Assembly (NCBI RefSeq): GCF_004216555.1
Contig: NZ_SGWQ01000007.1
Location: 1-64,000, forward strand
Source: Herbihabitans rhizosphaerae
Lineage (GTDB): Bacteria; Actinomycetota; Actinomycetes; Mycobacteriales; Pseudonocardiaceae
Reading direction: 5' to 3'
DNA: 64,000 nucleotides
A model generated the notes under the pieces. That model ran no database searches. It saw nothing but the letters and a program-made list of their open reading frames with translations, and was not told the origin of the DNA. The first letter of the stretch is position 1. Each line of letters opens with the position of its first letter. Shown here one piece after another: positions 1 through 64,000 of this stretch. Both the position numbers and the translations under genes were made by a program.

Positions 1-2526
1 CTCCACACCGGACAACTCACCACCACCAACCACCCCTGGCTCACCCACCACACCATCAACAACACCACCCTCCTCCCCGGCACCGCACTCATCGAGATGG
101 CGCTGCGAGCCGGCGAGGACGTGGGTTCCACGGTGATCGAGGAGATGGTGATCGAGGCGCCGTTGGTGATACCCGACGACGGCGCCGTGCACGTCCAACT
201 GCGGGTCGACGAGGCCGACGAGCACGGCAGGCGCCCGTTCGTCATCCGCTCCTGTGACACCGGGCGCGATTACGACAAGGGCGCCTGGGTGCGCAACGCG
301 GCGGGTCAGCTCGTCGCGCGGCGGGAACCACCGGCGCACCATGTTGATCAATGGCCGCCGCGTGGCGCGGAACCGGTCGACCTCACCGACTTCTACGCCG
401 ACCTGCGGGACAAGGGCTACGACTACGGGCCGACGTTCCAGGCCGTACGTGCCGTCTGGCGGCGCGGTGACGAGGTGTTCGCGGACGTCGAGTTCCTCGA
501 GGAAGACGAAGAGAACGCGCACGGCTTCCTGCTACATCCCGCCCTGGCCGACGCGACCCTGCAGGTCACGAACCTCGGGCGGCTCCCGGACGCCGGCGAC
601 AACGAGATGCTGCTGCCGTTCGCGTGGAATCAGGTCACCGTTCACACACCAGGTGCCACCCGACTGCGGGTTCGCGCAACGTACTCGGACGAGGGCGGCG
701 TGTCGGTGGACGCGTTCGACCACTCCGGCACCCCGGTGTACTCCATCGGCTCGCTCGTCCTGCGGGCGACGGCGTCCGACCAGATCGCCGGCGGCGGTCA
801 GCTCAACGACGCGCGCTTTCGAGTGGAGTGGACCGAGCTCGACAGGAGCACGGCCGACGAGGTGCACCACGTCGAGGTCCTCGATCTCACCGGCCCGGCG
901 GGAGAGACCCCGCCGGCCCGCGCGAGGGACCTTGCCTCCCGCGCCCTCGATGCGATGATCTCCTGGCTGTCGAGGGACACCGCCGACGAGGCCCGGCTCG
1001 TTGTGATGACGAGGGACGCCGAACGGGATCCGGCCGCGGCCGCGGTCTGGGGGCTGGTGCGTTCGGCGCAGATGGAGAACCCGGACCGGTTCGTGCTGGT
1101 GGACGTCGACGGCGGCGAGTCGCTCGAGGCGGTGGTGACCTCGGCGGCGCGATCGGGAGAACCGCAGCTGCGAATCCGCGACGACGTCGTGTCAGTACCT
1201 CGCCTTGCCCGCATGCCGTCCGACGGCTCGAACCCGCTCCCCGAGCTGACCGGGACCGCGCTGATCACCGGCGGCACCGGCACGCTCGGCCAGGTCGTCG
1301 CCCGTCACGTGGCGACGACGACCGACGTGAAGCGCATAGTGCTGGTGAGCCGGCGTGGTGCGGACGCGCCGGGCGTGGCGGATCTCGTGGCCGAGCTCGA
1401 CGAGCACGGCGTCACGGTGGACCCGGTCGCCTGCGATGTGGCCGATCGCGTGGCACTGCGCGACGTGGTCAGCGCCATCCCGGATCTCAAGGTCGTCGTG
1501 CACGCTGCCGGGGCGCTCGACGACGGTGTCGTCTCCTCGCTGACACCGGCACGGTTGGACCCGGTGTTCCGCCCGAAGGTGGACGCCGCGTGGCACCTGC
1601 ACGAACTGACCAGCGATCTCGACCTCGCGGCTTTCGTGCTGTTCTCCTCGGGCGCCGGGGTATTCGGTTCTTCGGGCCAGGGGAACTACGCGGCGGCCAA
1701 CGCGTTCCTCGACGGCCTCGCCGGGTTGCGCCGGGCCAACGGGTTGCCCGCGGTGTCTCTCGCGTGGGGCCTGTGGGCGGAGACCAGCGAGCTGACCGCG
1801 GAACTGGACGACACGGACCTGCGACGCAGGGAGCGGGACGGTGTCGTCGGGTTGTCCACTGTGGACGGTTGTCGGTTGTTCGACACAGCACTGCGCACCG
1901 AGTCGGCGGTGCAGGTGCTCACCCGACTTGACCTTCGGCGACTTCGCAGGACGGCCGAGCAGGACGCGCTGCCGCGGCTGTTGCTCGGGCTCGTGCCGCC
2001 CCGTGCCGCCAGGGACAGCAGGGCGACGGGTGTTCGGCGTGGGCGGGACAGCCTTGCCGCGCTGCCGGCAGCGGAGCGCACCAGGGTCCTGCTTGACCAC
2101 GTGTCGTCGCTGGCGTCGACGGTCATGGGCCGCTCGGGTCGGGATGCCGTCGAATCGAAGCGAGCGTTCAAGGACCTCGGTTTCGACTCGCTCATGGCGG
2201 TCGAACTGCGCAACCGGCTGGGCGCGTTCACCGGGCTGCGGTTGCCGGCGACGCTCGTGTTCGACCAGCCGACGCCGGCCGCGATCGCCGCGCACCTCAG
2301 TGAGCTGTTGACTCCGGCCGACTCGGGCACGCCGATTCTCGAGGAACTGGCGCGGCTGGAGCGGACCATGGCCGATCTCGCCGAGGACCGCAGGGCCGAG
2401 GTGGCGCTGCGCCTTCGTGACCTGGCGTCTCGTTGGGAACCGGGCGACACCGGCGAAGTTGATCTCGAAACGGCGAGTGACGACGAGATATTCCGGCTCG
2501 CCGACAGCGAACTCGGCAACGCCTGA
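1..2526 (+). CDS. Type I polyketide synthase, 3' part (DH-KR-ACP)
   Basis: This is the 3' end of a modular PKS gene whose reading frame is open from the first base, so the gene starts outside the window. The visible 841 residues hold a dehydratase (catalytic His at bp 49-51, Asp in DATLQ), a ketoreductase and an ACP (GFDSL, attachment Ser at bp 2188-2190), then a C-terminal docking helix. The KR keeps the GGTGTLG cofactor loop and the FSS and NYAAAN catalytic motifs. It has an LDD motif, the family marker for a B-type alcohol. The DH motif reads [10 protein letters not shown] instead of HxxxGxxxxP, so the usual Gly is Asn. The first 96 bp are strikingly C/A-rich compared with the rest. The gene ends 45 bp before the next PKS gene and should pass its chain to it through the docking domain. 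Confidence 0.93.
1854..1866. repeat. Interspersed 13-bp palindrome GTCCACTGTGGAC (first copy)
   Basis: Exact copies (either central base) occur at 1854, 23152, 50031, 52797, 63395 and 63599. Near copies with GTCCATTGTGGAC or its complement occur at 6183, 38897 and 59697, and GTCCACTGTGGCC at 6636. Six exact copies in 64 kb far exceed chance, even allowing for codon bias. All lie inside genes of unrelated function, usually in the frame encoding Ser-Thr-Val-Asp. Confidence 0.7.
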
Positions 2527-2571
2527 CCAGCGCGCGACGAATCATTTCATCCATCGAAAGACGGGTGTTCC

Positions 2572-5500
2572 ATGTCAGACGACATCAAGCTTCGCGACTA
2601 TCTGAAACGCGTTCTCGGGGATTTGCAGAAATCGAATCAACGGCTGCGTGAAATTGAGGCGGAACGACGGGAGTCGATCGCTGTCGTGGCAATGGGTTGC
2701 CGTTTACCCGGCGGCGTCTCCGACGCGGACGACCTGTGGCGGCTGGTGTCCGGCGGAGCCGACGGGATCTCGGAGTTCCCGCTCGACCGGGGATGGCCGG
2801 ACGACCTCTACGACGCCGACCCGGACGTGGCGGGGAAGACCTACACCCGGCACGGCGGGTTTCTGGACGGTGTCGCCCAGTTCGATGCCGCGTTGTTCGG
2901 GATATCGCCGAGAGAAGCTTTGTCGATGGATCCTCAGCAGCGCAAGGCGCTGGAGGTCTCGTGGGAGCTTCTCGAACGTGCGAGAATGAATCCGCATTCG
3001 CTTTCCGGAAGGAAGGTCGGCGTATTCACCGGGTTGATGTATCACGATTACGGCGCAAACCTTGACCGATTGCCTGACGGGGTCGAAGGGTATTTCGGCA
3101 TCGGCAATTCGGGCAGCGTCACGTCCGGGCGGGTGAGTTATGCCCTCGGGCTGGAGGGGCCTGCTGTCACGCTGGACACGGCGTGTTCCTCCTCGCTGGT
3201 CGCCACCCACCTGGCGTGCCAGGCGCTGCGCGACGGCGACTGCGAGCTGGCGATCGCCGGCGGCGTCACGATCATGGTGACGCCGGAGATGTACGTGGCG
3301 TTCTCTCGCCAGCGGGGCCTCGCGTCGAACGGCCGCTGCAAGGCGTTCGCTGGCGCCGCGGACGGCACCGCGTTGTCCGAGGGCGTGGCCATGTTGCTAC
3401 TCGAGCGCCTGTCGGACGCACGTCGCAACGGCCACCCGGTGCTGGCGGTCGTACGCGGTTCGGCGGTCAACCAGGATGGTGCGTCCAACGGTCTCACCGC
3501 GCCGAGCGGCCCCGCTCAGCAGCGGGTGATCAGGGAGGCGCTGCACAACGCCGGGCTGTCGGTCGCCGACGTCGACCTGGTCGAGGCACATGGGACCGGC
3601 ACAAGGCTGGGCGACCCGATCGAGGCGCAGGCGATTCTCGCGACGTACGGGCGGGACCGGCCGGCCGGGCAGCCAGTCGCGCTCGGGTCGCTCAAGTCCA
3701 ACATCGGGCACACCCAGGCCGCGGCGGGCGTGGCGGGGATGATCAAGGCGATCCAAGCGATCCGGCACGGCGTGCTGCCCAAGACGCTGCACGTCGACGA
3801 ACCGACACCTGAGGTCGACTGGTCGGCGGGTGAGGTCGAACTGCTCGTCGACGAGCGGCCGTGGCCGGAGCGCGACCGGCCGAGGCGGGCGGCGGTGTCG
3901 GCGTTCGGCGTCTCCGGGACCAACGCCCACGTCATCCTGGAGCAGGCGGCGTTGGACGAGGAGGCGGACCGTTCACCGGAGGTGCACCTCGATCCGGTGC
4001 CACTCGCGCTGAGTGCCAAGACGGCCGCCACGCTGCGCGCCCAGGCCGTTCAGCTGCGGGGCCACCTCGATGCCTACGACGAGCTCGACCTCGCGGACGT
4101 CGGGTTCGCACTGAGCACGACCAGAGCCAACCTCGACGAACGCGCCGTGGTTCTCGCGTCGGATCGGTTGCTCGCAGGGAAAGCGCTCGCGTCGCTCGCG
4201 GACGGCGAGTCGTCGCCCGAGATCGTCACAGGTCGCCCGGTCCGGGGCCGGCTGGCGTTCCTGTTCACCGGCCAGGGCAGTCAACGCGTCGGAATGGGGC
4301 GCGAGCTGCACACGGCGTTCCCGGTGTTCGCGGCGGCGTTCGACGCGTGTTGCGCCGAGTTGGACCGGCACCTCGACCGGCCGCTGCGGGACGTGGTGTT
4401 CACCGATCAGGAGGTACTCGACCGGACCGGGTTCACGCAGCCAGCCCTGTTCGCCTTCGAGGTCGCGTCGTTCCGGCTCCTCGAGTCGTGGTCGGTCCGC
4501 CCCGATCTGGTCGCGGGTCACTCGATCGGCGAGCTGGCCGCGGCGCACGTGGCCGGCGTGCTCTCGCTCGGCGACGCCGCGACGCTGGTGGCCGCGCGAG
4601 CCGCGCTGATGGACGCGCTGCCGGACACCGGCGCGATGTGTGCCGTGCAGGCGACCGAGGCCGAGGTCACCCCGCTGCTGGGGCCGCGGGTCGACTTCGC
4701 CGGGATCAACGGCCCCACCTCGGTGGTGGTATCCGGTGACGAGGACGAGGTGAGCCGGGTCGTCGACCACTTCGCGGCCGAAGGCCGCAAGACCAAGCGG
4801 TTGCGGGTGTCGCACGCGTTCCACTCGCCGCACATCGACGACATGCTGGACGAGTATCGGGCGACGGCCGAGCGCCTGATGTTCGCTCGGCCGGACATCG
4901 GGTTCGTCTCGACGGTGACCGGTCGGCAGGTCGACACCGTGCCGGCGAGCTACTGGGTCGAGCAGGTGCGGCGGCCGGTTCGCTTCATGGACGCCGTCGT
5001 GGCACTGCGCGAGCTCGGCGCGACGACGTTCGTTGAGCTCGGGCCGGGCGGTGTGCTCACCGCGCTCGGCGAGGAATGCGTTGACGACCCGTCCACCGCG
5101 TTCGTCCCGTTCAACCGGCACGACGCCAGCGAGCCGTCGGCGGCCGTCGCGGCGCTGAGCACGCTGTTCGTGCGCGGTGCCGCGGTGGACCTCTCCGGAC
5201 CGTTCGCCGGGACCGGCGCGCGCACCGTGCCGCTGCCGACCTACCCGTTCGACCGGCGGCGGTTCTGGCTGGAGGAGCGCGACCGGCGGGCGAACCTGAC
5301 CACTGTCGGCATCGACGAGGTGGCGCACCCGCTGCTCGGCGCGGCCGTCGAGGTGCCGGACGCCGGTTCCGTGGTCCTGACCGGCACCCTCTCGACCGAC
5401 GGGCAGCCGTGGCTCGCCGACCACACGGTCGCCGGCGCCGTGGTGGTGCCCGCGGCGGCCGCCGTGGAGATGGTGATCGAGGCGGGCGGTGAGGTCGACT

Positions 5501-7908
5501 GCCCGGCGCTGGTGGAGCTCGTCGTCGAGCAGCCGCTCGTGGTCCCGGCCGGCGAGGCGGTGCGGGTGCGATTGACCGTGACAGCCGACGGCGATCGGGG
5601 CGACCACACGGTGGCGGTGCACGCCAGTCACGGCGGCGGCCCGTGGACCAGGCACATGACCGCCACCGTGGCGCCGGAGGCGGCCGAGCCCGCCGAGTGG
5701 GCGACCGGAGTCTGGCCGCCGGCCGACGCGCGGCCGATCGACGTGGACGGCTTCTACGAACGGCTCGAGCAGGCCGGATACGGCTACGGGCCGGCATTCC
5801 AATGCGTGCGCGCGGTGTGGGTGCGGGGTGACGAGGTCCTCGCGGACATCACGCTGCCGCAATCCGTGGACGCGGCCGGATACCGCTTGCACCCGGCACT
5901 CCTGGACGCGGCCTCGCACGCGAGGCTCGCCGTGGGCACGGGTGCCGACGAGGCCCGGCTGCCGTTCGCCTGGAGCGGAGTCACGGTGCACACCGCCGCG
6001 GCGACCGCCGTTCGGGTGCGCTCGCGGCCGGACGGCCCGAACGCGGTCTCGCTCGAGATGTTCGACCACACCGGCGCTCCGGTGGCCACCGTGCGGTCGA
6101 TCGACTCGCGCCCGCTGCCACCGGGGTCGCTCGCCGCGCCAGGGGGAGCCGGATCGCTCTTCACGATCACCTGGACTCCTGTGTCCACAATGGACGGAGC
6201 GGGTGAGCCGGCCGTCACGTTGGTCGACCTCACGGAGGCACCGTCGGCGCCGAGCTCGGCCGCAGCAAGGGACCTGGTCGCGACCGTGCTCCTGGAGATC
6301 CAGCAGTGGCTGGACGAGCCGCGCGACGACGCCGCACGGCTCGTGGTGCTGACCGGCCTTCCCGAGGACGTGCCGGGCCTGTCCGCGGTCTGGGGGTTGG
6401 TGCGTGCCGCGCAGGCGGAGCATCCGGACCGGATCGTGCTCGCCGCGGTGGACCAGGACCCGCGCTCGCGCGCCGCGCTGCCCTCGGCGATCGCGACCGG
6501 CGAGCGCCAGCTGGCCATCCGGCACGGCACGGTGTCGGTGCCGGAGCTGACCCGTGCGCCGATCGAGCGCTCACGGCCGCACGGCTGGGACGCCGACGAC
6601 GCGGTTCTGATCACCGGCGGCACCGGCTCGCTCGGGTCCACTGTGGCCAGGCACCTCGCCTCGGCGCACGGTGTCCGGCGGCTCGTGCTGGCGAGCAGGA
6701 GCGGCCGGAACGCGACGGGAGCGGGCGCGCTCGTGGCCGAGCTCGCCGAGGCGGGCTGCACGGCCGAGGTCGTTCGGTGCGACATCGCCGACCGAGACGC
6801 CGTCCGCGAGCTCCTCGCGGGTATCCCGTCGCTGGGCGGGATCGTCCACGCGGCGGGCGTGCTGGACGACGGTGTCCTCGCCAAACAGGATCCGACACGC
6901 CTTGACCGGGTGTTCGGCCCGAAGGCGGACGCGGCGTGGAACCTGCACGAGGAGTCCCTCGCGCTGCGGTTGAACCTGTCGTCGTTCGTGCTGTTCTCCT
7001 CTGCCTCGGCGGTACTCGGCGGCGCGGGCCAGGCGAACTACGCGGCGGCCAACGGATTCCTGGACGGGCTCGCCGGTCTGCGCACGTCGCTGGGCCTGCC
7101 GGCGGTATCGCTCGCCTGGGGCCTGTGGGAACAGGACGGCGGGATGGCCGGCGAGCTCGGCGGGGCCAGCCGGGAGCGCATCGCTCGAAGCGGCATGGCG
7201 GCCCTGTCCGCCGACGAGGGGCTGGCACTGTTCGACGCGGCGATGGCGGCGCGGTCGCCTCGAGTCGTGCCGGCCGCCGTCGACCCGCGTGCGGCCGCGG
7301 AGACCCATCCGATGTTTCGGCGTCTGCTGCCGGTACGCCGGCGGCGCGCCGATTCGCCGGTGCGTTCGCTCACCGACCAACTCGGCCGCATGTCGCCGCC
7401 GGAGCGGGTGGCGCGGTTGCTCGAGCTCGTCCGCTCCGCGGCGGCGACCGTGCTCGGGCACGCCGACTCCGACGCGCTGCAACCCGATCAGGCCTTCAAG
7501 GACCTGGGGTTCGACTCGCTGACCGCGGTCGAGCTGCGCAACCGGCTGGCTGACGCGTCCGGCGTCCGGCTGCCGGCGTCGGCGATCTTCGACAACCCGA
7601 CGCCGATCGCGCTGTCCGACGCACTGCACCAGGCACTCGGCATGGACGAGGGTCCTGCATCAGCGGAGGACCCCGGCGAGGACGAGATCCGCGTGGCGCT
7701 GGCCGCCGTTCCGCTGAGCCGCTACCGCGAGCTCGGGGTGCTGGACGCGCTGCTCGGGTGGCGGCCGTCCGCCGAGAACGAGCCGGATCAGGCGGTGAGC
7801 GCGGAGATCGCGCGCATCGCGGAGATGGACGTCGACGCACTGCTGGAGCGCGCGTTCCACATGACCGATGGCGACGCGGCTGATCGCGAGACCGGGAGGA
7901 AAGCATGA
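2572..7908 (+). CDS. Type I polyketide synthase, one module (KS-AT-DH-KR-ACP)
   Basis: This 1778-residue protein is one complete extension module. An N-terminal coiled docking segment (about 1-32) precedes a KS with the C205/H340/H380 triad. The AT has nucleophile S651 in GHSIGE and HAFH at 748-751, the signature of malonyl-CoA selection. The DH has H951 in [10 protein letters not shown] and D1112. The KR has GGTGSLG near 1346 and LDD at 1431-1433 (B-type). The ACP attachment residue is S1649. KR plus DH should leave an alkene, expected trans from a B-type alcohol. Codon 45 (bp 2704-2706) is the rare TTA leucine codon, suggesting bldA-type control. The first 400 bp are less GC-rich than the rest. 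The stop overlaps the next start in ATGA, so the two PKS genes are translationally coupled. Confidence 0.95.
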
Positions 7909-10900
7909 GTACGGACAACGCGCAGCTCGTCGAGGCGCTCAGAGCGGCGCTCATCGAGAACGAGAGGTTACGAAAGGAGCGGCCGGCGCCGGCCGACGAG
8001 CCGATCGCCATCGTGTCCATGGCCTGTCGGTACCCGGGTGGCGTCGGCACGCCCGAGGAGCTGTGGCGGCTCGTCTCCGACGGCGGGGACGGGATCTCGG
8101 AGTTCCCGACGGATCGCGGCTGGGACGTCGAAACGATCTACCGGGCGGGGGCCGTGCTGCCGGGCAAGACCTACGTCCGGCACGGCGGGTTCCTACACGA
8201 CGCCGCGTTGTTCGACAGCGCCTTCTTCGGAATCTCCTCGCACGAGGCGCTGGCCATGGATCCGCAGCAGCGGCTGCTGCTGGAGACCACCTGGGAGCTG
8301 TTCGAGCGGTGTGGTGTCGTGCCCAAGGAGCTGAAGGGTTCCGAGGTCGGCGTCTTCGTCGGCGCGATGCACGGCGGGTACTCGGAGAACGTCGTGAGCG
8401 TGCCGGACGGAGTCGACGCGTTTCTCGGCGGCGGAAACTCGGGAAGCGTCCTGTCCGGCCGTGTCTCTTACCTGATGGGCTTCGAGGGGCCGGCGGTGAC
8501 GATCGACACCGCCTGCTCCTCGTCGCTGGTGGCCGCCCATCTGGCCGCCCAGTCTCTGCGCGTCGGCGAGTGCTCGATGGCGGTGGCCGGAGGCGTCGCC
8601 GTGATGGCCACGCCGGCGGCGTTCGTGGACTTCTCGCGCCAGCGCGCGCTCGCGCCCGACGGTCGAATCAAGGCGTTCGGCGCCGAGGCGGACGGGACCG
8701 CGTGGTCCGAGGGCGTCGGCCTGCTGCTGCTCGAGCGGCTCTCCGATGCCAGGCGGAACGGGCATGAAGTGCTCGCCGTGCTGGCCGGTAGCGCGGTCAA
8801 TCAGGACGGCGCGTCCAATGGTCTCACCGCACCGCATGGGCCGTCGCAGGAACGGGTCATCCGGCGCGCGCTGAACAACGCCGGCGTCTCGGCCGCCGAG
8901 GTGGACGCGGTGGAGGCGCACGGGACCGGCACTACGCTCGGTGACCCGATCGAGGCACAGGCACTGCTGGCCACCTACGGCGGGGAGCGCTCCGGCGGCG
9001 CGCCGCTGTGGCTGGGGTCGGTCAAGTCGAACATCGGCCACGCGCAGGCGGCGTCCGGTGTGGCCGGTGTGATCAAGATGGTGCTGGCCATGCACCACGG
9101 CGTACTGCCCAGGACGCTGCATGCCGATCAGGCCACCGGCAAGGTCGACTGGGCGACCGGCGCGGTTCGGCTGCTGACCGAGGCCAGGGAGTGGCCGGCC
9201 GGCGAGCGGCCGCGCAGGGCGGCGGTGTCATCGTTCGGCGTCAGCGGCACCAACGCGCACGTTATCGTCGAGGAACTGGCAGCCGCCGGGGAACCGGTCG
9301 GCGACCGGGCGACCGTCGATCCGGTGGATGCCCACGGGCCGACTCCGCTGGTGTTGTCGGCGCGCACTGCGGGCGGGCTGCGCGGCCAGGCGGATCGGTT
9401 GCGTGCGCGCATCGGGTCCGACCATGAACTGCGGCTGGCCGACGTCGGCCATTCGCTGCTCGCTACCCGGACCTCGTGGAGTCACCGGGCGACGGTGTTC
9501 GCCGACGACCGCGACGGCGCGCTGGCCGCGTTGGCGGCGTTCGCGGACGGGGAGGCCGCCCCCGGGGTCACCTCCGGTGTGACGGCGCGGGGCCGGCTGG
9601 CCGTGCTGTTCAGCGGTCAGGGCAGCCAGCGCGCCGGGATGGGCCGTGAGCTGCACGCGGCGTTCCCGGTGTTCGCCGAGGCGTTCGACGGTGCTTGTGC
9701 CGAGCTCGACCGCGCACTCGAGCAGCACGTCGAGCGGAGGATCGCCGAGGTGCTGTTCGACGAGGACGGCTCGGAGTTGAACCGCACCGTGTACACCCAG
9801 TCGGGTTTGTTCGCCATCGAGGTCGCGCTGTACCGCCTGATGGAGTCGTGGGGAGTCGTGCCCGACTACGTCGCGGGGCACTCGGTCGGTGAGCTGGCCG
9901 CCGCGCACGTGATCGGGCTGCTGTCGCTCGCCGACGCGGCCGCGCTCGTAGCGGCGAGGGGCCGGCTGATGGACTCCGCGCTTCCCGCCGAGGGCGGCGC
10001 GATGGTCGCACTGCAGGCGGCCGAGGACGAGGTGGTGCCGCTGCTCTCGCCCGGGGTGAGCCTCGCGGCAGTGAACGGCCCGACTTCGGTCGTGGTGTCC
10101 GGCGACGTGGACGCGGTGCTGGCGGTGCGTGAGCGATTCGCCGCGCAAGGCAGGAAGACCACGCGGCTGAACGTGTCCCGCGCCGGCCACTCGCACCATG
10201 TCGACGCCATGCTCGAGGACTTCCGCCGCGAGGTGGAGAAGGTCACCTTCAACACGCCGGTCATCCCGGTGGTCTCCACGGCGACCGGCCGGCTGGTCGC
10301 CGCCGAGACGCTCGGCTCGCCCGACTACTGGTGCGAGCAGGTGCGCGGCGCCGTCCGGTTCCTGGACTGCGTGCGGACGCTGGAGAGCGCCGGGGTGACG
10401 ACCTACCTCGAGTTGGGGCCGAAGGGCGTGCTGAGCGCAATGGGCCCGCACTGTGTCGCGGACGGCGGCAAGAAGGGCGTGTTCATCCCGGCGTCGCGCG
10501 ATGACAGTCCCGAGGACGGCGCGGTGCGCACCGCGTTGGGGCGGCTGTATGCCCGCGGTGTCCAGGTCGACTGGTCGGGGTTCTTCGCGGGGTCGGGGGC
10601 GAGGCGGGTCGACCTGCCGACCTACGCGTTCGACCGCCAGCGGTTCTGGTTGATGTCGGTGAATTCAACGATGGAGGTGGTCCAGACCATGTCGACGGAC
10701 GAGGGTGGCGAGGTTTCGGTGGCCGGTCGGCTCTCGGGGCTTTCCGAGGACGAGCGAATCGAGGAATTGACGAGGCTGGTACTCGAGGAGGCGAATAACG
10801 CGCTCGGGGACGCGGCGACGACGGAGATCGAGGCGGCGAGCCCGTTCTTCGAGATCGGGTTCAACTCGTTGAGTGCGGTCGAGTTGCGCAACCGGCTCGC

Positions 10901-11012
10901 CGAGATCACCGATCTGACTCTGACGCCGATGCTGCTGTTCGACTACCCAACACCCGCGATGGTCGTCGAGCACCTGCACGAGCAGTTGTCGTCCGACGCG
11001 GGCACGGCGTGA
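7905..11012 (+). CDS. Type I polyketide synthase, terminal module (KS-AT-ACP)
   Basis: This 1035-residue PKS carries a docking helix, a KS (nucleophile C204 in DTACSSS), an AT (S660 in GHSVGE) and an ACP (S988), with no reductive domains. It should therefore leave a beta-keto group. There is no thioesterase; the next gene is an amide synthase, so this is probably the last module. The AT specificity position reads RAGH (759-762), neither HAFH (malonyl) nor YASH (methylmalonyl), so extender choice cannot be predicted safely. The ACP motif is GFNSL, with N987 where Asp is usual; Asn is tolerated in the family. Codon 22 (bp 7968-7970) is TTA. The start overlaps the upstream stop by 4 bp. Confidence 0.94.
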
Positions 11013-11054
11013 CGGCCATTCAGTCCCCGTTCACCGAGAAAGAAGGTCTCCACC

Positions 11055-11846
11055 ATGTTCAACGTAGCGAACTACCTTGAGACGATCGGTTATGCCGGTT
11101 CGAATGAACCAACTCTCGACACACTTCGTGCAGTGCAGAAACAGCATCTGATGTCGGTGCCGTTCGACAATTCGGTCAATGCGAACGTCGATCGCGGCTT
11201 GTCCGTGTGGGACGATGTCGACATCGATCCGGACGAGAGCTACGAAAGCATCGTCGTCGGCGGAAGGGGCGGCGTCTGCTACGAACTGAATGGCCTGTTC
11301 CGTTTCCTGCTCACCGGCATGGGGTACGACTACCAGATCCTCGCTGGCGCTGTTCGCCAGGTGACCGGCGGTTTCGGGCCCGACCTCGAGCACATCTTCG
11401 GCTGCGTTCGCCTCGACGGTGAGCTGTGGCTCGTCGACGTCGGAATTGCCGGCCCGCATTACATCGAACCGCTGCGGGTGACGAGCGAGGTACAGGAACT
11501 GTACGGTGTCCGGTACCGGATGTTCGAGAGCGACGGCTACTGGGTCGTGCAGCGGAAACCGAAGACCGGTGATTGGCAGGCCATCTACCGGTTTCGGATG
11601 CAGTTCCGCGACATTGACGAGTGGAACGACCCCGATCCGAGCCTGGTCGAGTTCCCGCCGGGACTCGTCGCGGTGGGAACGTTCATTCACAGCCGGGCGA
11701 CGGAGAACGGTCAAATCGTGCTCATCGGACGGCGCTGTCTCAAGGTCGCCGACGGCGAGGAAAGCGTGCGAGTACTCGTCGACCCGGTCGAGTACAAGGA
11801 AACCGTCAACACCATTCTCAATCCGGAAACACGGGGTGTCTCGTGA
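11055..11846 (+). CDS. Amide synthase, arylamine N-acetyltransferase fold (RifF-like)
   Basis: This 263-residue protein belongs to the arylamine N-acetyltransferase family. The Cys-His-Asp triad is visible as C75 (RGGVCYELN), H113 (LEHIFG) and D128 (WLVDVG). In rifamycin, geldanamycin and other ansamycin clusters a family member directly after the last PKS gene releases the chain by forming a macrolactam with the aromatic starter amine. The position here, 42 bp after a PKS lacking a thioesterase, and the length close to RifF (about 260 residues) argue for that role rather than xenobiotic acetylation. The sequence AAGAAGG lies upstream of the ATG. The stop overlaps the GTG start of the monooxygenase gene. 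The macrolactam assignment is inference from family and context. Confidence 0.9.
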   Translation: MFNVANYLETIGYAGSNEPTLDTLRAVQKQHLMSVPFDNSVNANVDRGLSVWDDVDIDPDESYESIVVGGRGGVCYELNGLFRFLLTGMGYDYQILAGAVRQVTGGFGPDLEHIFGCVRLDGELWLVDVGIAGPHYIEPLRVTSEVQELYGVRYRMFESDGYWVVQRKPKTGDWQAIYRFRMQFRDIDEWNDPDPSLVEFPPGLVAVGTFIHSRATENGQIVLIGRRCLKVADGEESVRVLVDPVEYKETVNTILNPETRGVS

Positions 11847-13432
11847 CATCGGAGGACACGCGCGACGCCGATGTCGCGATTGTCGGATATGGCCCTGTCG
11901 GCCAGGTGCTGGCCATTCTGCTCGCGCAGCGCGGGTGGCGTGTGGTTGTCCTGGAAAAATGGAGCACTCCGTACACGATGCCGCGGGCGGTGTCGTTCGA
12001 TGGCGAGTCGGCCAGAATTCTGGCCGGTGCCGGGATCGACGGTGTGTTCGGTGAGATCGGTGAGCCGTCGCGCGACTACACCTGGAAGAACGCGGCCGGG
12101 GATGTGCTGCTGCACGTCGACATCGCCGAGGACGGTTACTGCGGCTGGCCCGACTCGACGTCGATGTTCCAGCCGGGGCTGGAGGAGGCGCTGGCCGATC
12201 GGGGCGCCGAACTGCCGGGCCTGGAGGTCCTGCGCGGACATGCCGTGGTCGACCTGACCGACCGTGGCGAGGACGTCGAACTGGTCGCGCGGGACGCCGA
12301 AGGAGACCGGCTGGCGCTCACCGCGGCGTGGGTCGTCGGCTGCGACGGCGCGAACAGCTTCGTCAGGGAGCGGATGGGGGCCACCAGCACCGATCTCGGA
12401 TTCGCCAACGACTGGTTGACCTGCGACGTGGTGATGACCGAGCCCCGGGAATTCGCGCCGAACAACCTTCAGGTGTGCGATCCGGCCCGGCCATGCACGG
12501 CGGTGTCTGCCGGGCCGGGACACAGGCGCTGGGAGTTCATGCGTCTGCCCGACGAGAGCCGGGAGGAGTTCGACGATGTCGCCACCGCGTGGCGGCTGCT
12601 CGCGCCGTTCGACGTCACCCCGGACAACGCCGTCCTGCGACGGCATGCCGTGTACACGTTCCAGGCGCGGTTCGTCGACCGGTGGCGGGCGGGGCGGCTG
12701 TTGCTGGCCGGCGACGCCGCGCACCTGATGCCGCCGTTCGCCGGGCAGGGCATGTGCTCGGGATTCCGGGACGCCGCGAACGCGGCGTGGAAGCTCGATC
12801 TGGTGCTACGCGGCCGGGCGCACGAGTCGCTGCTGGACACGTACACCGTCGAGCGCCGCAAGCACGTGCAACACGCCATCACGATGTCGGTCAACCTCGG
12901 CCGGGTGATCTGCCAGCCGGACCCGGCCGCGGCGGCCGACCGGGACGCGGCGATGCTGGCCAACCGGCGACGCACGGCGGGCACGGCCGGCGAGCCCGCC
13001 GTGTACCAACCGCTGACCGACGGTCTGTTGTGGAAGCACCGGGACGCCGTGGCGGCGCTGCGCGGCAGGCTGGTGCCGCAGGGCACGGTCGCCGCGGACG
13101 GTCACTCCGGCCCGTTCGACGACGTGGTCGGCCGGGGTTTCGTGCTCATGACCGTCGACTCGCCGGAACGGCTCGCGCCGGGCAGGCTCGCCCTGTTGGC
13201 GGACCTCGGTGCGCATGTGGTCCAGATCGTGCCCGCGACGGAAGAAGGTCACGGGGCGTCGGCCGTGCGGGACGTGGACGAGGTGTACCTGCCGTACTTC
13301 TCGGCGTCCGGAGCCCGGTGGGTGCTGGTGCGGCCGGACTTCTACGTGTTCGGCGCGGTGGCCGACGAGAGCGCGGCGGAGGACCTTGTCGGCGGGCTCG
13401 GTCAACGGCTGGGGATGCCCCTGGCCGTGTGA
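11843..13432 (+). CDS. FAD-dependent aromatic monooxygenase (MhpA/rif-orf19-like)
   Basis: This is a class A flavoprotein hydroxylase of about 529 residues. It shows the N-terminal dinucleotide motif VAIVGYGPVG, the central GCDGANS (DG motif) and GDAAHLMPPFAGQGMCSG (GD motif, FAD ribityl contact). I chose the GTG at 11843 because it places GxGxxG about 15 residues from the N-terminus and overlaps the amide synthase stop as GTGA, typical of coupling; the frame is open further upstream without a plausible start. In rifamycin the homologous Rif-Orf19 hydroxylates the bound intermediate so that the naphthalene ring can form. If the same holds here, the product is a naphthalenoid ansamycin. A tailoring hydroxylase role is the alternative. 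Confidence 0.9.
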   Translation: MTSEDTRDADVAIVGYGPVGQVLAILLAQRGWRVVVLEKWSTPYTMPRAVSFDGESARILAGAGIDGVFGEIGEPSRDYTWKNAAGDVLLHVDIAEDGYCGWPDSTSMFQPGLEEALADRGAELPGLEVLRGHAVVDLTDRGEDVELVARDAEGDRLALTAAWVVGCDGANSFVRERMGATSTDLGFANDWLTCDVVMTEPREFAPNNLQVCDPARPCTAVSAGPGHRRWEFMRLPDESREEFDDVATAWRLLAPFDVTPDNAVLRRHAVYTFQARFVDRWRAGRLLLAGDAAHLMPPFAGQGMCSGFRDAANAAWKLDLVLRGRAHESLLDTYTVERRKHVQHAITMSVNLGRVICQPDPAAAADRDAAMLANRRRTAGTAGEPAVYQPLTDGLLWKHRDAVAALRGRLVPQGTVAADGHSGPFDDVVGRGFVLMTVDSPERLAPGRLALLADLGAHVVQIVPATEEGHGASAVRDVDEVYLPYFSASGARWVLVRPDFYVFGAVADESAAEDLVGGLGQRLGMPLAV

Positions 13433-13493
13433 TCGTGCCGACGGCGGAGCGCCGTGGCTACGGGTACGGCCGGGGCGGAGCTATGGTCGAACC

Positions 13494-13973
13494 ATGGCGA
13501 CGACGGCTCCGGTGTCACTCGAGACCGACCTGTTGTTCTTGTTGTCGTGGGCAGGGCATGCGCTCGCGACCGAGCAGACGGTCGCCCTCGCGGACGTGGG
13601 GATCACACCTCGCGCGCATTGTGTGCTGTACAAGGCGGTGGAGGGCGACGGTCTCACCCAGACGCGGCTGGCCCAGGTGTGCGGCCTGGACAAGACGACG
13701 ATGGTGGCGACGGTCGACGAGCTCGAGCGAAAGGGGCTTGCCCGCCGCGAGCCGGCCCCTGAGGATCGCCGCGCGCGGATCATCGTGGTGACGCCCGAGG
13801 GGGCGGAGGTGTTGGCCCGGGCGACTCGGATCGTGGCTCGCATTCAGGCCGATGTGCTCGAGCATCTTCCGGAGGATCTCCGGCGAAGTGTCGTCGAGGG
13901 TCTGACGCGCCTGGTCGACGGGCGGCTGGCCAGTCCGGCGGTCTGCGATCGGCCGCCGAGAAGGCGCGGATAA
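13494..13973 (+). CDS. MarR-family transcriptional regulator
   Basis: This 159-residue protein has the MarR winged-helix layout: a dimerisation helix, a recognition region (LAQVCGLDKTTMVATVDELERKG) and a wing with the DRRARI signature (DxRAxxI in the family). The ATG at 13494 gives the standard MarR length; the frame extends further upstream into the monooxygenase gene without domain support. It sits just before an MFS exporter on the same strand, a common pairing in which the regulator represses the pump until the product or an intermediate binds. The 83-bp gap before the exporter, with an AT-richer stretch and TAGGGT at 14013-14018, is the likely promoter and operator, though no clear operator could be picked out. 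Confidence 0.9.
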   Translation: MATTAPVSLETDLLFLLSWAGHALATEQTVALADVGITPRAHCVLYKAVEGDGLTQTRLAQVCGLDKTTMVATVDELERKGLARREPAPEDRRARIIVVTPEGAEVLARATRIVARIQADVLEHLPEDLRRSVVEGLTRLVDGRLASPAVCDRPPRRRG

Positions 13974-14056
13974 TTTGATCGAGAAGAGATAGTTCGACTT
14001 CGGATAATCTGCTAGGGTCGCTTCTGATGTGATGACGATCAGGAGGCGACCGAGGG

Positions 14057-15601
14057 ATGACGTCAATCGCTAACGGCCGATCGCGCTGGCTGGCGTTCAC
14101 CGTGCTGTGTTCCGTGCAGCTGATGGTGATCATCGATACGAGCATCGTGAACATCGCGCTGCGGTCCATCAAGACCGATCTGGGGTTCTCGGACTCCGCC
14201 CTTTCCTGGGTGGTCAACGCGTACACGATCGCCTTCGGTGGTCTGTTGCTCGTGTCCGGGCGGCTCGGTGACCTCATCGGCCGCAAGCGGATGTTCCTCG
14301 CGGGAATCGTGGTGTTCACCGTCGCGTCCACGCTGTGTGGCCTCGCGCAGAACCAGGAGATGCTGATCATCGCCCGGTTCGTGCAGGGGGCCGGCGCCGC
14401 GATGGCGGCCGCCGTGGTGATGGGGATCGTGATCACGATCTTCCGCGAACCGCAGCAACTGGGTAAGGCGATCGCCGCGTTCAGTTTCATAGCGGCGGCC
14501 GGGGGATCGGTAGGTGTGCTCGCCGGCGGCCTGCTCACCGACAGCATCAGCTGGCACTGGGTCTTCTTCATCAACGTGCCGATCGGTATCGCCGCGGTGG
14601 TGTTCGGCATCCCGCTGATCGAGTCGGATCGGGGGCTCGGCTTCGACAAGGGCGTCGACCTGATCGGCGGCGCGTTGGTCACCGCCGGTCTCATGCTGGG
14701 CGTGTACACGATCGTCAAGGTGACCGACTACGGCTGGGGCTCGGCGCACACGTTGGGCCTTGGCGCGGTGTCGGCCGTCCTGCTGGCGCTGTTCGTCGTG
14801 CGCCAGGCGATGGCGTCCGACCCGCTGGTCCCGTTGCGCCTGTTCAGGTCGCGCAACATGTCCGGGGCGAATATCGTCCAACTGCTGCTCGTCGCCGGGA
14901 TGTTCGGGTTCAACTTCCTCGGCGCGCTCTATCTGCAGTTGGTGCTCAACTACTCGCCGACCGTGGCGAGCTTCGCGTTCTTGCCGGTCGCTCTGGTGCT
15001 CGCGGTGGTCTCGCTGGGCATGTCCGCCCGCCTGAACACCCGCTACGGCCCACGGAATGTGTTGCTCGTGGGCCTGCTGTTCATCGCTGCGGCGCTCGCG
15101 CTCGCGGCGAGGGCACCGGTGCAGGCGGACTACGTGATCGACGTGCTGCCGATGGCGGTGCTGCTCGGTCTCGGTGCCGGTCTCGCGATGCCGGCGGTGA
15201 TGGCGCTGGCCATGTCTGGGGCGACACCACAGGACGCCGGCCTCGTCTCGGGTGTGGCGAGCACCTCCGGAATGGTCGGTGGCGCGCTCGGGCTGGCGGT
15301 GCTGACGGCGATCTCCTCAGCACGCACGCAGACCGAGGTGACCGACGGAGTGGATCCGAAGTCGGCCCTCAACAGCGGCTTCCACCTGGCGTTCGGCGTC
15401 TCGGCGGCACTTGTGGTGGCTGCGGTGATCATCGGCTTCTTCGTCCTGGAGTCCACCCCGCCGCAGCAGGGTCTGCCCGGTGGGCCGCCGCCTGGCGAGG
15501 GCGAGGAGGCACCGGAGGCGGTTGCCGGTGCCGAGGAGTCCTCGGCGGACGCGCTGCCGGAAGGGGCGTCCGTCGACGCCGCGGACGAGGTCCGTTCCTG
15601 A
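14057..15601 (+). CDS. MFS drug exporter, DHA2 (EmrB/QacA) family
   Basis: This 514-residue integral membrane transporter has about 14 hydrophobic segments, as expected for the DHA2 family. TM1 carries VIIDTSIVNIAL (the D...IVNVAL family motif), and the TM2-TM3 loop has GRLGDLIGRKR (MFS motif A). The C-terminal 50 residues are a hydrophilic Glu/Ala/Gly-rich tail. GATCAGGAGG lies upstream of the ATG, with AGGAGG as the ribosome-binding site. Its place beside a MarR regulator inside the PKS cluster suggests self-resistance export of the polyketide, comparable to RifP in the rifamycin cluster; the substrate is inference. Confidence 0.92.
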   Translation: MTSIANGRSRWLAFTVLCSVQLMVIIDTSIVNIALRSIKTDLGFSDSALSWVVNAYTIAFGGLLLVSGRLGDLIGRKRMFLAGIVVFTVASTLCGLAQNQEMLIIARFVQGAGAAMAAAVVMGIVITIFREPQQLGKAIAAFSFIAAAGGSVGVLAGGLLTDSISWHWVFFINVPIGIAAVVFGIPLIESDRGLGFDKGVDLIGGALVTAGLMLGVYTIVKVTDYGWGSAHTLGLGAVSAVLLALFVVRQAMASDPLVPLRLFRSRNMSGANIVQLLLVAGMFGFNFLGALYLQLVLNYSPTVASFAFLPVALVLAVVSLGMSARLNTRYGPRNVLLVGLLFIAAALALAARAPVQADYVIDVLPMAVLLGLGAGLAMPAVMALAMSGATPQDAGLVSGVASTSGMVGGALGLAVLTAISSARTQTEVTDGVDPKSALNSGFHLAFGVSAALVVAAVIIGFFVLESTPPQQGLPGGPPPGEGEEAPEAVAGAEESSADALPEGASVDAADEVRS

Positions 15602-15674
15602 GAATTCGCATGGCCCGGACGGGTGAGTGGGTGCTCGAGTCAATTCGAAACATTTGTGATGGGAGAGAGAACGC

Positions 15675-16238
15675 ATGACGAACGTGGCCATCATTATAGG
15701 GAGCACTCGACCAGGGCGAAACGGTGAGACTGTTGCGCGCTGGGTGCACGATGTCGCCGTTAAGCGTGACGACGCCAAGTTCGAGGTCGTCGACCTGAAG
15801 GATTTCGACCTGCCGCTGCTCGACGAGATGATGCCGGCGAGTCTCGGACAGTACGCGAACGAGCACACCAAGAGGTGGGCAGCCAAGGTCGATGAGTTCG
15901 ATGCCTTTGTTTTCGTGACGCCTGAGTACAACCACTCGACGTCTGGAGCGCTGAAGAACGCGATCGACTTCGTCGGCCGTGAATGGGCCAACAAGGCCTG
16001 CGGGTTCGTCAGCTACGGGACGAACGGTGGCACCAGGGCGGTGGAGCACCTTCGCCTCGTGATGGGGGAGCTGCAGGTCGCGGACGTTCGCGCGCAGGTC
16101 GCGCTGTCGCTGTTCACGGACTTCGAGAACTTCACTGTGTTCAAGCCCGGTGCGCACCAGGAGGAGACCCTGACCCAGGTGCTCGACCAGGTTGTCGCGT
16201 GGGGCGAGGCGCTCAAGGTGGTCCGCGCGCCCAACTGA
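15675..16238 (+). CDS. NADPH-dependent FMN/quinone reductase
   Basis: This 187-residue flavodoxin-fold protein of the NADPH-dependent FMN reductase family has the phosphate-binding loop GSTRPGRNGE near the N-terminus and the signature PEYNHSTSGALKNAIDF. It may supply reduced flavin to an oxygenase or reduce a quinone. Next to an aromatic monooxygenase in an ansamycin-like cluster, reduction of a naphthoquinone-type product or protection from redox cycling is plausible, but that is inference. The ribosome-binding site GGGAGAGAGA precedes the ATG. The 73-bp gap from the MFS gene may hold its own promoter. Confidence 0.9.
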   Translation: MTNVAIIIGSTRPGRNGETVARWVHDVAVKRDDAKFEVVDLKDFDLPLLDEMMPASLGQYANEHTKRWAAKVDEFDAFVFVTPEYNHSTSGALKNAIDFVGREWANKACGFVSYGTNGGTRAVEHLRLVMGELQVADVRAQVALSLFTDFENFTVFKPGAHQEETLTQVLDQVVAWGEALKVVRAPN

Positions 16239-16311
16239 GCTTTGGTTACGGATATTCATCACCGGTCGCGTCCGCTCGTGCGGCCGCGACCGGCTCATTG
16301 AATGGATGGCT

Positions 16312-17499
16312 ATGGGAAGTAGAATCCTGTTCCTGAGTATTCCTGCCAGTGGTCACGTATTTCCAACAATCAGTATTGTCGACGAACTCGTGAAGCGGAG
16401 GAACGAGGTTCACTACACCGCTGTCGGGCAACATGCGGAAACGATCGCTGAAACGGGCGCCACCGTCATATCGTATGACTCGGTCGACCCGGTGAGCGTG
16501 GTGACAAGTGACGATTCCGGCCGCGCGCCGCTGGCGTTCTTGCAGGAGAACATCGCGATGCTCGGCGCGATAGAGTCTCATTTCGGCGAGAATCCGCCGG
16601 ACCTCATCGCCTACGACGGCGTGGCGGCGCAGGCCGGCCGGGTGCTTGCGAAGAAGTGGGATCGACCAGCGGTTCAGCTCTCCCCGGTGTTCGCGTCCAA
16701 CGAGCACTACTCGTTCGTCGAGAAGATGATGGAGGCCGCTGGGCCGGTGGACACCGCCAACCCGGCCATGGCCGGGTTCGGCCGGCTCCTGGGCGAGCTG
16801 CTGGCGTCGAACGGGCTCGAGGTCTCGATACCTGAGTTCATGCAGGCGACCGAGAACCTCAACATCGTCTTCGTGCCGCGGGAATTCCAGCCGATGGGCG
16901 AGACGTTCGACGAGCGGTTCGTGTTCGTCGGGCCCTGCCTCGGCGAGCGCGCGTTCCTCGGCGAGTGGGAACCGCCCCAGGACGACCGGCCTTTGGTGCT
17001 CGTGTCGCTGGGCACCGTCAACAACCGCGACGCGTCCTTCTTTGGACGCTGTGTCGAGGCGTTCGGCGATCTCCCGTGGCGCGTGGTCATCTCGGTGGGC
17101 GGCGGCATCGACCCCGCCACCCTCGGGCCACTGCCGGACAATGTCGAGGTGCACCGGTTCATCCCGCACCTGAAGGTGCTCGAGCACGCGTCGGCCGCGG
17201 TGATCCACGGCGGGATGGGGACTCTGATGGAGACGCTGCACTTCGGCTGTCCGACGGTGGTCGTGCCACCGTTCCCGGACGTGATCCCCAACGCGGATCG
17301 GGTGGCCGAGTTGAAGCTCGGCATCGCGCTGCGTCCCGACGACCTGACGCCGGAGCGGCTGCGTGCCGCCCTGCTCGAGGTCGTCGAGGACCGGACCGTG
17401 CTGGAGAGGCTTGCGGAGATGCGGGCGCACACTCGCGCGGCCGGCGGCGCGGTGCGGGCCGCCGACGAGATCGAGGCTTACCTCGGGCGAATCGGCTGA
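16312..17499 (+). CDS. Macrolide-type (GT1/MGT) glycosyltransferase
   Basis: This GT-B glycosyltransferase of about 395 residues has an N-terminal acceptor domain (ILFLSIPASGHVFPT) and a C-terminal nucleotide-sugar domain with VLVSLGTV and the donor-site stretch HASAAVIHGGMGTLMETL followed by GCPTVVVPPFPD. Family members move a sugar from an NDP- or UDP-sugar onto macrolides and other aglycones, sometimes for self-resistance. The start is uncertain: in-frame ATGs lie at 16306 and 16312, and neither has a strong ribosome-binding site. It ends 12 bp from the convergent epimerase gene. The glycosyltransferase plus sugar epimerase suggests that the polyketide or a protective derivative is glycosylated. 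Confidence 0.88.
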   Translation: MGSRILFLSIPASGHVFPTISIVDELVKRRNEVHYTAVGQHAETIAETGATVISYDSVDPVSVVTSDDSGRAPLAFLQENIAMLGAIESHFGENPPDLIAYDGVAAQAGRVLAKKWDRPAVQLSPVFASNEHYSFVEKMMEAAGPVDTANPAMAGFGRLLGELLASNGLEVSIPEFMQATENLNIVFVPREFQPMGETFDERFVFVGPCLGERAFLGEWEPPQDDRPLVLVSLGTVNNRDASFFGRCVEAFGDLPWRVVISVGGGIDPATLGPLPDNVEVHRFIPHLKVLEHASAAVIHGGMGTLMETLHFGCPTVVVPPFPDVIPNADRVAELKLGIALRPDDLTPERLRAALLEVVEDRTVLERLAEMRAHTRAAGGAVRAADEIEAYLGRIG

Positions 17500-17511
17500 C
17501 CTCGGCGGTGG

Positions 17512-18528
17512 TCAGCGCGAGGGTGCGTTGGCCGCCGCCACCGGCTGTTCGGTTCCACCGCCGGACCGGTTGTCCAGGTACCACGACACGGTCTGCTCGA
17601 GCCCGTCCCGCAAAGAGCGCGGCGTGAAGTCGACGATCTCGTCGAACCGGGTGAGATCCAGTAGGCGGCTCGAGGAACCGGTGGGCTTGTCCAGGTCGAG
17701 CCGGACGCGGACAGGGCGATCGAGAATGGCGAACAGCATTTCGGCGAGCTCGACCATCGATACCGGTTCCGGTGCTCCGATATTCAGCGTCTGATGTTTG
17801 TTCGTCTCCACCATTCGCAACGTGGCCGATACCAGGTCCTCGACGTGAACGAATGTTCTGGTCTGGCGCCCGGTTCCCCAGATCTCTACTTCTTCGCCGG
17901 ACACGATCCTGGTGATCATGTTCGGTATTACCCGGCTTATGGTGCCGCCGAAGCTGTCCCGAGGGCCGTATACGTTGGTTGGTCGCGGTAGAAAGACCCG
18001 CATGCCGAACTGACTCCGGTGCAGATCGGCCAAAATCTCGGTGAATATCTTCGAAAGTCGGTAGCCGTTCGTGGAGTACTCCATGTGCTCCCGGTAGTCC
18101 TCGTCCTCGTTGACCGGCCCGCTGGACTTCGCCGTGTACACCTCGGCCGAGCTGATCATGACCACGTCGTCCACGCTCGTACGGCGGGCACAGTTCAGGA
18201 TGTTGGAGGCGATCCGCAGGTTGGCGTCCAGGATCTCCGCGGAATGCTTGGTCTTGAACTCGGTGTTTCCGTCGAGCGCCGCGCAGTGCACGATCGCGTC
18301 GATGCGGGGCGCCACGTACTTGCACGCCGCGAGCAACTCGCCCTGATCGAGCAGGTCTATCCGCAGCGGCCGAGAATTCGCGGAGGTGCGTCGCCGGGCG
18401 TCGCCGTTTCGATGGATGCTGATGACGTTGGCATTCCTGAGTGCCAGTTGTTCGACGAAATGGGAGCCGATGAAGCCGTTCGCGCCGGTGACCATTACGG
18501 TCTTTCCTGACCATCGTGAGTTCTGCAT
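17512..18528 (-). CDS. NAD-dependent epimerase/dehydratase (extended SDR)
   Basis: This extended short-chain dehydrogenase has the Rossmann motif TGANGFIGSHF at the N-terminus, a catalytic Ser in MISSAEVY, YxxxK as GYRLSK, and the PRPTNVYGPRD segment that lines the sugar-nucleotide site in NDP-sugar epimerases and dehydratases. It probably remodels an NDP-sugar for the neighbouring glycosyltransferase; substrate and exact reaction cannot be told from sequence. ATG at 18528 gives about 338 residues with the Rossmann loop close to the start; ATG at 18543 is also in frame, and neither has a good ribosome-binding site. Its promoter region holds a perfect 18-bp palindrome and a CCCCTA motif. Confidence 0.87.
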   Translation of the reverse strand: MQNSRWSGKTVMVTGANGFIGSHFVEQLALRNANVISIHRNGDARRRTSANSRPLRIDLLDQGELLAACKYVAPRIDAIVHCAALDGNTEFKTKHSAEILDANLRIASNILNCARRTSVDDVVMISSAEVYTAKSSGPVNEDEDYREHMEYSTNGYRLSKIFTEILADLHRSQFGMRVFLPRPTNVYGPRDSFGGTISRVIPNMITRIVSGEEVEIWGTGRQTRTFVHVEDLVSATLRMVETNKHQTLNIGAPEPVSMVELAEMLFAILDRPVRVRLDLDKPTGSSSRLLDLTRFDEIVDFTPRSLRDGLEQTVSWYLDNRSGGGTEQPVAAANAPSR

Positions 18529-18544
18529 GGCGATCCATTTCATC

Positions 18545-18562
18545 GTTGTTGTAGACAACAAC
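18545..18562. promoter_or_regulatory. Perfect inverted repeat in the epimerase/ROK divergent promoter region
   Basis: The sequence GTTGTTGTAGACAACAAC is an 8-bp inverted repeat with a 2-bp centre, 16 bp upstream of the epimerase ATG at 18528; the alternative ATG at 18543 would abut it. It looks like an operator for a dimeric regulator placed to block epimerase initiation. No candidate regulator is implied by sequence alone. Confidence 0.45.
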
Positions 18563-18565
18563 GAA

Positions 18566-18602
18566 CGCTAGCTATTCCTAGCGGAATCAAGTAACCCCCT
18601 AT
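18566..18602. promoter_or_regulatory. Hairpin and CCCCCTA motif upstream of ROK kinase and epimerase
   Basis: CGCTAG and CTAGCG (18566-18583) form a perfect 6-bp stem around a 6-nt loop. Immediately downstream is AACCCCCTAT (18593-18602). The same CCCCTA core recurs in the promoter regions of the flavin oxidase and propeller genes, and a related AACCCCCT before the LAL gene, so this is a candidate pathway-activator box. Confidence 0.4.
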
Positions 18603-18722
18603 ATTGCCCGTAGACGTCGACGATGGGTATCGAGTTACCGCCCGATGGGTGTCGCCGTGCAATGCTCGGAAAAGTAATGAGGACGGCGGGCCGGTAGCGG
18701 CGCGGCAATCCGGGGAGTCGAC

Positions 18723-19631
18723 ATCGGATACATTGGTATCGACGTGGGCGGCACCAAAGTCGCGATACGCGTCGAGGATGGTGCCACGTCGAGGGAGACC
18801 ACGTTCCTCTGGGTGGACGCCGGCGATCCCGCGCGCGACGTCGCCGCCTTGTCAGACAGGCTCACCACGATGTTCGGCGAGAGTCGCGGCTCTGTCCGTG
18901 CCGTCGGCGTGGCGATGCCGGCGACCCTGAACCGTGACGGCCGTGTGATCGCCTGGCCCGGCCGCCCGTCCTGGGTCGGGATCGAGGTGCACGCGGCGCT
19001 CGACGCGCTGTTCCCGGGAACCGTCGTTCGCTACGCCGACGACGGCGACCTCGCCGCGGTCGCCGAGGCCGACGCGATCGGCGCCCGCGATGTGGTCTAC
19101 CTCGGGGTCGGTACCGGCGTCGGTGGCGGCGTTGTGCTCGACGGCAGGTCGTTGCCCGGACCCGACGCCGGCTCCTGTGAGGTCGGGCACCTGATCGTGG
19201 ACCGCTCGGGCGCGGTGTGCGACTGCGGCCGGCGTGGCTGTCTGCAGGGGCAGGCGTCCGGGCCGGCGACGTTGCGGCGCGCGGCCGAATCGCGCGGCGA
19301 GGAGGTCACCTTCTTCGCTCTGCGCGACGCCTGGCTGGCGCGTGCGCCGTGGGCCGTTTCGGCCGTGCGGGACAGCTGTGCCTCGATCGCCGCCGCGGTG
19401 ATCGGCCTCGCTGAACTGGTCGGGGTTCCGCACGCGGTGATCGGCGGCGGATTCGCCAGCTCTCTTCCCGGGTTCACCGACGAGGTGGCCACGCAGATCG
19501 CCGACCTGCGCCGGGCGGGCGTGCCGACACCACGGGTGACCGAGGCGGTGTTCGGCGGGCTGTCGTCGTTGCGCGGCGCGGTCCTGCTCGCACGCCGGTC
19601 GCCGACGGCGTTCCGGGCGGCCACGGCATGA
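18723..19631 (+). CDS. ROK-family sugar kinase (candidate kanosamine kinase, RifN-like)
   Basis: This ROK kinase has the ATP phosphate motif IGIDVGGTK at the very N-terminus, a catalytic-Asp segment (YADDGDLAAVAEA) and the zinc signature H...CDCGRRGC. The only ordinary start codon in frame, GTG 18744, would delete the conserved Asp of DVGGTK. No ATG, GTG or TTG exists between that point and a stop at 18678. I therefore place the start at ATC 18723, 5 nt after GGGGAG, giving 302 residues. In ansamycin clusters a ROK enzyme (RifN) phosphorylates kanosamine for AHBA starter synthesis; length and context fit, but glucokinase or a regulator-like ROK is possible. The stop overlaps the next gene as ATGA. 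Confidence 0.82.
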   Translation: MGYIGIDVGGTKVAIRVEDGATSRETTFLWVDAGDPARDVAALSDRLTTMFGESRGSVRAVGVAMPATLNRDGRVIAWPGRPSWVGIEVHAALDALFPGTVVRYADDGDLAAVAEADAIGARDVVYLGVGTGVGGGVVLDGRSLPGPDAGSCEVGHLIVDRSGAVCDCGRRGCLQGQASGPATLRRAAESRGEEVTFFALRDAWLARAPWAVSAVRDSCASIAAAVIGLAELVGVPHAVIGGGFASSLPGFTDEVATQIADLRRAGVPTPRVTEAVFGGLSSLRGAVLLARRSPTAFRAATA

Positions 19632-20194
19632 GCGGGCGGCCGGCCAGGCGCGGCTCGATCGTGGCCGCGGTCGTCGTGCTCGTCGCGCTCGTGATCGCCG
19701 GCGCCGGTGTGGTCGCGACGCTGAACGACTCCGGCGACCAGACAGCCTCGACGTCGGCCACCCTCGATGGGCTCACCGCCGCGGTGCGGGAAGCCGGCTG
19801 GGCGTCGATGGAGAGCCACAACATGGACAGCGGATCCGGCATGTTCCAGATGCCGGCGCAGATGATGCCCGGCGCGCCGGAGGGCGACGAGATGCGTCTT
19901 GGCGTGCGGATCACGCTGACCAACCCGAGCCGGCGGATCATGGAATTCGATCTCGCCGACGAGTTCGTGCTCGCCGGAGGCACCGGTGAACCGCCACGCC
20001 CGCACTCGGACACCTTCGGCCGGTTGGCCCGGCTGAACCCCGGCGCCGCGGTCGACGGGGTCATCTACTTCGACACGATCGTCCCGGGTCCGCAAGCCGA
20101 GCCGCTGAGGCTGGTGTGGAACCGGGGCGGGCGAGAGGCCTCGCTGGCCGTTCCGCTGCGCGGGGCTCCGGCCGGCCATCCGCACGGCTCCTAA
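19628..20194 (+). CDS. Membrane-anchored Met-rich protein of copper-oxidase operon
   Basis: I do not recognise a named family for this 188-residue protein. A single N-terminal hydrophobic segment (about residues 10-32) would anchor it in the membrane with an extracytoplasmic remainder. A stretch near residues 57-80 is rich in Met and His (MESHNM, MFQMPAQMM), resembling soft-metal ligands. The C-terminal 90 residues have a beta-rich pattern (RLGVRITLTNPS, then FDLADEFVL) like secreted Ig-fold domains such as DUF4352; that match is weak. It overlaps the ROK gene by 4 bp and lies 15 bp before the giant multicopper oxidase, so a role in copper delivery or assembly of that enzyme is the natural guess. 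Confidence 0.75.
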   Translation: MSGRPARRGSIVAAVVVLVALVIAGAGVVATLNDSGDQTASTSATLDGLTAAVREAGWASMESHNMDSGSGMFQMPAQMMPGAPEGDEMRLGVRITLTNPSRRIMEFDLADEFVLAGGTGEPPRPHSDTFGRLARLNPGAAVDGVIYFDTIVPGPQAEPLRLVWNRGGREASLAVPLRGAPAGHPHGS

Positions 20195-20209
20195 GGAACT
20201 GGAGACTCG

Positions 20210-23200
20210 ATGGCCAACGCCGTGAGTGCGCACGACGGGCGGGAATCCACGGAGTGGAGCGGTGCCGCCGCGGTCGGCGGATCGGTTCTGTCGACATCCG
20301 GCCCGCACGTCGCACTGGCCGTGTTCCTCGCCGTCGGTGCGGTGCTGTGGCAGTTCGTCGGCATCGCCGGTGTGGACCCGTTTGTCGCGCCGCATTTCTC
20401 GCATCTGCTCGTCGACGTCATGTTGGCCGTTCCGGCGGCGAGTCTCGCGATCGGCGTCGCCGGCGCGGTGACCCGCCGGGTGGGCGTTCCGGTGTCCGGT
20501 CCGTGGGGATGTGTGGCCAGAGCAGCCGTGATCTCGGTCGTGTTGACGGCCGTCTATGTCCCGCTCGGCGCGGCGCAGGCGGTCGCGCACGCGGTCCTGG
20601 GCAACTCGGCGGGAAGTCACGGCGGGCACGACGCGATCTCCCTCGATCCGGCCACGCTCTTCGCCTACGGCGCGGATCAGGCCCTGCGGGTCGAGGTCGC
20701 CGTCATGCTGCTTTCGATCATCGGCCTCGGCGCGGTGGCCGCGTGCGGCGCGGCGATCCCGCCTCGGCTGACCCCCCGCACCGTGCTGCGGACGCGGCGC
20801 GCGTCGATCGCCGTGCGAACGGCGCTCACGGCGGTCTTGCTCACCGTCCTGGTGCCGGCCCAGGCGGGGGCGGAGGCGCCGCCACAGAACAGCGAGACCG
20901 GAGCGGACGGGTGCGCCACCGCACCCCGGCGCACCTTCGACGTCAGCGCGATCGACGTGGACACGGTCGTCGACCGGTTCGGTGACCACGATCCGTACGG
21001 CTACATGTACGTCCTCGCCGACCGCGAGGACGACGTCCGGGCTCAGGAAGCCGCGTTGCTGCAGGCGTCGTGGTTGGACAAGGACGATCCGGCCGCGGCG
21101 AAGGTCTCCCCGGGGCTCGGCCAGGACCCGATCCAGCCGCTGGTGATGCGCGCGCGGCTCGGTGAGTGCGTCGTCGTGAACCTGACCAACAAGATCAAGA
21201 ATTCGCCGCGCGGCGGCCCACTCGGAGACCCGCCGATCGTGCAGCCCGGCGGCGTGCCCTCGGTGTCGATCGACATGTCCGGCGTGTCCTACGACGCCGC
21301 TGAAGGCGCCGGTGGTCAACCGGTCGGCCGCAATCCCACCAGCGTGATGGCCGCGCCGGGGGAGACCAAGCAGTACCGCTACTTTCTCGACCCGCAGATG
21401 GGCGAGGGCGCGAAGATCTTCCGTAGCGGAGGCGAGTCCACGCAGCTGACCGCGCACGGCTTGTTCGGCGTGCTGGTCGCGGAGCCGGCGGGGGCCAGGT
21501 GGTTCGACCCCGCCACGGGTGCCGACCGGACGTCGGACACCACCTGGAGCAACTGGGAGGCGATGATCCGGCCGGTGTTCGGCCCCGCGTTCCGCGAGTT
21601 CACGTTGATCTACCACGAGGTCGGCGACGAGAACTTCAACCTGCGCCGGCCGCTGCGGGAGAACGATGAGGGGATCCCGATCGGCGGTGATCCCGGTGTG
21701 CCGGTGGGCGACCAGCACCAGTACGGCAGACCACTTCCGATGGTCGACGTGCGGCCACCGACACCGACGATTCCGAACGAGGGGGGCGGTGGCACGAACG
21801 GCTACCGGCCGGGCAGCCGGGCGATCAACTATCGAAGCGAGCCGTTCTACCGGCGTCTTCAGCTCGAGGCGGGCCGGGGCGCCGACGCGCAGAAGGCCAA
21901 CCGTTCGCTCGCGTACAGCTCCTACACCTACGGCGACCCGGCGACGCCGATGCCCCGGTCCTATCTCGGTGAGCCGACCAAGACCAGGCTGGTGCACGCC
22001 GGCGGCGAGCAGTTGCACGTGCACCACGTACACGGCGGCGGAACGAGATGGCGGCTGAATCCCGGCACCGACGGCGCGCCGGTGACCGGCGGACTGTCCA
22101 AGACCCCGGCCGACGGTGCCGGCTCGATCAGGCTCGACTCGCAAACGGTGAGCCCGATGGAGACATTCAACCTCGAGCACGAGTGCGGCGCGGGCGGGTG
22201 CCAGCAGGCGGCGGGCGACTTCCTCTACCACTGCCACATCGGACACCACTACATCACCGGCATGTGGGGGCTGTGGCGCGTCTTCGACACCCGACAACCC
22301 GGCCTGGCGCCGCTGCCGGGGAGGGCGCCACCGGCGGATGCGGTCGGCGCGGCCGGACTGATCGGTCGTGTGGTCGACGGCAAACGGGTCGTCGGTCAGG
22401 GTGTGGTCACCGATCCCGCGGCCGAGGTGCCGGTGGACCGGCTCGTCGAGCAGCACCTGCCGCCGCGGGGCGCCAGGTGGGCGGGCCCGGCCGGGCCGGA
22501 CCCCGACGACGCGACCGTGTGGGACTGGCAGCGCGACGGACCTCCCGGTTCGCCTACCTATCTCGGCGAACCGGAGACCACCTCGGTGTGGGCGAACTAT
22601 CGGTCACCAACGCCCGGGATCCGACCGGAGATCATGTTCAACCCGGAGACCGGCCGTCCGGCGTATCCGATGTTGCGGCCACATCTGGGCATGAGACCGC
22701 CGTTCTCGCCGAACAACCACTCCGGCAGCCCCGGGCTCGGCGAGACGGCCAGCCGTGAGCGCCCAGCGGCGCTGTGCCCGAGACAGGCGCCGACCCGGTC
22801 CTACGACGTGACCGCGGTCGCGGTACCGGTGCAGGCCACGAACCGCGAACGGGACAACGACGGCGAGCTCTATGTGCTCAATGACGACAAGGCCGCGGTC
22901 CTCCAGGGACGCAAGCCGACCGAGCCGTTGGTCATTCGGTCCAATGTCGGCGACTGCGTGGCGATCACCTTCGGCAGCGAGCTGAACCCCGCGGTGCAGG
23001 CGAAGGCGAACATGCACGCCCATCTCGTGCAGTTCGACCCGCTCGCGTCCGACGGCGTGGTCGCCGGATTCGCCTACGAGCAGTCGGTGTTCAACGCAGG
23101 TCGGGACGGCCGGACGCTGACCTCGGCGGACTCGCCGAACAGGATCACAGTGTCCACTGTGGACAGACTGCGGCCGGGCGTGTCGGTCGGCGTCGGCGTC

Positions 23201-25528
23201 GGCAGACCGAACGTGGAGATCCGGACGATCACGGCGATCCTCGGGAACCAGTTGGTCCTGGATCGGCCACTGACCAAGCCGCACGTTCAGGGCGAGCCGG
23301 TCACGGTCGAGTTCACGCAGTACCGCTGGTTCTCCGACGTGGACGCGGGCACCGTCTTCTGGCACGACCACGTGGACGCCATCAGATCCTGGGCACACGG
23401 GCTGTTCGCGGCGCTGATCATCGAGCCACCCGGCTCGACCTATCACGACCCGGTCACCGGCGCCGAGGTGAGAAGTGGCGCGAACGTCGACATCGTGAAC
23501 ACCTCCGGCTCTGTCGGAGTGGGGCAGTCCGGTTCGTTCCGTGAGTTCACCGTGTTCCTGCACAACGGGCGAAGAGGCAGAACCGAACTGGGCACACCAC
23601 CACCGGCCGGGCTCGCCCCGTTCAACTCGGGGCAGGAGTGTGAGGAAGGGTCGATCAACCTGCGCGCGGCTCCACTCGGTGAGCGAACACCGCCGGGCGC
23701 GAACCCCGCCGACCCGGCCACCACCCAGCAGCGCCAGGAGTACAACGGCTCCCGATGTCGCAACGCGTTCAGCCGTGCTCCCGGTGACGTCACCAATCCC
23801 GATGCGAACACCGCGCGGGCGACCGTGACCTCGGTGGACCCGTATGCCTTCTCCTCGGTGAAGTACGGCGATCCGATGACGCCGCTGCTGCGGGCCTACG
23901 CCGGCGACCCGGTCGTGGTGCGCACGATCGGCCTCGGCGAGCGGGCCGAGGCGCTGCGCGTGCAGGGACACCGGTTCCGCGTGGAGCGATTCCGAGCCGA
24001 CGGCAGACTCACCGACACCGCGACGACCGGTATCTCCGAGCGGTTCGACTACGTCCTGGACGGCGGCGCGGGTGGTCCAGCGGGTAGCCCCGGCGACTAC
24101 CTGTACTACAGCACTCGCACGTTCGCGCTGGAGAGCGGCGCGTGGGGGCTGTTCCGGGTGCACGATCGGTTGCGGCCGGACCTGCGGCCGCTGCCCAACC
24201 GGCCGGTGCCGGGGGCGGGCCGGGGGTTCCCCGTCCAGGTGCCGGCGACCGGTGACACACAGCGGACTCCTGGGCCCGACCCCGCCTCGGCGCACCGGCC
24301 GGACGGAACGGTGGACACCGGCGTGGTGACCTCCTCGGCGGGCACCTGCCCGGTCGGTGCGCGGACGATGGCATACGACGTCTCGGTGATCGACACCCCG
24401 TTGCCGACCGCGCCCTATCGGGACTCCGGCGGGGTGGTCTACGCGCTGACCTCGGACGTGCCGGCGATCCAGCGAGGGGAGAAGGCGGTCGAGCCGCTCG
24501 TCCTCCGCGCGAACAAGGGCGACTGCGTCAGAATCACCCTGCGCAACCAGATCCGCCAGGGCTCTCTGTACGGCGGCACTCGTGCTGGTATCGATCTCGC
24601 GAAGCTCGCGCGTAACCAGCAGACCTCGGCAGGGGCGGCGATCGGGCTCAATCCGGACAGCAGCGTCGGGGTCGGCCAGGTGGGCGACTATGCCTTCTAC
24701 GCCGACCAGGAGCTGGGCACCTCGCTGTTCCAGAACCTGGCCAGTCCCGCGTCCCTGCGGCACGGGGCGTACGGCATGCTGATCGTCGAGCCTGCGGGTT
24801 CGACCTGGTCGGACAGCAGAACCGGGGTGCCGTTCGGCCCGACCTCGACGGGTACCCAGGCCATCGTCGCTGTTCCTGGCAGGGCGAAGTTCCGCGAGTT
24901 CGCGCTCACGATGCAATCCACGGACCAGCAGTTCGGGCGCAGCATTCTGCCGTACGGCGACCAGGTGGCCGGCAACGGACTGAACAGCCCGACGGCCGCG
25001 AACCGGCCCGTGGCACCGGTGCCCGGCGCGCCACCGGGTACCGGCGGCAACACCGGGTCGTTCGACAAGGGGTACAACAGCGTCAACTACCACACGGCCC
25101 CGCTGACCGAGCGGCTCGGCCTCACGGCCTATCGCGACGACTTCACCGCGGCCCCGGTCATCGGTTCGTACGGCACGGCGTTCGGCTCGACGCCGTACGG
25201 CGAGCCGGCCACGCCGGTGTTCCAGGCGCACAGCGGTGACCCGGTGGTGTTCCGCGTCGGGATCGGCGCGTCCGACCAGGTGCACTCGTTCGCGGTGACC
25301 GGTCACACCTTTCCGATCGAGCCGCGGATGCCGAACTCGGAGATGCTGACCGCTCGCTCGCTCACGGCCGGCGAGACGCTCGACGCGTGGATGTCCCGTG
25401 CCGGGTCCGGTGTCGCCAACGACGGCGACTATCTCTTCATGGACGCGAGAATGCCGTTCATGTCGGCGGGCATCTGGGGGATCTTCCGGGTGCAGCGGCG
25501 AGACTCCACGGACATCGCACCGCTGTGA
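20210..25528 (+). CDS. Giant membrane-anchored multicopper oxidase
   Basis: This 1772-residue protein has an N-terminal membrane domain (about four to five hydrophobic segments within residues 30-220) followed by three long cupredoxin-type blocks. Block A has HVHHVHGGG and YHCHIGHHYITGMW, carrying type 1 and trinuclear copper ligand patterns. Block B has NMHAHLV and FWHDHVDA, a typical WHxH copper motif. Block C (about 1390 onwards) keeps the fold-like repeats but has lost the HCH ligands. The architecture recalls the multi-domain Mn oxidase MnxG, though larger and with a fused membrane domain. It probably oxidises a metal ion or phenolic compound outside the cell. GGAG precedes the ATG, and the stop overlaps the CopD gene (GTGA). 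Confidence 0.82.
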   Translation: MANAVSAHDGRESTEWSGAAAVGGSVLSTSGPHVALAVFLAVGAVLWQFVGIAGVDPFVAPHFSHLLVDVMLAVPAASLAIGVAGAVTRRVGVPVSGPWGCVARAAVISVVLTAVYVPLGAAQAVAHAVLGNSAGSHGGHDAISLDPATLFAYGADQALRVEVAVMLLSIIGLGAVAACGAAIPPRLTPRTVLRTRRASIAVRTALTAVLLTVLVPAQAGAEAPPQNSETGADGCATAPRRTFDVSAIDVDTVVDRFGDHDPYGYMYVLADREDDVRAQEAALLQASWLDKDDPAAAKVSPGLGQDPIQPLVMRARLGECVVVNLTNKIKNSPRGGPLGDPPIVQPGGVPSVSIDMSGVSYDAAEGAGGQPVGRNPTSVMAAPGETKQYRYFLDPQMGEGAKIFRSGGESTQLTAHGLFGVLVAEPAGARWFDPATGADRTSDTTWSNWEAMIRPVFGPAFREFTLIYHEVGDENFNLRRPLRENDEGIPIGGDPGVPVGDQHQYGRPLPMVDVRPPTPTIPNEGGGGTNGYRPGSRAINYRSEPFYRRLQLEAGRGADAQKANRSLAYSSYTYGDPATPMPRSYLGEPTKTRLVHAGGEQLHVHHVHGGGTRWRLNPGTDGAPVTGGLSKTPADGAGSIRLDSQTVSPMETFNLEHECGAGGCQQAAGDFLYHCHIGHHYITGMWGLWRVFDTRQPGLAPLPGRAPPADAVGAAGLIGRVVDGKRVVGQGVVTDPAAEVPVDRLVEQHLPPRGARWAGPAGPDPDDATVWDWQRDGPPGSPTYLGEPETTSVWANYRSPTPGIRPEIMFNPETGRPAYPMLRPHLGMRPPFSPNNHSGSPGLGETASRERPAALCPRQAPTRSYDVTAVAVPVQATNRERDNDGELYVLNDDKAAVLQGRKPTEPLVIRSNVGDCVAITFGSELNPAVQAKANMHAHLVQFDPLASDGVVAGFAYEQSVFNAGRDGRTLTSADSPNRITVSTVDRLRPGVSVGVGVGRPNVEIRTITAILGNQLVLDRPLTKPHVQGEPVTVEFTQYRWFSDVDAGTVFWHDHVDAIRSWAHGLFAALIIEPPGSTYHDPVTGAEVRSGANVDIVNTSGSVGVGQSGSFREFTVFLHNGRRGRTELGTPPPAGLAPFNSGQECEEGSINLRAAPLGERTPPGANPADPATTQQRQEYNGSRCRNAFSRAPGDVTNPDANTARATVTSVDPYAFSSVKYGDPMTPLLRAYAGDPVVVRTIGLGERAEALRVQGHRFRVERFRADGRLTDTATTGISERFDYVLDGGAGGPAGSPGDYLYYSTRTFALESGAWGLFRVHDRLRPDLRPLPNRPVPGAGRGFPVQVPATGDTQRTPGPDPASAHRPDGTVDTGVVTSSAGTCPVGARTMAYDVSVIDTPLPTAPYRDSGGVVYALTSDVPAIQRGEKAVEPLVLRANKGDCVRITLRNQIRQGSLYGGTRAGIDLAKLARNQQTSAGAAIGLNPDSSVGVGQVGDYAFYADQELGTSLFQNLASPASLRHGAYGMLIVEPAGSTWSDSRTGVPFGPTSTGTQAIVAVPGRAKFREFALTMQSTDQQFGRSILPYGDQVAGNGLNSPTAANRPVAPVPGAPPGTGGNTGSFDKGYNSVNYHTAPLTERLGLTAYRDDFTAAPVIGSYGTAFGSTPYGEPATPVFQAHSGDPVVFRVGIGASDQVHSFAVTGHTFPIEPRMPNSEMLTARSLTAGETLDAWMSRAGSGVANDGDYLFMDARMPFMSAGIWGIFRVQRRDSTDIAPL

Positions 25529-26535
25529 TCGCGTCGGTCGCACCCGATCCGGCCGGCGCGGTCGGGCCGGACTGGACGTTCTCGGTCGTCTTCGCGACGT
25601 TCCGCTGGGCCGGCTATGTCGGCCTCGCGCTGCTCGCCGGTGGGTTGATGTTCCTGGTCGCCTGCTGGTCGGACGGTTTCCGGGATCGGCGGGTTCGACG
25701 CGTGCTGCTCGCCGGCTGGTTGGTCAGCATGGTCTCGGCGATCGCGGTGTTGCCGCTGCAAGGCATCTATCTCGCCGGCGGCTCGCTGAGCACGCCGTAC
25801 AGCGCTGCCCTGCTCGAGGCGACGCTGCAGCTCGACTACGGCAGGTACGTCGTCGCGCGGATCGTTCTGCTGGTGGTTGGCGGGTTCCTGCTCGCGCTGG
25901 CGGTCCGCGACCGGCCGAGGTCCGCGGTACGGGCCCCGAGGACGATCTCGGCCGTGGTGCTCGGTCTGGTGCTTCCGGTGACCTGGGCCGGCACCGGTCA
26001 CGCGAACGCGAGCGGGGAGCTCACCGTGCCGATCGCACATGTCGCGCACCTGGTGACCTCGACGTGCTGGCTCGGCGGGCTCACCGTCCTGCTGTTCTGT
26101 GTGTTCCGCCAGGACGGAACCGCGTCCGAGGAGGAGGTCGGCCGCGTGGTGGCGCGGTTCTCCAGGGTCGCGGCGGCCTGCGTGGCGACCTTGGCCGCGA
26201 CCGGCGTGTACCGCGTCCTGCGGGACGTTGGCTCGGTTGGCGAGCTGGCCGGCTCCACCTACGGTGCGCTGCTCGTGTTCAAGATCGCCGCGGTGGTGCT
26301 GGTGGTGTGGTTCGGGTCGATGTCCCGCGCCGTGGTGCGCACCCGGTTCTCGTTCCGGGCGGCGGGCGCCGCGGCGGCCGGTGGGGGTGGCCGCCGCGGC
26401 AACCGGGCCGACCGTGGCGCCGGGGGCGTGCCCATCGCGTCACTGAGGTGGTCGGTCCTGGCGGAGGCGCTGATCGTGCTGGTCGTGCTCGGGGTCACCG
26501 CGGTCCTCGTGGCCACACCGATCGGTTCGCACTGA
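25525..26535 (+). CDS. CopD-family copper transport/resistance membrane protein
   Basis: This polytopic membrane protein of about 336 residues has eight or so hydrophobic segments and the CopD-type segment HVAHLVTSTCWLGGLTVLL. CopD proteins move or sense copper at the membrane; many actinobacterial versions carry a CopC domain, which is absent here. GTG 25525 overlaps the oxidase stop as GTGA; the frame is open further upstream but only inside the oxidase gene. Coupling to the multicopper oxidase suggests that it loads or balances copper for that enzyme. It ends 29 bp from the convergent flavin-oxidase gene. Confidence 0.85.
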   Translation: MIASVAPDPAGAVGPDWTFSVVFATFRWAGYVGLALLAGGLMFLVACWSDGFRDRRVRRVLLAGWLVSMVSAIAVLPLQGIYLAGGSLSTPYSAALLEATLQLDYGRYVVARIVLLVVGGFLLALAVRDRPRSAVRAPRTISAVVLGLVLPVTWAGTGHANASGELTVPIAHVAHLVTSTCWLGGLTVLLFCVFRQDGTASEEEVGRVVARFSRVAAACVATLAATGVYRVLRDVGSVGELAGSTYGALLVFKIAAVVLVVWFGSMSRAVVRTRFSFRAAGAAAAGGGGRRGNRADRGAGGVPIASLRWSVLAEALIVLVVLGVTAVLVATPIGSH

Positions 26536-26564
26536 TCGCCGTGACCACGAGACCAGGGGTCTGC

Positions 26565-28091
26565 TCAGCTGCCGATGCTGCGCGGGTGGGTGAAGAAGTT
26601 GTGCGGGTCGTACCGCCGCTTCACGGTGAGCAGCCGGGCGTAGTTCTCGCCGTAGTTCGCGACCCCCCAGTGGCCGTCGTCCCCGCCGGAACTGGGGAAG
26701 TTGATGTACGAGCCGCTGGCGACCGGCCGCAGGGTGGCCGCGCCGAGATCGGTCCACGCGGTGGCCTCGGCCAGCTGGTCGGCCGGCGGGTTCGCGTTGT
26801 CGAGCCCGAGCTGGTAGCCCATCAGGAATTGCGCGCCCCGGTGGACATACGCGGTCGCGGTGCGACTGACCTGGTTGGCGACCCCGCCAACGGCGATGAT
26901 CTGCACGTACCGGTGTGCCAGGGACTGATGGCTGTCCCATGCCTTCAGCACCTGGCTGTTCTCGGCGACGGTCAGTGCCCTGTCGATCATGCGATAGCTC
27001 TGCCGCTGGTACGGCGTCCTCGGAAGTTGAGCGTCCGGGTTCTGCCCGACGCGGTGGCACTGGTCCAGTGTCTTCTCACCGCAGTACCGGGTGTGCATCG
27101 CGTCGGCGTAGGGCTCTTCCTCGCCGACGGTCTTGCTGATCGGCTGTGCCCCGGCCATCTCGATCAGATGGTTCAGCGCCTTGTCGATCTCCGCCTTGGG
27201 GCCGAGATACCCGCCGCCCACGAAGATGGTCGGTGCGCCGCCGGCGTCGTGTGGCGGCATGACCACGAGCGAGGACCCGATGTTGTTCGAGCCGGTGACG
27301 CACCATTTCTGCCAGGCGGTGAGCACCTCGGCGCCGTGGTCCAGCGACCACATGGCGTCATAGTTGACCATCGTCGGCGCGCCGATCGGCCGCACCTCGA
27401 AGTCAACGACGATGCCGAAGTTGCCGCCGCCACCGCCGCGGATCGCCCAGTAGAGGTCCGGCTCGACGGACTTCGAACACCGGACGATCCGGCCGTCGGC
27501 AAGCACCACTGTCGCGGACTTGACTCGGTCGCTGCCGACGCCGAACTTGCGTGTCTGGTGGCCGAGGCCACCGCCGGACAGGAAGCCGCCAGCGCACACC
27601 GTGGGGCACGTCCCGGTAACGAGCTGCTTGTTGTGCGGCTTCAGGGCGGCGAGCGCGTCGACCGACTGGGCACCGACGCCGATGGTCAGCGTGTTGTCGC
27701 CGACCCGTGCCTGGTTGATCCGGGACAGGTCGACGACCAGCCCCTCACCGGTGGACCACCCGGACAGGTTGTGTCCGCCGCTGCGCGCGCGCACGGGCAG
27801 GCCGTAGTGCTGCGCGAATGACACGCAGGCGCGGACGTCGTCGGCGGACTGGCAGTACGCGATGCCCTGCGGGTTGATGGAATCGTACTGGGTGATCTGT
27901 AATTGCTTGGCGAGTGTGTAGTTTGGTTCGCCGGGAAGAACGACGTCACCCCGTATGGCTTCGCGCAGTTTCTGCCATTTACCGTCCTTGGAACGTGCCG
28001 CTGAGGAAATACCAAGTCCGATACCAGCGCTCGCCGCGGCGGCGACGGTGATGCTGCCCCCCGCGCGCAATAGATTTCTTCTGCTCAGCAT
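26565..28091 (-). CDS. Tat-exported BBE-type FAD-linked oxidase
   Basis: This 508-residue PCMH/BBE-family oxidase begins with a twin-arginine signal (LSRRNLL, then a hydrophobic stretch to about residue 32), so it is exported folded with its flavin. H107 (RSGGHNLSG) and C162 (GTCPTV) match the two residues that hold FAD covalently in bicovalent family members. The C-terminus has the BBE signature NYGENYARL...YDPHNFF. ATG 28091 is preceded by GGGAGGAA at ideal spacing, better than the GTG at 28112. Such enzymes oxidise sugars or polyketide and alkaloid alcohols and amines. Its promoter carries the inverted CCCCTAT motif, suggesting co-regulation with the cluster. Confidence 0.9.
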   Translation of the reverse strand: MLSRRNLLRAGGSITVAAAASAGIGLGISSAARSKDGKWQKLREAIRGDVVLPGEPNYTLAKQLQITQYDSINPQGIAYCQSADDVRACVSFAQHYGLPVRARSGGHNLSGWSTGEGLVVDLSRINQARVGDNTLTIGVGAQSVDALAALKPHNKQLVTGTCPTVCAGGFLSGGGLGHQTRKFGVGSDRVKSATVVLADGRIVRCSKSVEPDLYWAIRGGGGGNFGIVVDFEVRPIGAPTMVNYDAMWSLDHGAEVLTAWQKWCVTGSNNIGSSLVVMPPHDAGGAPTIFVGGGYLGPKAEIDKALNHLIEMAGAQPISKTVGEEEPYADAMHTRYCGEKTLDQCHRVGQNPDAQLPRTPYQRQSYRMIDRALTVAENSQVLKAWDSHQSLAHRYVQIIAVGGVANQVSRTATAYVHRGAQFLMGYQLGLDNANPPADQLAEATAWTDLGAATLRPVASGSYINFPSSGGDDGHWGVANYGENYARLLTVKRRYDPHNFFTHPRSIGS

Positions 28092-28221
28092 CAGTTCCTC
28101 CCTGAGGTCCACCCGTGTGTGGAGACCCGATCTCCCTCTTACGCAGTCTGCGACTCGACCTGCGCCACCCCGATTTCTGCGCGTAGTCGAAAACGCTGAC
28201 AGACCTGCGAGTTCGGAAACA

Positions 28222-28270
28222 ACATAGGGGTTTCGGGGAGTGGGCGACCACCCCGCAGGCTCCCCTATGT
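28222..28270. promoter_or_regulatory. Inverted repeat ACATAGGGG...CCCCTATGT upstream of flavin oxidase
   Basis: ACATAGGGG (28222-28230) and its exact complement CCCCTATGT (28262-28270) face each other across 31 bp in the 239-bp gap before the oxidase gene. The spacing suits two sites for a dimeric or oligomeric activator rather than a hairpin. The CCCCTA core recurs near 18600 and 54510. Confidence 0.5.
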
Positions 28271-28330
28271 TTCGAAATCACCGCACGATTCGTGCGCAAT
28301 TGATTGCTCGGCGTGATCGTGTTGCGCCGC

Positions 28331-31084
28331 TCAGCCGGTCTTGGTCGTCTCGGTCCACAGCTCGACGGGGAGGTCCTTCCTTCGTTTCACGCCCAGTTTG
28401 CGGAAGGCCCTGGTCAGGTGCTGTTCCACGGTGCTCGGTGTGACGTAGAGCTTGTGTGCGATCTCGCGGTTCGTGTGGCCCATCACCGCGAGTGAGGCGA
28501 CTCGGCGTTCAGACGCGGTCAGCGTGCCGATCCGTTCGTTTGCGATCGGCGGGTAGCACGTCTCGCCAAGTTCGCCGGACGCGGAGAGCAATTCCCGGTA
28601 CTGTGGTCGCGCACCGCACATGTCCGCCACGTGAAGTGCTCTGCGAAGTAGTAGGCGTGCCCGCCTGCTGTCTCCCTTTGTGAAGTAGATTTGACTGAGA
28701 TCGCCGAGAACCCGCGCCTGCTCGAATCTGTCACCAGATTCTTCGAAAATGTCTAGCGACTCGGAGAGCAGTGGCATACGACGGTTGGCCGGGTAGGTCA
28801 GCGCCAATATACGAAGCGCCCGTGCACGCGAGGCCGGCGTGTCACTTCTGGTTCGTGTGAGCACGTCGTTGGCGAGTTGTCTCGCCTGTTCGGTGTTGTC
28901 CAGCGCGAGCCACGCCTCGGCAGCGCTCGTGCGCCAGGGAAATGCCGCGTCGACGTCCAGCGCCCATTTTCGAACCAGCTCGCCGCAGGAGAGGAAATCA
29001 GACAGGGCCGCGTGGAGGTGATTGGTGGCGAGATGGTGCTGCCCCCGGGCGTGCAGGTAGGGGAGTCCGTACCTGCTGCGCAGCATCGCCGCGGGGATGG
29101 CCTGGGTGATCAGGCGCGCGGACTCTTCGTACTTGCCGAGCCGGGTCGCCGCGGTGATCTGGCAGCCGAGGGGAATGCCGATCACCACGCCCCAGGATGC
29201 GGCCGGCACCAGGGACGTCGCCTCCCTCGAGAAGCTTTCCGCGGCGAACAGGTCGCCCTGTCGCAGGGCGAGGTCCGCACGGACCGCGGCGACTGTCGCG
29301 TGCAGGGTCGGCACCCGTCGTGTCCTCGGGTCGGCGAGCAGCCCCTCGCACAGCTCGGTCGCGGTGCGGGACCTGCCCGCGCACACCATGACCGTCCCGG
29401 CCAGCAGAAGTGACTCGTCGAGCCACACGGTATGCCGACGCAGGTGGACGTCTCGGAGCGACTGGACAGCGAGATCGACCCTGTCCTGGTGTCGGCCGCG
29501 AAGGATCGCGTCGGCGAGTGCCGCGGCGGCCTTCAACGACGGATCGGTGTCCGGCGCGAGGATGTCGTCGGCGACCGGCATGGATGATCGCCGGCTCAGC
29601 GTGGGGTGGCAGGCGGCGAGCCAGGACTCGACGTCGCGGAGGTCGCCGCTGTCCTCGGCGCGGTCACCTGCCGAGTACCGCCACTGGTTCAGCAGACGTG
29701 CGGCCTCGGTGTCCCTGCCGTGCCAGAGCAGCTGCCTGATCAGCACCGACCGGTCGGCGTCGGCCAGCCGGCCGGCCGCGGCCGCGTACGTCAGGGAGGA
29801 CAGGTGCTTCGCGGCCGCCGACGGGCTCATCTGCCACTCGGTCTGCGCGAGCCGGGCGCGGACCGCCGTCCGCGCGGGCTCCTCGTCGCAGCAGGACAGT
29901 GTCAATGTGAAGCACGCGGCGGCCAGTTGCTGATCACCGTCGAACAAGGCCTGCTCGGCGGCCTCGAGCAGCACATCGGTCGCCCACGGTGGCGACGCGT
30001 CCTCGGCGGCGACCAGGTGTCGGGCGATCTCCGTCGCGCCGGCCTGTCGGTCGTGCAGCAGGCGGGCAGCCCGTCGGCGCAGTTCGACGTGCTCGCCGCT
30101 GGCCAGTTCCTCGAGGACCGCTGCGCGCGACACCGGACTGCGGAACGCGCTGCCGTCCAGCATTCCGGCGAGGTTCATCGCTCGGATGGCGCCGTCGACC
30201 GCGTCCGCGTCCTCGCCGACGAGCAGGCCGAGCTCAGCCGGGGTGCTGTGTTCGCCGAGCACTGCGAGCGCGCGGGTGGTCTTGAGCAGGATCGCGTCCT
30301 GATGGTGAACGCAGCCGAGTAGCGCCATGCCGAAGCTGTGGGCACGGATGCCGCCGAACTCCTGGTGGTCCTGGACTAGCGCGCGCAGCAGCAGCGGGTT
30401 CCCACCGGCGACGGTCATGGCCTCGTCGGTGGAGCACTCGGGTGGCGCGCCGAGCAGGCGGAGTAGCAGGGAGACATTCGACCGCGACAAAGGGCGTAGC
30501 GGAATGCGATTGAAGTCGGCGTGCCTCAATAGCTCGGCGCGCAGCGGCAGATTGCGTGCCGGAAGGCAGAGATCATCTGTCGCGAGGATCAGGATATTCG
30601 TCGATCGCAATCGTCGTGCGAGGTACAGTAGAAAGCGTATGGAAAGATCGTCGGCATGTCGGACATTGTCGATCGCCAGTACCAACGGGTGTTCGGACGC
30701 GAGATTGCGAATTACCGTCGCCAATTGGCTAAAAACAGGGATCGCGGCTGCGGGGACGGCCGATTCGTGGCCTGTCGGCAAGGCCGTGAAGTTGTTTCCT
30801 CTTAAGAAGTCTGTCACCTGCACGGCTACCTCTACGGGCACCGAGGGATGCTGTGTGAGTTGGTCGATTACTCCGCCTAGAATCGGTGTCTCCACCGGTG
30901 AGCAGGTCGCGTCCAGGAAAGTCGCGCCCAATTCGACCGTACGCTCTGCAAATACGCCGAGGATTGCGGTCTTTCCGCAGCCGGCCGGACCGTCGAGCAC
31001 TACCAGTTGCCCATGGCCTTCCGCGCTCACGAACAGTAACTCTTCGAGTCTTCTCAGCTGTTCTTCCCGTTGAAACAGGGTCAC
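28331..31084 (-). CDS. LuxR-family LAL transcriptional activator
   Basis: This 917-residue LAL regulator has an N-terminal AAA-type ATPase with Walker A GPAGCGKTA (32-40), a long helical middle region and a C-terminal LuxR helix-turn-helix (LTASERRVASLAVMGHTNREIA...TVEQHLTRAFRKLGV). LAL proteins are usual pathway-specific activators of PKS clusters. Codons 16 (bp 31037-31039) and 94 (bp 30803-30805) are TTA, so translation probably needs the developmental leucyl-tRNA (bldA). The N-terminal third has lower GC than most neighbours. AACCCCCT upstream may be an autoregulatory site. It is the last intact gene with an obvious cluster role. Confidence 0.93.
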   Translation of the reverse strand: MTLFQREEQLRRLEELLFVSAEGHGQLVVLDGPAGCGKTAILGVFAERTVELGATFLDATCSPVETPILGGVIDQLTQHPSVPVEVAVQVTDFLRGNNFTALPTGHESAVPAAAIPVFSQLATVIRNLASEHPLVLAIDNVRHADDLSIRFLLYLARRLRSTNILILATDDLCLPARNLPLRAELLRHADFNRIPLRPLSRSNVSLLLRLLGAPPECSTDEAMTVAGGNPLLLRALVQDHQEFGGIRAHSFGMALLGCVHHQDAILLKTTRALAVLGEHSTPAELGLLVGEDADAVDGAIRAMNLAGMLDGSAFRSPVSRAAVLEELASGEHVELRRRAARLLHDRQAGATEIARHLVAAEDASPPWATDVLLEAAEQALFDGDQQLAAACFTLTLSCCDEEPARTAVRARLAQTEWQMSPSAAAKHLSSLTYAAAAGRLADADRSVLIRQLLWHGRDTEAARLLNQWRYSAGDRAEDSGDLRDVESWLAACHPTLSRRSSMPVADDILAPDTDPSLKAAAALADAILRGRHQDRVDLAVQSLRDVHLRRHTVWLDESLLLAGTVMVCAGRSRTATELCEGLLADPRTRRVPTLHATVAAVRADLALRQGDLFAAESFSREATSLVPAASWGVVIGIPLGCQITAATRLGKYEESARLITQAIPAAMLRSRYGLPYLHARGQHHLATNHLHAALSDFLSCGELVRKWALDVDAAFPWRTSAAEAWLALDNTEQARQLANDVLTRTRSDTPASRARALRILALTYPANRRMPLLSESLDIFEESGDRFEQARVLGDLSQIYFTKGDSRRARLLLRRALHVADMCGARPQYRELLSASGELGETCYPPIANERIGTLTASERRVASLAVMGHTNREIAHKLYVTPSTVEQHLTRAFRKLGVKRRKDLPVELWTETTKTG

Positions 31085-31124
31085 GCGTTTCCCCTCATCG
31101 CCTTATCAGCAAACGACCTGAAGG

Positions 31125-31150
31125 CAACCCCCTTTGCTTACCCCAGTGCG
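31125..31150. promoter_or_regulatory. AACCCCCT/TTACCCC motifs upstream of LAL gene
   Basis: CAACCCCCTTTG and TTACCCCAGTG lie in tandem about 40-65 bp upstream of the LAL start. They resemble the AACCCCCTAT and GACCCCCTAT motifs at other promoters in the window and could be autoregulatory or activator sites. The match is partial. Confidence 0.3.
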
Positions 31151-31347
31151 AACGTAGCACCATGAGGGTGGGGCATGACCGGTTCGCACCCACTGTCGGG
31201 GAATTACTCACCCATCGAGCAGTCTCTCCGGAGTCTTGTCAACGGTCCCGGTCAGGGCGGCATGGCGAACTTCCACAGTGAACACTTTCTTGGTGATCAC
31301 AGTATGCAGTCGCGCGGTGACGATTCTCTGTGCGGTTTGACGGGTGA

Positions 31348-31989
31348 TTATCGCCATTCCTGTCGCGCTGGGAAGGCGATCTTGCCGACGAATCGATCAC
31401 CCTGCTCATGCGGGCTGCGGTCACGATCCCGGTCGCCGCCGACCAGATGCGGTCTGGTGAAGGTCGGGGTGGTCTGCCCGCTGGCGTCTCCGGGCCGGTG
31501 ATCACCTCGACCACGTGCACGCCGAACGGCTCGAGCTCCAGCCGCAGGGTGTCGGTGATCGACGCCAGCGCCAGTCGAGTTTGGAACAGGGTGGTTTCGA
31601 CAGGTGGGGACGCAGACGGTCAATGGGCGATGCGGCCTTTTGGTGTGCGGGGTTGATGCGGTGAGGTAGCGCTGCAGGATGTGGCCCAGACAGGTGGTCA
31701 GGTCGGCGCGGGGCATGTCGCGCACGGGCGGTGGGCGTAGGACGTCGCGGCACAGCGCGGTGCCGAGGACCTGGCTGGCGACAGGCCAGCTCGGGGCGGG
31801 TGCGGACGTCTTGTCCGGGGGCGAGTGTCTCGACGATTGAGCAGACCTGGGTCTCGAAGATGTTGTGCAGCTGGTCGCGTGCGACAGGTGGGTGACAGCC
31901 GCGTGCAGCAGGGCAGTGAACGTCTCGTCCTGTTCCCAGCGGGACAGGAAGTGCTCGGCGAGGTGGTAGCCCTCGAGTCCGACCGCCAA
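31348..31989 (-). pseudogene. TetR-family regulator remnant (C-terminal domain, frameshifted)
   Basis: Short stretches resemble the TetR ligand-binding domain: FLSRWEQDETFTALLHAAVT, then VASQVLGTALCRDVLRPPPV and LGHILQRYLTA. Between and after them the reading frame turns into low-complexity sequence, and no DNA-binding domain precedes it. The pieces fit the end of an actinobacterial TetR protein that has suffered frameshifts and lost its N-terminus. The rest of the 31,085-32,020 stretch holds no other gene I can support. Confidence 0.5.
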
Positions 31990-32020
31990 TGAAAGGGTGC
32001 TCTAGGACCGCACAGTGGTG

Positions 32021-32240
32021 TCACTCGGCGCCTTCTGTGCAGATTCCGTTGATGATTAGGCGTAGTCCATATTCGAATTGTTCGTCGGAGCCGACGGTGA
32101 ACAGGTGCACGACCCGATTCGGACCACGCGACGCGTGTTCCGGCGTCGGATCGTCTGCGGGCGGCTCCCATCCATGCAGCCCCTCCAAGATGGACCTGCA
32201 GGTCGGTCAAGTTTCCGATGAGGCGTCGCCGGTTGATCAA
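32021..32240 (-). pseudogene. Second TetR-like C-terminal remnant
   Basis: Reading the minus strand to the TGA at 32021-32023 gives a tail ending SDEQFEYGLRLIINGICTEG, very like the last helix of many TetR repressors (DEQFEFGLxxILDGI). Upstream, RRLIGNLTDLQVHL is in another frame, so a frameshift lies near 32,185 in a G-rich run. No helix-turn-helix region remains. Confidence 0.45.
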
Positions 32241-32325
32241 CAACACCGATGTGCCCTCGGCAGGACTTCGTCCTCCGGGGCGGACCAAGGTCGTGGCGAC
32301 TGGTCGCGGCGCTCGAGGGCGGTCG

Positions 32326-32448
32326 TCATTGGTTCGACCGCGCGTGCTGTTCAGCGTCGGTTTCCAGCGAGCCTGGCCGGTCGCGCCGGTGGCGGACCAG
32401 CTTGCCGACGAGCGCCACCAATACGATCGCGACCAAGGTCCACAGCAT
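32326..32448 (-). CDS. Possible 40-residue single-span membrane protein
   Basis: A short frame encodes an N-terminal membrane span (LWTLVAIVLVALVGKLV) followed by a charged tail. The frame is open further upstream, so the start is uncertain. It lies among degraded genes and may itself be a leftover; nothing indicates a function. Confidence 0.28.
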   Translation of the reverse strand: MLWTLVAIVLVALVGKLVRHRRDRPGSLETDAEQHARSNQ

Positions 32449-32551
32449 CCGTATGGATCGCTCCTGCGCTATCGCGCGGCGCACCCGTGCGCGGGCCTCG
32501 TGCGTAAGCCGCTCTAGCGACGCTCTTGACACGCTGACCGCCCGGTTGGCG

Positions 32552-33118
32552 ATGGAGTTCGGCGTTGATGCTGACGGCGACGACACCGGTGAGGCCGCGG
32601 TGGCGTTGGCGTGGATGGGCACCCAAGTCGGCACAGACGGTGTCGACTACTCCGCCCTCGCGCCCTACCGCTCACCTGAGGAGCCCGATCGGCCGGTCAT
32701 GGTGTGGCTCAACGCCGCCGCCACCCCCGCACTTCTGGCTTCCCGTCACGCTGCGATCGGCGAGCTGATCCGTGATCTGCAGGACGAAGGCCACCCCGAC
32801 CCCTTCGAAATCAGCCTTCTCGCTGGTCCCGCGGTCGCCGTCATCACCGAAGACACCGATGACGCGCTCATCATCGACGAGCAAGCCCACCCGTTGGTGG
32901 AGCGCACCGCCACCGCGTGGGTCGCTCGCGGCGTTAGGGCGGGACGTCGAGACGTGAGACCATGGAGTCACACAGCCCGAGTCCGGGCTGTTCGCCCACG
33001 TTTCGTAATTCTGGCGCGAGCATTCGGTCGACCCAGGAGTGGACGCCCCTCGTCGTGGCCCGTCCGTGGTTCCGGGCGCCTCCGTACCGCACCGACCGTG
33101 ATGTTCCGCTGCGCCTGA
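32552..33118 (+). CDS. Hypothetical protein, possibly frameshifted at its 3' end
   Basis: From ATG 32552 to about 32,940 the codons are GC-rich at the third position and the translation looks like a real soluble, acidic protein (DDTGEAAVALAWMG, LNAAATPALLASRHAAIGELI, AVITEDTDDALIIDEQ). After that the frame loses coding character, while another frame would end at TGA 32957, just before a hairpin at 32972. A one-base indel near 32,935 is likely. I do not recognise the family and no motif suggests a function. Confidence 0.4.
   Translation: MEFGVDADGDDTGEAAVALAWMGTQVGTDGVDYSALAPYRSPEEPDRPVMVWLNAAATPALLASRHAAIGELIRDLQDEGHPDPFEISLLAGPAVAVITEDTDDALIIDEQAHPLVERTATAWVARGVRAGRRDVRPWSHTARVRAVRPRFVILARAFGRPRSGRPSSWPVRGSGRLRTAPTVMFRCA
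32972..32991. terminator. Terminator-like hairpin
   Basis: ACAGCCCG and CGGGCTGT form a perfect 8-bp GC-rich stem with a 4-nt loop. No U-tract follows, which is common in actinomycetes. It lies 15 bp past the TGA at 32957, supporting the idea that the upstream hypothetical gene originally ended there. Confidence 0.5.
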
Positions 33119-33161
33119 ACGGGTGTGCGGCCGCCTCACCCGACTCCACAGGAGATCCTCC

Positions 33162-34367
33162 ATCACGCTTACAACGCTGTTCTCGCCCTCTGTCAGCTTT
33201 CCTCCCCGTGCGCTCTCCGACGTGTACGGCCCCGGCGTCGCCGTCTGCGCACGCCCGGCGCTGGAACCAACCGAGCCGACGCACCGGCACCGCGACACCC
33301 GCGACGTGCTGTCCGCGCGACCCATCGCCGTCGCCGCGGACACCCCGGTGATCTGCAGTGCCGGCGGCACGGACCCCGCGCTGCTGGGGGTCCTGCGCGA
33401 TGGTGGCCTTCCGGTGGGCACCGATCTGCGCACGTTCCGCGGCGAGCTGGAGTTCGCGGCGCGCGTGACGGAGGCGATTTCCGACGGTCTGCTGATCTCC
33501 GCGGAGTATCCGCAGCCGACCGCGCTCTGCCCAGATGCCCGCGCGGTCAAGAGCGCGCAGCTCGTCGGCTACCTGAACAACAAGGCCAGCATCAGCACGT
33601 TCGTCGATCCGCGCTTCCAGGCCCGGCGCAGTGTCGTGCCGCGCGCCGAGCTCGCCGAGGCGGCCCCGGCGGAGAAGTCCTGGGTGCTCAAGGCCGCGAC
33701 GAACGACGCGCACGGCGCCAGCCTCGACGTCTACCTGCACCTCGCTGGTGAGCCGATCGTGCTGCCCGCGTTCACCGACCTGCTCGGCGAGGTCGTGATC
33801 GAGGAGTATCTGCACATCCTTCGTAACTGGGGCATCCAGCTGTACGTGGGCGCGGACGGCACGGCTCGGCTGCTCGCCGTCACCGAGCAACGTGTCGACG
33901 CGGTCGGTGTGTACGCCGGCGGCCGGTTCGGCCTGGTGACACCACCGCCGGCCGATCTGCTCGCCGAGTGTGTCGCGGTCGCCCAGCGCGCGGCCGACGT
34001 GGGGTACCGGGGTTTCTGCAGCCTTGACTGTGCCCAGACCTACGACGGTCAACTTGCCATGCTCGATCTGAACTTCCGGATCACCAGTGGCTCGATTCCG
34101 CTGCTGGCGCTGCGGTCGATCCGGCCGGACGCGCTGGACCGGCCGGCCGAGTCGGTGAAGATGGTCGGGGCCGCGCCGCTGGCGGAACTGATCGCCGCGC
34201 TGCGGCCGGAGCTGGCGGCGGGCGGGTTGCTCGTCGTGGGCGGCCATGACACGACGCACACCGACAACCCCGTCAGGCAAAGCACCTTGCACCTACTCGT
34301 GTTCGGCGACGATCCCGATGACGTGACGATCCGCCGCGGTGCGCTCGAGGCGAAGATCGGCCACTGA
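33162..34367 (+). CDS. ATP-grasp ligase-like protein
   Basis: This protein of about 401 residues resembles ATP-grasp ligases: a central ATP-binding segment (SWVLKAATNDAHGAS, then VVIEEYLHI) and the C-terminal metal-site motif MLDLNFRITSGS, equivalent to the E/D-x-N-x-R of the fold. Such enzymes join a carboxylate to an amine via an acyl phosphate, often in peptide natural-product synthesis. The start is a problem: CAGGAG at 33149-33154 stands 7 nt before ATC 33162, with no ATG, GTG or TTG nearby except a poorly placed GTG at 33123. It stands alone, flanked by gene fragments, so its partner substrate is unknown. Confidence 0.65.
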   Translation: MTLTTLFSPSVSFPPRALSDVYGPGVAVCARPALEPTEPTHRHRDTRDVLSARPIAVAADTPVICSAGGTDPALLGVLRDGGLPVGTDLRTFRGELEFAARVTEAISDGLLISAEYPQPTALCPDARAVKSAQLVGYLNNKASISTFVDPRFQARRSVVPRAELAEAAPAEKSWVLKAATNDAHGASLDVYLHLAGEPIVLPAFTDLLGEVVIEEYLHILRNWGIQLYVGADGTARLLAVTEQRVDAVGVYAGGRFGLVTPPPADLLAECVAVAQRAADVGYRGFCSLDCAQTYDGQLAMLDLNFRITSGSIPLLALRSIRPDALDRPAESVKMVGAAPLAELIAALRPELAAGGLLVVGGHDTTHTDNPVRQSTLHLLVFGDDPDDVTIRRGALEAKIGH

Positions 34368-34463
34368 CCGGCCGCACGCGAATTCGGTCATCGACGCGGT
34401 CGTGGTGCGCATGTCACGCAGCATGCGGTTGGTGACATACAGGATCCGCACACGCGCGCGCAC

Positions 34464-34710
34464 GTGCGAAACTGCCCCGTGGACTGTGCGGTGTTGGGGC
34501 CGCTGGAGGTACGTGTCGGTGGGGCGCCGCGGCCGGCAGCGGGCGGTGATCGCCGCGTTGTTGCATGCCAACCATGTGGTGCCGGTCGCCGGGTTGATCG
34601 ACATGGTCTGGGGTGCCTCGGCGCCCCGGTCGGCGCTCACCGCCACCCAACGCGCGGATGCCGCCCGCCTGAGCTGGACGGAGATGACCGCCATGGCCAC
34701 GCAGCCGTGA
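34464..34710 (+). pseudogene. SARP/AfsR-type regulator fragment, frameshifted
   Basis: The first frame reads CAVLGPLEVRVGGAP, the standard start of SARP (BTAD) activators. After about 34,530 the continuation is in another frame: RQRAVIAALLHANHVVPVAGLIDMVWG, the matching second half of the DNA-binding domain. The domain is thus broken by a frameshift, and nothing of the rest of a SARP follows. Confidence 0.6.
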
Positions 34711-34714
34711 GGCG

Positions 34715-34873
34715 TCAGGAATCCGCTGTCCCGCCGCGGTTACGTCGTCGGAAGAGGACGGCCACGGCCACGACGGCCAGCACGCCGATGCCGATGCCCG
34801 CCAACAGGCTGGTGGACGGGCCAGTCTGACGGGTCGGCCTTGGAGATGGCGACCCCTTGGCGCGAGCGATTGT
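34715..34873 (-). pseudogene. C-terminal wall-anchor-like tail of a lost surface protein
   Basis: The minus strand encodes a tail with TRQTGPSTS, a hydrophobic span (LLAGIGIGVLAVVAVAVLF) and RRRNR before the stop, the layout of C-terminal sorting or anchoring tails of secreted proteins. A stop at 34874-34876 limits it to about 52 residues, and no start or upstream domain remains. It is best read as a remnant. Confidence 0.35.
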
Positions 34874-34940
34874 TCAGACGTTGGTCACTTGTGGCTGCCG
34901 ATCGGTTCGGCATGCTCGTGGCTCGAGGAGAGGGGACGAC

Positions 34941-35939
34941 ATGAGGCGATGGACGCGGGTGCTCGGCGTGTTGGCCGCGGTGGTGACAACGGCGGCGACG
35001 CTGGCCGCGACACCCGGTTCGGCCGCGGCAGCCAAAGACGTGCCGGTGCGGGTGCTGACCTGGAACATCCTGCATGGTGGGCAGAACCCGGACAACCTGC
35101 GAAACCTGCTCGAGCAGATCCAGTCCGAGCGGCCCGACGTGTTCCTCACGGTGGAGACCTACGGTTCCGGCCCGAAGATCGAAAAAGCCCTCGACGCGAT
35201 GGGCAAGGGCGACTACACGGGTGTGCGGATCACTGATCGCCCGTCCGGCAGCGACAATCTGTGGCTGTTCACCAGATATCCCGTCCTGCAGCGCCTTCCC
35301 AAGCCGACGGGTGACACGGTCAGCGACTTCAACATCGGTGGCGCGCGAGTCCAACTGCCCAACGGCCCGAGCGTGAACCTGTTCACCGTGTGGGTGTCCT
35401 ACAGCGACCCCTGGAACGGGTACCTGATGGACGAGAACGCCGCGGCGATCCGCGCCGGCCGCACTCCGCCGCACGCCCCGGAGGCGATATCGCGGGCCGA
35501 AACCGTGCAGAACAGGCAGCTCGGCGACATCATCCGGACCCAGTTGCCCGCGATGCTGAACGGGAACACCGATCCGGTGGTGATGGGCGGCGACCTCAAC
35601 ACACCGGCCGCCTCGGACTGGACCCCGAGCTGGGGGAAATGCCCGGGGCACCTGGACATGAGCTACCCGCTGACCGCGACGAACATCGTGACCGGCGCGG
35701 GATTCGTGGACGCCTTCCGCGCGGCCAACCCGGACGCGTGCACCACGCCCGGCATCACCTGGAGCCCCTTGCCGGACCAGCGGATGATCACACCGCAACG
35801 CATCGACTTCACCTTCGCCAAAGGAGCCGAGGTCCAGCGTTCCCGGGTCCTCGACCAGCGACTGCCCCAGCACGGTCCGGGCGTCTTCTACTCCGATCAT
35901 GCCGCGATCGTCAGCGACCTGGTGTTCCGCGCCCGGTGA
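34941..35939 (+). CDS. Secreted endonuclease/exonuclease/phosphatase-family protein
   Basis: This 332-residue protein has a signal peptide (MRRWTRVLGVLAAVV...GSAAAA) and an EEP-superfamily domain: LTWNILHGG at the start, a metal-binding Glu in VETYG, VMGGDLNTPA and a final SDHAAIVSDL. These are the metal and catalytic motifs of DNase I-like phosphohydrolases. Secreted actinobacterial members cleave nucleic acids or phosphodiesters such as sphingomyelin; the substrate cannot be told here. ATG 34941 follows GGAGAGGGGACGAC and gives a proper signal peptide. It faces a convergent phosphodiester glycosidase gene only 6 bp away. Confidence 0.87.
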   Translation: MRRWTRVLGVLAAVVTTAATLAATPGSAAAAKDVPVRVLTWNILHGGQNPDNLRNLLEQIQSERPDVFLTVETYGSGPKIEKALDAMGKGDYTGVRITDRPSGSDNLWLFTRYPVLQRLPKPTGDTVSDFNIGGARVQLPNGPSVNLFTVWVSYSDPWNGYLMDENAAAIRAGRTPPHAPEAISRAETVQNRQLGDIIRTQLPAMLNGNTDPVVMGGDLNTPAASDWTPSWGKCPGHLDMSYPLTATNIVTGAGFVDAFRAANPDACTTPGITWSPLPDQRMITPQRIDFTFAKGAEVQRSRVLDQRLPQHGPGVFYSDHAAIVSDLVFRAR

Positions 35940-35945
35940 CAACGG

Positions 35946-38900
35946 TCAGCCGGTGGCGCGCAGGGCTGCGGTGGTCACGTTCACCTGGGTCGACCGCATG
36001 ACGCCGTTGACGGTGACCGCGATCGTCACGGTGCCTTCGCGCAGGGCACGCAGCGCGCCGGTCGCCGGGTCCAGGGCGGCGACGTGCCAGGGGCGGATGC
36101 CGTGCGGCGGGCCGATGTGCAGGTTCAGCGAACCGGACCAGTCGGCCGAGACGGGGTAGGCGACCGGCACCCGCCGGGTTCCCTGGAGCAGCTCGGCGGT
36201 CACTTTCCCTTGTGTACCAACGGGAATAGTCGGAGGCACGGTCAGCGTGAGTGCGTCCACGTGCGGCCGGATCTCCGCGGTGATCCACTGCGGGCGCGGC
36301 CTGCCGGGTAGATGCTCGACGCCGACCATGGTCCACCCGGAGAAGCCGCCGTGGCCGGTGTCGCCGGCCGGCGTCTTGCCGGAGTTGCCGTTGATCAGGT
36401 ACGGCACCCCGTCCACCCGGGACGCGTGGAAGATCCCGACGTGCGCACCAATGAACGCCGCGCCCTTTCCGCTCTGGGACTGGAATTCGGCGAGCCAGCG
36501 TTCCACGGTGGCGGCCTCCAGCCGGTCGGAGAGCTGGCTGCCCTTGGCCGGCGTCGGGTCGCGCGGCGGGTGGTGCTCCAGCACGACGACGGACCGCACT
36601 GCGCCGTCCGCGCGAGCGCCGTCCAGCGCGTCGCGGAGCATCGTCATCTGGTCGAACCCGCCGCCGCGGATGGTGCCGGTGGACGAGTCGAGCAACACGA
36701 ACCGGGTGCCCTTGTGGTCGAAAGTCCTATTGGTGGCACCGAATTCGCGCTTGAAGTTCTCGATGGTGCCGGGTCCCATGATCTCGTGGTTGCCCGGCAC
36801 GTAGTACCAGCGCAGCTCGTCGCCGAGTTCCTCGGTGAGGATCCGCCGGGCCAGCGCCAGATCGGCGGGGGCGGCCTCGTCCACGAAGTCGCCGTTGATC
36901 ACCACGAAGTCCGGACGTTGCGCCTTCAACTCGCGCAGGGTGCGCCGGGCGGACCTGACCAGCGGGCTGTCCGGGTCGCGGGCGACGAACTGCGCGTCGG
37001 ACATCACCGCGAACCGCCACTGCTTGCCGTCCACCGTGCCGTCCTGCACGACGACCGGATCGGCGAGCCGCTGTTCGGGCGGCAGCACCACGCTCGGCGG
37101 CACCTTGGCCACCATCTCGTCGATCAACACCTCGCCGGTGTACTGGCGGTCGGCCTTGGTCTCGATCGTGTAGAACCTGTTGACCTGTATGGGAAAAGCC
37201 ATCGCATTGGGTACGGGGACCTCGAGATAGCGCCAGCCGGTCCAGGTGATGTACGGGCCGTACAGCGAGCGGGTCTGGCCCTGGGCGTCGGTGACGGTGA
37301 ACGCCGTCCACTCGCCGCGGCCGTGCCCGTACACCCAGGTGCCCAGCGCCAGCGGCTGACCCTCGATCTTGATCGGCGCCGGCGGGATGGCGTACGCCGT
37401 CCGGGTGCCCGTCGACTGGGTGAAGTCGTAGGCGAGCTTCAAGCCGGGGCCGGTGCGCCCCTCGGGCACCGGGGTGACCGATCCGGTGGCCCTCGCTGAG
37501 CCGAACGTCCACGCCGCGCCGTCCTCGAAGCTCGCGATGGCGCGCTCCTCCAGTCCGACGGTGACCGGGATGTGCACCACCTGCTGGGCGACCTTCGCGG
37601 TGATCGTCGTCGCGCCGCTCGGCCTCTTGCCGGTGACGGTGAACGTTCCGGACGGGGAGGGCGTGACGTCGATCAGCTCGCGGTCGTAGTCCAGCGCGGT
37701 GTCGACCGGCTCGATCGGCGCGCTGGTGCCGTTGCGGTCATAGCCGACCACGCCGAAGGATCCGGCCGCGCCCTGAGCGGGCAGGCTCAGCCGATTGGTG
37801 GTGGATCCCAGGCGTGCCAACGGATCCAGCACGGTCAGGGTGATCTCCCCGGTGACGGCGCCGCGCCGGGCGGTCACCTTCGCAGCACCCGGCCGGGAGG
37901 CGTGGAACATGCCGTCGGCGTCCACCCGGCCGGTGTACGCCGGGGTCGTGGTCCACCGCTTCGGGCCGGGCGTGGCCGGTCCGAAGGTCTCGTCGTACGG
38001 GTTGGCGATCAGGTGCCTGCGCAACTCGGGGAACACCCGGTCGGGCCGCCCACCCGGGACGGTGGAGTTGCCGGGCGCCGTGCTCGGATCGGCCGCGGTG
38101 CGCACCCAGAACCCTTGTGCCACACCGGATCCGACCGGTGCGTACAGCGCGAGACCGTTGGGCACCGGCCGCTCGCCGCCGTCCGACGGCGTGTTCTCCA
38201 CCCGCACCTCCGAGGTGCCCGGCTCGCGGGCGAGCATGGTGGACGAGCCGCCGCCGTCCAGGTTGAGCGCGTTGTGCGCGCCCATCTCCTTGAGCATCGC
38301 GGCGAGGTCGCGCAGGTTCAGCCCGAGCAGATACGGCGCCTGCCGGCCGTCCACGGTGAGCAGGAACATCTTCTTGCCGTCCGAGGAGAATCCGACCGCG
38401 GTGCGCGGGTGCAGCGGATCCGCGGGCGCGACGATCTGCCCGTCCTTGACGAGCAACTGGTTGCCGCCGATGGCCGCGCGCGGGATGCTGCCGTCGCCGG
38501 TGCGGTTCGCGTACGTCACCGTGACCGGGTCGCCGATCTTCAATCCTGCCAACGCATCCGCTCCGGACTCCCGTCCGACCAGCACGTAGCCGTCGCCGGG
38601 AATCGGATCACCGCCGGCGGCCTGGCGCACCTCGGTCACGACGTCGCGGCGCACCACGATCTCGACGACTCGCGGCGAGCCCTCCACCGCGCGGGAGCGC
38701 GCGTAGCCGCCCCACAGCGAGTTGAACACGCCGATACCGTTCGCCTCGATCCGCGCACTGTTCAGTTGGGACAGTGGCGCGGTCGCGCCGGGCAGAGTCA
38801 CGGTGCCGGAGAAGAACACCTCCATCACCCGGCCGACCCCGGCGGCGTCGATGCCGACCGCGCGGTTGTGCCCGGCCTGCGCCGACTTCACCAACTGTCC

Positions 38901-39353
38901 ATTGTGGACCGCCACGCCCTGTGGTGCGTTGGAGTTGTTGATGTCGAAGAAGTCGCCGTTGACCGCGGCGACGGCTCGGGTGCGGGTGGCCTGCGCGGAC
39001 AGCGGCTCGGCCGAGGACACGGTGCCGGGATGCAGGTAGTCCACCGTGGTGCCCGAGTTGAGGTCCACCGCGAGCGTGTCCGCCCGCACCCAGCCTCCGG
39101 AATCGCCCGGCTCGTACCAGTCGAACGAGCTGAGGGTCACCCCCGGCGCGACCGGTCGGGAGGTGCGCGTGGTCTCGATCCGCCACGCCGGGTCGACCGC
39201 GGACAGGTGCGAGCCCGCACTGTCCGGGAGATCGACGACTGGGACCGTGGGAGCCGGGGGAGCAGCGGGTTCGGCGTGCGCGGCGGGCACGGCCGACCCG
39301 ATGGCGATCACGGGAACGATGACGGCGGCCACCAGCGCGCGGCGGAGAGTCAT
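35946..39353 (-). CDS. Secreted phosphodiester glycosidase plus metallophosphoesterase
   Basis: This 1135-residue exported protein starts with a signal peptide (ATG 39353, ending near AHAEPAAPP). The first half is a NAGPA-type phosphodiester glycosidase domain, seen from NGDFFDINNSNAPQG and LDGGGSSTM. Ig-like and carbohydrate-binding-like segments follow. The last third is a calcineurin-like metallophosphoesterase with GDFVDEA and GNHEI; its first motif reads SDAQ where D-x-H is usual, and the last reads GAHVG rather than GHxH, so metal binding may be altered. NAGPA-type enzymes remove sugar-1-phosphate caps, suggesting two-step uncapping and dephosphorylation of an extracellular glycan or teichoic-acid-type polymer. 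The frame extends upstream of 39353 without coding support. Confidence 0.86.
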   Translation of the reverse strand: MTLRRALVAAVIVPVIAIGSAVPAAHAEPAAPPAPTVPVVDLPDSAGSHLSAVDPAWRIETTRTSRPVAPGVTLSSFDWYEPGDSGGWVRADTLAVDLNSGTTVDYLHPGTVSSAEPLSAQATRTRAVAAVNGDFFDINNSNAPQGVAVHNGQLVKSAQAGHNRAVGIDAAGVGRVMEVFFSGTVTLPGATAPLSQLNSARIEANGIGVFNSLWGGYARSRAVEGSPRVVEIVVRRDVVTEVRQAAGGDPIPGDGYVLVGRESGADALAGLKIGDPVTVTYANRTGDGSIPRAAIGGNQLLVKDGQIVAPADPLHPRTAVGFSSDGKKMFLLTVDGRQAPYLLGLNLRDLAAMLKEMGAHNALNLDGGGSSTMLAREPGTSEVRVENTPSDGGERPVPNGLALYAPVGSGVAQGFWVRTAADPSTAPGNSTVPGGRPDRVFPELRRHLIANPYDETFGPATPGPKRWTTTPAYTGRVDADGMFHASRPGAAKVTARRGAVTGEITLTVLDPLARLGSTTNRLSLPAQGAAGSFGVVGYDRNGTSAPIEPVDTALDYDRELIDVTPSPSGTFTVTGKRPSGATTITAKVAQQVVHIPVTVGLEERAIASFEDGAAWTFGSARATGSVTPVPEGRTGPGLKLAYDFTQSTGTRTAYAIPPAPIKIEGQPLALGTWVYGHGRGEWTAFTVTDAQGQTRSLYGPYITWTGWRYLEVPVPNAMAFPIQVNRFYTIETKADRQYTGEVLIDEMVAKVPPSVVLPPEQRLADPVVVQDGTVDGKQWRFAVMSDAQFVARDPDSPLVRSARRTLRELKAQRPDFVVINGDFVDEAAPADLALARRILTEELGDELRWYYVPGNHEIMGPGTIENFKREFGATNRTFDHKGTRFVLLDSSTGTIRGGGFDQMTMLRDALDGARADGAVRSVVVLEHHPPRDPTPAKGSQLSDRLEAATVERWLAEFQSQSGKGAAFIGAHVGIFHASRVDGVPYLINGNSGKTPAGDTGHGGFSGWTMVGVEHLPGRPRPQWITAEIRPHVDALTLTVPPTIPVGTQGKVTAELLQGTRRVPVAYPVSADWSGSLNLHIGPPHGIRPWHVAALDPATGALRALREGTVTIAVTVNGVMRSTQVNVTTAALRATG

Positions 39354-39456
39354 GTGCCGAAGTCCACCGCACGTGCGGCAGACCGCGAAACCTCGATTCG
39401 GTGTACCCGAGGAGAACTTAGGCTGATCGCACATCACCGGACCGAAGGGACCGTCA

Positions 39457-40418
39457 ATGACGACACGGTGGGGAATTCTGGGCACCGGCGGCATCGCCCG
39501 CACGTTCGTCGCCGACCTGGCGCTGACCGATTCGGGAACCGCCGTGGCCGTCGGCTCCCGCAGCCGGCACGCCGCCGAGGAATTCGCCGGGGAGTTCGAC
39601 ATCCCGAACCGGCACGACAGCTATCAGAGTCTGGTCGCCGACCCCGAGGTCGACGTGGTCTACATCGCCACGCCGCACCCGATGCACCACGACAACGCCC
39701 TGCTGGCGTTGCGCGCCGGCAAGCCGATCCTGGTCGAGAAGCCGTTCACCATGAACGCCGCCGAGGCTCGGGAGGTCGTGGATGTCGCGCGCGCCAACGG
39801 ATTGTTCGCGATGGAAGCGATGTGGACCCGATTCCTCCCGCAGACCGCGCGGATCTGGGACTGGCTGACCAGCGGTGTACTCGGCGAGATCGTCACCGTC
39901 ACCGCGGACCACGGCCAATGGTTCGCCGAGGACCCCGAATTCCGCTTGTTCGCCCCGGCGCTCGGCGGCGGTGCGCTGCTGGATCTCGGCGTCTATCCCG
40001 TGTCCTTCGCGTCCATGGTCCTCGGCGCGCCGAACCAGGTCATCGCGATCGGCGATCCCACCTCCACCGGAGTGGACGCGCAGACCTCGATTCTGTTGCG
40101 CTACCAGGATGGTGCCCAGGCCGTACTCACCTGCACGCTGCGGGCGAAGAGTCCGACCAGGGCGGCGATCGTCGGGACCGAGGCGCGGATCGAGATCGAC
40201 GGCGACTTCTACGCTCCGTCCGTGGTCACCCTCATTCCACGCACCGGCGCGCCGATCCGGGTCGAGCCGGACCGGCGCGGCCGGGGTTTGTTTCACGAGG
40301 CGGACGAGGTCGCCCGCCAGTTGGCGGCCGGTGCGCTGGAGAGTCCGCTGATGCCGTTGGCGGAAACCGTCGCGATCATGGAACCATGGACACCGTGCTG
40401 GCCGAGTCCAGCCGCTGA
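39457..40418 (+). CDS. Gfo/Idh/MocA oxidoreductase with 3' frameshift
   Basis: This NAD(P)-dependent oxidoreductase has the Rossmann motif GILGTGGIARTF, the family signature EKPFTMNAAEA and the catalytic region GGGALLDLGVYPVSF. Members oxidise or reduce sugars, inositols and similar polyols. Near 40,380 the frame shifts: in the annotated frame the protein runs on about 260 residues through the antisense of the next gene to 41202. In another frame the expected ending (TMDTVLAESSR, stop at 40416-40418) is present. One base appears to be missing in ATCATGGAACCATGG, either a true mutation or a sequence error. The coordinates give the inferred ancestral gene. Confidence 0.85.
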
Positions 40419-40428
40419 ACCGCGGGCG

Positions 40429-41262
40429 TCAGGTCGTCGACGCGCGTTCCGCGTGGAGGTGCCACACCTGGCCGAGGACGCGGTCTCGGTCGTCGGTTCG
40501 GATCGTGGCGGGGTCGACCGACACGCCCATCTGGCTGGCCGGCCCGCCTTCGGCGAACGCCTGCGGGGTGAGCGAGGTGGCGTAGTCGGCGGCGGTGATG
40601 CTCTGAATGTCCCAATGCCGGCCCAGGTGCTCGCGAAGATCGTCCTGACTGACCGCCATCGGCATCTGGAATCCGTCGTTGCCGGAGTCGGCGAAGCAGA
40701 ACAGGTGGAGTTGTGCGCCGGGAAGGGTCACGCGATGCAGCGCGGCACCGTAAGCGGTGCGCTGGTCACCGTCGAGGCAGTGGTACAGCGCGCTGTCCAG
40801 GACGGTGTTGAACCGCTGCTCGATCCCGTCGAGCGAGGTCACGTCGGCGTGCGTGAAGTCGACCTGGACGCCGTGCTCGGCGGCTCGTTGCCGCGCGGTC
40901 TCCAGTGCCGTTGGCGAACCGTCGACTCCGGTCACCTGATAGCCGCGCTCGGCGAGCAAGATCGCGTTGTTGCCCAGGCCGCACCCGGCATCGAGCACGG
41001 GTTCGCGAACGGCACCGGAGCCGGCCAGCGCCACCACGACCGGCTGAGCCTCGCCGATGTCCCACGGGGTCACCTCGAAGGTGACGTCGGCACCGGCGAT
41101 CGGCGGCCGCCCCTGGTAGAACGCGTCGAAATCGACATCGCTGAGCGTGAAAGCCTCTTCCTGCACGGTGAACACCTTCCCCTGGTGGCCAAGCGGAGTT
41201 AAATCAACGGGCGATGAATATCGTGGCAGCGATCGTGTAGCCGTGTCAACACGGATCGTCAT
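40429..41262 (-). CDS. SAM-dependent methyltransferase (class I)
   Basis: This class I methyltransferase has SAM-binding motif I VLDAGCGLGNNAILLAERG, then GVDGSPTAL (acidic ribose contact), DFTHADVTSL and FNTVLDSALYHCL. The preceding PWDIGEAQPVVV is typical of actinobacterial small-molecule methyltransferases of the thiopurine-methyltransferase-like type. The substrate is unknown. ATG 41262 gives 277 residues; homologous proteins often start later, and the in-frame GTGs near 41,170-41,185 are alternatives. It is convergent with the oxidoreductase gene, 10 bp apart. Confidence 0.82.
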   Translation of the reverse strand: MTIRVDTATRSLPRYSSPVDLTPLGHQGKVFTVQEEAFTLSDVDFDAFYQGRPPIAGADVTFEVTPWDIGEAQPVVVALAGSGAVREPVLDAGCGLGNNAILLAERGYQVTGVDGSPTALETARQRAAEHGVQVDFTHADVTSLDGIEQRFNTVLDSALYHCLDGDQRTAYGAALHRVTLPGAQLHLFCFADSGNDGFQMPMAVSQDDLREHLGRHWDIQSITAADYATSLTPQAFAEGGPASQMGVSVDPATIRTDDRDRVLGQVWHLHAERASTT

Positions 41263-41424
41263 CGGCTTCACCCCAAGATCAACGCCGTGCACCCCTCCAC
41301 GGCGGCCCGAGCGCCAGTCGTCCACAAATCGACGCACAGGTCGTGACGAACCCGAAAAGGGGATTCAGCGGGCCAAGTTCCACCGACATGCGCTCTACCT
41401 GGTAAAGCTGACTTACCTGGTGTC

Positions 41425-41935
41425 TCACCTGTGGATATGGGTGTCAAAGAGGTTCGCGCAGTCGCACCAGATAGGCATTCGTTGTTGCTCCGTTTCCAAC
41501 CGGGTGATGCGATCGGCAATGAGCCCAGCCGAGTCTTCTGGGCTCATCGCCATTACTGCGAGTTGACCGTGGGCCTGAACGTAGCTGTCCAAGTCTCTGG
41601 GCTCCTCGTAGAGAAATAGGCTCGACCTCCAGTGTTCCAGGTGAACAATAGGCCGCCCGCTCTCGAATTCAAGTAGATCGAAGAAGCCTCACTTGCCGGA
41701 ATGCCATCCAAGGCCGCGAGGTAGGACCTGGACCGTGACGTTGTCCAGCCGGCTGAATTCAAGCTGTGAACGTCGACCAGCTCGCCGCTGACACGGGCCT
41801 CGATGTGTCGGCAGTGGTCGAGTCCTTGGTAGAGAACCGTTTCTGCGCGGAGTTGACTGACGAACTCGCGGCGGGCTTCAACGGCCTCGTACCGCGCGAG
41901 CCGTCCGCCGTGTAGAACCTCACTCACTGCTAGCC
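41425..41935 (-). pseudogene. Decayed XRE/DUF5753-type regulator (C-terminal part)
   Basis: Joining two minus-strand frames gives FFDLLEFESGRPIVHLEHW, SSLFLYEEPRDLDSY and MSPEDSAGLIADRITRLE, ending at the stop at 41425-41427. This matches the C-terminal half of DUF5753 proteins, which follow an XRE helix-turn-helix. Upstream sequence (about 41,680-41,935) keeps scattered similarity in another frame, with no helix-turn-helix. An intact relative lies at 57,450-58,310, so this is a degraded copy of the same family. Confidence 0.5.
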
Positions 41936-41948
41936 AGAAGGGTTTCTC

Positions 41949-42797
41949 ATGTCCCGCAGCGACCCGGCGGCCGTCGTACCTCCACCCGTGATCGATGTAC
42001 GGGAGGAACAGCACGATGACGTTCTTGACCGCGTGGAGTCGGCGCTCGGCGTGCGGCTTGATCGCTCGTCAGTCGTGTACGGCGAGCACGGAGCCACCGA
42101 AGGTTTCCGGACAATCGCCGGAACCTGGCTACGCGTCGAGCGTCGTGGCCGCTGGAGGATCAACAGTGCCGCGTGGGTGGGACTGGAAGCCTCGGCGAGC
42201 ATCCGCGGCGTGCAGAGCCCGGACTGGTTTCAGGGTGTGACCTGGATCGATTCGAAGCGAAACGTGGTGTGGCGGGCCGATGAGGTCGAGCTGATCCCCT
42301 CGCCACCAGTCGGTGATCTCGCGACCGCATCGGCCTTGCCCGACACCTGGTGGGCAGGCTTGAGGGAATCGCTGGCCGCACTGGCGGCGCATCAGACAGA
42401 ACGGGTTGGTGTAAGGCAGACCCACCTCACCAAACGGATCACCGAAGTGTTCAGCGGCGTCGACACCACCGTCTACGACTGGACCACATCGCACACCGAT
42501 CTGCACTGGAGCAACCTCACCGTCGACGGCCACCTCCTCGATTGGGAGGAATGGGGCACCGCGCCGCGAGGCTACGACGCGGCCTGCCTCTGGCAGGCGT
42601 CGCTCCCCAGTCCGATGCTCACCGAACGCGTGCAGAACGAATTCGCCACCGACCTCCAGACCCACTCCGGAAAACTGTCCCAGTTGATGTTGTGCGCCAA
42701 CGCAATTCGCATCGCTTCAAAGCGCGGAACCCCAACAGCGCTTTCGGAACCCGCGAAGGCGGCATCGGCGGAGTTGCTCGCCGATCTTCGCTCCTGA
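41949..42797 (+). CDS. APH-like (aminoglycoside phosphotransferase-fold) kinase
   Basis: This 282-residue protein has a kinase-like C-terminal half: HTDLHWSNL fits the HxDxxxxN catalytic loop of aminoglycoside phosphotransferases, and LLDWEEWGTAPRGYD gives the metal-binding Asp. The N-terminal lobe is divergent and a clear ATP-anchoring Lys is not obvious. Family members phosphorylate antibiotics, choline or other small molecules. A resistance role cannot be claimed. It sits beside a decayed DUF5753 regulator. Confidence 0.72.
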   Translation: MSRSDPAAVVPPPVIDVREEQHDDVLDRVESALGVRLDRSSVVYGEHGATEGFRTIAGTWLRVERRGRWRINSAAWVGLEASASIRGVQSPDWFQGVTWIDSKRNVVWRADEVELIPSPPVGDLATASALPDTWWAGLRESLAALAAHQTERVGVRQTHLTKRITEVFSGVDTTVYDWTTSHTDLHWSNLTVDGHLLDWEEWGTAPRGYDAACLWQASLPSPMLTERVQNEFATDLQTHSGKLSQLMLCANAIRIASKRGTPTALSEPAKAASAELLADLRS

Positions 42798-42816
42798 GCC
42801 AGTCGAGTCTGTCGGC

Positions 42817-43977
42817 TCAGTGCGGCAGATCGTGATCGGGGACTCGCGGTCTGCTCGATTCGGCGGAGACGATGGCCTCGCCGTGGATTCGGCCGCGGGT
42901 GCGGGACAACGGCCTCCCGGTCGCGCCCCACCGGTCGGCGATGATCTCGGCGGCGATGGAGACGGCGGTCTCCTCGGGCGTGCGCGCTCCGAGATCGAGC
43001 CCGATCGGGGAGCGCAGGCGTGCGAGTTCACTGTCAGCGAGACCGAGTTCGGAAAGACGGGCGAGCCGGTCCGCATGAGTACGACGAGATCCCATGGCGC
43101 CGATGTATCCGGCGTCGGTGCGCAGGGCCAGTTCGAGCAGTGGCACGTCGAACTTGGGGTCGTGGGTGAGGACGCACATCGCGGTGCGCCCGTCGACCAG
43201 ACCATCGGCGACCGCGCCGGCCAGGAAGCGGTGCGGCCAGTCGACGATCACCTCGTCCGCGTCCGGAAACCGTTTGCTGGTCGCGAAAACCGGGCGCGCG
43301 TCGCAGACGGTGACCCGGTAGCCGAGGAACTTCCCGGCGCGCGCCACGGCCGCGGCGAAGTCGATCGCGCCGAACACGAACAGGCGCGCGGGCGGCGCGA
43401 AGGACTGGACGAAGACCGCCTCGTCCTCGCGCCGCCGCTGTCCGCGGGGACCGTAGCGCCGCACGGCCGTGCTGCCCTGCTCCAGCATGGCCACCGCGTC
43501 CTCGGTCACCGCGGAATCCAGGAACGGATCGCCCAGCCCGCCGGACACCCGGTCCGGCCAGACGATCATCCGCGTCCCCAGCCGTTCGCCGCGGACCACG
43601 GTCGCGATGGCGACCGGGCCGGAGTCGATGGTGTCGGCCACGGCGTCGAACTCGGGGAACGTCGTGCGGTCGATCGGCTGCACGAGAATATCGATGACGC
43701 CGCCGCAGGTCAGACCCACGGCGAACGCGTCGTCGTCGGCGACTCCGTAGCGCTGGACCACCGGCCGCCCGGTCTCGATCACCTCGCGGGCCAGTTCGTA
43801 CACCGCGCCCTCGACACATCCGCCCGACACGCTGCCGACGACCTCGCCGGCGGCCGAGACCGCCATCGCGGCACCGGCCTGGCGGGGCGCCGACCGGAAG
43901 GTGTCGATCACCGTGGCCAGCGCGAACCGCTCACCGGCGTCGAACCACGGGCGGACGTGATCGAGGACGTCGCGCAT
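42817..43977 (-). CDS. xdhC: XdhC/CoxI-family molybdenum-cofactor protein
   Basis: This 386-residue protein has the XdhC N-terminal domain (FRSAPRQAGAAMAVS, SVSGGCVEGAVY) and a C-terminal Rossmann domain (LFVFGAIDFAAAVAR, VTVCDARPVFA). XdhC binds molybdenum cofactor, aids its sulfuration and inserts it into xanthine dehydrogenase. The start at 43977 shares one base with the guanine deaminase stop (TGATG). It is the last gene of the ten-gene operon beginning at 53105 and ends 19 bp from the convergent APH-like gene. Confidence 0.9.
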   Translation of the reverse strand: MRDVLDHVRPWFDAGERFALATVIDTFRSAPRQAGAAMAVSAAGEVVGSVSGGCVEGAVYELAREVIETGRPVVQRYGVADDDAFAVGLTCGGVIDILVQPIDRTTFPEFDAVADTIDSGPVAIATVVRGERLGTRMIVWPDRVSGGLGDPFLDSAVTEDAVAMLEQGSTAVRRYGPRGQRRREDEAVFVQSFAPPARLFVFGAIDFAAAVARAGKFLGYRVTVCDARPVFATSKRFPDADEVIVDWPHRFLAGAVADGLVDGRTAMCVLTHDPKFDVPLLELALRTDAGYIGAMGSRRTHADRLARLSELGLADSELARLRSPIGLDLGARTPEETAVSIAAEIIADRWGATGRPLSRTRGRIHGEAIVSAESSRPRVPDHDLPH

Positions 43978-44456
43978 CAGTACTCCACCCGCTCCGGGTT
44001 GGCACTCCACGCCTCGAACGGGGCGTCGTGCGCGCCGACGGCCAACTGCGCGACCGGAACGTCCCAGGTGTCGCGCGGCGACTCGAACAGCTCGTAGAAC
44101 GCCAGGTCGTCGAAGCCGGCCTTGGCCGCGTCGTAGCGGTCCGCGGCGAACACGACCCGGTCCAGCCGCGCCCACAGGGCCGAGGCGAGGCACAGCGGGC
44201 ACGGCTCGCACGAGGTGACGAGCACGCAGCCGTCGAGCGTGAAGGTGGACAGTTTGCGGCACGCCTCGCGGATCGCCACCACCTCGGCGTGCGCGGTGGG
44301 GTCGAGGTCGCGGGTGACCCGGTTGACGCCGACGGAGATCAGCTCACTGCCACGGATGATCATCGCGCCGAACGGGCCGCCGCCGTCGGCCACGTTCTTG
44401 GTGGCGATCTCCACCGCGCGGTCGAGCCACGGACGCAGGTCGGGTTGAACAGACAT
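43977..44456 (-). CDS. Guanine deaminase (cytidine-deaminase fold)
   Basis: This 159-residue zinc deaminase has the HAE motif (THAEVVAIREA) and PCPLC zinc-binding pair (SCEPCPLCLAS). Length and context fit the small Bacillus-type guanine deaminase, which turns guanine into xanthine, the substrate of the xanthine dehydrogenase made by the same operon. The trailing region DDLAFYELFESPRDTW is the guanine-deaminase-like C-terminus rather than that of a tRNA deaminase. It starts 13 bp after the permease gene. Confidence 0.88.
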   Translation of the reverse strand: MSVQPDLRPWLDRAVEIATKNVADGGGPFGAMIIRGSELISVGVNRVTRDLDPTAHAEVVAIREACRKLSTFTLDGCVLVTSCEPCPLCLASALWARLDRVVFAADRYDAAKAGFDDLAFYELFESPRDTWDVPVAQLAVGAHDAPFEAWSANPERVEY

Positions 44457-44469
44457 TCCTGGTATTTCC

Positions 44470-46377
44470 TTACGTGCTGGGGATTGCGGGCACGGGCGGT
44501 TCGTCCACGAGGTCGCTGAGCCGCAGGTTGGCGATCTTGGCGATCTCCACCAACGCGGTGGCGCGTTCCTGTGCGGGTGAATTGGCCAGCCTGGCCTCGG
44601 CGGTGGCGAAGATCGCTTCCTTGGTGTTCTCGCGGACGCAGATCACCAGCGGGAAACCGAACTTCTCGTGATACGCCTCGGTGAGATCGTGAAAACGGTC
44701 GTATTCCTCGAAAGTGAGCCGATCGAGGCCGGCCGCGCACTGGTCGCGCAACGACTCCGGGCCGAGCACCTTCTCCACCAGCGCCTTGCCGGCCAGGTCC
44801 GGATAGGACTTGATCAGCTCCAACTGGCGGTCGTCCGGCGCGTCGAACAGGACGTTGTGGAACGCGTGCCGCATCGCGTAGACCCCGTCGAACGGGCGGG
44901 CATGCCGTGCCTCCTCGGCGATCCACGAACCGTTCTGGAAAAGCACGGAGAACCGTCGCGTGAATTCCTCGCGCGACATCTGGTTCACCTGGTCCAGCGT
45001 GACCCGATTCGGCGTCGGGTCGGCCGAGTTGACGCGATTCTTCTTGCCGCCCAACACATTGAACAACAGGTTCAGCAGGATCGCGGACAGGCTGCCGAGG
45101 GTGATTCCGCTGCCCACGATGACCTGCAGGCTGTCCGGCACATTGCTGAAGAACTTCGGCACACCGATCGGAACCAGCGCGAGTCCGACGCTGACCGCCA
45201 CCACCATCACGTTGCGCTGGTCGTGGAAGTCCACTCGGGACAGTGTCTGGAAGCCGACTACCGCAACGGTTCCGAACATCGCCAGCCCCGCGCCGCCGAG
45301 CACCGGGTGCGGAATTCCCGCGACGATCGCGCCCGCCTTCGGGATCAGGCCGATCAGGATCATGAACAGGCCGGCGGACACGATCACGTACCTGCTCTTG
45401 ATTCGGGTGAGCCGCACCAGGCCGACGTTCTCGGCGAAACACGTGTAGGGGAAGGAGTTCAGTACGCCGCCGATGGTGGTCGCGAGGCCGTCGGCGCGCA
45501 ACGCACGGGCGATGTCGTCGCGGGTGATGCGCTTCTTGACGATCTCCCCGGTGGCGAACACGTCACCGGTCGTCTCCACCGCGGTGATCAGCATGACCAC
45601 GACCATCGAGATGATCGCGGTGACGCTGAACTTGGGCCAGCCGAAGTGGAACGGTGTGGTCACCCCGAACCATTCGGAACTGGCCACCGCGTCGAAGTGC
45701 GCGTGTCCGAGCACCGCGGCCAGCACGGTGCCGACGACGAGCCCGATGAGTACGGCCACCGTGCTGAGGAACCCACGGGAGATCCGGTAGATCACCAGAA
45801 TGATGGCCAGCGTGCCGAACGCGTAGGCGAGGTTGGTCAGGCTCGCGAAGTCCGGCGCGTCACTGTCGCCGCCGGCCGCGTCCTTGGCGGCGACCGGGAG
45901 CAGCGCGATGCCGATCACCGAGATGACCGTGCCGGTCACCACCGGCGGGAAGAACCGCACCAGCTTGCTGAAGAACGGCGCGATGAAGAACGTGAACAGG
46001 CCCGCCACGATGACCGAGCCGTAGATCGTCACCAGGCCCTCGGTACCGCCGCCGGCCGCGAGCCCGATGGCGATCATGGGGGAGACCGCGGTGAACGTGA
46101 CACCCTGCAGTAGCGGCAGCCGCACCCCGATCTTCCAGAATCCGAGTGCCTGGATGATCGACGCGATGCCGCAGGTGAACAGGTCCGCGTTGATCAAGTG
46201 GATGAGCTGCTGATCGCTGAGCCCGATCGCGTTGGCCAACAGGATCGGCACGATCACCGCACCGGCGTAGAACGCCAATACGTGCTGGAATCCGTACAGG
46301 GCAAGCTTTCCGGTGGGCAATACCTCGTCTACCGGATGCTGGGATAAGGGCTTCTTGGAGCGGGTCCTGCCGAACAT
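44470..46377 (-). CDS. NCS2 urate/xanthine permease fused to degenerate OHCU decarboxylase domain
   Basis: This 635-residue fusion has an NCS2 nucleobase permease (about 1-460, many membrane spans) with the family signature near FAENVGLVRLTR, then a cytoplasmic domain (about 470-625) homologous to OHCU decarboxylase. In active enzymes a His and a Glu 20 residues apart do catalysis (His67 and Glu87 in zebrafish numbering). Here the equivalents are Y525 (LIKSYPDLAGK) and D545 (LRDQCAAG), also 20 apart. The fused domain is therefore probably not a normal decarboxylase; a stand-alone copy at 52,590 keeps both residues. It may bind intermediates or regulate transport of urate or xanthine. Confidence 0.88.
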   Translation of the reverse strand: MFGRTRSKKPLSQHPVDEVLPTGKLALYGFQHVLAFYAGAVIVPILLANAIGLSDQQLIHLINADLFTCGIASIIQALGFWKIGVRLPLLQGVTFTAVSPMIAIGLAAGGGTEGLVTIYGSVIVAGLFTFFIAPFFSKLVRFFPPVVTGTVISVIGIALLPVAAKDAAGGDSDAPDFASLTNLAYAFGTLAIILVIYRISRGFLSTVAVLIGLVVGTVLAAVLGHAHFDAVASSEWFGVTTPFHFGWPKFSVTAIISMVVVMLITAVETTGDVFATGEIVKKRITRDDIARALRADGLATTIGGVLNSFPYTCFAENVGLVRLTRIKSRYVIVSAGLFMILIGLIPKAGAIVAGIPHPVLGGAGLAMFGTVAVVGFQTLSRVDFHDQRNVMVVAVSVGLALVPIGVPKFFSNVPDSLQVIVGSGITLGSLSAILLNLLFNVLGGKKNRVNSADPTPNRVTLDQVNQMSREEFTRRFSVLFQNGSWIAEEARHARPFDGVYAMRHAFHNVLFDAPDDRQLELIKSYPDLAGKALVEKVLGPESLRDQCAAGLDRLTFEEYDRFHDLTEAYHEKFGFPLVICVRENTKEAIFATAEARLANSPAQERATALVEIAKIANLRLSDLVDEPPVPAIPST

Positions 46378-46401
46378 CTGCTGGACTCCTTCAGATCGGA
46401 C

Positions 46402-48720
46402 CTAAGCGGTACCGGTGATGTCTTCCGGTCGCACGGGGCATCGCGGGATGGCGAGTCCGGTGGCGGCACGGATGGCGGCGACGATCGCGGGGGTGGACGA
46501 GATCGTCGGCGGCTCACCGACACCACGCAGCCCGTACGGCGCGTGCGGGTCGGCCAGTTCGAGCACGTCCACCTTCATGGGTGGCATGTCGAGGATCGTG
46601 GGGATCAGGTAGTCGGTGAACGACGGGTTGCGGATCTTGCCGTCGCGCACCTGGATCTCCTCCATGACGGCGAGGCCGAGCCCCTGCGCGGAGCCGCCGT
46701 GGATCTGCCCGACGACGGCGTCCGGGTTGATCGCCTTGCCGACGTCCTGCACGCAGTCCAGCGCGACCACGCGCACCAGACCGAGATCCACGTCCACGTC
46801 GACCACCGCGCGGTGTACCGCGAAGGCGTACTGGACGTGCGCGAAGCCTTGCCCTGTCGTGGGATCCAGCGCTTCGGTGGGGCGGTGGCGCCACTCCACG
46901 GTCTCGTCGATGACCTCGTCGCCGAGCACCTCGGCCAGGTCGGCGAGCACCCCGTGCCGGTCGGAGACGATCTTGCCGCCGTCCAGGTGAAGTTGGCCTT
47001 CGACGTGCAGCCGTTCGCGGGCGATGTCGAGCAGCAGGCCGCGCACCTTCTCGCAGGCGGCCTTCACCGCGCCGCCGGTCATGTAGGTCTGCCGGGAGGC
47101 CGAGGTGGAGCCGCCGCTGCCGACCTGGGTGTCGGCCGGGTGGATGGTGACCCGCTCGACCCCGAGTTCGGTGCGCGCGATCTGCGCCTGCACGGTGACC
47201 AGGCCCTGACCGACCTCGGCGGCGGCGGTGTGCACCATCGCGGTCGGCTCGCCGGCGATGACCTCCAGCCGCACCCTCGCGGTGGAGAAGTCGTCGAATC
47301 CCTCGGAGAAGCACACGTTCTTGATGCCGATGCCGTAGCCGATCCCGCGCACCACACCCTCGCCGTGGGTCGTGTTGGACACGCCTCCTGGTAGCTCGCG
47401 CAGGTCGTAGGAATCGGTCGGCGCGGCCGGCGGCAGCGGCATCGCCTCGACCCGGCGCAGCATCTCCGCGACCGGCGCCGCGCTGTCCACGACCTGCCCG
47501 GTCGGCATGGTCGTGCCCTCGGCCATGGCGTTGCGCACTCGCACCTCGACGGGGTCCAGCCCCAGCTCGGCGGCCAGTCTGTCCATTTGGGACTCGTAGG
47601 CGAAAGCCGCTTGTACCGCACCGAATCCGCGCATCGCGCCGCACGGCGGGTTGTTGGTGTAGGCGCCCCAGCAGTCGATCGTCACGTTGGGCGCCTCGTA
47701 CGGCCCGACGCCGAGCGTCGCCGCGTTGGCCACCACCGCGCCGGTGCTCGACGCGTACGCGCCGCCGTCCAGGAACATTCGCGCCTTCACGTAGACCAAC
47801 CGGCCCTCGCGAGTGGCGCCGTGCTCGTAGTACAGCTTCGCCGGATGCCGGTGCACGTGCCCGAAGAACGACTCCTCGCGCGAGTAGACGATCTTCACCG
47901 GCCGTCCGGTGCGCAGTGCCAGCATCGACGCGTGCACCTGCATGGACAGGTCCTCGCGGGCGCCGAACGCGCCGCCGACGCCGGCCAGCATCAGCCGCAC
48001 CTTGTCGTTCGGCAGGCCGAGGCACTTGGCCACCTGCTTCTGGTCCACGTGCAGCCACTGGGTGGCGATGTACAGGTCGACGCCGCCGTCCTCGGCCGGC
48101 ACCGCGAGCCCGGACTCCGGGCCGAGGAAGGCCTGGTCCTGCATGCCGACCTCGTACTCGCCGCGCACCACCACGTCGGCGGTCGCGTGCTGGTCGCCGC
48201 GCCGGATCGGCAGGTGCCGCACGAGGTTGCCGCCGGGGTGCAGCGTCGGCGCGTCGGTGGCGAACACCGCTTCTTCGGCGTCGGTGAGCGGTTCGAGGAC
48301 CTCGTACTCGACGACGATCTTGTCGACCGCCCGGCGCGCGGTCTCCGGGTGGTCGGCGGCCACGATCGCGACCGCTTCCCCTTGGTAGCGAACGACTTCG
48401 TGGGCCATCACCGGCTGGTCGGTGTGCTCGAGGCCGAACAGTTTCTCGCCGGGGACGTCGTCGTAGGTCATGACCGTGTGCACGCCGGGCGTCTGCCACG
48501 CGCCGCTGAGGTCGATCGAGACGATGCGGGCGTACGGGTGCGGGGAGCGCAGCGTCGCGCCCCACAGCATGTCGTCCATCCACAGGTCCGACGAGTACGC
48601 GAACTCGCCTTTCACCTTCAGCGTGCCGTCCGGCCGCAGCGGGCTCTCGCCCACGCCGCCGGTGATGGGCGTGGTGATGCGGTCCGGCGCCTTGTCCGGG
48701 GCCTTGGTGGGTCGGCTCAT
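46402..48720 (-). CDS. Xanthine dehydrogenase, molybdopterin-binding subunit
   Basis: This 772-residue large subunit of the xanthine oxidase family has VGGAFGAREDLSMQVHA, the GAMRGFGAVQAAFAYE molybdopterin region and C-terminal GVGEPPTISSTPA, whose Glu is the catalytic base in the family. With the 2Fe-2S and FAD subunits in the same operon it oxidises hypoxanthine and xanthine to urate. ATG 48720 begins MSRPTKAPDK just before the conserved N-terminal domain. The open frame continues far upstream but there it is out of phase with the amidohydrolase gene and not coding. It lies 5 bp after that gene. Confidence 0.94.
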   Translation of the reverse strand: MSRPTKAPDKAPDRITTPITGGVGESPLRPDGTLKVKGEFAYSSDLWMDDMLWGATLRSPHPYARIVSIDLSGAWQTPGVHTVMTYDDVPGEKLFGLEHTDQPVMAHEVVRYQGEAVAIVAADHPETARRAVDKIVVEYEVLEPLTDAEEAVFATDAPTLHPGGNLVRHLPIRRGDQHATADVVVRGEYEVGMQDQAFLGPESGLAVPAEDGGVDLYIATQWLHVDQKQVAKCLGLPNDKVRLMLAGVGGAFGAREDLSMQVHASMLALRTGRPVKIVYSREESFFGHVHRHPAKLYYEHGATREGRLVYVKARMFLDGGAYASSTGAVVANAATLGVGPYEAPNVTIDCWGAYTNNPPCGAMRGFGAVQAAFAYESQMDRLAAELGLDPVEVRVRNAMAEGTTMPTGQVVDSAAPVAEMLRRVEAMPLPPAAPTDSYDLRELPGGVSNTTHGEGVVRGIGYGIGIKNVCFSEGFDDFSTARVRLEVIAGEPTAMVHTAAAEVGQGLVTVQAQIARTELGVERVTIHPADTQVGSGGSTSASRQTYMTGGAVKAACEKVRGLLLDIARERLHVEGQLHLDGGKIVSDRHGVLADLAEVLGDEVIDETVEWRHRPTEALDPTTGQGFAHVQYAFAVHRAVVDVDVDLGLVRVVALDCVQDVGKAINPDAVVGQIHGGSAQGLGLAVMEEIQVRDGKIRNPSFTDYLIPTILDMPPMKVDVLELADPHAPYGLRGVGEPPTISSTPAIVAAIRAATGLAIPRCPVRPEDITGTA

Positions 48721-48725
48721 CGATG

Positions 48726-50075
48726 TCACCTCGACAGGAGCGTGCGGTGGGCGGCGCGGGCGGCCGCGGCGAGCCGGCCTTCGTCCGCGGTGCGGAGGTG
48801 GTCGTCCTCGACGACGGGCTTTCCGTTGACCAGCAACAGTTCCAGGGGCGGACGCGGCCCGAGTACCAGTGCGGCCACCGGGTCCTCGATTCCGGCGTGG
48901 CCGAGCCCGTCGATACGCCACAGCGCCAGATCGGCGAGCTTGCCCGGTTCGAGCGACCCGATCTCGTCGGCGCGGCCGAGGCACGCGGCGCCGCCGATCG
49001 TGCCGAGGCGCAACGCGTCCCGGGCGGTCAGCGCCGTCGGCCCACCACGCAGCCGGGCGACCAGCAATGCTTCGCGTACGTCGTCGATCAGCGAGCTCTG
49101 CTCGTTGGACGCCGCCCCGTCGACGCCGAGCCCGACCGGTGCGCCCGCGTCCAGCAACGCGCGCACCGGCGAGATTCCCGCGCCGAGCCGGGCGTTGGAC
49201 GTCGGGCAGTGCGCGACGCCGGTACGGGTTTTGCCGAAGCGTTTGACCGCCACATCGGACAGGTGCACGCAGTGCGCCAGCCACACGTCCTCGCCGAGCC
49301 AGCCGAGCCGGTCCAGGTATTCCGTCGGCGTGCAGCCGAAGCGCTGCTGGCAGAACTCCTCCTCGTCCAGCGTCTCGGCGAGGTGCGTGTGCAGCCGGAC
49401 TCCCTTGCGCCGCGCCAGTTCCGCCGCCTCCTGCATCAGGTCCGAGGTCACCGAGAACGGCGAGCAGGGTGCGACGGCGACCCGCACCATCGCGCCCGGC
49501 GACGGGTCGTGCCACCGGTCGATCGCCGCTTCGGTGGCGGCCAGCGCCTCGTCCCGGTCCTCGACCACCTCGTCCGGCGGCAACCCGCCCTTGGACTGGC
49601 CGAGGTCCATCGAGCCGCGCGCCGGGTGGAACCGGACGCCGATCTTCCGCGCCGCCTCGATCTCCGCGGTGAACAGGTCGCCGCCGTCGCGCGGGAACAC
49701 GTAGTGATGGTCGGTCGTGGTGGTGCAGCCGGACTTCGCGAGCCACCCGAGCGCTGCGGCGGCCGCGTCGGACACCGTCTCGGCGTCGATGCGCGACCAC
49801 ACCGGGTACAGCGCGGTCAGCCAGCCGAACAGCGTGTCCTGCTGCGCCAGCCCCCGGGTGGCCCACTGGTACAGGTGATGGTGGGAGTTGACCAGGCCGG
49901 GTGTGAGCACGCACCCCGACCCGTCGATCCGGCGCGCGTTCTCCTGCATCGGCGCGGAACCCGGGCCCACCGCGACGATGCGATCGCCCTCGACGACCAC
50001 GTGCCCGTCGGCGTACTCGGTACCCGCACTGTCCACTGTGGACACCGCGCAACCCTCGATCACGGTCCGCGTCAT
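48726..50075 (-). CDS. 8-oxoguanine deaminase-type amidohydrolase
   Basis: This 449-residue metal-dependent amidohydrolase of the AtzA/TrzN group has the metal motif NSHHHLYQW, HTHLAET, AHCVHLSD, a TSNARLGAG segment and the metal Asp in GLGVDGAASN. It matches 8-oxoguanine deaminases, which make urate from 8-oxoguanine; hydroxyatrazine-like relatives are the alternative. Placement inside the xanthine dehydrogenase operon supports the urate-forming role, feeding oxidised guanine into the same pathway. The start overlaps the 2Fe-2S subunit stop as ATGA. Confidence 0.87.
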   Translation of the reverse strand: MTRTVIEGCAVSTVDSAGTEYADGHVVVEGDRIVAVGPGSAPMQENARRIDGSGCVLTPGLVNSHHHLYQWATRGLAQQDTLFGWLTALYPVWSRIDAETVSDAAAAALGWLAKSGCTTTTDHHYVFPRDGGDLFTAEIEAARKIGVRFHPARGSMDLGQSKGGLPPDEVVEDRDEALAATEAAIDRWHDPSPGAMVRVAVAPCSPFSVTSDLMQEAAELARRKGVRLHTHLAETLDEEEFCQQRFGCTPTEYLDRLGWLGEDVWLAHCVHLSDVAVKRFGKTRTGVAHCPTSNARLGAGISPVRALLDAGAPVGLGVDGAASNEQSSLIDDVREALLVARLRGGPTALTARDALRLGTIGGAACLGRADEIGSLEPGKLADLALWRIDGLGHAGIEDPVAALVLGPRPPLELLLVNGKPVVEDDHLRTADEGRLAAAARAAHRTLLSR

Positions 50076-50542
50076 GACACGGCCTTCCGGTCCGCGGCCA
50101 GCCGCACCGCGTCCAGGATCTTCTCGTAACCCGTGCAGCGGCACAGGTTCCCGGCCAGCGCCTCGCGGATCTCCGGGTCACTCGGGCGTTCGCGGCGCTC
50201 CAGCAGATCGTGCGTGGCGACGATCAGGCCGGGCGTGCAGAACCCGCACTGCACCGCGCCCTTCTCCACGAACGCCTGCTGCACCGGATCGAGCTGCTCA
50301 CCCTCGGCGAGCCCCTCCACGGTCGTCACCTCGTGGCCCTCGGCCTGACCGGCGGCGACCAGACACGAGCACACCGGAACGCCGTCCAGGTACACCGTGC
50401 AGGAGCCGCATTCCCCTTGCTCACAAGCGTTCTTCGACCCGGGCAGGCCCATCCGCTCGCGCAGGACGTACAACAGGGACTCGCCCGGCCAGACGTCGTC
50501 CACCTCGCGGCTCTCGCCGTTGACCTCGCAGCGCAGTCTCAT
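50072..50542 (-). CDS. Xanthine dehydrogenase, 2Fe-2S subunit
   Basis: This 156-residue iron-sulfur subunit has the plant-ferredoxin-type cluster CEQGECGSCTVYLDG...C and the second cluster in QCGFCTPGLI...NLCRCTGYE. It passes electrons from the molybdenum site to FAD. It overlaps the FAD-subunit stop as ATGA and the amidohydrolase start as ATGA, so all are translated together. Confidence 0.95.
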   Translation of the reverse strand: MRLRCEVNGESREVDDVWPGESLLYVLRERMGLPGSKNACEQGECGSCTVYLDGVPVCSCLVAAGQAEGHEVTTVEGLAEGEQLDPVQQAFVEKGAVQCGFCTPGLIVATHDLLERRERPSDPEIREALAGNLCRCTGYEKILDAVRLAADRKAVS

Positions 50543-51396
50543 CGGTTCCTCCGGTACTCGTCCCAGGCCCAGCCGAGCGTGCGGCGGGCCATCACGGACA
50601 GGGCGTGCTGGCGGTAGCCGGCCGTGCCGCGAACGTCGTCGATGGGTGAAGCACTCTGCGCGACCAGCTCGCCGAAGCGGCGCTTCACGCTGTCCCGCAA
50701 GGGAAGTGGCGAGTCCCAGTCCAGCTCGCCGGCGATGAACGCCTCGGCATCGGCCGCGCGGCGCGGGGTGGGCGCTGCCGAGCCGACGCCGGTGCCGACC
50801 GTGCGGGTCGACGGGTGCAGCGCCAGCCCGAACGAGCAGACCGCGATCACCATGGCGTTGCGCGTGCCGATCTTGGCGAACTGCTGCGGGCCGTCGGCGG
50901 GGGAGATGTGGAACGCGGCGATCAGCTCGTCCGGCTCCATGGCGTTGCGCTTCACCCCGGTGTAGAACTCGTCCGCTGGGATCAGGCGCGTGCCGCGCAC
51001 CGAGGCCACCTCGATCTCCGCACCGGCGGCCAGCAGCGGCGGGTGCGCGTCCCCGGCGGGCGATGCGGCGCCGAGATTCCCGCCGACCGTGCCGCGGTTG
51101 CGGATCTGCGGTGAGCCGACGGTGCGCGACGCCATCGCGAGGCCGGGCAGTGTCGCGCCCAGCTCGTCGATGATCCGCGCATACGGCACACCCGAGCCGA
51201 CCCGATAGCGACCGTCCACAGTGAACCATTCGCGCAGCTCGGCGATCTCGGTGAGGTCGATCAGCACGTCCGGCCGGTGCACGTCGAAGTTCAGCTCGAC
51301 CATCACGTCGGTGCCGCCGGCGATCGGCGTCGCGTCCGGGTGCTCCGCCTTGATCGCCAGCGCCTCGGGCCACGTTCTGGGTTTGTGGAACTCCAT
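50539..51396 (-). CDS. Xanthine dehydrogenase, FAD-binding subunit
   Basis: This 285-residue FAD subunit (CO dehydrogenase flavoprotein family) has the FAD loop PIAGGTDVMVEL and RNRGTVGGNLGAASPAGD. It hands electrons from the iron-sulfur clusters to NAD. The start shares its A with the uricase stop (TGATG), so coupling begins at the uricase gene. The order FAD, 2Fe-2S, then Mo subunit is interrupted only by the amidohydrolase gene. Confidence 0.94.
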   Translation of the reverse strand: MEFHKPRTWPEALAIKAEHPDATPIAGGTDVMVELNFDVHRPDVLIDLTEIAELREWFTVDGRYRVGSGVPYARIIDELGATLPGLAMASRTVGSPQIRNRGTVGGNLGAASPAGDAHPPLLAAGAEIEVASVRGTRLIPADEFYTGVKRNAMEPDELIAAFHISPADGPQQFAKIGTRNAMVIAVCSFGLALHPSTRTVGTGVGSAAPTPRRAADAEAFIAGELDWDSPLPLRDSVKRRFGELVAQSASPIDDVRGTAGYRQHALSVMARRTLGWAWDEYRRNR

Positions 51397-52274
51397 CACT
51401 CGCTCCAGGCCAGTCCGGCGTCCGGCGCGTCGTCGTGCAGCACGGTGCCCTCGATCAGTCCGTAGGGCCGGTCGGCGGCGAAGAACACCTCGTTGTCGTT
51501 GTCCAGGTCGAACGCCGACAGGTCGACCACGAAGTGGTGCTTGTTCGGCAGGGCAAGGCGAACCTCGGCGATCTCGGACCGGTTCTCGAGTACCCGTTGG
51601 CCCATCGCGTACAACGTCTGCTGCAACGAGAGGCTGTGCGTCTCGGCGAACGCCTCCACCAGGTGCCGCCGCGCCTCGGCGTAGGACTTGGCGAAGTCGC
51701 CCTCGGTCGAGGCGTACCGCCAGCGCGCGTTCACCGCGGTGGCCAGTACCCGGTCCGTGGTTTCCCGCAGTGTTGTGTACGAATCCCTGATATATCCCCA
51801 GAACTCCGACGCCGTGGAGTTCAGTACGACCAGATCCCGCAGCCCGGAGACCACCCACGCCCGGGTGCCGTCGTAGGTGACGGTGGCGGTGCGGGTCTCC
51901 ACACCGGAGCGCTGAAACGAGTGCGGCGCGGGTGTGCCGCCGACCGACAGGCGCTCCCAGGTGTACTCCTCGATGTGCACCCGCGCGGTGTGGATGCTCG
52001 GCTGCGAGTCCACGAAGTGCGTGGCCAGCCGCAGCCCGAACTCCTCGATCTCGCCGACGCCGTGCTCCTTGGCGAAGGCGAAGACGGTGTTCTTCTGCGT
52101 GTCGGTGGGCAGTACCGCGGCGTTGTCACCGGTGAGGTGCGTCTCGGTCATGTCGCCGCCGAGCGCCACGCTGACGTTCAGGTCCTTGATCTCGTGCACG
52201 GCTCCGTCGCGTGTCACGTGCACCAGGCGGGTCTCGGCCTTGCCGTACTGGTTGGGGCCCAAGACGATGGCCAT
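51396..52274 (-). CDS. Urate oxidase (uricase)
   Basis: This 292-residue cofactor-free uricase has the N-terminal NQYGKAETRLVHV, the active-site Thr in LPTDTQKNTVFAFAKEHG and the second signature LALPNKHHF. It oxidises urate to 5-hydroxyisourate with oxygen, releasing peroxide. Length and motifs match bacterial PucL/UriC proteins. The HIU hydrolase gene is 4 bp upstream, and the next gene downstream is the xanthine dehydrogenase FAD subunit. Confidence 0.95.
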   Translation of the reverse strand: MAIVLGPNQYGKAETRLVHVTRDGAVHEIKDLNVSVALGGDMTETHLTGDNAAVLPTDTQKNTVFAFAKEHGVGEIEEFGLRLATHFVDSQPSIHTARVHIEEYTWERLSVGGTPAPHSFQRSGVETRTATVTYDGTRAWVVSGLRDLVVLNSTASEFWGYIRDSYTTLRETTDRVLATAVNARWRYASTEGDFAKSYAEARRHLVEAFAETHSLSLQQTLYAMGQRVLENRSEIAEVRLALPNKHHFVVDLSAFDLDNDNEVFFAADRPYGLIEGTVLHDDAPDAGLAWSE

Positions 52275-52278
52275 CGGG

Positions 52279-52593
52279 TCAGCTCCCTCGGTAGGTCGAG
52301 TAGGCGAACGGGCTCAGCAGCAGCGGGACGTGGTGGTGCTGCTCGGGTTCGGTGATCTCGAAGGCGACCACGACCTCGGGGTAGAACGCGTCCACGCCGA
52401 GCCCGGTGAAGTAGGCGCCGGTGTCGAACACCAGCCGGTGCGTCCCGGCGATCAAGTCGCCGAAGTCGCGGACCCGGCCGTCGTCGTCGGTGACCGCCTT
52501 GACCGTCGAGCCGTCCGGTGACTCCAGGCGGATCGACATCGCGGCGGCCGGTCGGCCCCGCGTGCTGTCCAGGACGTGGGTCGACAGGCTCAT
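52279..52593 (-). CDS. 5-hydroxyisourate hydrolase (transthyretin-like)
   Basis: This 104-residue transthyretin-related protein starts LSTHVLDSTRGRPA and ends with the family hallmark YRGS; the His near residue 6 and those in QHHHVP line the active site. It hydrolyses 5-hydroxyisourate from uricase to OHCU, the substrate of the upstream decarboxylase. It overlaps the decarboxylase gene stop by 4 bp (ATGA). Confidence 0.95.
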   Translation of the reverse strand: MSLSTHVLDSTRGRPAAAMSIRLESPDGSTVKAVTDDDGRVRDFGDLIAGTHRLVFDTGAYFTGLGVDAFYPEVVVAFEITEPEQHHHVPLLLSPFAYSTYRGS

Positions 52594-53105
52594 CGGGTGG
52601 CCTCCAGAAGCTTGCCCAGCCGCAGGTGGGTGATCTTGCGCAGCTCGTCGTGCACGACGCGGCGCTCGGTGTCCGGGTCGTTGCCCAGTCGCGATCGCAG
52701 CTCCACCAGTATCTCCTCGGCGCCGCGCCCGGTCGCGCAGATCAGGAACACGTGGCCGAACCGCTCCTCGTACTGGCGGTTGCCCTCGGTCAACGCGTCC
52801 ACTGTGGACTCGGCGGCGTGGCTCGCCGCGGACTGTTCGCCACGCGACCAGGCGGACTCGCGGTCGGCGCCACCGGCTCGCTCACCGATGCGAGGGTGCG
52901 CGGCGAGCGCCTCGGTCACGTCGGCCCAGCCGAGATCGTCGAGCGCGCCGTCGGCCGCGTCTGCCAGCGCGGACCGGTCGGCATAGGGCCGTCCGGCTGC
53001 CACCTTCCCGGCCCACGCCCGGGACGCGCAGCAGGTGCGCAGTTCCGCGTCGGCGTCGTCGGCGGCCAGACCGTTCAGCCAGGTCAGGCCGGGTCCTTCG
53101 GTCAT
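52590..53105 (-). CDS. OHCU decarboxylase
   Basis: This 171-residue stand-alone OHCU decarboxylase keeps the catalytic pair H70 (LAAHPRIGE) and E90 (SRGEQSAAS), spaced 20 residues as in characterised enzymes, plus the C-terminal HLRLGKLL. It makes S-allantoin from OHCU. It is the first gene of the purine operon. ATG 53105 follows CCAGGAG at a 9-nt spacing; the frame is open further upstream without support. It should supply the activity that the permease-fused copy seems to lack. Confidence 0.92.
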   Translation of the reverse strand: MTEGPGLTWLNGLAADDADAELRTCCASRAWAGKVAAGRPYADRSALADAADGALDDLGWADVTEALAAHPRIGERAGGADRESAWSRGEQSAASHAAESTVDALTEGNRQYEERFGHVFLICATGRGAEEILVELRSRLGNDPDTERRVVHDELRKITHLRLGKLLEATR

Positions 53106-53215
53106 CGCGATGTGCTCCTGGAGTTCGATTGCCTGTGACCAGTAGCACAACAGCATGGCGGTGTTTCGGCCAAGAGGCGCGGAGCACGAAACTGGGTGAA
53201 CCCGTGTGGGAGCTT

Positions 53216-53231
53216 TTGGAGGATCCTCCAA
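53216..53231. promoter_or_regulatory. Perfect 16-bp palindrome upstream of the urate operon
   Basis: TTGGAGGATCCTCCAA is a perfect palindrome without spacer, 111 bp upstream of the OHCU decarboxylase start in a 142-bp region with no gene. It is a good candidate operator for purine-catabolism control, for example by PucR at 59,173 or an unlinked urate repressor. Confidence 0.45.
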
Positions 53232-53247
53232 CTAGCACTCCGGTGAA

Positions 53248-53287
53248 ATCCTGTTCTCTTGCCGGCGATCCGCCAAGAGAACAGGAT
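53248..53287. terminator. Long inverted repeat, likely terminator
   Basis: ATCCTGTTCTCTTG (53248-53261) pairs perfectly with 53274-53287, a 14-bp stem around a 12-nt loop. It lies 8 bp past the stop of the minus-strand propeller gene and upstream of the purine operon, so it probably ends transcription of the former and insulates the latter. There is no U-tract. Confidence 0.65.
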
Positions 53288-53295
53288 GTCGATGA

Positions 53296-54474
53296 TCAGC
53301 CGGTGAGCCGCGCGACGTAGTCTCCGGTCGCCTGTGGATCGGTCACCCTGGTGCCGTGACCGACTGCCCAGAGACCGTGGCCGGGTTTGCTACTGAGGGC
53401 CTTCACGTCGTATTCGGTGAAAGGCGGGGTCGGGGTGGCCGGCCTCCATGCTTGGCCGTCCCACCGGATCAACAGACCGATCGTGCGACCGTCGACGCTG
53501 TGCGATCCGCCCGCCCACACCTCGGATCCGTGGACCGCGAGCGAAAGGACTCGTGGTCCGTTGTAGCTGGCCGGCCCGGGCTGGGGCTCGGGCGACGGAG
53601 TAACAGTCCATGTGCTGCCGTCACGCCGCATCAGGAACGCGTTCACGCTCTTGACGGAGATGTTGTTGGATTCGTACGTGGTCAGTGCTCCGCCGACCCA
53701 GGCCTGGCCCGCCGCGACAGTCACAGCGTTGAGTTGGACGGTCTGCAGTGGCGCCAAGCCGGGCGCGGGGAGATAGTTCCACGAGGTGCCGTTCCAGTGC
53801 AGGACAAGGGCACGGGCTTTGTTGGCCGGCGAATACAGGTCGATCGTGCCGACGGCCCAGACATTGTCCGGCGCGACGGCGTGCACACTGGCCACAGTGT
53901 TCTCACCGGCGGGCAGCGGCAGGAGCGCGCGCTGCCAGGATCCGTTCTGCCACTTGTAGATTTCCGTCGTGACCTTGTCGCCGTTGGACAGTCGGCCGAC
54001 GATCCACGTTGTGCCGCCGACCACGCTGATGTCGTTTGCCCAGAACGGCGTGCCGGTCGCGCTGACCGGAAGCGGGATCGTGGTCCAACTCTGACCGGTC
54101 CACTGATAGGCGTTCTTGCTGTCCAACGTCCAAACGCTGGTCGCGCTCTCCGCCGAAATGGCGATCAGCTTGCCGTTGCACTCGTAGGACGGCATGGGGC
54201 CATCGGTCCACGCTTGACCATTCCAACGGCTCAGGTCACCGCAAGTGGATATGTTCGGCGGTTTGTTGAGGCGCCGTTCGCCGATCGCCCACGCATCTGT
54301 CGGGCCGGTCGCGGCGACATCGCGAAGGGTCTCGTCGGACTTGTTGTATCCGTTCGGGAATGCCAAGTGGTCCCATGCGGGCGCTGGCGCGGCGCTCGCC
54401 GGGGCCGCTGTGGCTATGAGACTGGCCGCTACCGTGCCGACAAGTGTTCCGATAATGGTTCTTCGTTTTCTCAT
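53296..54474 (-). CDS. Secreted propeller-like repeat protein
   Basis: This 392-residue exported protein has a signal peptide (RTIIGTLVGTVAASLIATAAPASAAPA) and several 45-60-residue repeats with recurring cores such as DAWAIG, SVWTLD, NVWAVG, AWVGG, VWAGG and LWAVG, each followed by a W-NGxxW segment. This is the pattern of beta-propeller blades in extracytoplasmic actinobacterial proteins. No catalytic motif is visible, so a binding role is likely. Its promoter carries tandem CCCCTA motifs like those in the polyketide region. It lies at the left edge of the island that separates the two purine blocks. Confidence 0.78.
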   Translation of the reverse strand: MRKRRTIIGTLVGTVAASLIATAAPASAAPAPAWDHLAFPNGYNKSDETLRDVAATGPTDAWAIGERRLNKPPNISTCGDLSRWNGQAWTDGPMPSYECNGKLIAISAESATSVWTLDSKNAYQWTGQSWTTIPLPVSATGTPFWANDISVVGGTTWIVGRLSNGDKVTTEIYKWQNGSWQRALLPLPAGENTVASVHAVAPDNVWAVGTIDLYSPANKARALVLHWNGTSWNYLPAPGLAPLQTVQLNAVTVAAGQAWVGGALTTYESNNISVKSVNAFLMRRDGSTWTVTPSPEPQPGPASYNGPRVLSLAVHGSEVWAGGSHSVDGRTIGLLIRWDGQAWRPATPTPPFTEYDVKALSSKPGHGLWAVGHGTRVTDPQATGDYVARLTG

Positions 54475-54499
54475 AAGCCTCTTATATCAGCACTTGCGG

Positions 54500-54516
54500 A
54501 CCCCTAGACCCCCTAT
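54500..54516. promoter_or_regulatory. Tandem CCCCTA motifs upstream of propeller gene
   Basis: ACCCCTAG (54500-54507) and ACCCCCTAT (54508-54516) are direct repeats with about 9-bp spacing, 26-42 bp upstream of the start, overlapping the expected promoter. The second copy matches the motif near 18595 almost exactly. Confidence 0.4.
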
Positions 54517-54560
54517 TTATGGCTCTTCTGCTGTTTCTGTGGGTGGTTTGACGTGATCGT

Positions 54561-54965
54561 TTACAACGGGCGGATCACGACCGGGCGTTGTCGAAGCTCG
54601 ACAGGCGACAAGCTGCAGAATGGTGGCGCGTTGTGGATCTCTATTCGATCGGTCGCGGTCGGCGGGTCAAGGGTGAGGATTGCCCGCAACGCGTGCACGG
54701 CCGCCATGTTGTGGTTGGCGCGCGCCCAACACCACTGCACCCAGCTTGGGGCGAACGGGTCGGCGTTCTCGTACAGCGGCGCGCGATAGGCCACGGCGCG
54801 ATCATGGCCGCGCAAGATCACCACATCGGCGCGTCGCTCGTGTCGCCATTCGAGCATCGCGCACAGCAACTCGGGCGCGGCACGATCGCCGTAGAGATAC
54901 ATCGTCCAGCGACGACGACGCAGTTCGTCCAACCAGCGATCTATTTCGTGCCATGCGCTACCCAT
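54561..54965 (-). CDS. Uncharacterised 134-residue protein of the radical SAM operon
   Basis: I do not recognise this protein. It is soluble, rich in Trp, Arg and Ala, with the segments EIDRWLDELRRRRWTMYLYG, ADVVILRGHDRAVAYR and WVQWCWARANHNMAAVHAL. No catalytic motif stands out. It overlaps the thymidylate-kinase-like gene by 8 bp, so it is made with that protein and may be its partner or an accessory of the four-gene operon. It is the last gene of that operon. Confidence 0.65.
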   Translation of the reverse strand: MGSAWHEIDRWLDELRRRRWTMYLYGDRAAPELLCAMLEWRHERRADVVILRGHDRAVAYRAPLYENADPFAPSWVQWCWARANHNMAAVHALRAILTLDPPTATDRIEIHNAPPFCSLSPVELRQRPVVIRPL

Positions 54966-55626
54966 GGTCGCGCTCCCGGTTGGCGTGCACGACAGCCAAC
55001 CGTCGGTCGAGCAGCTCCGTCAGTTCTTGGTAAATGACCGTTGCGGACCGTTCGGGTGGCTTCGTGGCGCAGTCCACGCGCAACACGTTGAAGTCCGCCG
55101 CTTCGAGCGTTTCGGTGACTTGGTGGTAGTAGTTGACCTTCCGGCGGCTTGTTCCGGGCGAGCGCTGGAAGCGGTTGTGCGGCCCGCGTGTCTCCAGCCG
55201 TTCGGCGATCACATCGGGGTCGGCTTCGAGAATGACGGCCAGGTCGGGCCGTTCAACCTCCTCATTGATCTGCCACAGGAACATCGGGTCGACATCGTCG
55301 AATCGCTGGATCACCAGACCGGAGGCAAAGTAGCGGTCGGAGACCACGACATGGCCATTCCTGACGTACGGCGCGATCTCCGTCTCGACGTGGTGGTAGC
55401 GGTCGGCCGCGTACAGGCAGGCCAACGCGTACCCGGTCACGGTCTCGGTCAGCTCCGAAGCGAGTGTGCCGATCGGCCCGGACGACGGCTCGGCCGTGAC
55501 GTGGACGTGGCGCCCTTGGGCAAGCAGCAGGTGGGCCAAGTGCCGCACAATGGTCGTCTTGCCCGCACCACTCGGCCCGTCAACGCTGACGAACAGCCCG
55601 TCAGAACAGCGCTGGGTCATCGTCAT
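54958..55626 (-). CDS. Thymidylate-kinase-like P-loop kinase
   Basis: This 222-residue P-loop kinase of the thymidylate kinase family has Walker A in VDGPSGAGKTTIV, the nucleotide-site SDRYFASGLVIQ (DR[YH] motif) and an Arg-rich lid (RGPHNRFQRSPGTSRRK). It probably phosphorylates a deoxynucleotide or related compound. It is unlikely to be the housekeeping dTMP kinase, given its coupling to an exonuclease and a radical SAM gene. The start overlaps the exonuclease stop by 26 bp; ATG 55620 is an alternative. Confidence 0.82.
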   Translation of the reverse strand: MTMTQRCSDGLFVSVDGPSGAGKTTIVRHLAHLLLAQGRHVHVTAEPSSGPIGTLASELTETVTGYALACLYAADRYHHVETEIAPYVRNGHVVVSDRYFASGLVIQRFDDVDPMFLWQINEEVERPDLAVILEADPDVIAERLETRGPHNRFQRSPGTSRRKVNYYHQVTETLEAADFNVLRVDCATKPPERSATVIYQELTELLDRRLAVVHANRERDHG

Positions 55627-56173
55627 CTCCGGTTGGCCGATCGCGCAGTTCCTCCAGTGGACGACGGGCGGCCAGGAGCACGAACAGGCGCGCGGTCACG
55701 ATGGCGTCGTAGGTCGCTCGGTGCGGTTGATCCTCACCCTCAAGACCACTGGCGAGTTCGAACTCATCCACCAGCGCGCCGAGGCGGTAGCTTTTCCGTC
55801 CAGGCCACAGCCGGCGGGCGAGCTTGAGCGTGTCGAACACCTCGGGGCATTCCCAGCCATCGAGCTTGCGGCGAAGCACGTTGACATCAACGTGGGCGTT
55901 GTGGGCGATCAGTGCCGAGGCGTCCAGCGCCTTCAACACGTCAGCCGCAACGTCGGCGAAGGCGGGCGCGTCGGCCACTTGGTCGTTGGTAATGCCGTGG
56001 ACCTTGCGGGCGAAGTGCGTGATCGGCTGGTCAGGTTTCACCAGCCAACTCATTGGCTCCTGAACGATCCCGCCGACAATCGGTACGGCGGCCAGCTCCA
56101 CCAGGTCGGGCGGCTGGTGGCCGTCGCCCTCCACGTCCACGACGACGTAGTTCAGGGTGGTCCATTCCGTCAT
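55601..56173 (-). CDS. DEDDh 3'-5' exonuclease (DnaQ-like)
   Basis: This 190-residue exonuclease of the DnaQ/RNase T type has all DEDDh motifs: DVEGDG (Exo I), HNAHVDVNVLR (Exo II) and HRATYDAIVTA (Exo III with catalytic His and Asp). It degrades single-stranded DNA or RNA 3' ends, or trims nucleotides. The C-terminus is short and acidic, with no polymerase or helicase domain. It overlaps the radical SAM gene by 4 bp (ATGA) and the kinase gene by 26 bp, so the three proteins are made together. Confidence 0.87.
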   Translation of the reverse strand: MTEWTTLNYVVVDVEGDGHQPPDLVELAAVPIVGGIVQEPMSWLVKPDQPITHFARKVHGITNDQVADAPAFADVAADVLKALDASALIAHNAHVDVNVLRRKLDGWECPEVFDTLKLARRLWPGRKSYRLGALVDEFELASGLEGEDQPHRATYDAIVTARLFVLLAARRPLEELRDRPTGDDDDPALF

Positions 56174-57321
56174 GCCGATGTTTCCTTCCAGCCGATGTCA
56201 GCCCGCCCGTGACGGTTCACGTGGTGCGGGTGGCGTTCGTCGTGGACCTGGAAGCCAAGCGTGTGCTGCAGGAAGTAGCGGGGTTGCTCGGTGGCCAGGC
56301 CTGACACGACTGTCGCCCGTTTGCTGATGTCTACGACTTGAAGGGCGTCGGCCTCGGGCAACACGCTGGCGGCCCAGTGGATGTCTTCGGCGGTCGGCAC
56401 CCGATGGGCCGAAACGCACAGTTCAAGCTGGCTCAGCGGGCAGATGTCGCACAGCTCCGGAATGCCGTAATGGCCGTTGTAGTCCGGCAGGTTGTGGACA
56501 TAGGACACTGCACAGGAGGTCTTGCGGAACAGCGCGGCCGACGTGGAGAAAGCCTCGAGCACGCGACGCTCCAGCGTCTCGGGCACGACTTTCCGCCGTG
56601 CCGTGTTCTCGTAGGGCTCTGGCAAGCCGTTTGCCTTGTAGTACTCGGTGATCTGATCCCGGTAGAACAGGCCCGTGAACACCGTGGCGTCGGCGTGCTT
56701 GCTCAACTCGTATGCGGCGGACAGGTGCTGGTCGCTGTCGTTCAGGCCGGGCACCAGCGGACGCCAGTACAAGATCGTGCGGTACGACCGACGCAGCGGC
56801 GCGCTCATCAGCTTCAGCGACTTGGCCGCCACCTCCGACGGGTACGGCTCGATTTCCTTGTGGTCGATCCGGGAATACGTGAACAGCAACGTCACCTTGA
56901 GGTGGCGAAGCTGGTTCAGCCGGTCCACATCGTCCGGCTTCAACTGGTGCCGCGTGATGATCAGGACGTGGTTGGTCAGCTCGCGCTCGTCCAGTTCTTC
57001 CAGCACGGCGTAGGTGTGCGGCCGGACCCTCGGCAAGAACGGCTCGGTCGCCCGGTTGAATACCTGAATCGGCGTGACATGCGGCTGGAAGTAACGGTGA
57101 TTGACCAGCTTGTCCACGGCCTGAGCGTCGGACATCAAGGCCCGCGGCTGGTTCTCGTCCCACAGGCCGTAGGTGTGCCGAATGCAGTACGCGCACCCCA
57201 GCGAACAGCCCTGGATATGGTTCAAGCTCAAACCGCTCTTGCGGTACTCGACCACCTCACGCGCACGCTCGGGCAAGCGGTCGATCTGGTCCTCGGTCGG
57301 CAGGGGCACGGCGACAGGCAC
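56170..57321 (-). CDS. Radical SAM enzyme (SPL-like group)
   Basis: This 383-residue radical SAM protein has the [4Fe-4S] motif in HIQGCSLGCAYCIRHTYG (CxxxCxxC) and a C-terminal Cys group (ELCDICPLSQLELC) that could hold a second cluster. The overall layout resembles the spore-photoproduct-lyase-like branch, but the substrate is unknown. I prefer GTG 57321, preceded by GGAGAAG at 7 nt, over the TTG at 57393, which would add 24 residues. It heads an overlapping operon with a DEDDh exonuclease, a thymidylate-kinase-like protein and an unknown protein, which hints at repair, removal or modification of damaged or unusual nucleotides. Confidence 0.85.
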   Translation of the reverse strand: MPVAVPLPTEDQIDRLPERAREVVEYRKSGLSLNHIQGCSLGCAYCIRHTYGLWDENQPRALMSDAQAVDKLVNHRYFQPHVTPIQVFNRATEPFLPRVRPHTYAVLEELDERELTNHVLIITRHQLKPDDVDRLNQLRHLKVTLLFTYSRIDHKEIEPYPSEVAAKSLKLMSAPLRRSYRTILYWRPLVPGLNDSDQHLSAAYELSKHADATVFTGLFYRDQITEYYKANGLPEPYENTARRKVVPETLERRVLEAFSTSAALFRKTSCAVSYVHNLPDYNGHYGIPELCDICPLSQLELCVSAHRVPTAEDIHWAASVLPEADALQVVDISKRATVVSGLATEQPRYFLQHTLGFQVHDERHPHHVNRHGRADIGWKETSA

Positions 57322-57449
57322 GGGGCTCTTCTCCAAGGTCAGAGGGGATGACGCTTGGGAGAGTAAGCAGACCGCGACGTAGGGCAGTAGCAAGTTGCTC
57401 TAGATTGCCCGCAATAGTTGAAGCGGGGGTGCCGTGAAGCAACGGCAGG

Positions 57450-58310
57450 CTAAGACTCGGGCAGTTGGGCGGACACGTGGTCAACGGCCTTCGTGATGAG
57501 AGAACGCGCCTCGCGGCCGTAGCTGGCGATGGCGGCCAGTTCCTCGAAGATGCTCCCGTACAGTTCGATCTCTTGTGGCTGGGCAAGGTTGAGCCCGGCC
57601 GAGAAGGTTTCCACGATCACCTTATGGTCGTCGTAGATCCAGAAGCCGTGCCACGGAGACGCTGTGTAGTACGTGTCGAATGCGATAATTCCGAGCTTGA
57701 CGTTGGGCAGTGCCGCGAGTGAAACGAGACGATCGAGCTGCCCGAGCATGACAGCGGGTTGACACATACGGAAGTAGAGCGCGGCCTCGGTGATGACGAA
57801 GTGGAAGCGCTTTTCTGGACGGTAAAACATGTCCTGACGCTTCATGCGCCCCTCTACTGCCGTGTTGATGTCGTTCGGGAGCTTGAGGAGCCGGATCCCC
57901 TCTGCGTAGCGGGCGCGGGCGTATTCGGCGGTCTGGAGGAGGCCGGGAATTACAGTTGCCTCGAATACGCGAAAGAACCTGGTCTTCTGGTCGAGTTCGG
58001 CGAGTTCGTTCTGACGTGGACGGAAGCCGGTACGGAACAGTCGCTGCCACTCGGCGTGCCGGGCTTCCAAAGTGTGGAGCGATGCGAGCAGGTTGTCCGT
58101 CTGGTCCTCGCTGCCCGTTGCCCGCGTCCATGCGCGTATGTCGTCGTCGCTGGGGGTTTGCTTGCCGTTCTCGATCTTGGAGACTTTCGACGGCTGCCAT
58201 GACAACGACTCCGCGAGCTGGCGGCCGGTCATCTTGACCTGCTGGCGCAGCTCGCGGAGTCGCGTGCCGAGTGCAACGCGCGCTTCATGAACGTTAGTAG
58301 CGCTGGACAC
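57450..58310 (-). CDS. XRE helix-turn-helix / DUF5753 regulator
   Basis: This 286-residue protein has an N-terminal XRE helix-turn-helix (LRELRQQVKMTGRQLAESL, then WQPSKVSKIENGKQTPS) and a DUF5753 effector domain (IPGLLQTAEYARA, LGIIAFDTYYTASPWHGF, IVETFSAGLNLAQPQEIELY). Actinomycetes carry many such genes, often paired with DUF397 or DUF6879 proteins in antitoxin-like or developmental roles. I use GTG 58310, which gives the normal length; the open frame reaches 58364 but adds unlikely sequence. It overlaps the DUF6879 gene by 17 bp. A degraded relative is at 41,425. Confidence 0.85.
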   Translation of the reverse strand: MSSATNVHEARVALGTRLRELRQQVKMTGRQLAESLSWQPSKVSKIENGKQTPSDDDIRAWTRATGSEDQTDNLLASLHTLEARHAEWQRLFRTGFRPRQNELAELDQKTRFFRVFEATVIPGLLQTAEYARARYAEGIRLLKLPNDINTAVEGRMKRQDMFYRPEKRFHFVITEAALYFRMCQPAVMLGQLDRLVSLAALPNVKLGIIAFDTYYTASPWHGFWIYDDHKVIVETFSAGLNLAQPQEIELYGSIFEELAAIASYGREARSLITKAVDHVSAQLPES

Positions 58311-58830
58311 TTTGTTCTGCGGCAAAATCTTCCCGTCGTACTGCGTGATGTAGAGCGGAATCACGCCAGTAGTTGTGCTTGACTATCTCGTGTGGGTCTT
58401 CCATGATCTCGCCGCCCAGCCAGGTGGATTGCTCATCGAAGTTGAGCTTTACCAGCTTGGACGAGTCAAACAGCCAGTAGTCGTGGTTGGGCAAATCCGC
58501 AGCCTGGTCGCGTGGAAGGTAGTAGATGTCCTCGCCTGCCTGGCATGTGAATTTCGAACCCCACAGGCTGAACCGGCTGTAGTCGGTGAGCGGCAGTGTC
58601 ACCACTCGCACGCGGAAGAAGCGCCGGCCCGCCAGTGTGGCCTCCTTGACCATGGAGAGCCACGACTGCATCCACTCGAGGTCATCAGGTTCGCCAGCGA
58701 GGAACTTGCGGAACGAATCTTCCTCGTAGGAGACCCCGTACTCATCCCGTACCTCAAGCCGAAAGGCCGTGTGCTGGAAGTCGTGGAAGAGCTGTCGGAA
58801 CTCTGGGCCAGGCTTGATGAGCTGTGTCAG
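58294..58830 (-). CDS. DUF6879 protein, apparently starting at CTG
   Basis: From CTG 58830 this frame encodes a 178-residue protein with the usual DUF6879 pattern: FRQLFHDFQHTAFRLEVRDE, SFRKFLAGEPDD, RVRVVTLPLTDYSRFSL, AGEDIYYLPR and DYWLFDSSKLV. The first ATG in frame (58671) would remove the conserved first third, and no ATG, GTG or TTG precedes it. The CTG overlaps the stop of the 77-residue gene as CTGA and follows an AGGAGGGAGAAGG purine tract, so coupled initiation at CTG is likely. Function is unknown; it pairs with the XRE/DUF5753 regulator. Confidence 0.75.
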   Translation of the reverse strand: MTQLIKPGPEFRQLFHDFQHTAFRLEVRDEYGVSYEEDSFRKFLAGEPDDLEWMQSWLSMVKEATLAGRRFFRVRVVTLPLTDYSRFSLWGSKFTCQAGEDIYYLPRDQAADLPNHDYWLFDSSKLVKLNFDEQSTWLGGEIMEDPHEIVKHNYWRDSALHHAVRREDFAAEQSVQRY

Positions 58831-59060
58831 GGCCCTTCTCCCTCCTGGTAGCGGCGGGCATAGAACTTCAGCACCTCTTCTGGAATCTCGATCAGGGTCT
58901 CATGATCCGGCACCGGACCAACATCGGCCAGAACCCGCGGATCCGTGACCTTCCATCCCTGGGCGATATAGGTCACCCGATCCGTCCTGTCCGTGGCGAA
59001 CAGGGTCGGGGAGCCGTCCACATTTGATTCCGGGTCTTTGCCAAGGAACCTCGCGTGCAT
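58827..59060 (-). CDS. Small 77-residue protein of the DUF6879 cassette
   Basis: This small acidic protein (GSPTLFATDRTDRVTYIAQG, ADVGPVPDHETLIEIPEEV) has no recognised domain, but proteins of this kind often precede DUF6879 genes in actinomycetes. CGGAGGTAACGC gives a strong ribosome-binding site. Its TGA overlaps the inferred CTG start of the next gene. It is probably the first gene of a three-gene cassette with DUF6879 and the XRE regulator. Confidence 0.75.
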   Translation of the reverse strand: MHARFLGKDPESNVDGSPTLFATDRTDRVTYIAQGWKVTDPRVLADVGPVPDHETLIEIPEEVLKFYARRYQEGEGP

Positions 59061-59172
59061 GCGTTACCTCCGGAGTTGCGAGAACATTGCTCCTGATTGC
59101 TCCTCCAGCGTGGCGAAGCGTGGCGGGTCCGTCAACGGCCCGGCTGGTGATTCACCCGATTAGCATGAGCGG

Positions 59173-60693
59173 ATGCGGGTCCGCGATCTGGTCGACAAGC
59201 CCGATCTGGGGCTGACCGTGCTGGCCGGCGACGAGTCGCTGGAGCGCCCGATTCGCTGGGTCTACACGACCGACCTGCTCGACCCCGGCCGGTACCTCAG
59301 CGGTGGAGAACTGGTGCTCACCGGCCTGGTCTGGCGTCGCGGGCCGGAGGACTCGGAGAAGTTCGTGCGCGCCGTCGCCGGTGCGGACATCGCCGCGCTC
59401 GGGGCCGGTGACGCGGCCTTCGGCGAGATTCCGGCGGACCTGGTCGACGCCTGCCGCCGGCACGGCGTGACGCTGATCGAGGTGCCGATCGACGTGTCGT
59501 TCGCGACGGTCACCGAGGACGTCACCCGGCGGCTGGCCGAGGAGAGCGGCACGGGTATCGACGGCGTGCTGAGTCGGCGCCGGCGGCTGCTCAACGCGAT
59601 CGCCGAGGGCGCCGGGTCGGCCGGGTTGGTGCGGGTCTGGTCACAGGACAACGAGATCCCCGCAGCGGTGCTGTCCACCTCCGGCCGGATCGTCGCGTCC
59701 ACAATGGACATATCTGAGTCCGATGTGGACAGTCTGGTGCACGCTTTCCTTACCGCGGAACGGGTTCCGGCCGCCACGAAGCTCCCCGACGAGCGGTGGG
59801 CGAGCGTGTTCCCGGTCGGCTCACGCGAGCTGGCGAGCTGGTTCCTCGCCTGCGACGGCGAGCACGAGAAGTGGCCGCGCGAGGCGCGGGAGTCGGTGAT
59901 GGAGCTGGCCAGTCTCGCCGGCCTGGAGCGCGCGCGGATCGAGGGCGGGCTGCGCGCGCGGCACAGGTTCGGCGAGCAGATCACCGCGCTGATCACGTCC
60001 GGCGTGCGCGATCCGGCCGAGCTGGCCGCCCGGCTGCGCGCGGCCGAACTGGACGCGGACGCGATGTTCGTCGCCGTGGTGGTGACCGGCGAGGGCGTGA
60101 CCGGGCAGCCGTTCCTGGAGGAGGTGCTCGCCGCGCGGTTCCCCGAGCTACTGGTGGCCACGCTGAGCGCGGAGACGATCGGGCTGATCCCGGTCGGCGA
60201 GGGAGCCGATGTCGCCGAGCTGGTGCGCCGGGCGGCCGACCGGCTGGAGCCCGCGATGGGCCGGCGCCGGCTGGCGATCGGCGTCAGCGGCCCGGTGCGG
60301 GGGTCGGCCGCGCTGCGGGGCGCGGTCGACGAGGCGCGGCACGTGTGCCGGTTGGCCGAGCTGCGGCACACCCGCGTGGCGGTGGCGACCGCGGACGAGG
60401 TCGACTCGCACGTCATGCTGATCGCGTCGGTCCCGGACGAACTGCGGCAGACCTTCCGGAACCGGGTGCTCGGCCCGGTGCTGCGCTACGACGAGGAACA
60501 CGACTCGCGACTGGTGGACACGCTCGAGGCGTTCCTGGACAGCTCCGGCTCGTGGCAGCGCTGTGCCGAGCGGCTGCACGTGCACGTCAACACGCTGCGA
60601 TACCGGATGCGGCGGGTCGAGGAGCTGACCGGCCGCTCACTGTCCACTTTGGAGGATCGAGTGGATCTATTTCTGGCGCTGCGGATCCGTTGA
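59173..60693 (+). CDS. PucR-family purine catabolism regulator
   Basis: This 506-residue regulator has an N-terminal PucR domain (VRDLVDKPDLGLTVLAGDE, TTDLLDPGRYLSGGELVLTG), a GGDEF-like middle region and a C-terminal PucR-type helix-turn-helix (CAERLHVHVNTLRYRMRRVEELTG). PucR activates purine-degradation genes in Bacillus; related actinobacterial proteins respond to purine metabolites. It is divergent from the island and convergent with allantoicase, whose 3' end overlaps its own by 27 bp. Control of the uricase/xanthine dehydrogenase operon and the allantoin genes is the likely job. Confidence 0.9.
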   Translation: MRVRDLVDKPDLGLTVLAGDESLERPIRWVYTTDLLDPGRYLSGGELVLTGLVWRRGPEDSEKFVRAVAGADIAALGAGDAAFGEIPADLVDACRRHGVTLIEVPIDVSFATVTEDVTRRLAEESGTGIDGVLSRRRRLLNAIAEGAGSAGLVRVWSQDNEIPAAVLSTSGRIVASTMDISESDVDSLVHAFLTAERVPAATKLPDERWASVFPVGSRELASWFLACDGEHEKWPREARESVMELASLAGLERARIEGGLRARHRFGEQITALITSGVRDPAELAARLRAAELDADAMFVAVVVTGEGVTGQPFLEEVLAARFPELLVATLSAETIGLIPVGEGADVAELVRRAADRLEPAMGRRRLAIGVSGPVRGSAALRGAVDEARHVCRLAELRHTRVAVATADEVDSHVMLIASVPDELRQTFRNRVLGPVLRYDEEHDSRLVDTLEAFLDSSGSWQRCAERLHVHVNTLRYRMRRVEELTGRSLSTLEDRVDLFLALRIR

Positions 60694-61668
60694 GTCGACG
60701 AAGCGCTGGACCATCTCGTACAGCCCCTCGGAGGTGAACGAGCCGATGACCCGCAGGCGCCCGAAACCGCCGTCGGGATAGGTGTCCACCCGGATGGTGC
60801 GCACCGGGTCGTCCACCTCCTCGATCCGGAACCGGTGCGGGGTGTCGGGTTGCAGGCGGGTGCGGGGGAGAATCTCGATTCCGTCGTCGCCGGTCAGCGT
60901 GCACCAGCCCGGCGCGTTGCCGACGAAATGCGTGGTGTCGATCTCGACCTGGCGCACGATCCCTTGCGCGGCAAGGCGAATCTCGACCCACTCGTTGTCC
61001 GGACCGCGATTGCGGGCCGTCTCCCAGCCGTCGCCCATGTTCTTGGGATTGCCCGGCAGCAACAGGTTTCCCGGCACGCCGAAGAACTCGTTGGAGCAAC
61101 CGGTGACCACCGCGCCGTTCTCCATCGCGGCCAGGTCCACCGACACCTCGGCGAAATGGTCCGGGTGGGGCACCGCCTCGCCGTGCACGCGCAGCCGGGC
61201 GACGCCGCCGTCGGGGAAGATGTTCAGCCGGATGTGAGTGAAGCGCCGCGGCGAGTCGACGGTGAACGGAGTGCGGGTGTCGCCCGTGAGCGGGGACTTC
61301 GGCACCAGCTCGATCCAGTCCGCGTCGGCCAGTTCCTCCGGACTTGGATACCCGTGCATCGTCGCGCCCTCGATGGAGCAGTGCTCCGGGTAGTTGCCGA
61401 CGAAGAACGCGGTGTCCACGACGATCCCGCGAACGATGCCGGGCACGCCGAGCCGGACGATCGCCCAGTCGTGGCCGGGTTCGCGGCGGCGGCGGGTCTC
61501 CCAGCCGTCGTAGATCTGCCCCTTGTGGCCGAACGTGTGCGGCTGGAAGACGGGAGCCTCGGGCCGGATCAGGTTCTCCCGCTCGGCGAACAACTCGTCG
61601 TTGGCGGCGACCACGCCACCGCCGACCGAGCGGACGGCCAGATCGGGCAGGTCGGTGAAGTCGGTCAT
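60667..61668 (-). CDS. Allantoicase
   Basis: This 333-residue protein is built of two similar allantoicase domains, each with a GDGWETxRNR-type core ([16 protein letters not shown] and [16 protein letters not shown]) and [13 protein letters not shown] / [13 protein letters not shown] repeats. It hydrolyses allantoate to ureidoglycolate and urea. It overlaps the allantoinase stop by 4 bp (ATGA). Its 3' end overlaps that of the pucR-like gene. Confidence 0.94.
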
Positions 61669-62999
61669 GCCTCTCCTCGTGAGATCAGTTTTCCGCGTGG
61701 GGTGTCGGCGATCCGCGTGCCGCGCAGCCAGGTTTCGCGCACCACCCCGGTCAGCGCGCGCCCCGCGTACGGGGTGACCGGGTTGCGGTGACGCAGGGCC
61801 GCCGGGTCGACGGTGAACTCCGCATCCGGTGCGAACACACAGAAGTCGGCGTCGGCGCCGACCTCGATCCTGCCCTTGCCGCGCAGGCCGGCCAGGTTCG
61901 CGGGCCGCTCCGCCATCCAGCGCACGACGTCGGCCAGCGTGTGGCCGCGCTCGCGCGCGCCGGTCCAGATGGCGGGTAGGCCGAGCTGCAGCGAGGAGAT
62001 TCCGCCCCAGGCAACGGAGAAATCACCCACGTCGAGTCGCTTCAGCTCGGGTGTGCAGGGGGAGTGGTCGGACACCACGCAGTCGATCAGCCCGTCGGTC
62101 AGCCCCTGCCACAGTAGTTCCCGGTTGCCCTCCTCGCGGATCGGCGGGCAGCACTTGTACTGCGTCGCGCCGTCCGCGATCTCCTCGGCGGTGAAGGTCA
62201 GATAGTGCGGGCAGGTCTCCACGGTGAGCCGCACGCCGTCGCGCCGGGCGTCGGCGATCATCGGCAGCGCGTCCGAACTGGACAGGTGCAGGATGTGCGC
62301 CCGGCAGCCGGTCAGCCGGGCCAGCTCGATCACCTGCTTGATCGCCAGGTTCTCCGCCTCGCGTGGGCGCGAACCCAGGAAGTCGGTGTAGGACACGCTG
62401 CTCGACGCCGGCGCGTGGTCGATCGTCGCGGCGTCCTCGGCGTGCACGATCATCAGGCCGTCGAACGAGGCCAGCTCGCGCATCGCCGATTCCAGCTCCT
62501 CGGCGCTCAGGTGCGGGAACTCGTCCACACCCGAGTGCAGCAGGAAGCACTTGAACCCGAACACGCCGGCGTCGTGCAGCGGACGCAGCGACTCGACGTT
62601 GCCCGGGACCGCGCCGCCCCAGAACCCGGTATCCACCCATACCTGTCCATCGGCCGCTGCGCGTTTCACCTCGAGTGCGGCGACGTCCACGGTCGGGGGA
62701 ATGCTGTTCAGCGGCATGTCCACGAGTGTTGTGACACCGCCTGCCGCGGCCGCTCGGGTGGCGGTCGCGAAGCCCTCCCACTCGGTCCGGCCTGGCTCGT
62801 TGACGTGCACATGTGTGTCGACAAGGCCCGGCAGCAGCACCTCGTCCTCGCCCAGCTCCACGACCTGGTTCGCGTGCCCGCCGGTCACGTAGTCCTCGAT
62901 CGTGGCGATCCGCCCGTCCCGGACGCCGACCCAGCAGGCGCGCTCGCCCTCGGGGGTGATCGCGCGTTTTGTCCGGAATGCCAGGTCGAAGTGGGTCAT
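61665..62999 (-). CDS. allB: Allantoinase
   Basis: This 444-residue amidohydrolase has the metal motif [18 protein letters not shown], a carboxylated-Lys region ([11 protein letters not shown]), [16 protein letters not shown] and CVVSDHSPC. These match bacterial AllB, which opens allantoin to allantoate. It lies between glycerate kinase and allantoicase with 4-bp overlaps on both sides. Confidence 0.94.
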
Positions 63000-64000
63000 G
63001 GAGAAACCTCCAAATGCTTGGCGAGGCGTTCGGCGGCGAGTCGTTCGAGCAGCGGACCCGCTTCCGTCATGCAGCGCCGGACATCGGGCTCGATATCGGT
63101 CAGCGCGTACATGGCTGCGAAGAGATCCACGTGGGCCACTTCAATACGTCCGGCGACGGCCACCACCGGCACCCCGGCCGCCGCCTCGGCAACCCCGGCG
63201 GGCGCTTTGCCGCGCAGGGTCTGCTCGTCCAGCGATCCTTCGCCGGTGACCACGAGCCGCGCGCCTGCCAGGTGCTTGCCGAACTCCAGCACGTCCAGCA
63301 GATAGCCGATCCCCGGACGCACCCGCGCGCGCAACACGGTCAGCGCGGCGAACCCGACACCGCCCGCCGCGCCGGCTCCTGGCAGGTTCGCGCCGTCCAC
63401 AGTGGACACTCGATGCACCGCCGTGGCCCACCGGGCGAGCGCGTTGTCCAGCAGGCGCACCTGGGTCGGGGTGGCGCCCTTCTGTGGCCCGTACACCGCC
63501 GCAGCACCGTTCGCGCCGAGCAGCGGGTTGTCCACGTCCGACGCGACCACGATCTCCGTGGTCCGGACGCCCGGGTGCAGCCCGTCCAGCTCGACTCTGT
63601 CCACTGTGGACAGTGCGGCGCCGCCCGGTGGCAGGTCTCGGCCCTCGGCGTCGAGCAGACGCGCGCCGAGCGCCTGGACCATCCCGGCGCCGCCGTCGGT
63701 GCACGCCGATCCGCCGAGCCCGAGTACGACGGTGCGCACGCCCGCGTCCAGCGCCGCGCGCACCACCTCACCCGTTCCGTACGACGTCGCGTGCAGCGGA
63801 TCGAGCACCGCGCCGGGCAGCCGCCGCAGCCCGGACACGTCGGCCAGCTCCACCACGGCGACCCCGTCCCGCACGGCGTACCCGGTGTCCACCGGCTCCC
63901 CGGTCGGCCCGGTCGCGCGGACCGGAACGTGCCGGAAACCGTTGGCCACCACCGCGTCCAGCGTGCCGTCACCGCCGTCGGCGACCGGCACCTCCCGCAC
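62996..64000 (-). CDS. Glycerate kinase, 5' end outside the window
   Basis: This is 334 residues of a GlxK/GarK-type glycerate kinase: [13 protein letters not shown] (near the usual N-terminus), [23 protein letters not shown] and [14 protein letters not shown]. The frame is open to the window edge and the first 30 or so residues (usually with SFKGTLS) are missing. It phosphorylates glycerate made from glyoxylate, so it drains the end product of purine breakdown into central metabolism. Two copies of the GTCCACTGTGGAC palindrome lie in this gene. It overlaps the allantoinase gene by 4 bp. Confidence 0.92.
63599..63611. repeat. Interspersed palindrome GTCCACTGTGGAC, last copy in window
   Basis: This is one of two copies within 217 bp in the glycerate kinase gene; the other is at 63395-63407. 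It is flanked by CT and AG, extending the palindrome to CTGTCCACTGTGGACAG. Confidence 0.65.

Follow-up and report, generated by a model that had tools for sequence, protein, structure and literature searches.

The right (downstream) half of one AHBA-primed ansamycin cluster has been identified in the 64,000-nucleotide stretch of DNA analysed here (the window), from position 1 to about 31084, and its ansamycin identity is near certain from the gene content. The upstream half likely lies on another contig of the same genome, C13 (1-13522). An ansamycin-type cluster had been suggested in the preliminary description, and the AHBA genes, the AMP-binding loading module and the RifF-type amide synthase have now all been found. 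The cluster is likely of the pentaketide type. A copper module with a giant multicopper oxidase apparently forms one operon with the candidate gene for kanosamine kinase, and this copper step is the least certain part of the best explanation.

Extent of the cluster and AHBA genes

The first base of the window is also that of contig C7, which opens within a PKS gene, and this contig therefore holds no DNA further to the left. The PKS, NAT, hydroxylase, glycosyltransferase, epimerase and ROK genes of the preliminary description were all recovered in their places with Pfam or NCBIfam profiles (Table 1), and a MarR regulator, an MFS transporter and an FMN reductase were additionally located within 1-19631. 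Its end coordinate, 19631, was too short, as the linked genes reach about 31084, where the LAL regulator gene is the probable right edge of the cluster. LAL homologues were found in each of the six AHBA clusters of which some 60 kb or more was covered (G351, G352, G289, G223, G372 and the plasmid cluster of Streptomyces sp. NBC_00335, NZ_CP108007.1, about 73.9-136.3 kb).

Table 1. Predicted features of the cluster, with positions in the window unless a locus is named.
Feature	Position	Strand	Basis or remark
Loading module: AMP-binding, AMP-binding_C, KR-like, PP-binding, KS	L016:2-3976	-	Profile matches
PKS A, 3' part: DH (partial)-KR-ACP-docking, assigned to module 2; cut by contig start	1-2526	+	Pfam, domain matches
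PKS B, module 3: KS-AT-DH-KR-ACP	2572-7908	+	Pfam, motifs
PKS C, module 4: KS-AT-ACP	7905-11012	+	Pfam, motifs
Amide synthase, RifF-like NAT	11055-11846	+	PF00797, 144.5 bits
Class A FAD hydroxylase, Rif-orf19/Nam7/TpmE type by position	11843-13432	+	NF004829, 652 bits (cut-off 390)
MarR regulator (approximate start)	13479-13973	+	59% identity to NBC_00335, 63% to Kutzneria sp. 744
DHA2-type MFS efflux pump	14057-15601	+	57% identity to NBC_00335
NADPH-dependent FMN reductase, putative member	15675-16238	+	
MGT/OleI-type glycosyltransferase, putative member	16306-17499	+	TIGR01426, 403 bits (cut-off 260)
NAD-dependent sugar epimerase/dehydratase, putative member	17512-18561	-	Pfam
ROK kinase, RifN-like kanosamine kinase candidate	18744-19631	+	48-57% identity to ROK genes in AHBA clusters
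Membrane-anchored Met/His-rich protein, distantly DUF4352-like	19628-20194	+	ATGA overlap with ROK gene
Giant MnxG-type multicopper oxidase, 1772 aa, N-terminal hydrophobic segments	20210-25528	+	Four HxH motifs
CopD-like copper membrane protein	25525-26535	+	Start overlaps oxidase stop
Berberine-bridge-type FAD oxidase	26565-28112	-	53% identity to NBC_00335, 47% to Kutzneria sp. 744, 39% to G361
LAL-type LuxR regulator (AAA_16 + GerE)	28331-31084	-	Profile match

The AHBA genes and the loading module, which had been named as the check on the ansamycin proposal, are present at the C13 end. Homologues of RifK, RifL, RifM, RifG, RifJ and RifI lie there within 11 kb; the RifK-like AHBA synthase gives 637.7 bits to PDB 1b9h, and the AHBA-associated phosphatase (TIGR01454) scores 345 bits against a cut-off of 246.65. 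The RifG- and RifJ-like genes near the AHBA genes are second copies, the first copies being on contig C2. The earlier proposal of the ROK protein as kanosamine kinase gains from its identity to AHBA-cluster ROK genes (Table 1), and it is retained as a RifN-like candidate. ROK genes were found in 23 of 25 AHBA regions and in NBC_00335, and the best ROK match in the PDB gave 62.6 bits. The gene is on a different contig from that of RifK. At the level of sequence, the AHBA gene set is thus assigned to the RifL, K, M, N, G, J type. A search of the genome for class II DAHP synthases (RifH-type) found one copy only, and a second rifH was rejected on this result; the RifH-type step is probably lent by the single enzyme found. 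It speaks against the cluster reading that a class II DAHP synthase is carried by 14 of 25 related regions and by all five seen over 60 kb.

The PKS start and end are split over C13 and C7. Domain matches place the C13 and window fragments in the same order as in complete relatives, and it is from these matches that we infer the joining of the two. At the C13 end A-KR0-ACP-KS runs off the contig. The stretch between the C13 end and the C7 start, of about 6-8 kb, is absent from the assembly, and only parts of modules 1-2 can therefore be read. A long exact repeat as the cause of the break was considered and rejected. When the initial 400 bases of each of the two contigs, C13 and C7, were compared with window positions 1-12000 and eight pieces of C11, the longest exact matches were of 13 and 19 bases only, so that no simple collapsed repeat was seen in the compared pieces.

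Copper module

The genes of the Met-rich protein, the oxidase and the CopD-like protein follow the ROK gene, with overlaps between the ROK and Met-rich genes and between the oxidase and CopD genes (Table 1), and apparently lie in one operon with it. The resemblance of the Met-rich protein to DUF4352 is not significant (11.6 bits, E 0.34), and its 41% identity to the NBC_00335 protein comes with 20.5 bits, below the cut-off. The HxH motifs of the oxidase, at residues 603-608, 674-676, 936-938 and 1052-1054, are conserved in NBC_00335. Both giant size and four aligned HxH motifs are shared with MnxG (PDB 9bxa, E=6.8e-91), whereas the MnxG chain has 1227 aa, and the oxidase differs in its N-terminal hydrophobic segments and in lying in an antibiotic cluster. 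Against the NCBIfam MnxG equivalog it scored 146.8 bits compared to a cut-off of 3100, and it is therefore treated as a homologue and not filed as MnxG. The NBC_00335 oxidase is 69% identical over 1735 aligned residues and stands in the same gene order, with the ROK stop/start overlap; a LantC-like gene and rifG are placed there on the far side of ROK.

Our explanation of the module is tentative, its chance being clearly below even. A free-standing MnxG-type cassette (Met-rich DUF4352-like protein, giant multicopper oxidase, CopC/D) may have been recruited and tied by overlap to the kanosamine kinase gene. It would serve in cell-surface tailoring, oxidising an exported hydroquinone or aminophenol macrolactam to the quinone, or coupling it; this role of the oxidase is a hypothesis. 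That the module instead lies outside the pathway, as a free-standing metal-oxidation cassette beside rifN for manganese or copper handling, is about equally likely, its chance being below even too. A related set (MCO-DUF4352-YcnI-CopC-CopD) on a Rubrobacter marinus plasmid has no antibiotic genes in the stretch seen, and MnxG itself is named a manganese oxidase. Further, the MnxG-type oxidase was found in no AHBA region scanned except NBC_00335, many of these regions being seen over 20 kb or less, and it occurs in only one of 11 AHBA-synthase-bearing plasmid records. Speaking for recruitment into the pathway, the ROK overlap and the order ROK-Met-rich-MCO-CopD are common to this cluster and that of NBC_00335 although their amide synthases share only 56% identity, and the next-best long oxidase match among 72,556 plasmid records has 28% identity as compared to 69%. 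Among the titles and abstract openings listed by searches of the open-access literature, none describes a multicopper oxidase in an ansamycin cluster, and a search on copper, laccase and quinone together gave no paper; the multicopper oxidase named in the part seen of PMC11375781 is fungal.

Beyond the copper module, the berberine-bridge-type oxidase would act on an alcohol or form a ring. Its homologue in Kutzneria sp. 744 adjoins the amide synthase.

Module number

PKS A would carry the loading module and modules 1-2, PKS B module 3 and PKS C module 4, and AHBA would be extended four times. In PKS B the KR has an LDD motif and the AT the motif HAFH, which we take to be of malonyl type by convention, and the N-terminal docking region matches the module 3 docking of Saccharopolyspora hirsuta (NZ_VWPH01000004.1, G351), G289 and G223. 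The terminal module had been described as lacking KR, DH, ER and thioesterase; Pfam indeed gave KS-AT-ACP alone in PKS C, with no match to any of these four. Its AT carries GHSVG and the motif RAGH, which is seen in this one AT of the 31 compared.

The assignment of the cut PKS was made from its domains. The DH-KR part fits module 2 best in all four related clusters (module 2 versus module 1, in bits: S. hirsuta 526 vs 381, G289 464 vs 335, NBC_00335 491 vs 299, G223 273 vs 58), and the ACP tail with the docking region is closest to the PKS A end, which is module 2, in four of four relatives. The KR alone scored higher with module 3 than with module 2 in two of three relatives (G351 249 vs 232, G289 234 vs 200 bits), module 1 being lowest. 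For the KS fragment at the C13 end, KS1 was the best match in three of four relatives (G351, G289, G372, G223), with a tie in G223; its last 120 residues likewise matched KS1 best in three of four (G351, G289, NBC_00335), KS4 being slightly ahead in G223 (179 vs 176 bits). A loading module with four modules is found in G351, G289 and NBC_00335. Modules 3 and 4 are present whole and modules 1 and 2 in parts, the latter assigned by domain similarity. Since the domain matches put the cut PKS at module 2 of four, the product is probably a pentaketide ansamycin, and we hold this reading with high confidence.

A different module number in the same cluster is unlikely. It would be three extension modules, giving a tetraketide, if C13 joined C7 directly within module 1, or else more than four. 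The gap is unassembled, and related clusters have one module (G352) or two (G372, Actinomadura L111 and L112); the preference of the DH-KR part and of the ACP tail for module 2 in all four relatives speaks against it, and the direct join is disfavoured by the domain matches to the modules of relatives. Far less probable is a rifamycin-like naphthalenic ansamycin of about ten modules. The amide synthase, the Orf19-type hydroxylase and the AHBA cassette would suit it, and the gap between C13 and C7 is unread, but the fragments fit modules 1 to 4 in relatives with that number of modules, and additional modules of the window's PKS were recognised nowhere else in the assembly, in which parts of four are seen.

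Chain release and tailoring

The catalytic triad C75/H113/D128, earlier read as intact in the NAT, is invariant in 13 aligned sequences (its own and those of 12 relatives). Grouping of the amide synthase with AHBA-linked relatives had also been proposed as a check. Leaving aside its self-match, the family gave 31 matches at E<=1.6e-36, and 30 of these have an AHBA synthase no more than 55 kb away; in the sole exception, G194, the AHBA synthase is on another contig. None of the weaker family matches listed (1.6e-28 to 1e-20) is near an AHBA synthase. In a tree of 33 NATs (row L105 with its in-frame stop read as X) AHBA-linked and other NATs were not cleanly separated, and the window's protein fell in no well-supported small group. 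Two rows have no AHBA link: the second NAT of the genome itself stands at the midpoint root, and G062 has a long branch and groups with AHBA-linked sequences around it. As the tree is undecided, the assignment rests on the AHBA linkage.

A general xenobiotic arylamine N-acetyltransferase beside an unrelated PKS has next to no probability and is rejected on the 30/31 linkage, even though the protein has the NAT fold, its best NCBIfam match is an N-hydroxyarylamine O-acetyltransferase (far under the cut-off, 78.9 vs 493 bits) and the tree splits the two kinds poorly; NAT-like matches elsewhere in the genome were weak, reaching at most 38.5 bits (28-29% identity over some 160 residues, or 39-43% over pieces some 80 residues long). 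Release is thus predicted to proceed by the RifF-type amide synthase, with no thioesterase: C75 of the enzyme would accept the pentaketide chain from the last ACP, and the lactam would then be closed with the aryl amine.

The hydroxylase gene overlaps the amide synthase gene as had been noted, its GTG start lying over the NAT stop (GTGA). This pairing had been described as one known from rifamycin-type clusters. The pair itself is present, but it is not specific to rifamycin, since 19 of the 25 named loci, most of them without a known product, have it too, and it is reported as TpmD/TpmE in a pentaketide ansamycin cluster (PMC13000494). The flavin hydroxylase would introduce an oxygen on the ring and so yield a hydroquinone or aminophenol, and the MFS pump would export the product. 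The pump has 51% and 68% identity to two copies in Kutzneria sp. 744, and the MarR homologue of NBC_00335 is found near the amide synthase.

The glycosyltransferase and epimerase, which had been expected to set the cluster apart from rifamycin, are present. A scan of the related regions gave no homologue above 60 bits for the glycosyltransferase or the FMN reductase, and none for the epimerase, and all three are treated as putative members of the cluster. The glycosyltransferase gave 252 bits to OleI versus 24 bits to the rifamycin-inactivating Rgt, and possibly serves in self-protection.

Comparison with known systems

The NBC_00335 cluster likewise has a loading module and four modules with malonyl-type ATs. 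Its amide synthase (56%), hydroxylase (56%), ROK kinase (57%), oxidase (69%), CopD (44%) and berberine-bridge-type oxidase (53%) have counterparts here, as have its MarR, MFS, Met-rich and LantC-like (34%) proteins. On the other hand, it carries a class II DAHP synthase of its own along with two P450 genes and a fused CopC-CopD, it lacks homologues of the window's glycosyltransferase, FMN reductase and epimerase, and its module 4 AT has HAFH whereas RAGH is found here.

In S. hirsuta the loading and four modules and the PKS A/B/C split are shared, with amide synthase, LantC-like and ROK proteins of 52-53%, 33% and 53% identity. All four of its ATs have YASH, presumably methylmalonyl type by convention, unlike HAFH and RAGH here, and no copper oxidase was found in the 100 kb scanned. 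A lantibiotic-dehydratase-C-like protein adjoins several AHBA clusters. The LantC-like protein had no match in the PDB up to E=1, and a search of the open-access literature on ansamycins with lantibiotic dehydratases led nowhere.

The rif cluster begins with A-KR0-ACP and uses the amide synthase RifF, as here. Unlike rif, our cluster probably has four modules and not ten, no dedicated RifH was found, and the copper module is extra. The AHBA logic of rif (RifK, L, M, N, G, J, I), as given in the available part of PMC8788734, is that seen here.

The tropansamycin (tpm) cluster, set against ours by its description in the part seen of PMC13000494, shares the AHBA genes, three PKS genes, an inactive KR0 and a LAL regulator, and also has the amide synthase TpmD, the hydroxylase TpmE and a SARP regulator. 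Its extender order is C3-C2-C3-C3, whereas here module 3 is of malonyl type and module 4 has RAGH. That description names no copper oxidase, and covers the nature of its five redox genes in part. Cebulactam and shengliangmycin are AHBA macrolactams for which oxidation of a p-dihydroxybenzene to a 1,4-benzoquinone has been proposed; by description, this is the step suggested here for the copper enzyme, and the account of their pathway, in the part seen, names no copper oxidase (PMC13302746). A search of the open-access literature for tri-, tetra- or diketide ansamycins found no account of them.

Significance

The AHBA clusters surveyed have one, two, four and more modules, and the present one would add a pentaketide-type ansamycin cluster whose last AT carries RAGH. 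More unusual is that two distant actinobacteria both appear to have a giant MnxG-type oxidase gene in the operon of a starter-unit gene. Should the product be the substrate of this oxidase, such ansamycins would acquire their quinone outside the cell, through a metal oxidase.

Left part of the cluster and AHBA genes

The preliminary description had read the locus as an ansamycin-type cluster, and an AHBA ansamycin cluster is now near certain from the AHBA genes, the loading module and the linkage of the amide synthase. The genome (6.63 Mb) is assembled in 25 contigs, the window being bases 1-64000 of contig C7. Base 1 of C7 falls within a PKS gene, and the left part of the cluster was therefore sought on the other contigs. 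Searching the genome with module 4 located PKS sequence on C7, C11, C13, C4 and C10 along with a single weak KS match on C15, and the DH-KR-ACP of the window gave one weak match on C12. Contigs C16-C25 were without a match in both searches, hence no small gap-filling contig was recognised. Minus-strand KS and ACP domains of C13 extend past base 1 of that contig. A second, separate type I PKS with several modules occupies C11:68437-133221, where a DegT aminotransferase lies at 111394.

Genes of the window and of the C13 locus L016 (C13:1-20000); minus-strand L016 genes are ordered toward the contig end
Feature	Location	Strand	Remarks
BBE-type FAD oxidase	window 26565-28112		identity 53% NBC_00335, 47% Kutzneria sp. 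744, 39% G361, 27% G212 (related genomes)
LAL regulator	window 28331-31084		homologues in 6/6 AHBA clusters retrieved over at least about 60 kb
SARP-type regulator	L016 10685-13522	-	
Shikimate-dehydrogenase-like protein	L016 9828-10688	-	RifI-like
DegT aminotransferase	L016 8004-9314	-	AHBA synthase; PDB 1b9h, 1b9i matches
Gfo/Idh oxidoreductase	L016 6886-8007	-	RifL-like
Phosphatase	L016 6183-6950	-	TIGR01454 'AHBA synthesis associated protein', 345 bits against cut-off 246.65
PKS	L016 2-3976	-	AMP-binding, KR-like, ACP, KS domains
DHQ synthase	L016 about 5126-6178	+	RifG-like; second copy
DHQ dehydratase	L016 9439-9873	+	RifJ-like; second copy
LantC-like protein	L016 4249-5097	+	PF14028, 46.3 bits

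AHBA genes and an adenylation-like loading module had been expected outside the window, and both were found on C13. The aminotransferase scored 637.7 bits to PDB 1b9h and 636.3 to 1b9i (3-amino-5-hydroxybenzoic acid synthase), the next different protein being at 193 bits, and RifL-, RifG-, RifJ- and RifI-like genes accompany it; the first RifG/RifJ pair lies on C2. A single class II DAHP synthase was found in the genome, on C4, so that no dedicated gene was found for the RifH step; of the 25 related regions, 14 carry this enzyme. The available text of PMC8788734 describes what RifG, H, J, K, L, M and N do. The KR of the loading module, as read from the translation, has no GxGxxG motif, and KR0 of the tropansamycin (tpm) cluster is also reported without it in the accessible part of PMC13000494. 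The window ROK kinase shares 48-57% identity with the ROK genes of AHBA clusters in relatives (23 of 25 regions, NBC_00335 and locus L113), in keeping with its proposed function as kanosamine kinase, and is the one RifN candidate recognised so far; its best PDB match reached 62.6 bits.

Beside rifG on C13 lies a stand-alone lantibiotic-dehydratase-C-like (LantC-like) protein, whose family PF14028 is matched by three of four aligned homologues. Matches at E<=1e-5 occur in 18 of 386 family genomes. With the limit for strong matches set at E<=1.3e-14 after the list was seen, 11 of 12 (own included) have AHBA synthase, each at most 50 kb away (Fisher p about 2e-11); the genome of the remaining strong match (G155) has none, nor does any of the 6 genomes with weak matches. 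One match is on an Amycolatopsis vancoresmycina contig of 99,945 bases, which probably holds the kanglemycin amide synthase.

Amide synthase and hydroxylase

The domains of the PKS end, amide synthase and hydroxylase agree with the preliminary description, and the triad C75, H113 and D128 is indeed intact, being invariant in 13 sequences (own included). In a survey of 390 genomes, assigned to Pseudonocardiaceae by inference and with AHBA synthase counted at E<=1e-100, the amide synthase had 31 matches at E<=1.6e-36 besides its own. Its placement among ansamycin enzymes was upheld by linkage, AHBA synthase lying within 55 kb of 30 of these 31 (on another contig in G194). In a tree of 33 NATs the protein joins no well-supported small group. 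None of the weaker matches listed (1.6e-28 to 1e-20) is near AHBA synthase. The nearest named relatives are from the Streptomyces sp. NBC_00335 plasmid (56%), Saccharopolyspora hirsuta (52%), Streptomyces radicis (52%) and Streptomyces sp. TSRI0107 (51%). A hydroxylase of 53-62% identity follows the amide synthase in 19 of 25 named loci; among the other six, L106 and L109 have a 29% match and four have none in the DNA examined. In Kutzneria sp. 744 (L124), the hydroxylase is matched piecemeal at 34200-34800, at the usual amide synthase site beside the last ACP, and the amide synthase adjoins a stray ACP about 14 kb off; this layout reflects either a rearranged cluster or sequence errors.

Number of PKS modules

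S. hirsuta, the related genome G289 and NBC_00335 each have a loading and four extension modules, the last being KS-AT-ACP; in Kutzneria sp. 744 four KS were found and some domains were not recovered. ACP-KS spacing suggests that S. hirsuta, G289 and Kutzneria share a split into genes A (loading, 1, 2), B (3) and C (4), which the annotated genes of NBC_00335 fit, the third being unannotated there. The DH-KR of the cut window fragment matched module 2 best in 4/4 relatives (S. hirsuta: module 2 526, module 3 511, module 1 381), as did its ACP tail; for the KR alone, module 3 was the better fit and module 1 the worst in S. hirsuta and G289. The KS at the C13 end was closest to KS1 in S. hirsuta, G289 and G372, with a tie with KS4 in Kutzneria; over its last 120 residues KS1 was best in S. 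hirsuta, G289 and NBC_00335, and KS4 led by 3 bits in Kutzneria. Between the equivalent points the relatives have, by subtraction, about 7.0 kb (S. hirsuta, G289), 8.0 kb (NBC_00335) and 6.1 kb (Kutzneria). Because the fragments match modules of four-module relatives, and given this spacing, the product is likely a pentaketide of AHBA and four extenders. The AT motifs are HAFH in module 3 and RAGH with GHSVG in module 4, whereas NBC_00335 has HAFH four times; we take HAFH to denote malonyl and YASH methylmalonyl specificity. In the module 2 DH, N replaces G of HxxxGxxxxP.

Other AHBA clusters differ in length. In the AHBA cluster of G352, a one-contig genome that shares its genus label with S. 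hirsuta, the amide synthase is accompanied by no more than a loading and one KS-AT-ACP module (L118, L119), either a real shortening or an assembly collapse. Two modules follow the loading module ahead of the amide synthase in G372 (L126-L128) and Actinomadura (L111, L112). Long AHBA-primed PKS clusters occur in G004 (L179, L201, L202) and G336 (L180, L205, L206), genomes without an amide synthase match at E<=1e-20.

Accessory genes and copper module

The BBE-type homologue of Kutzneria sp. 744 adjoins its amide synthase. In Streptomyces seoulensis A01, the BBE-like enzyme AsmF from the ansaseomycin cluster acts as an alcohol oxidase according to the available text of PMC11375781; BBE-like enzymes are therefore not new to ansamycin clusters. 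Homologues of the LAL regulator were also found in several further AHBA regions, and MarR and MFS genes are common to the window, NBC_00335 and Kutzneria sp. 744. Scans of the related regions gave no homologue above 60 bits for the glycosyltransferase, FMN reductase or epimerase; these may be local additions, the glycosyltransferase perhaps for self-protection.

The ROK stop overlaps (ATGA) the start of a gene for a 188-aa membrane-anchored Met/His-rich protein, and 15 bases further on lies the gene of a multicopper oxidase of 1772 aa. A CopD-like gene comes next, its start overlapping the oxidase stop codon. The oxidase aligned with MnxG (PDB 9bxa, E=6.8e-91) at four HxH motifs and scored far under the NCBIfam MnxG cut-off, and is therefore named MnxG-type. 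Its N-terminus has five hydrophobic stretches, so the protein is probably an anchored one that works outside the cytoplasm. NBC_00335 has the same order of ROK, Met-rich protein (41%), oxidase (1772 aa, 69%, HxH histidines kept) and CopC-CopD (44%), again with overlapping ROK stop and next start (TGATG); there the set adjoins a LantC-like gene and rifG, with a YcnI gene after rifG. The oxidase was matched in 21 of 72,556 plasmid records, one at 69%; 19 others listed reach at most 28.2% where at least 60% of the query is covered, the short ones at most 35%. Among 11 plasmid records with AHBA synthase (E<=1e-100), only NBC_00335 has it, and it is absent from all other AHBA regions fetched, many covering 20 kb or less. 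No multicopper oxidase is reported for an ansamycin cluster in the available text of the open-access PMC13000494, PMC13302746, PMC11213898, PMC8788734 and PMC11375781, or in the open-access literature listings searched for one.

Speaking against a pathway role of the copper cassette, similar cassettes occur alone: Rubrobacter marinus has a 28% oxidase relative with DUF4352, YcnI, CopC and CopD genes and antibiotic genes absent from the 19 kb shown. A Pseudonocardia plasmid relative is without these four neighbours. In favour of such a role, coupling to the starter-unit gene is kept in two distant hosts. The copper oxidase is a real, conserved neighbour of the cluster, and its role in the pathway is put forward as a guess open to experiment.
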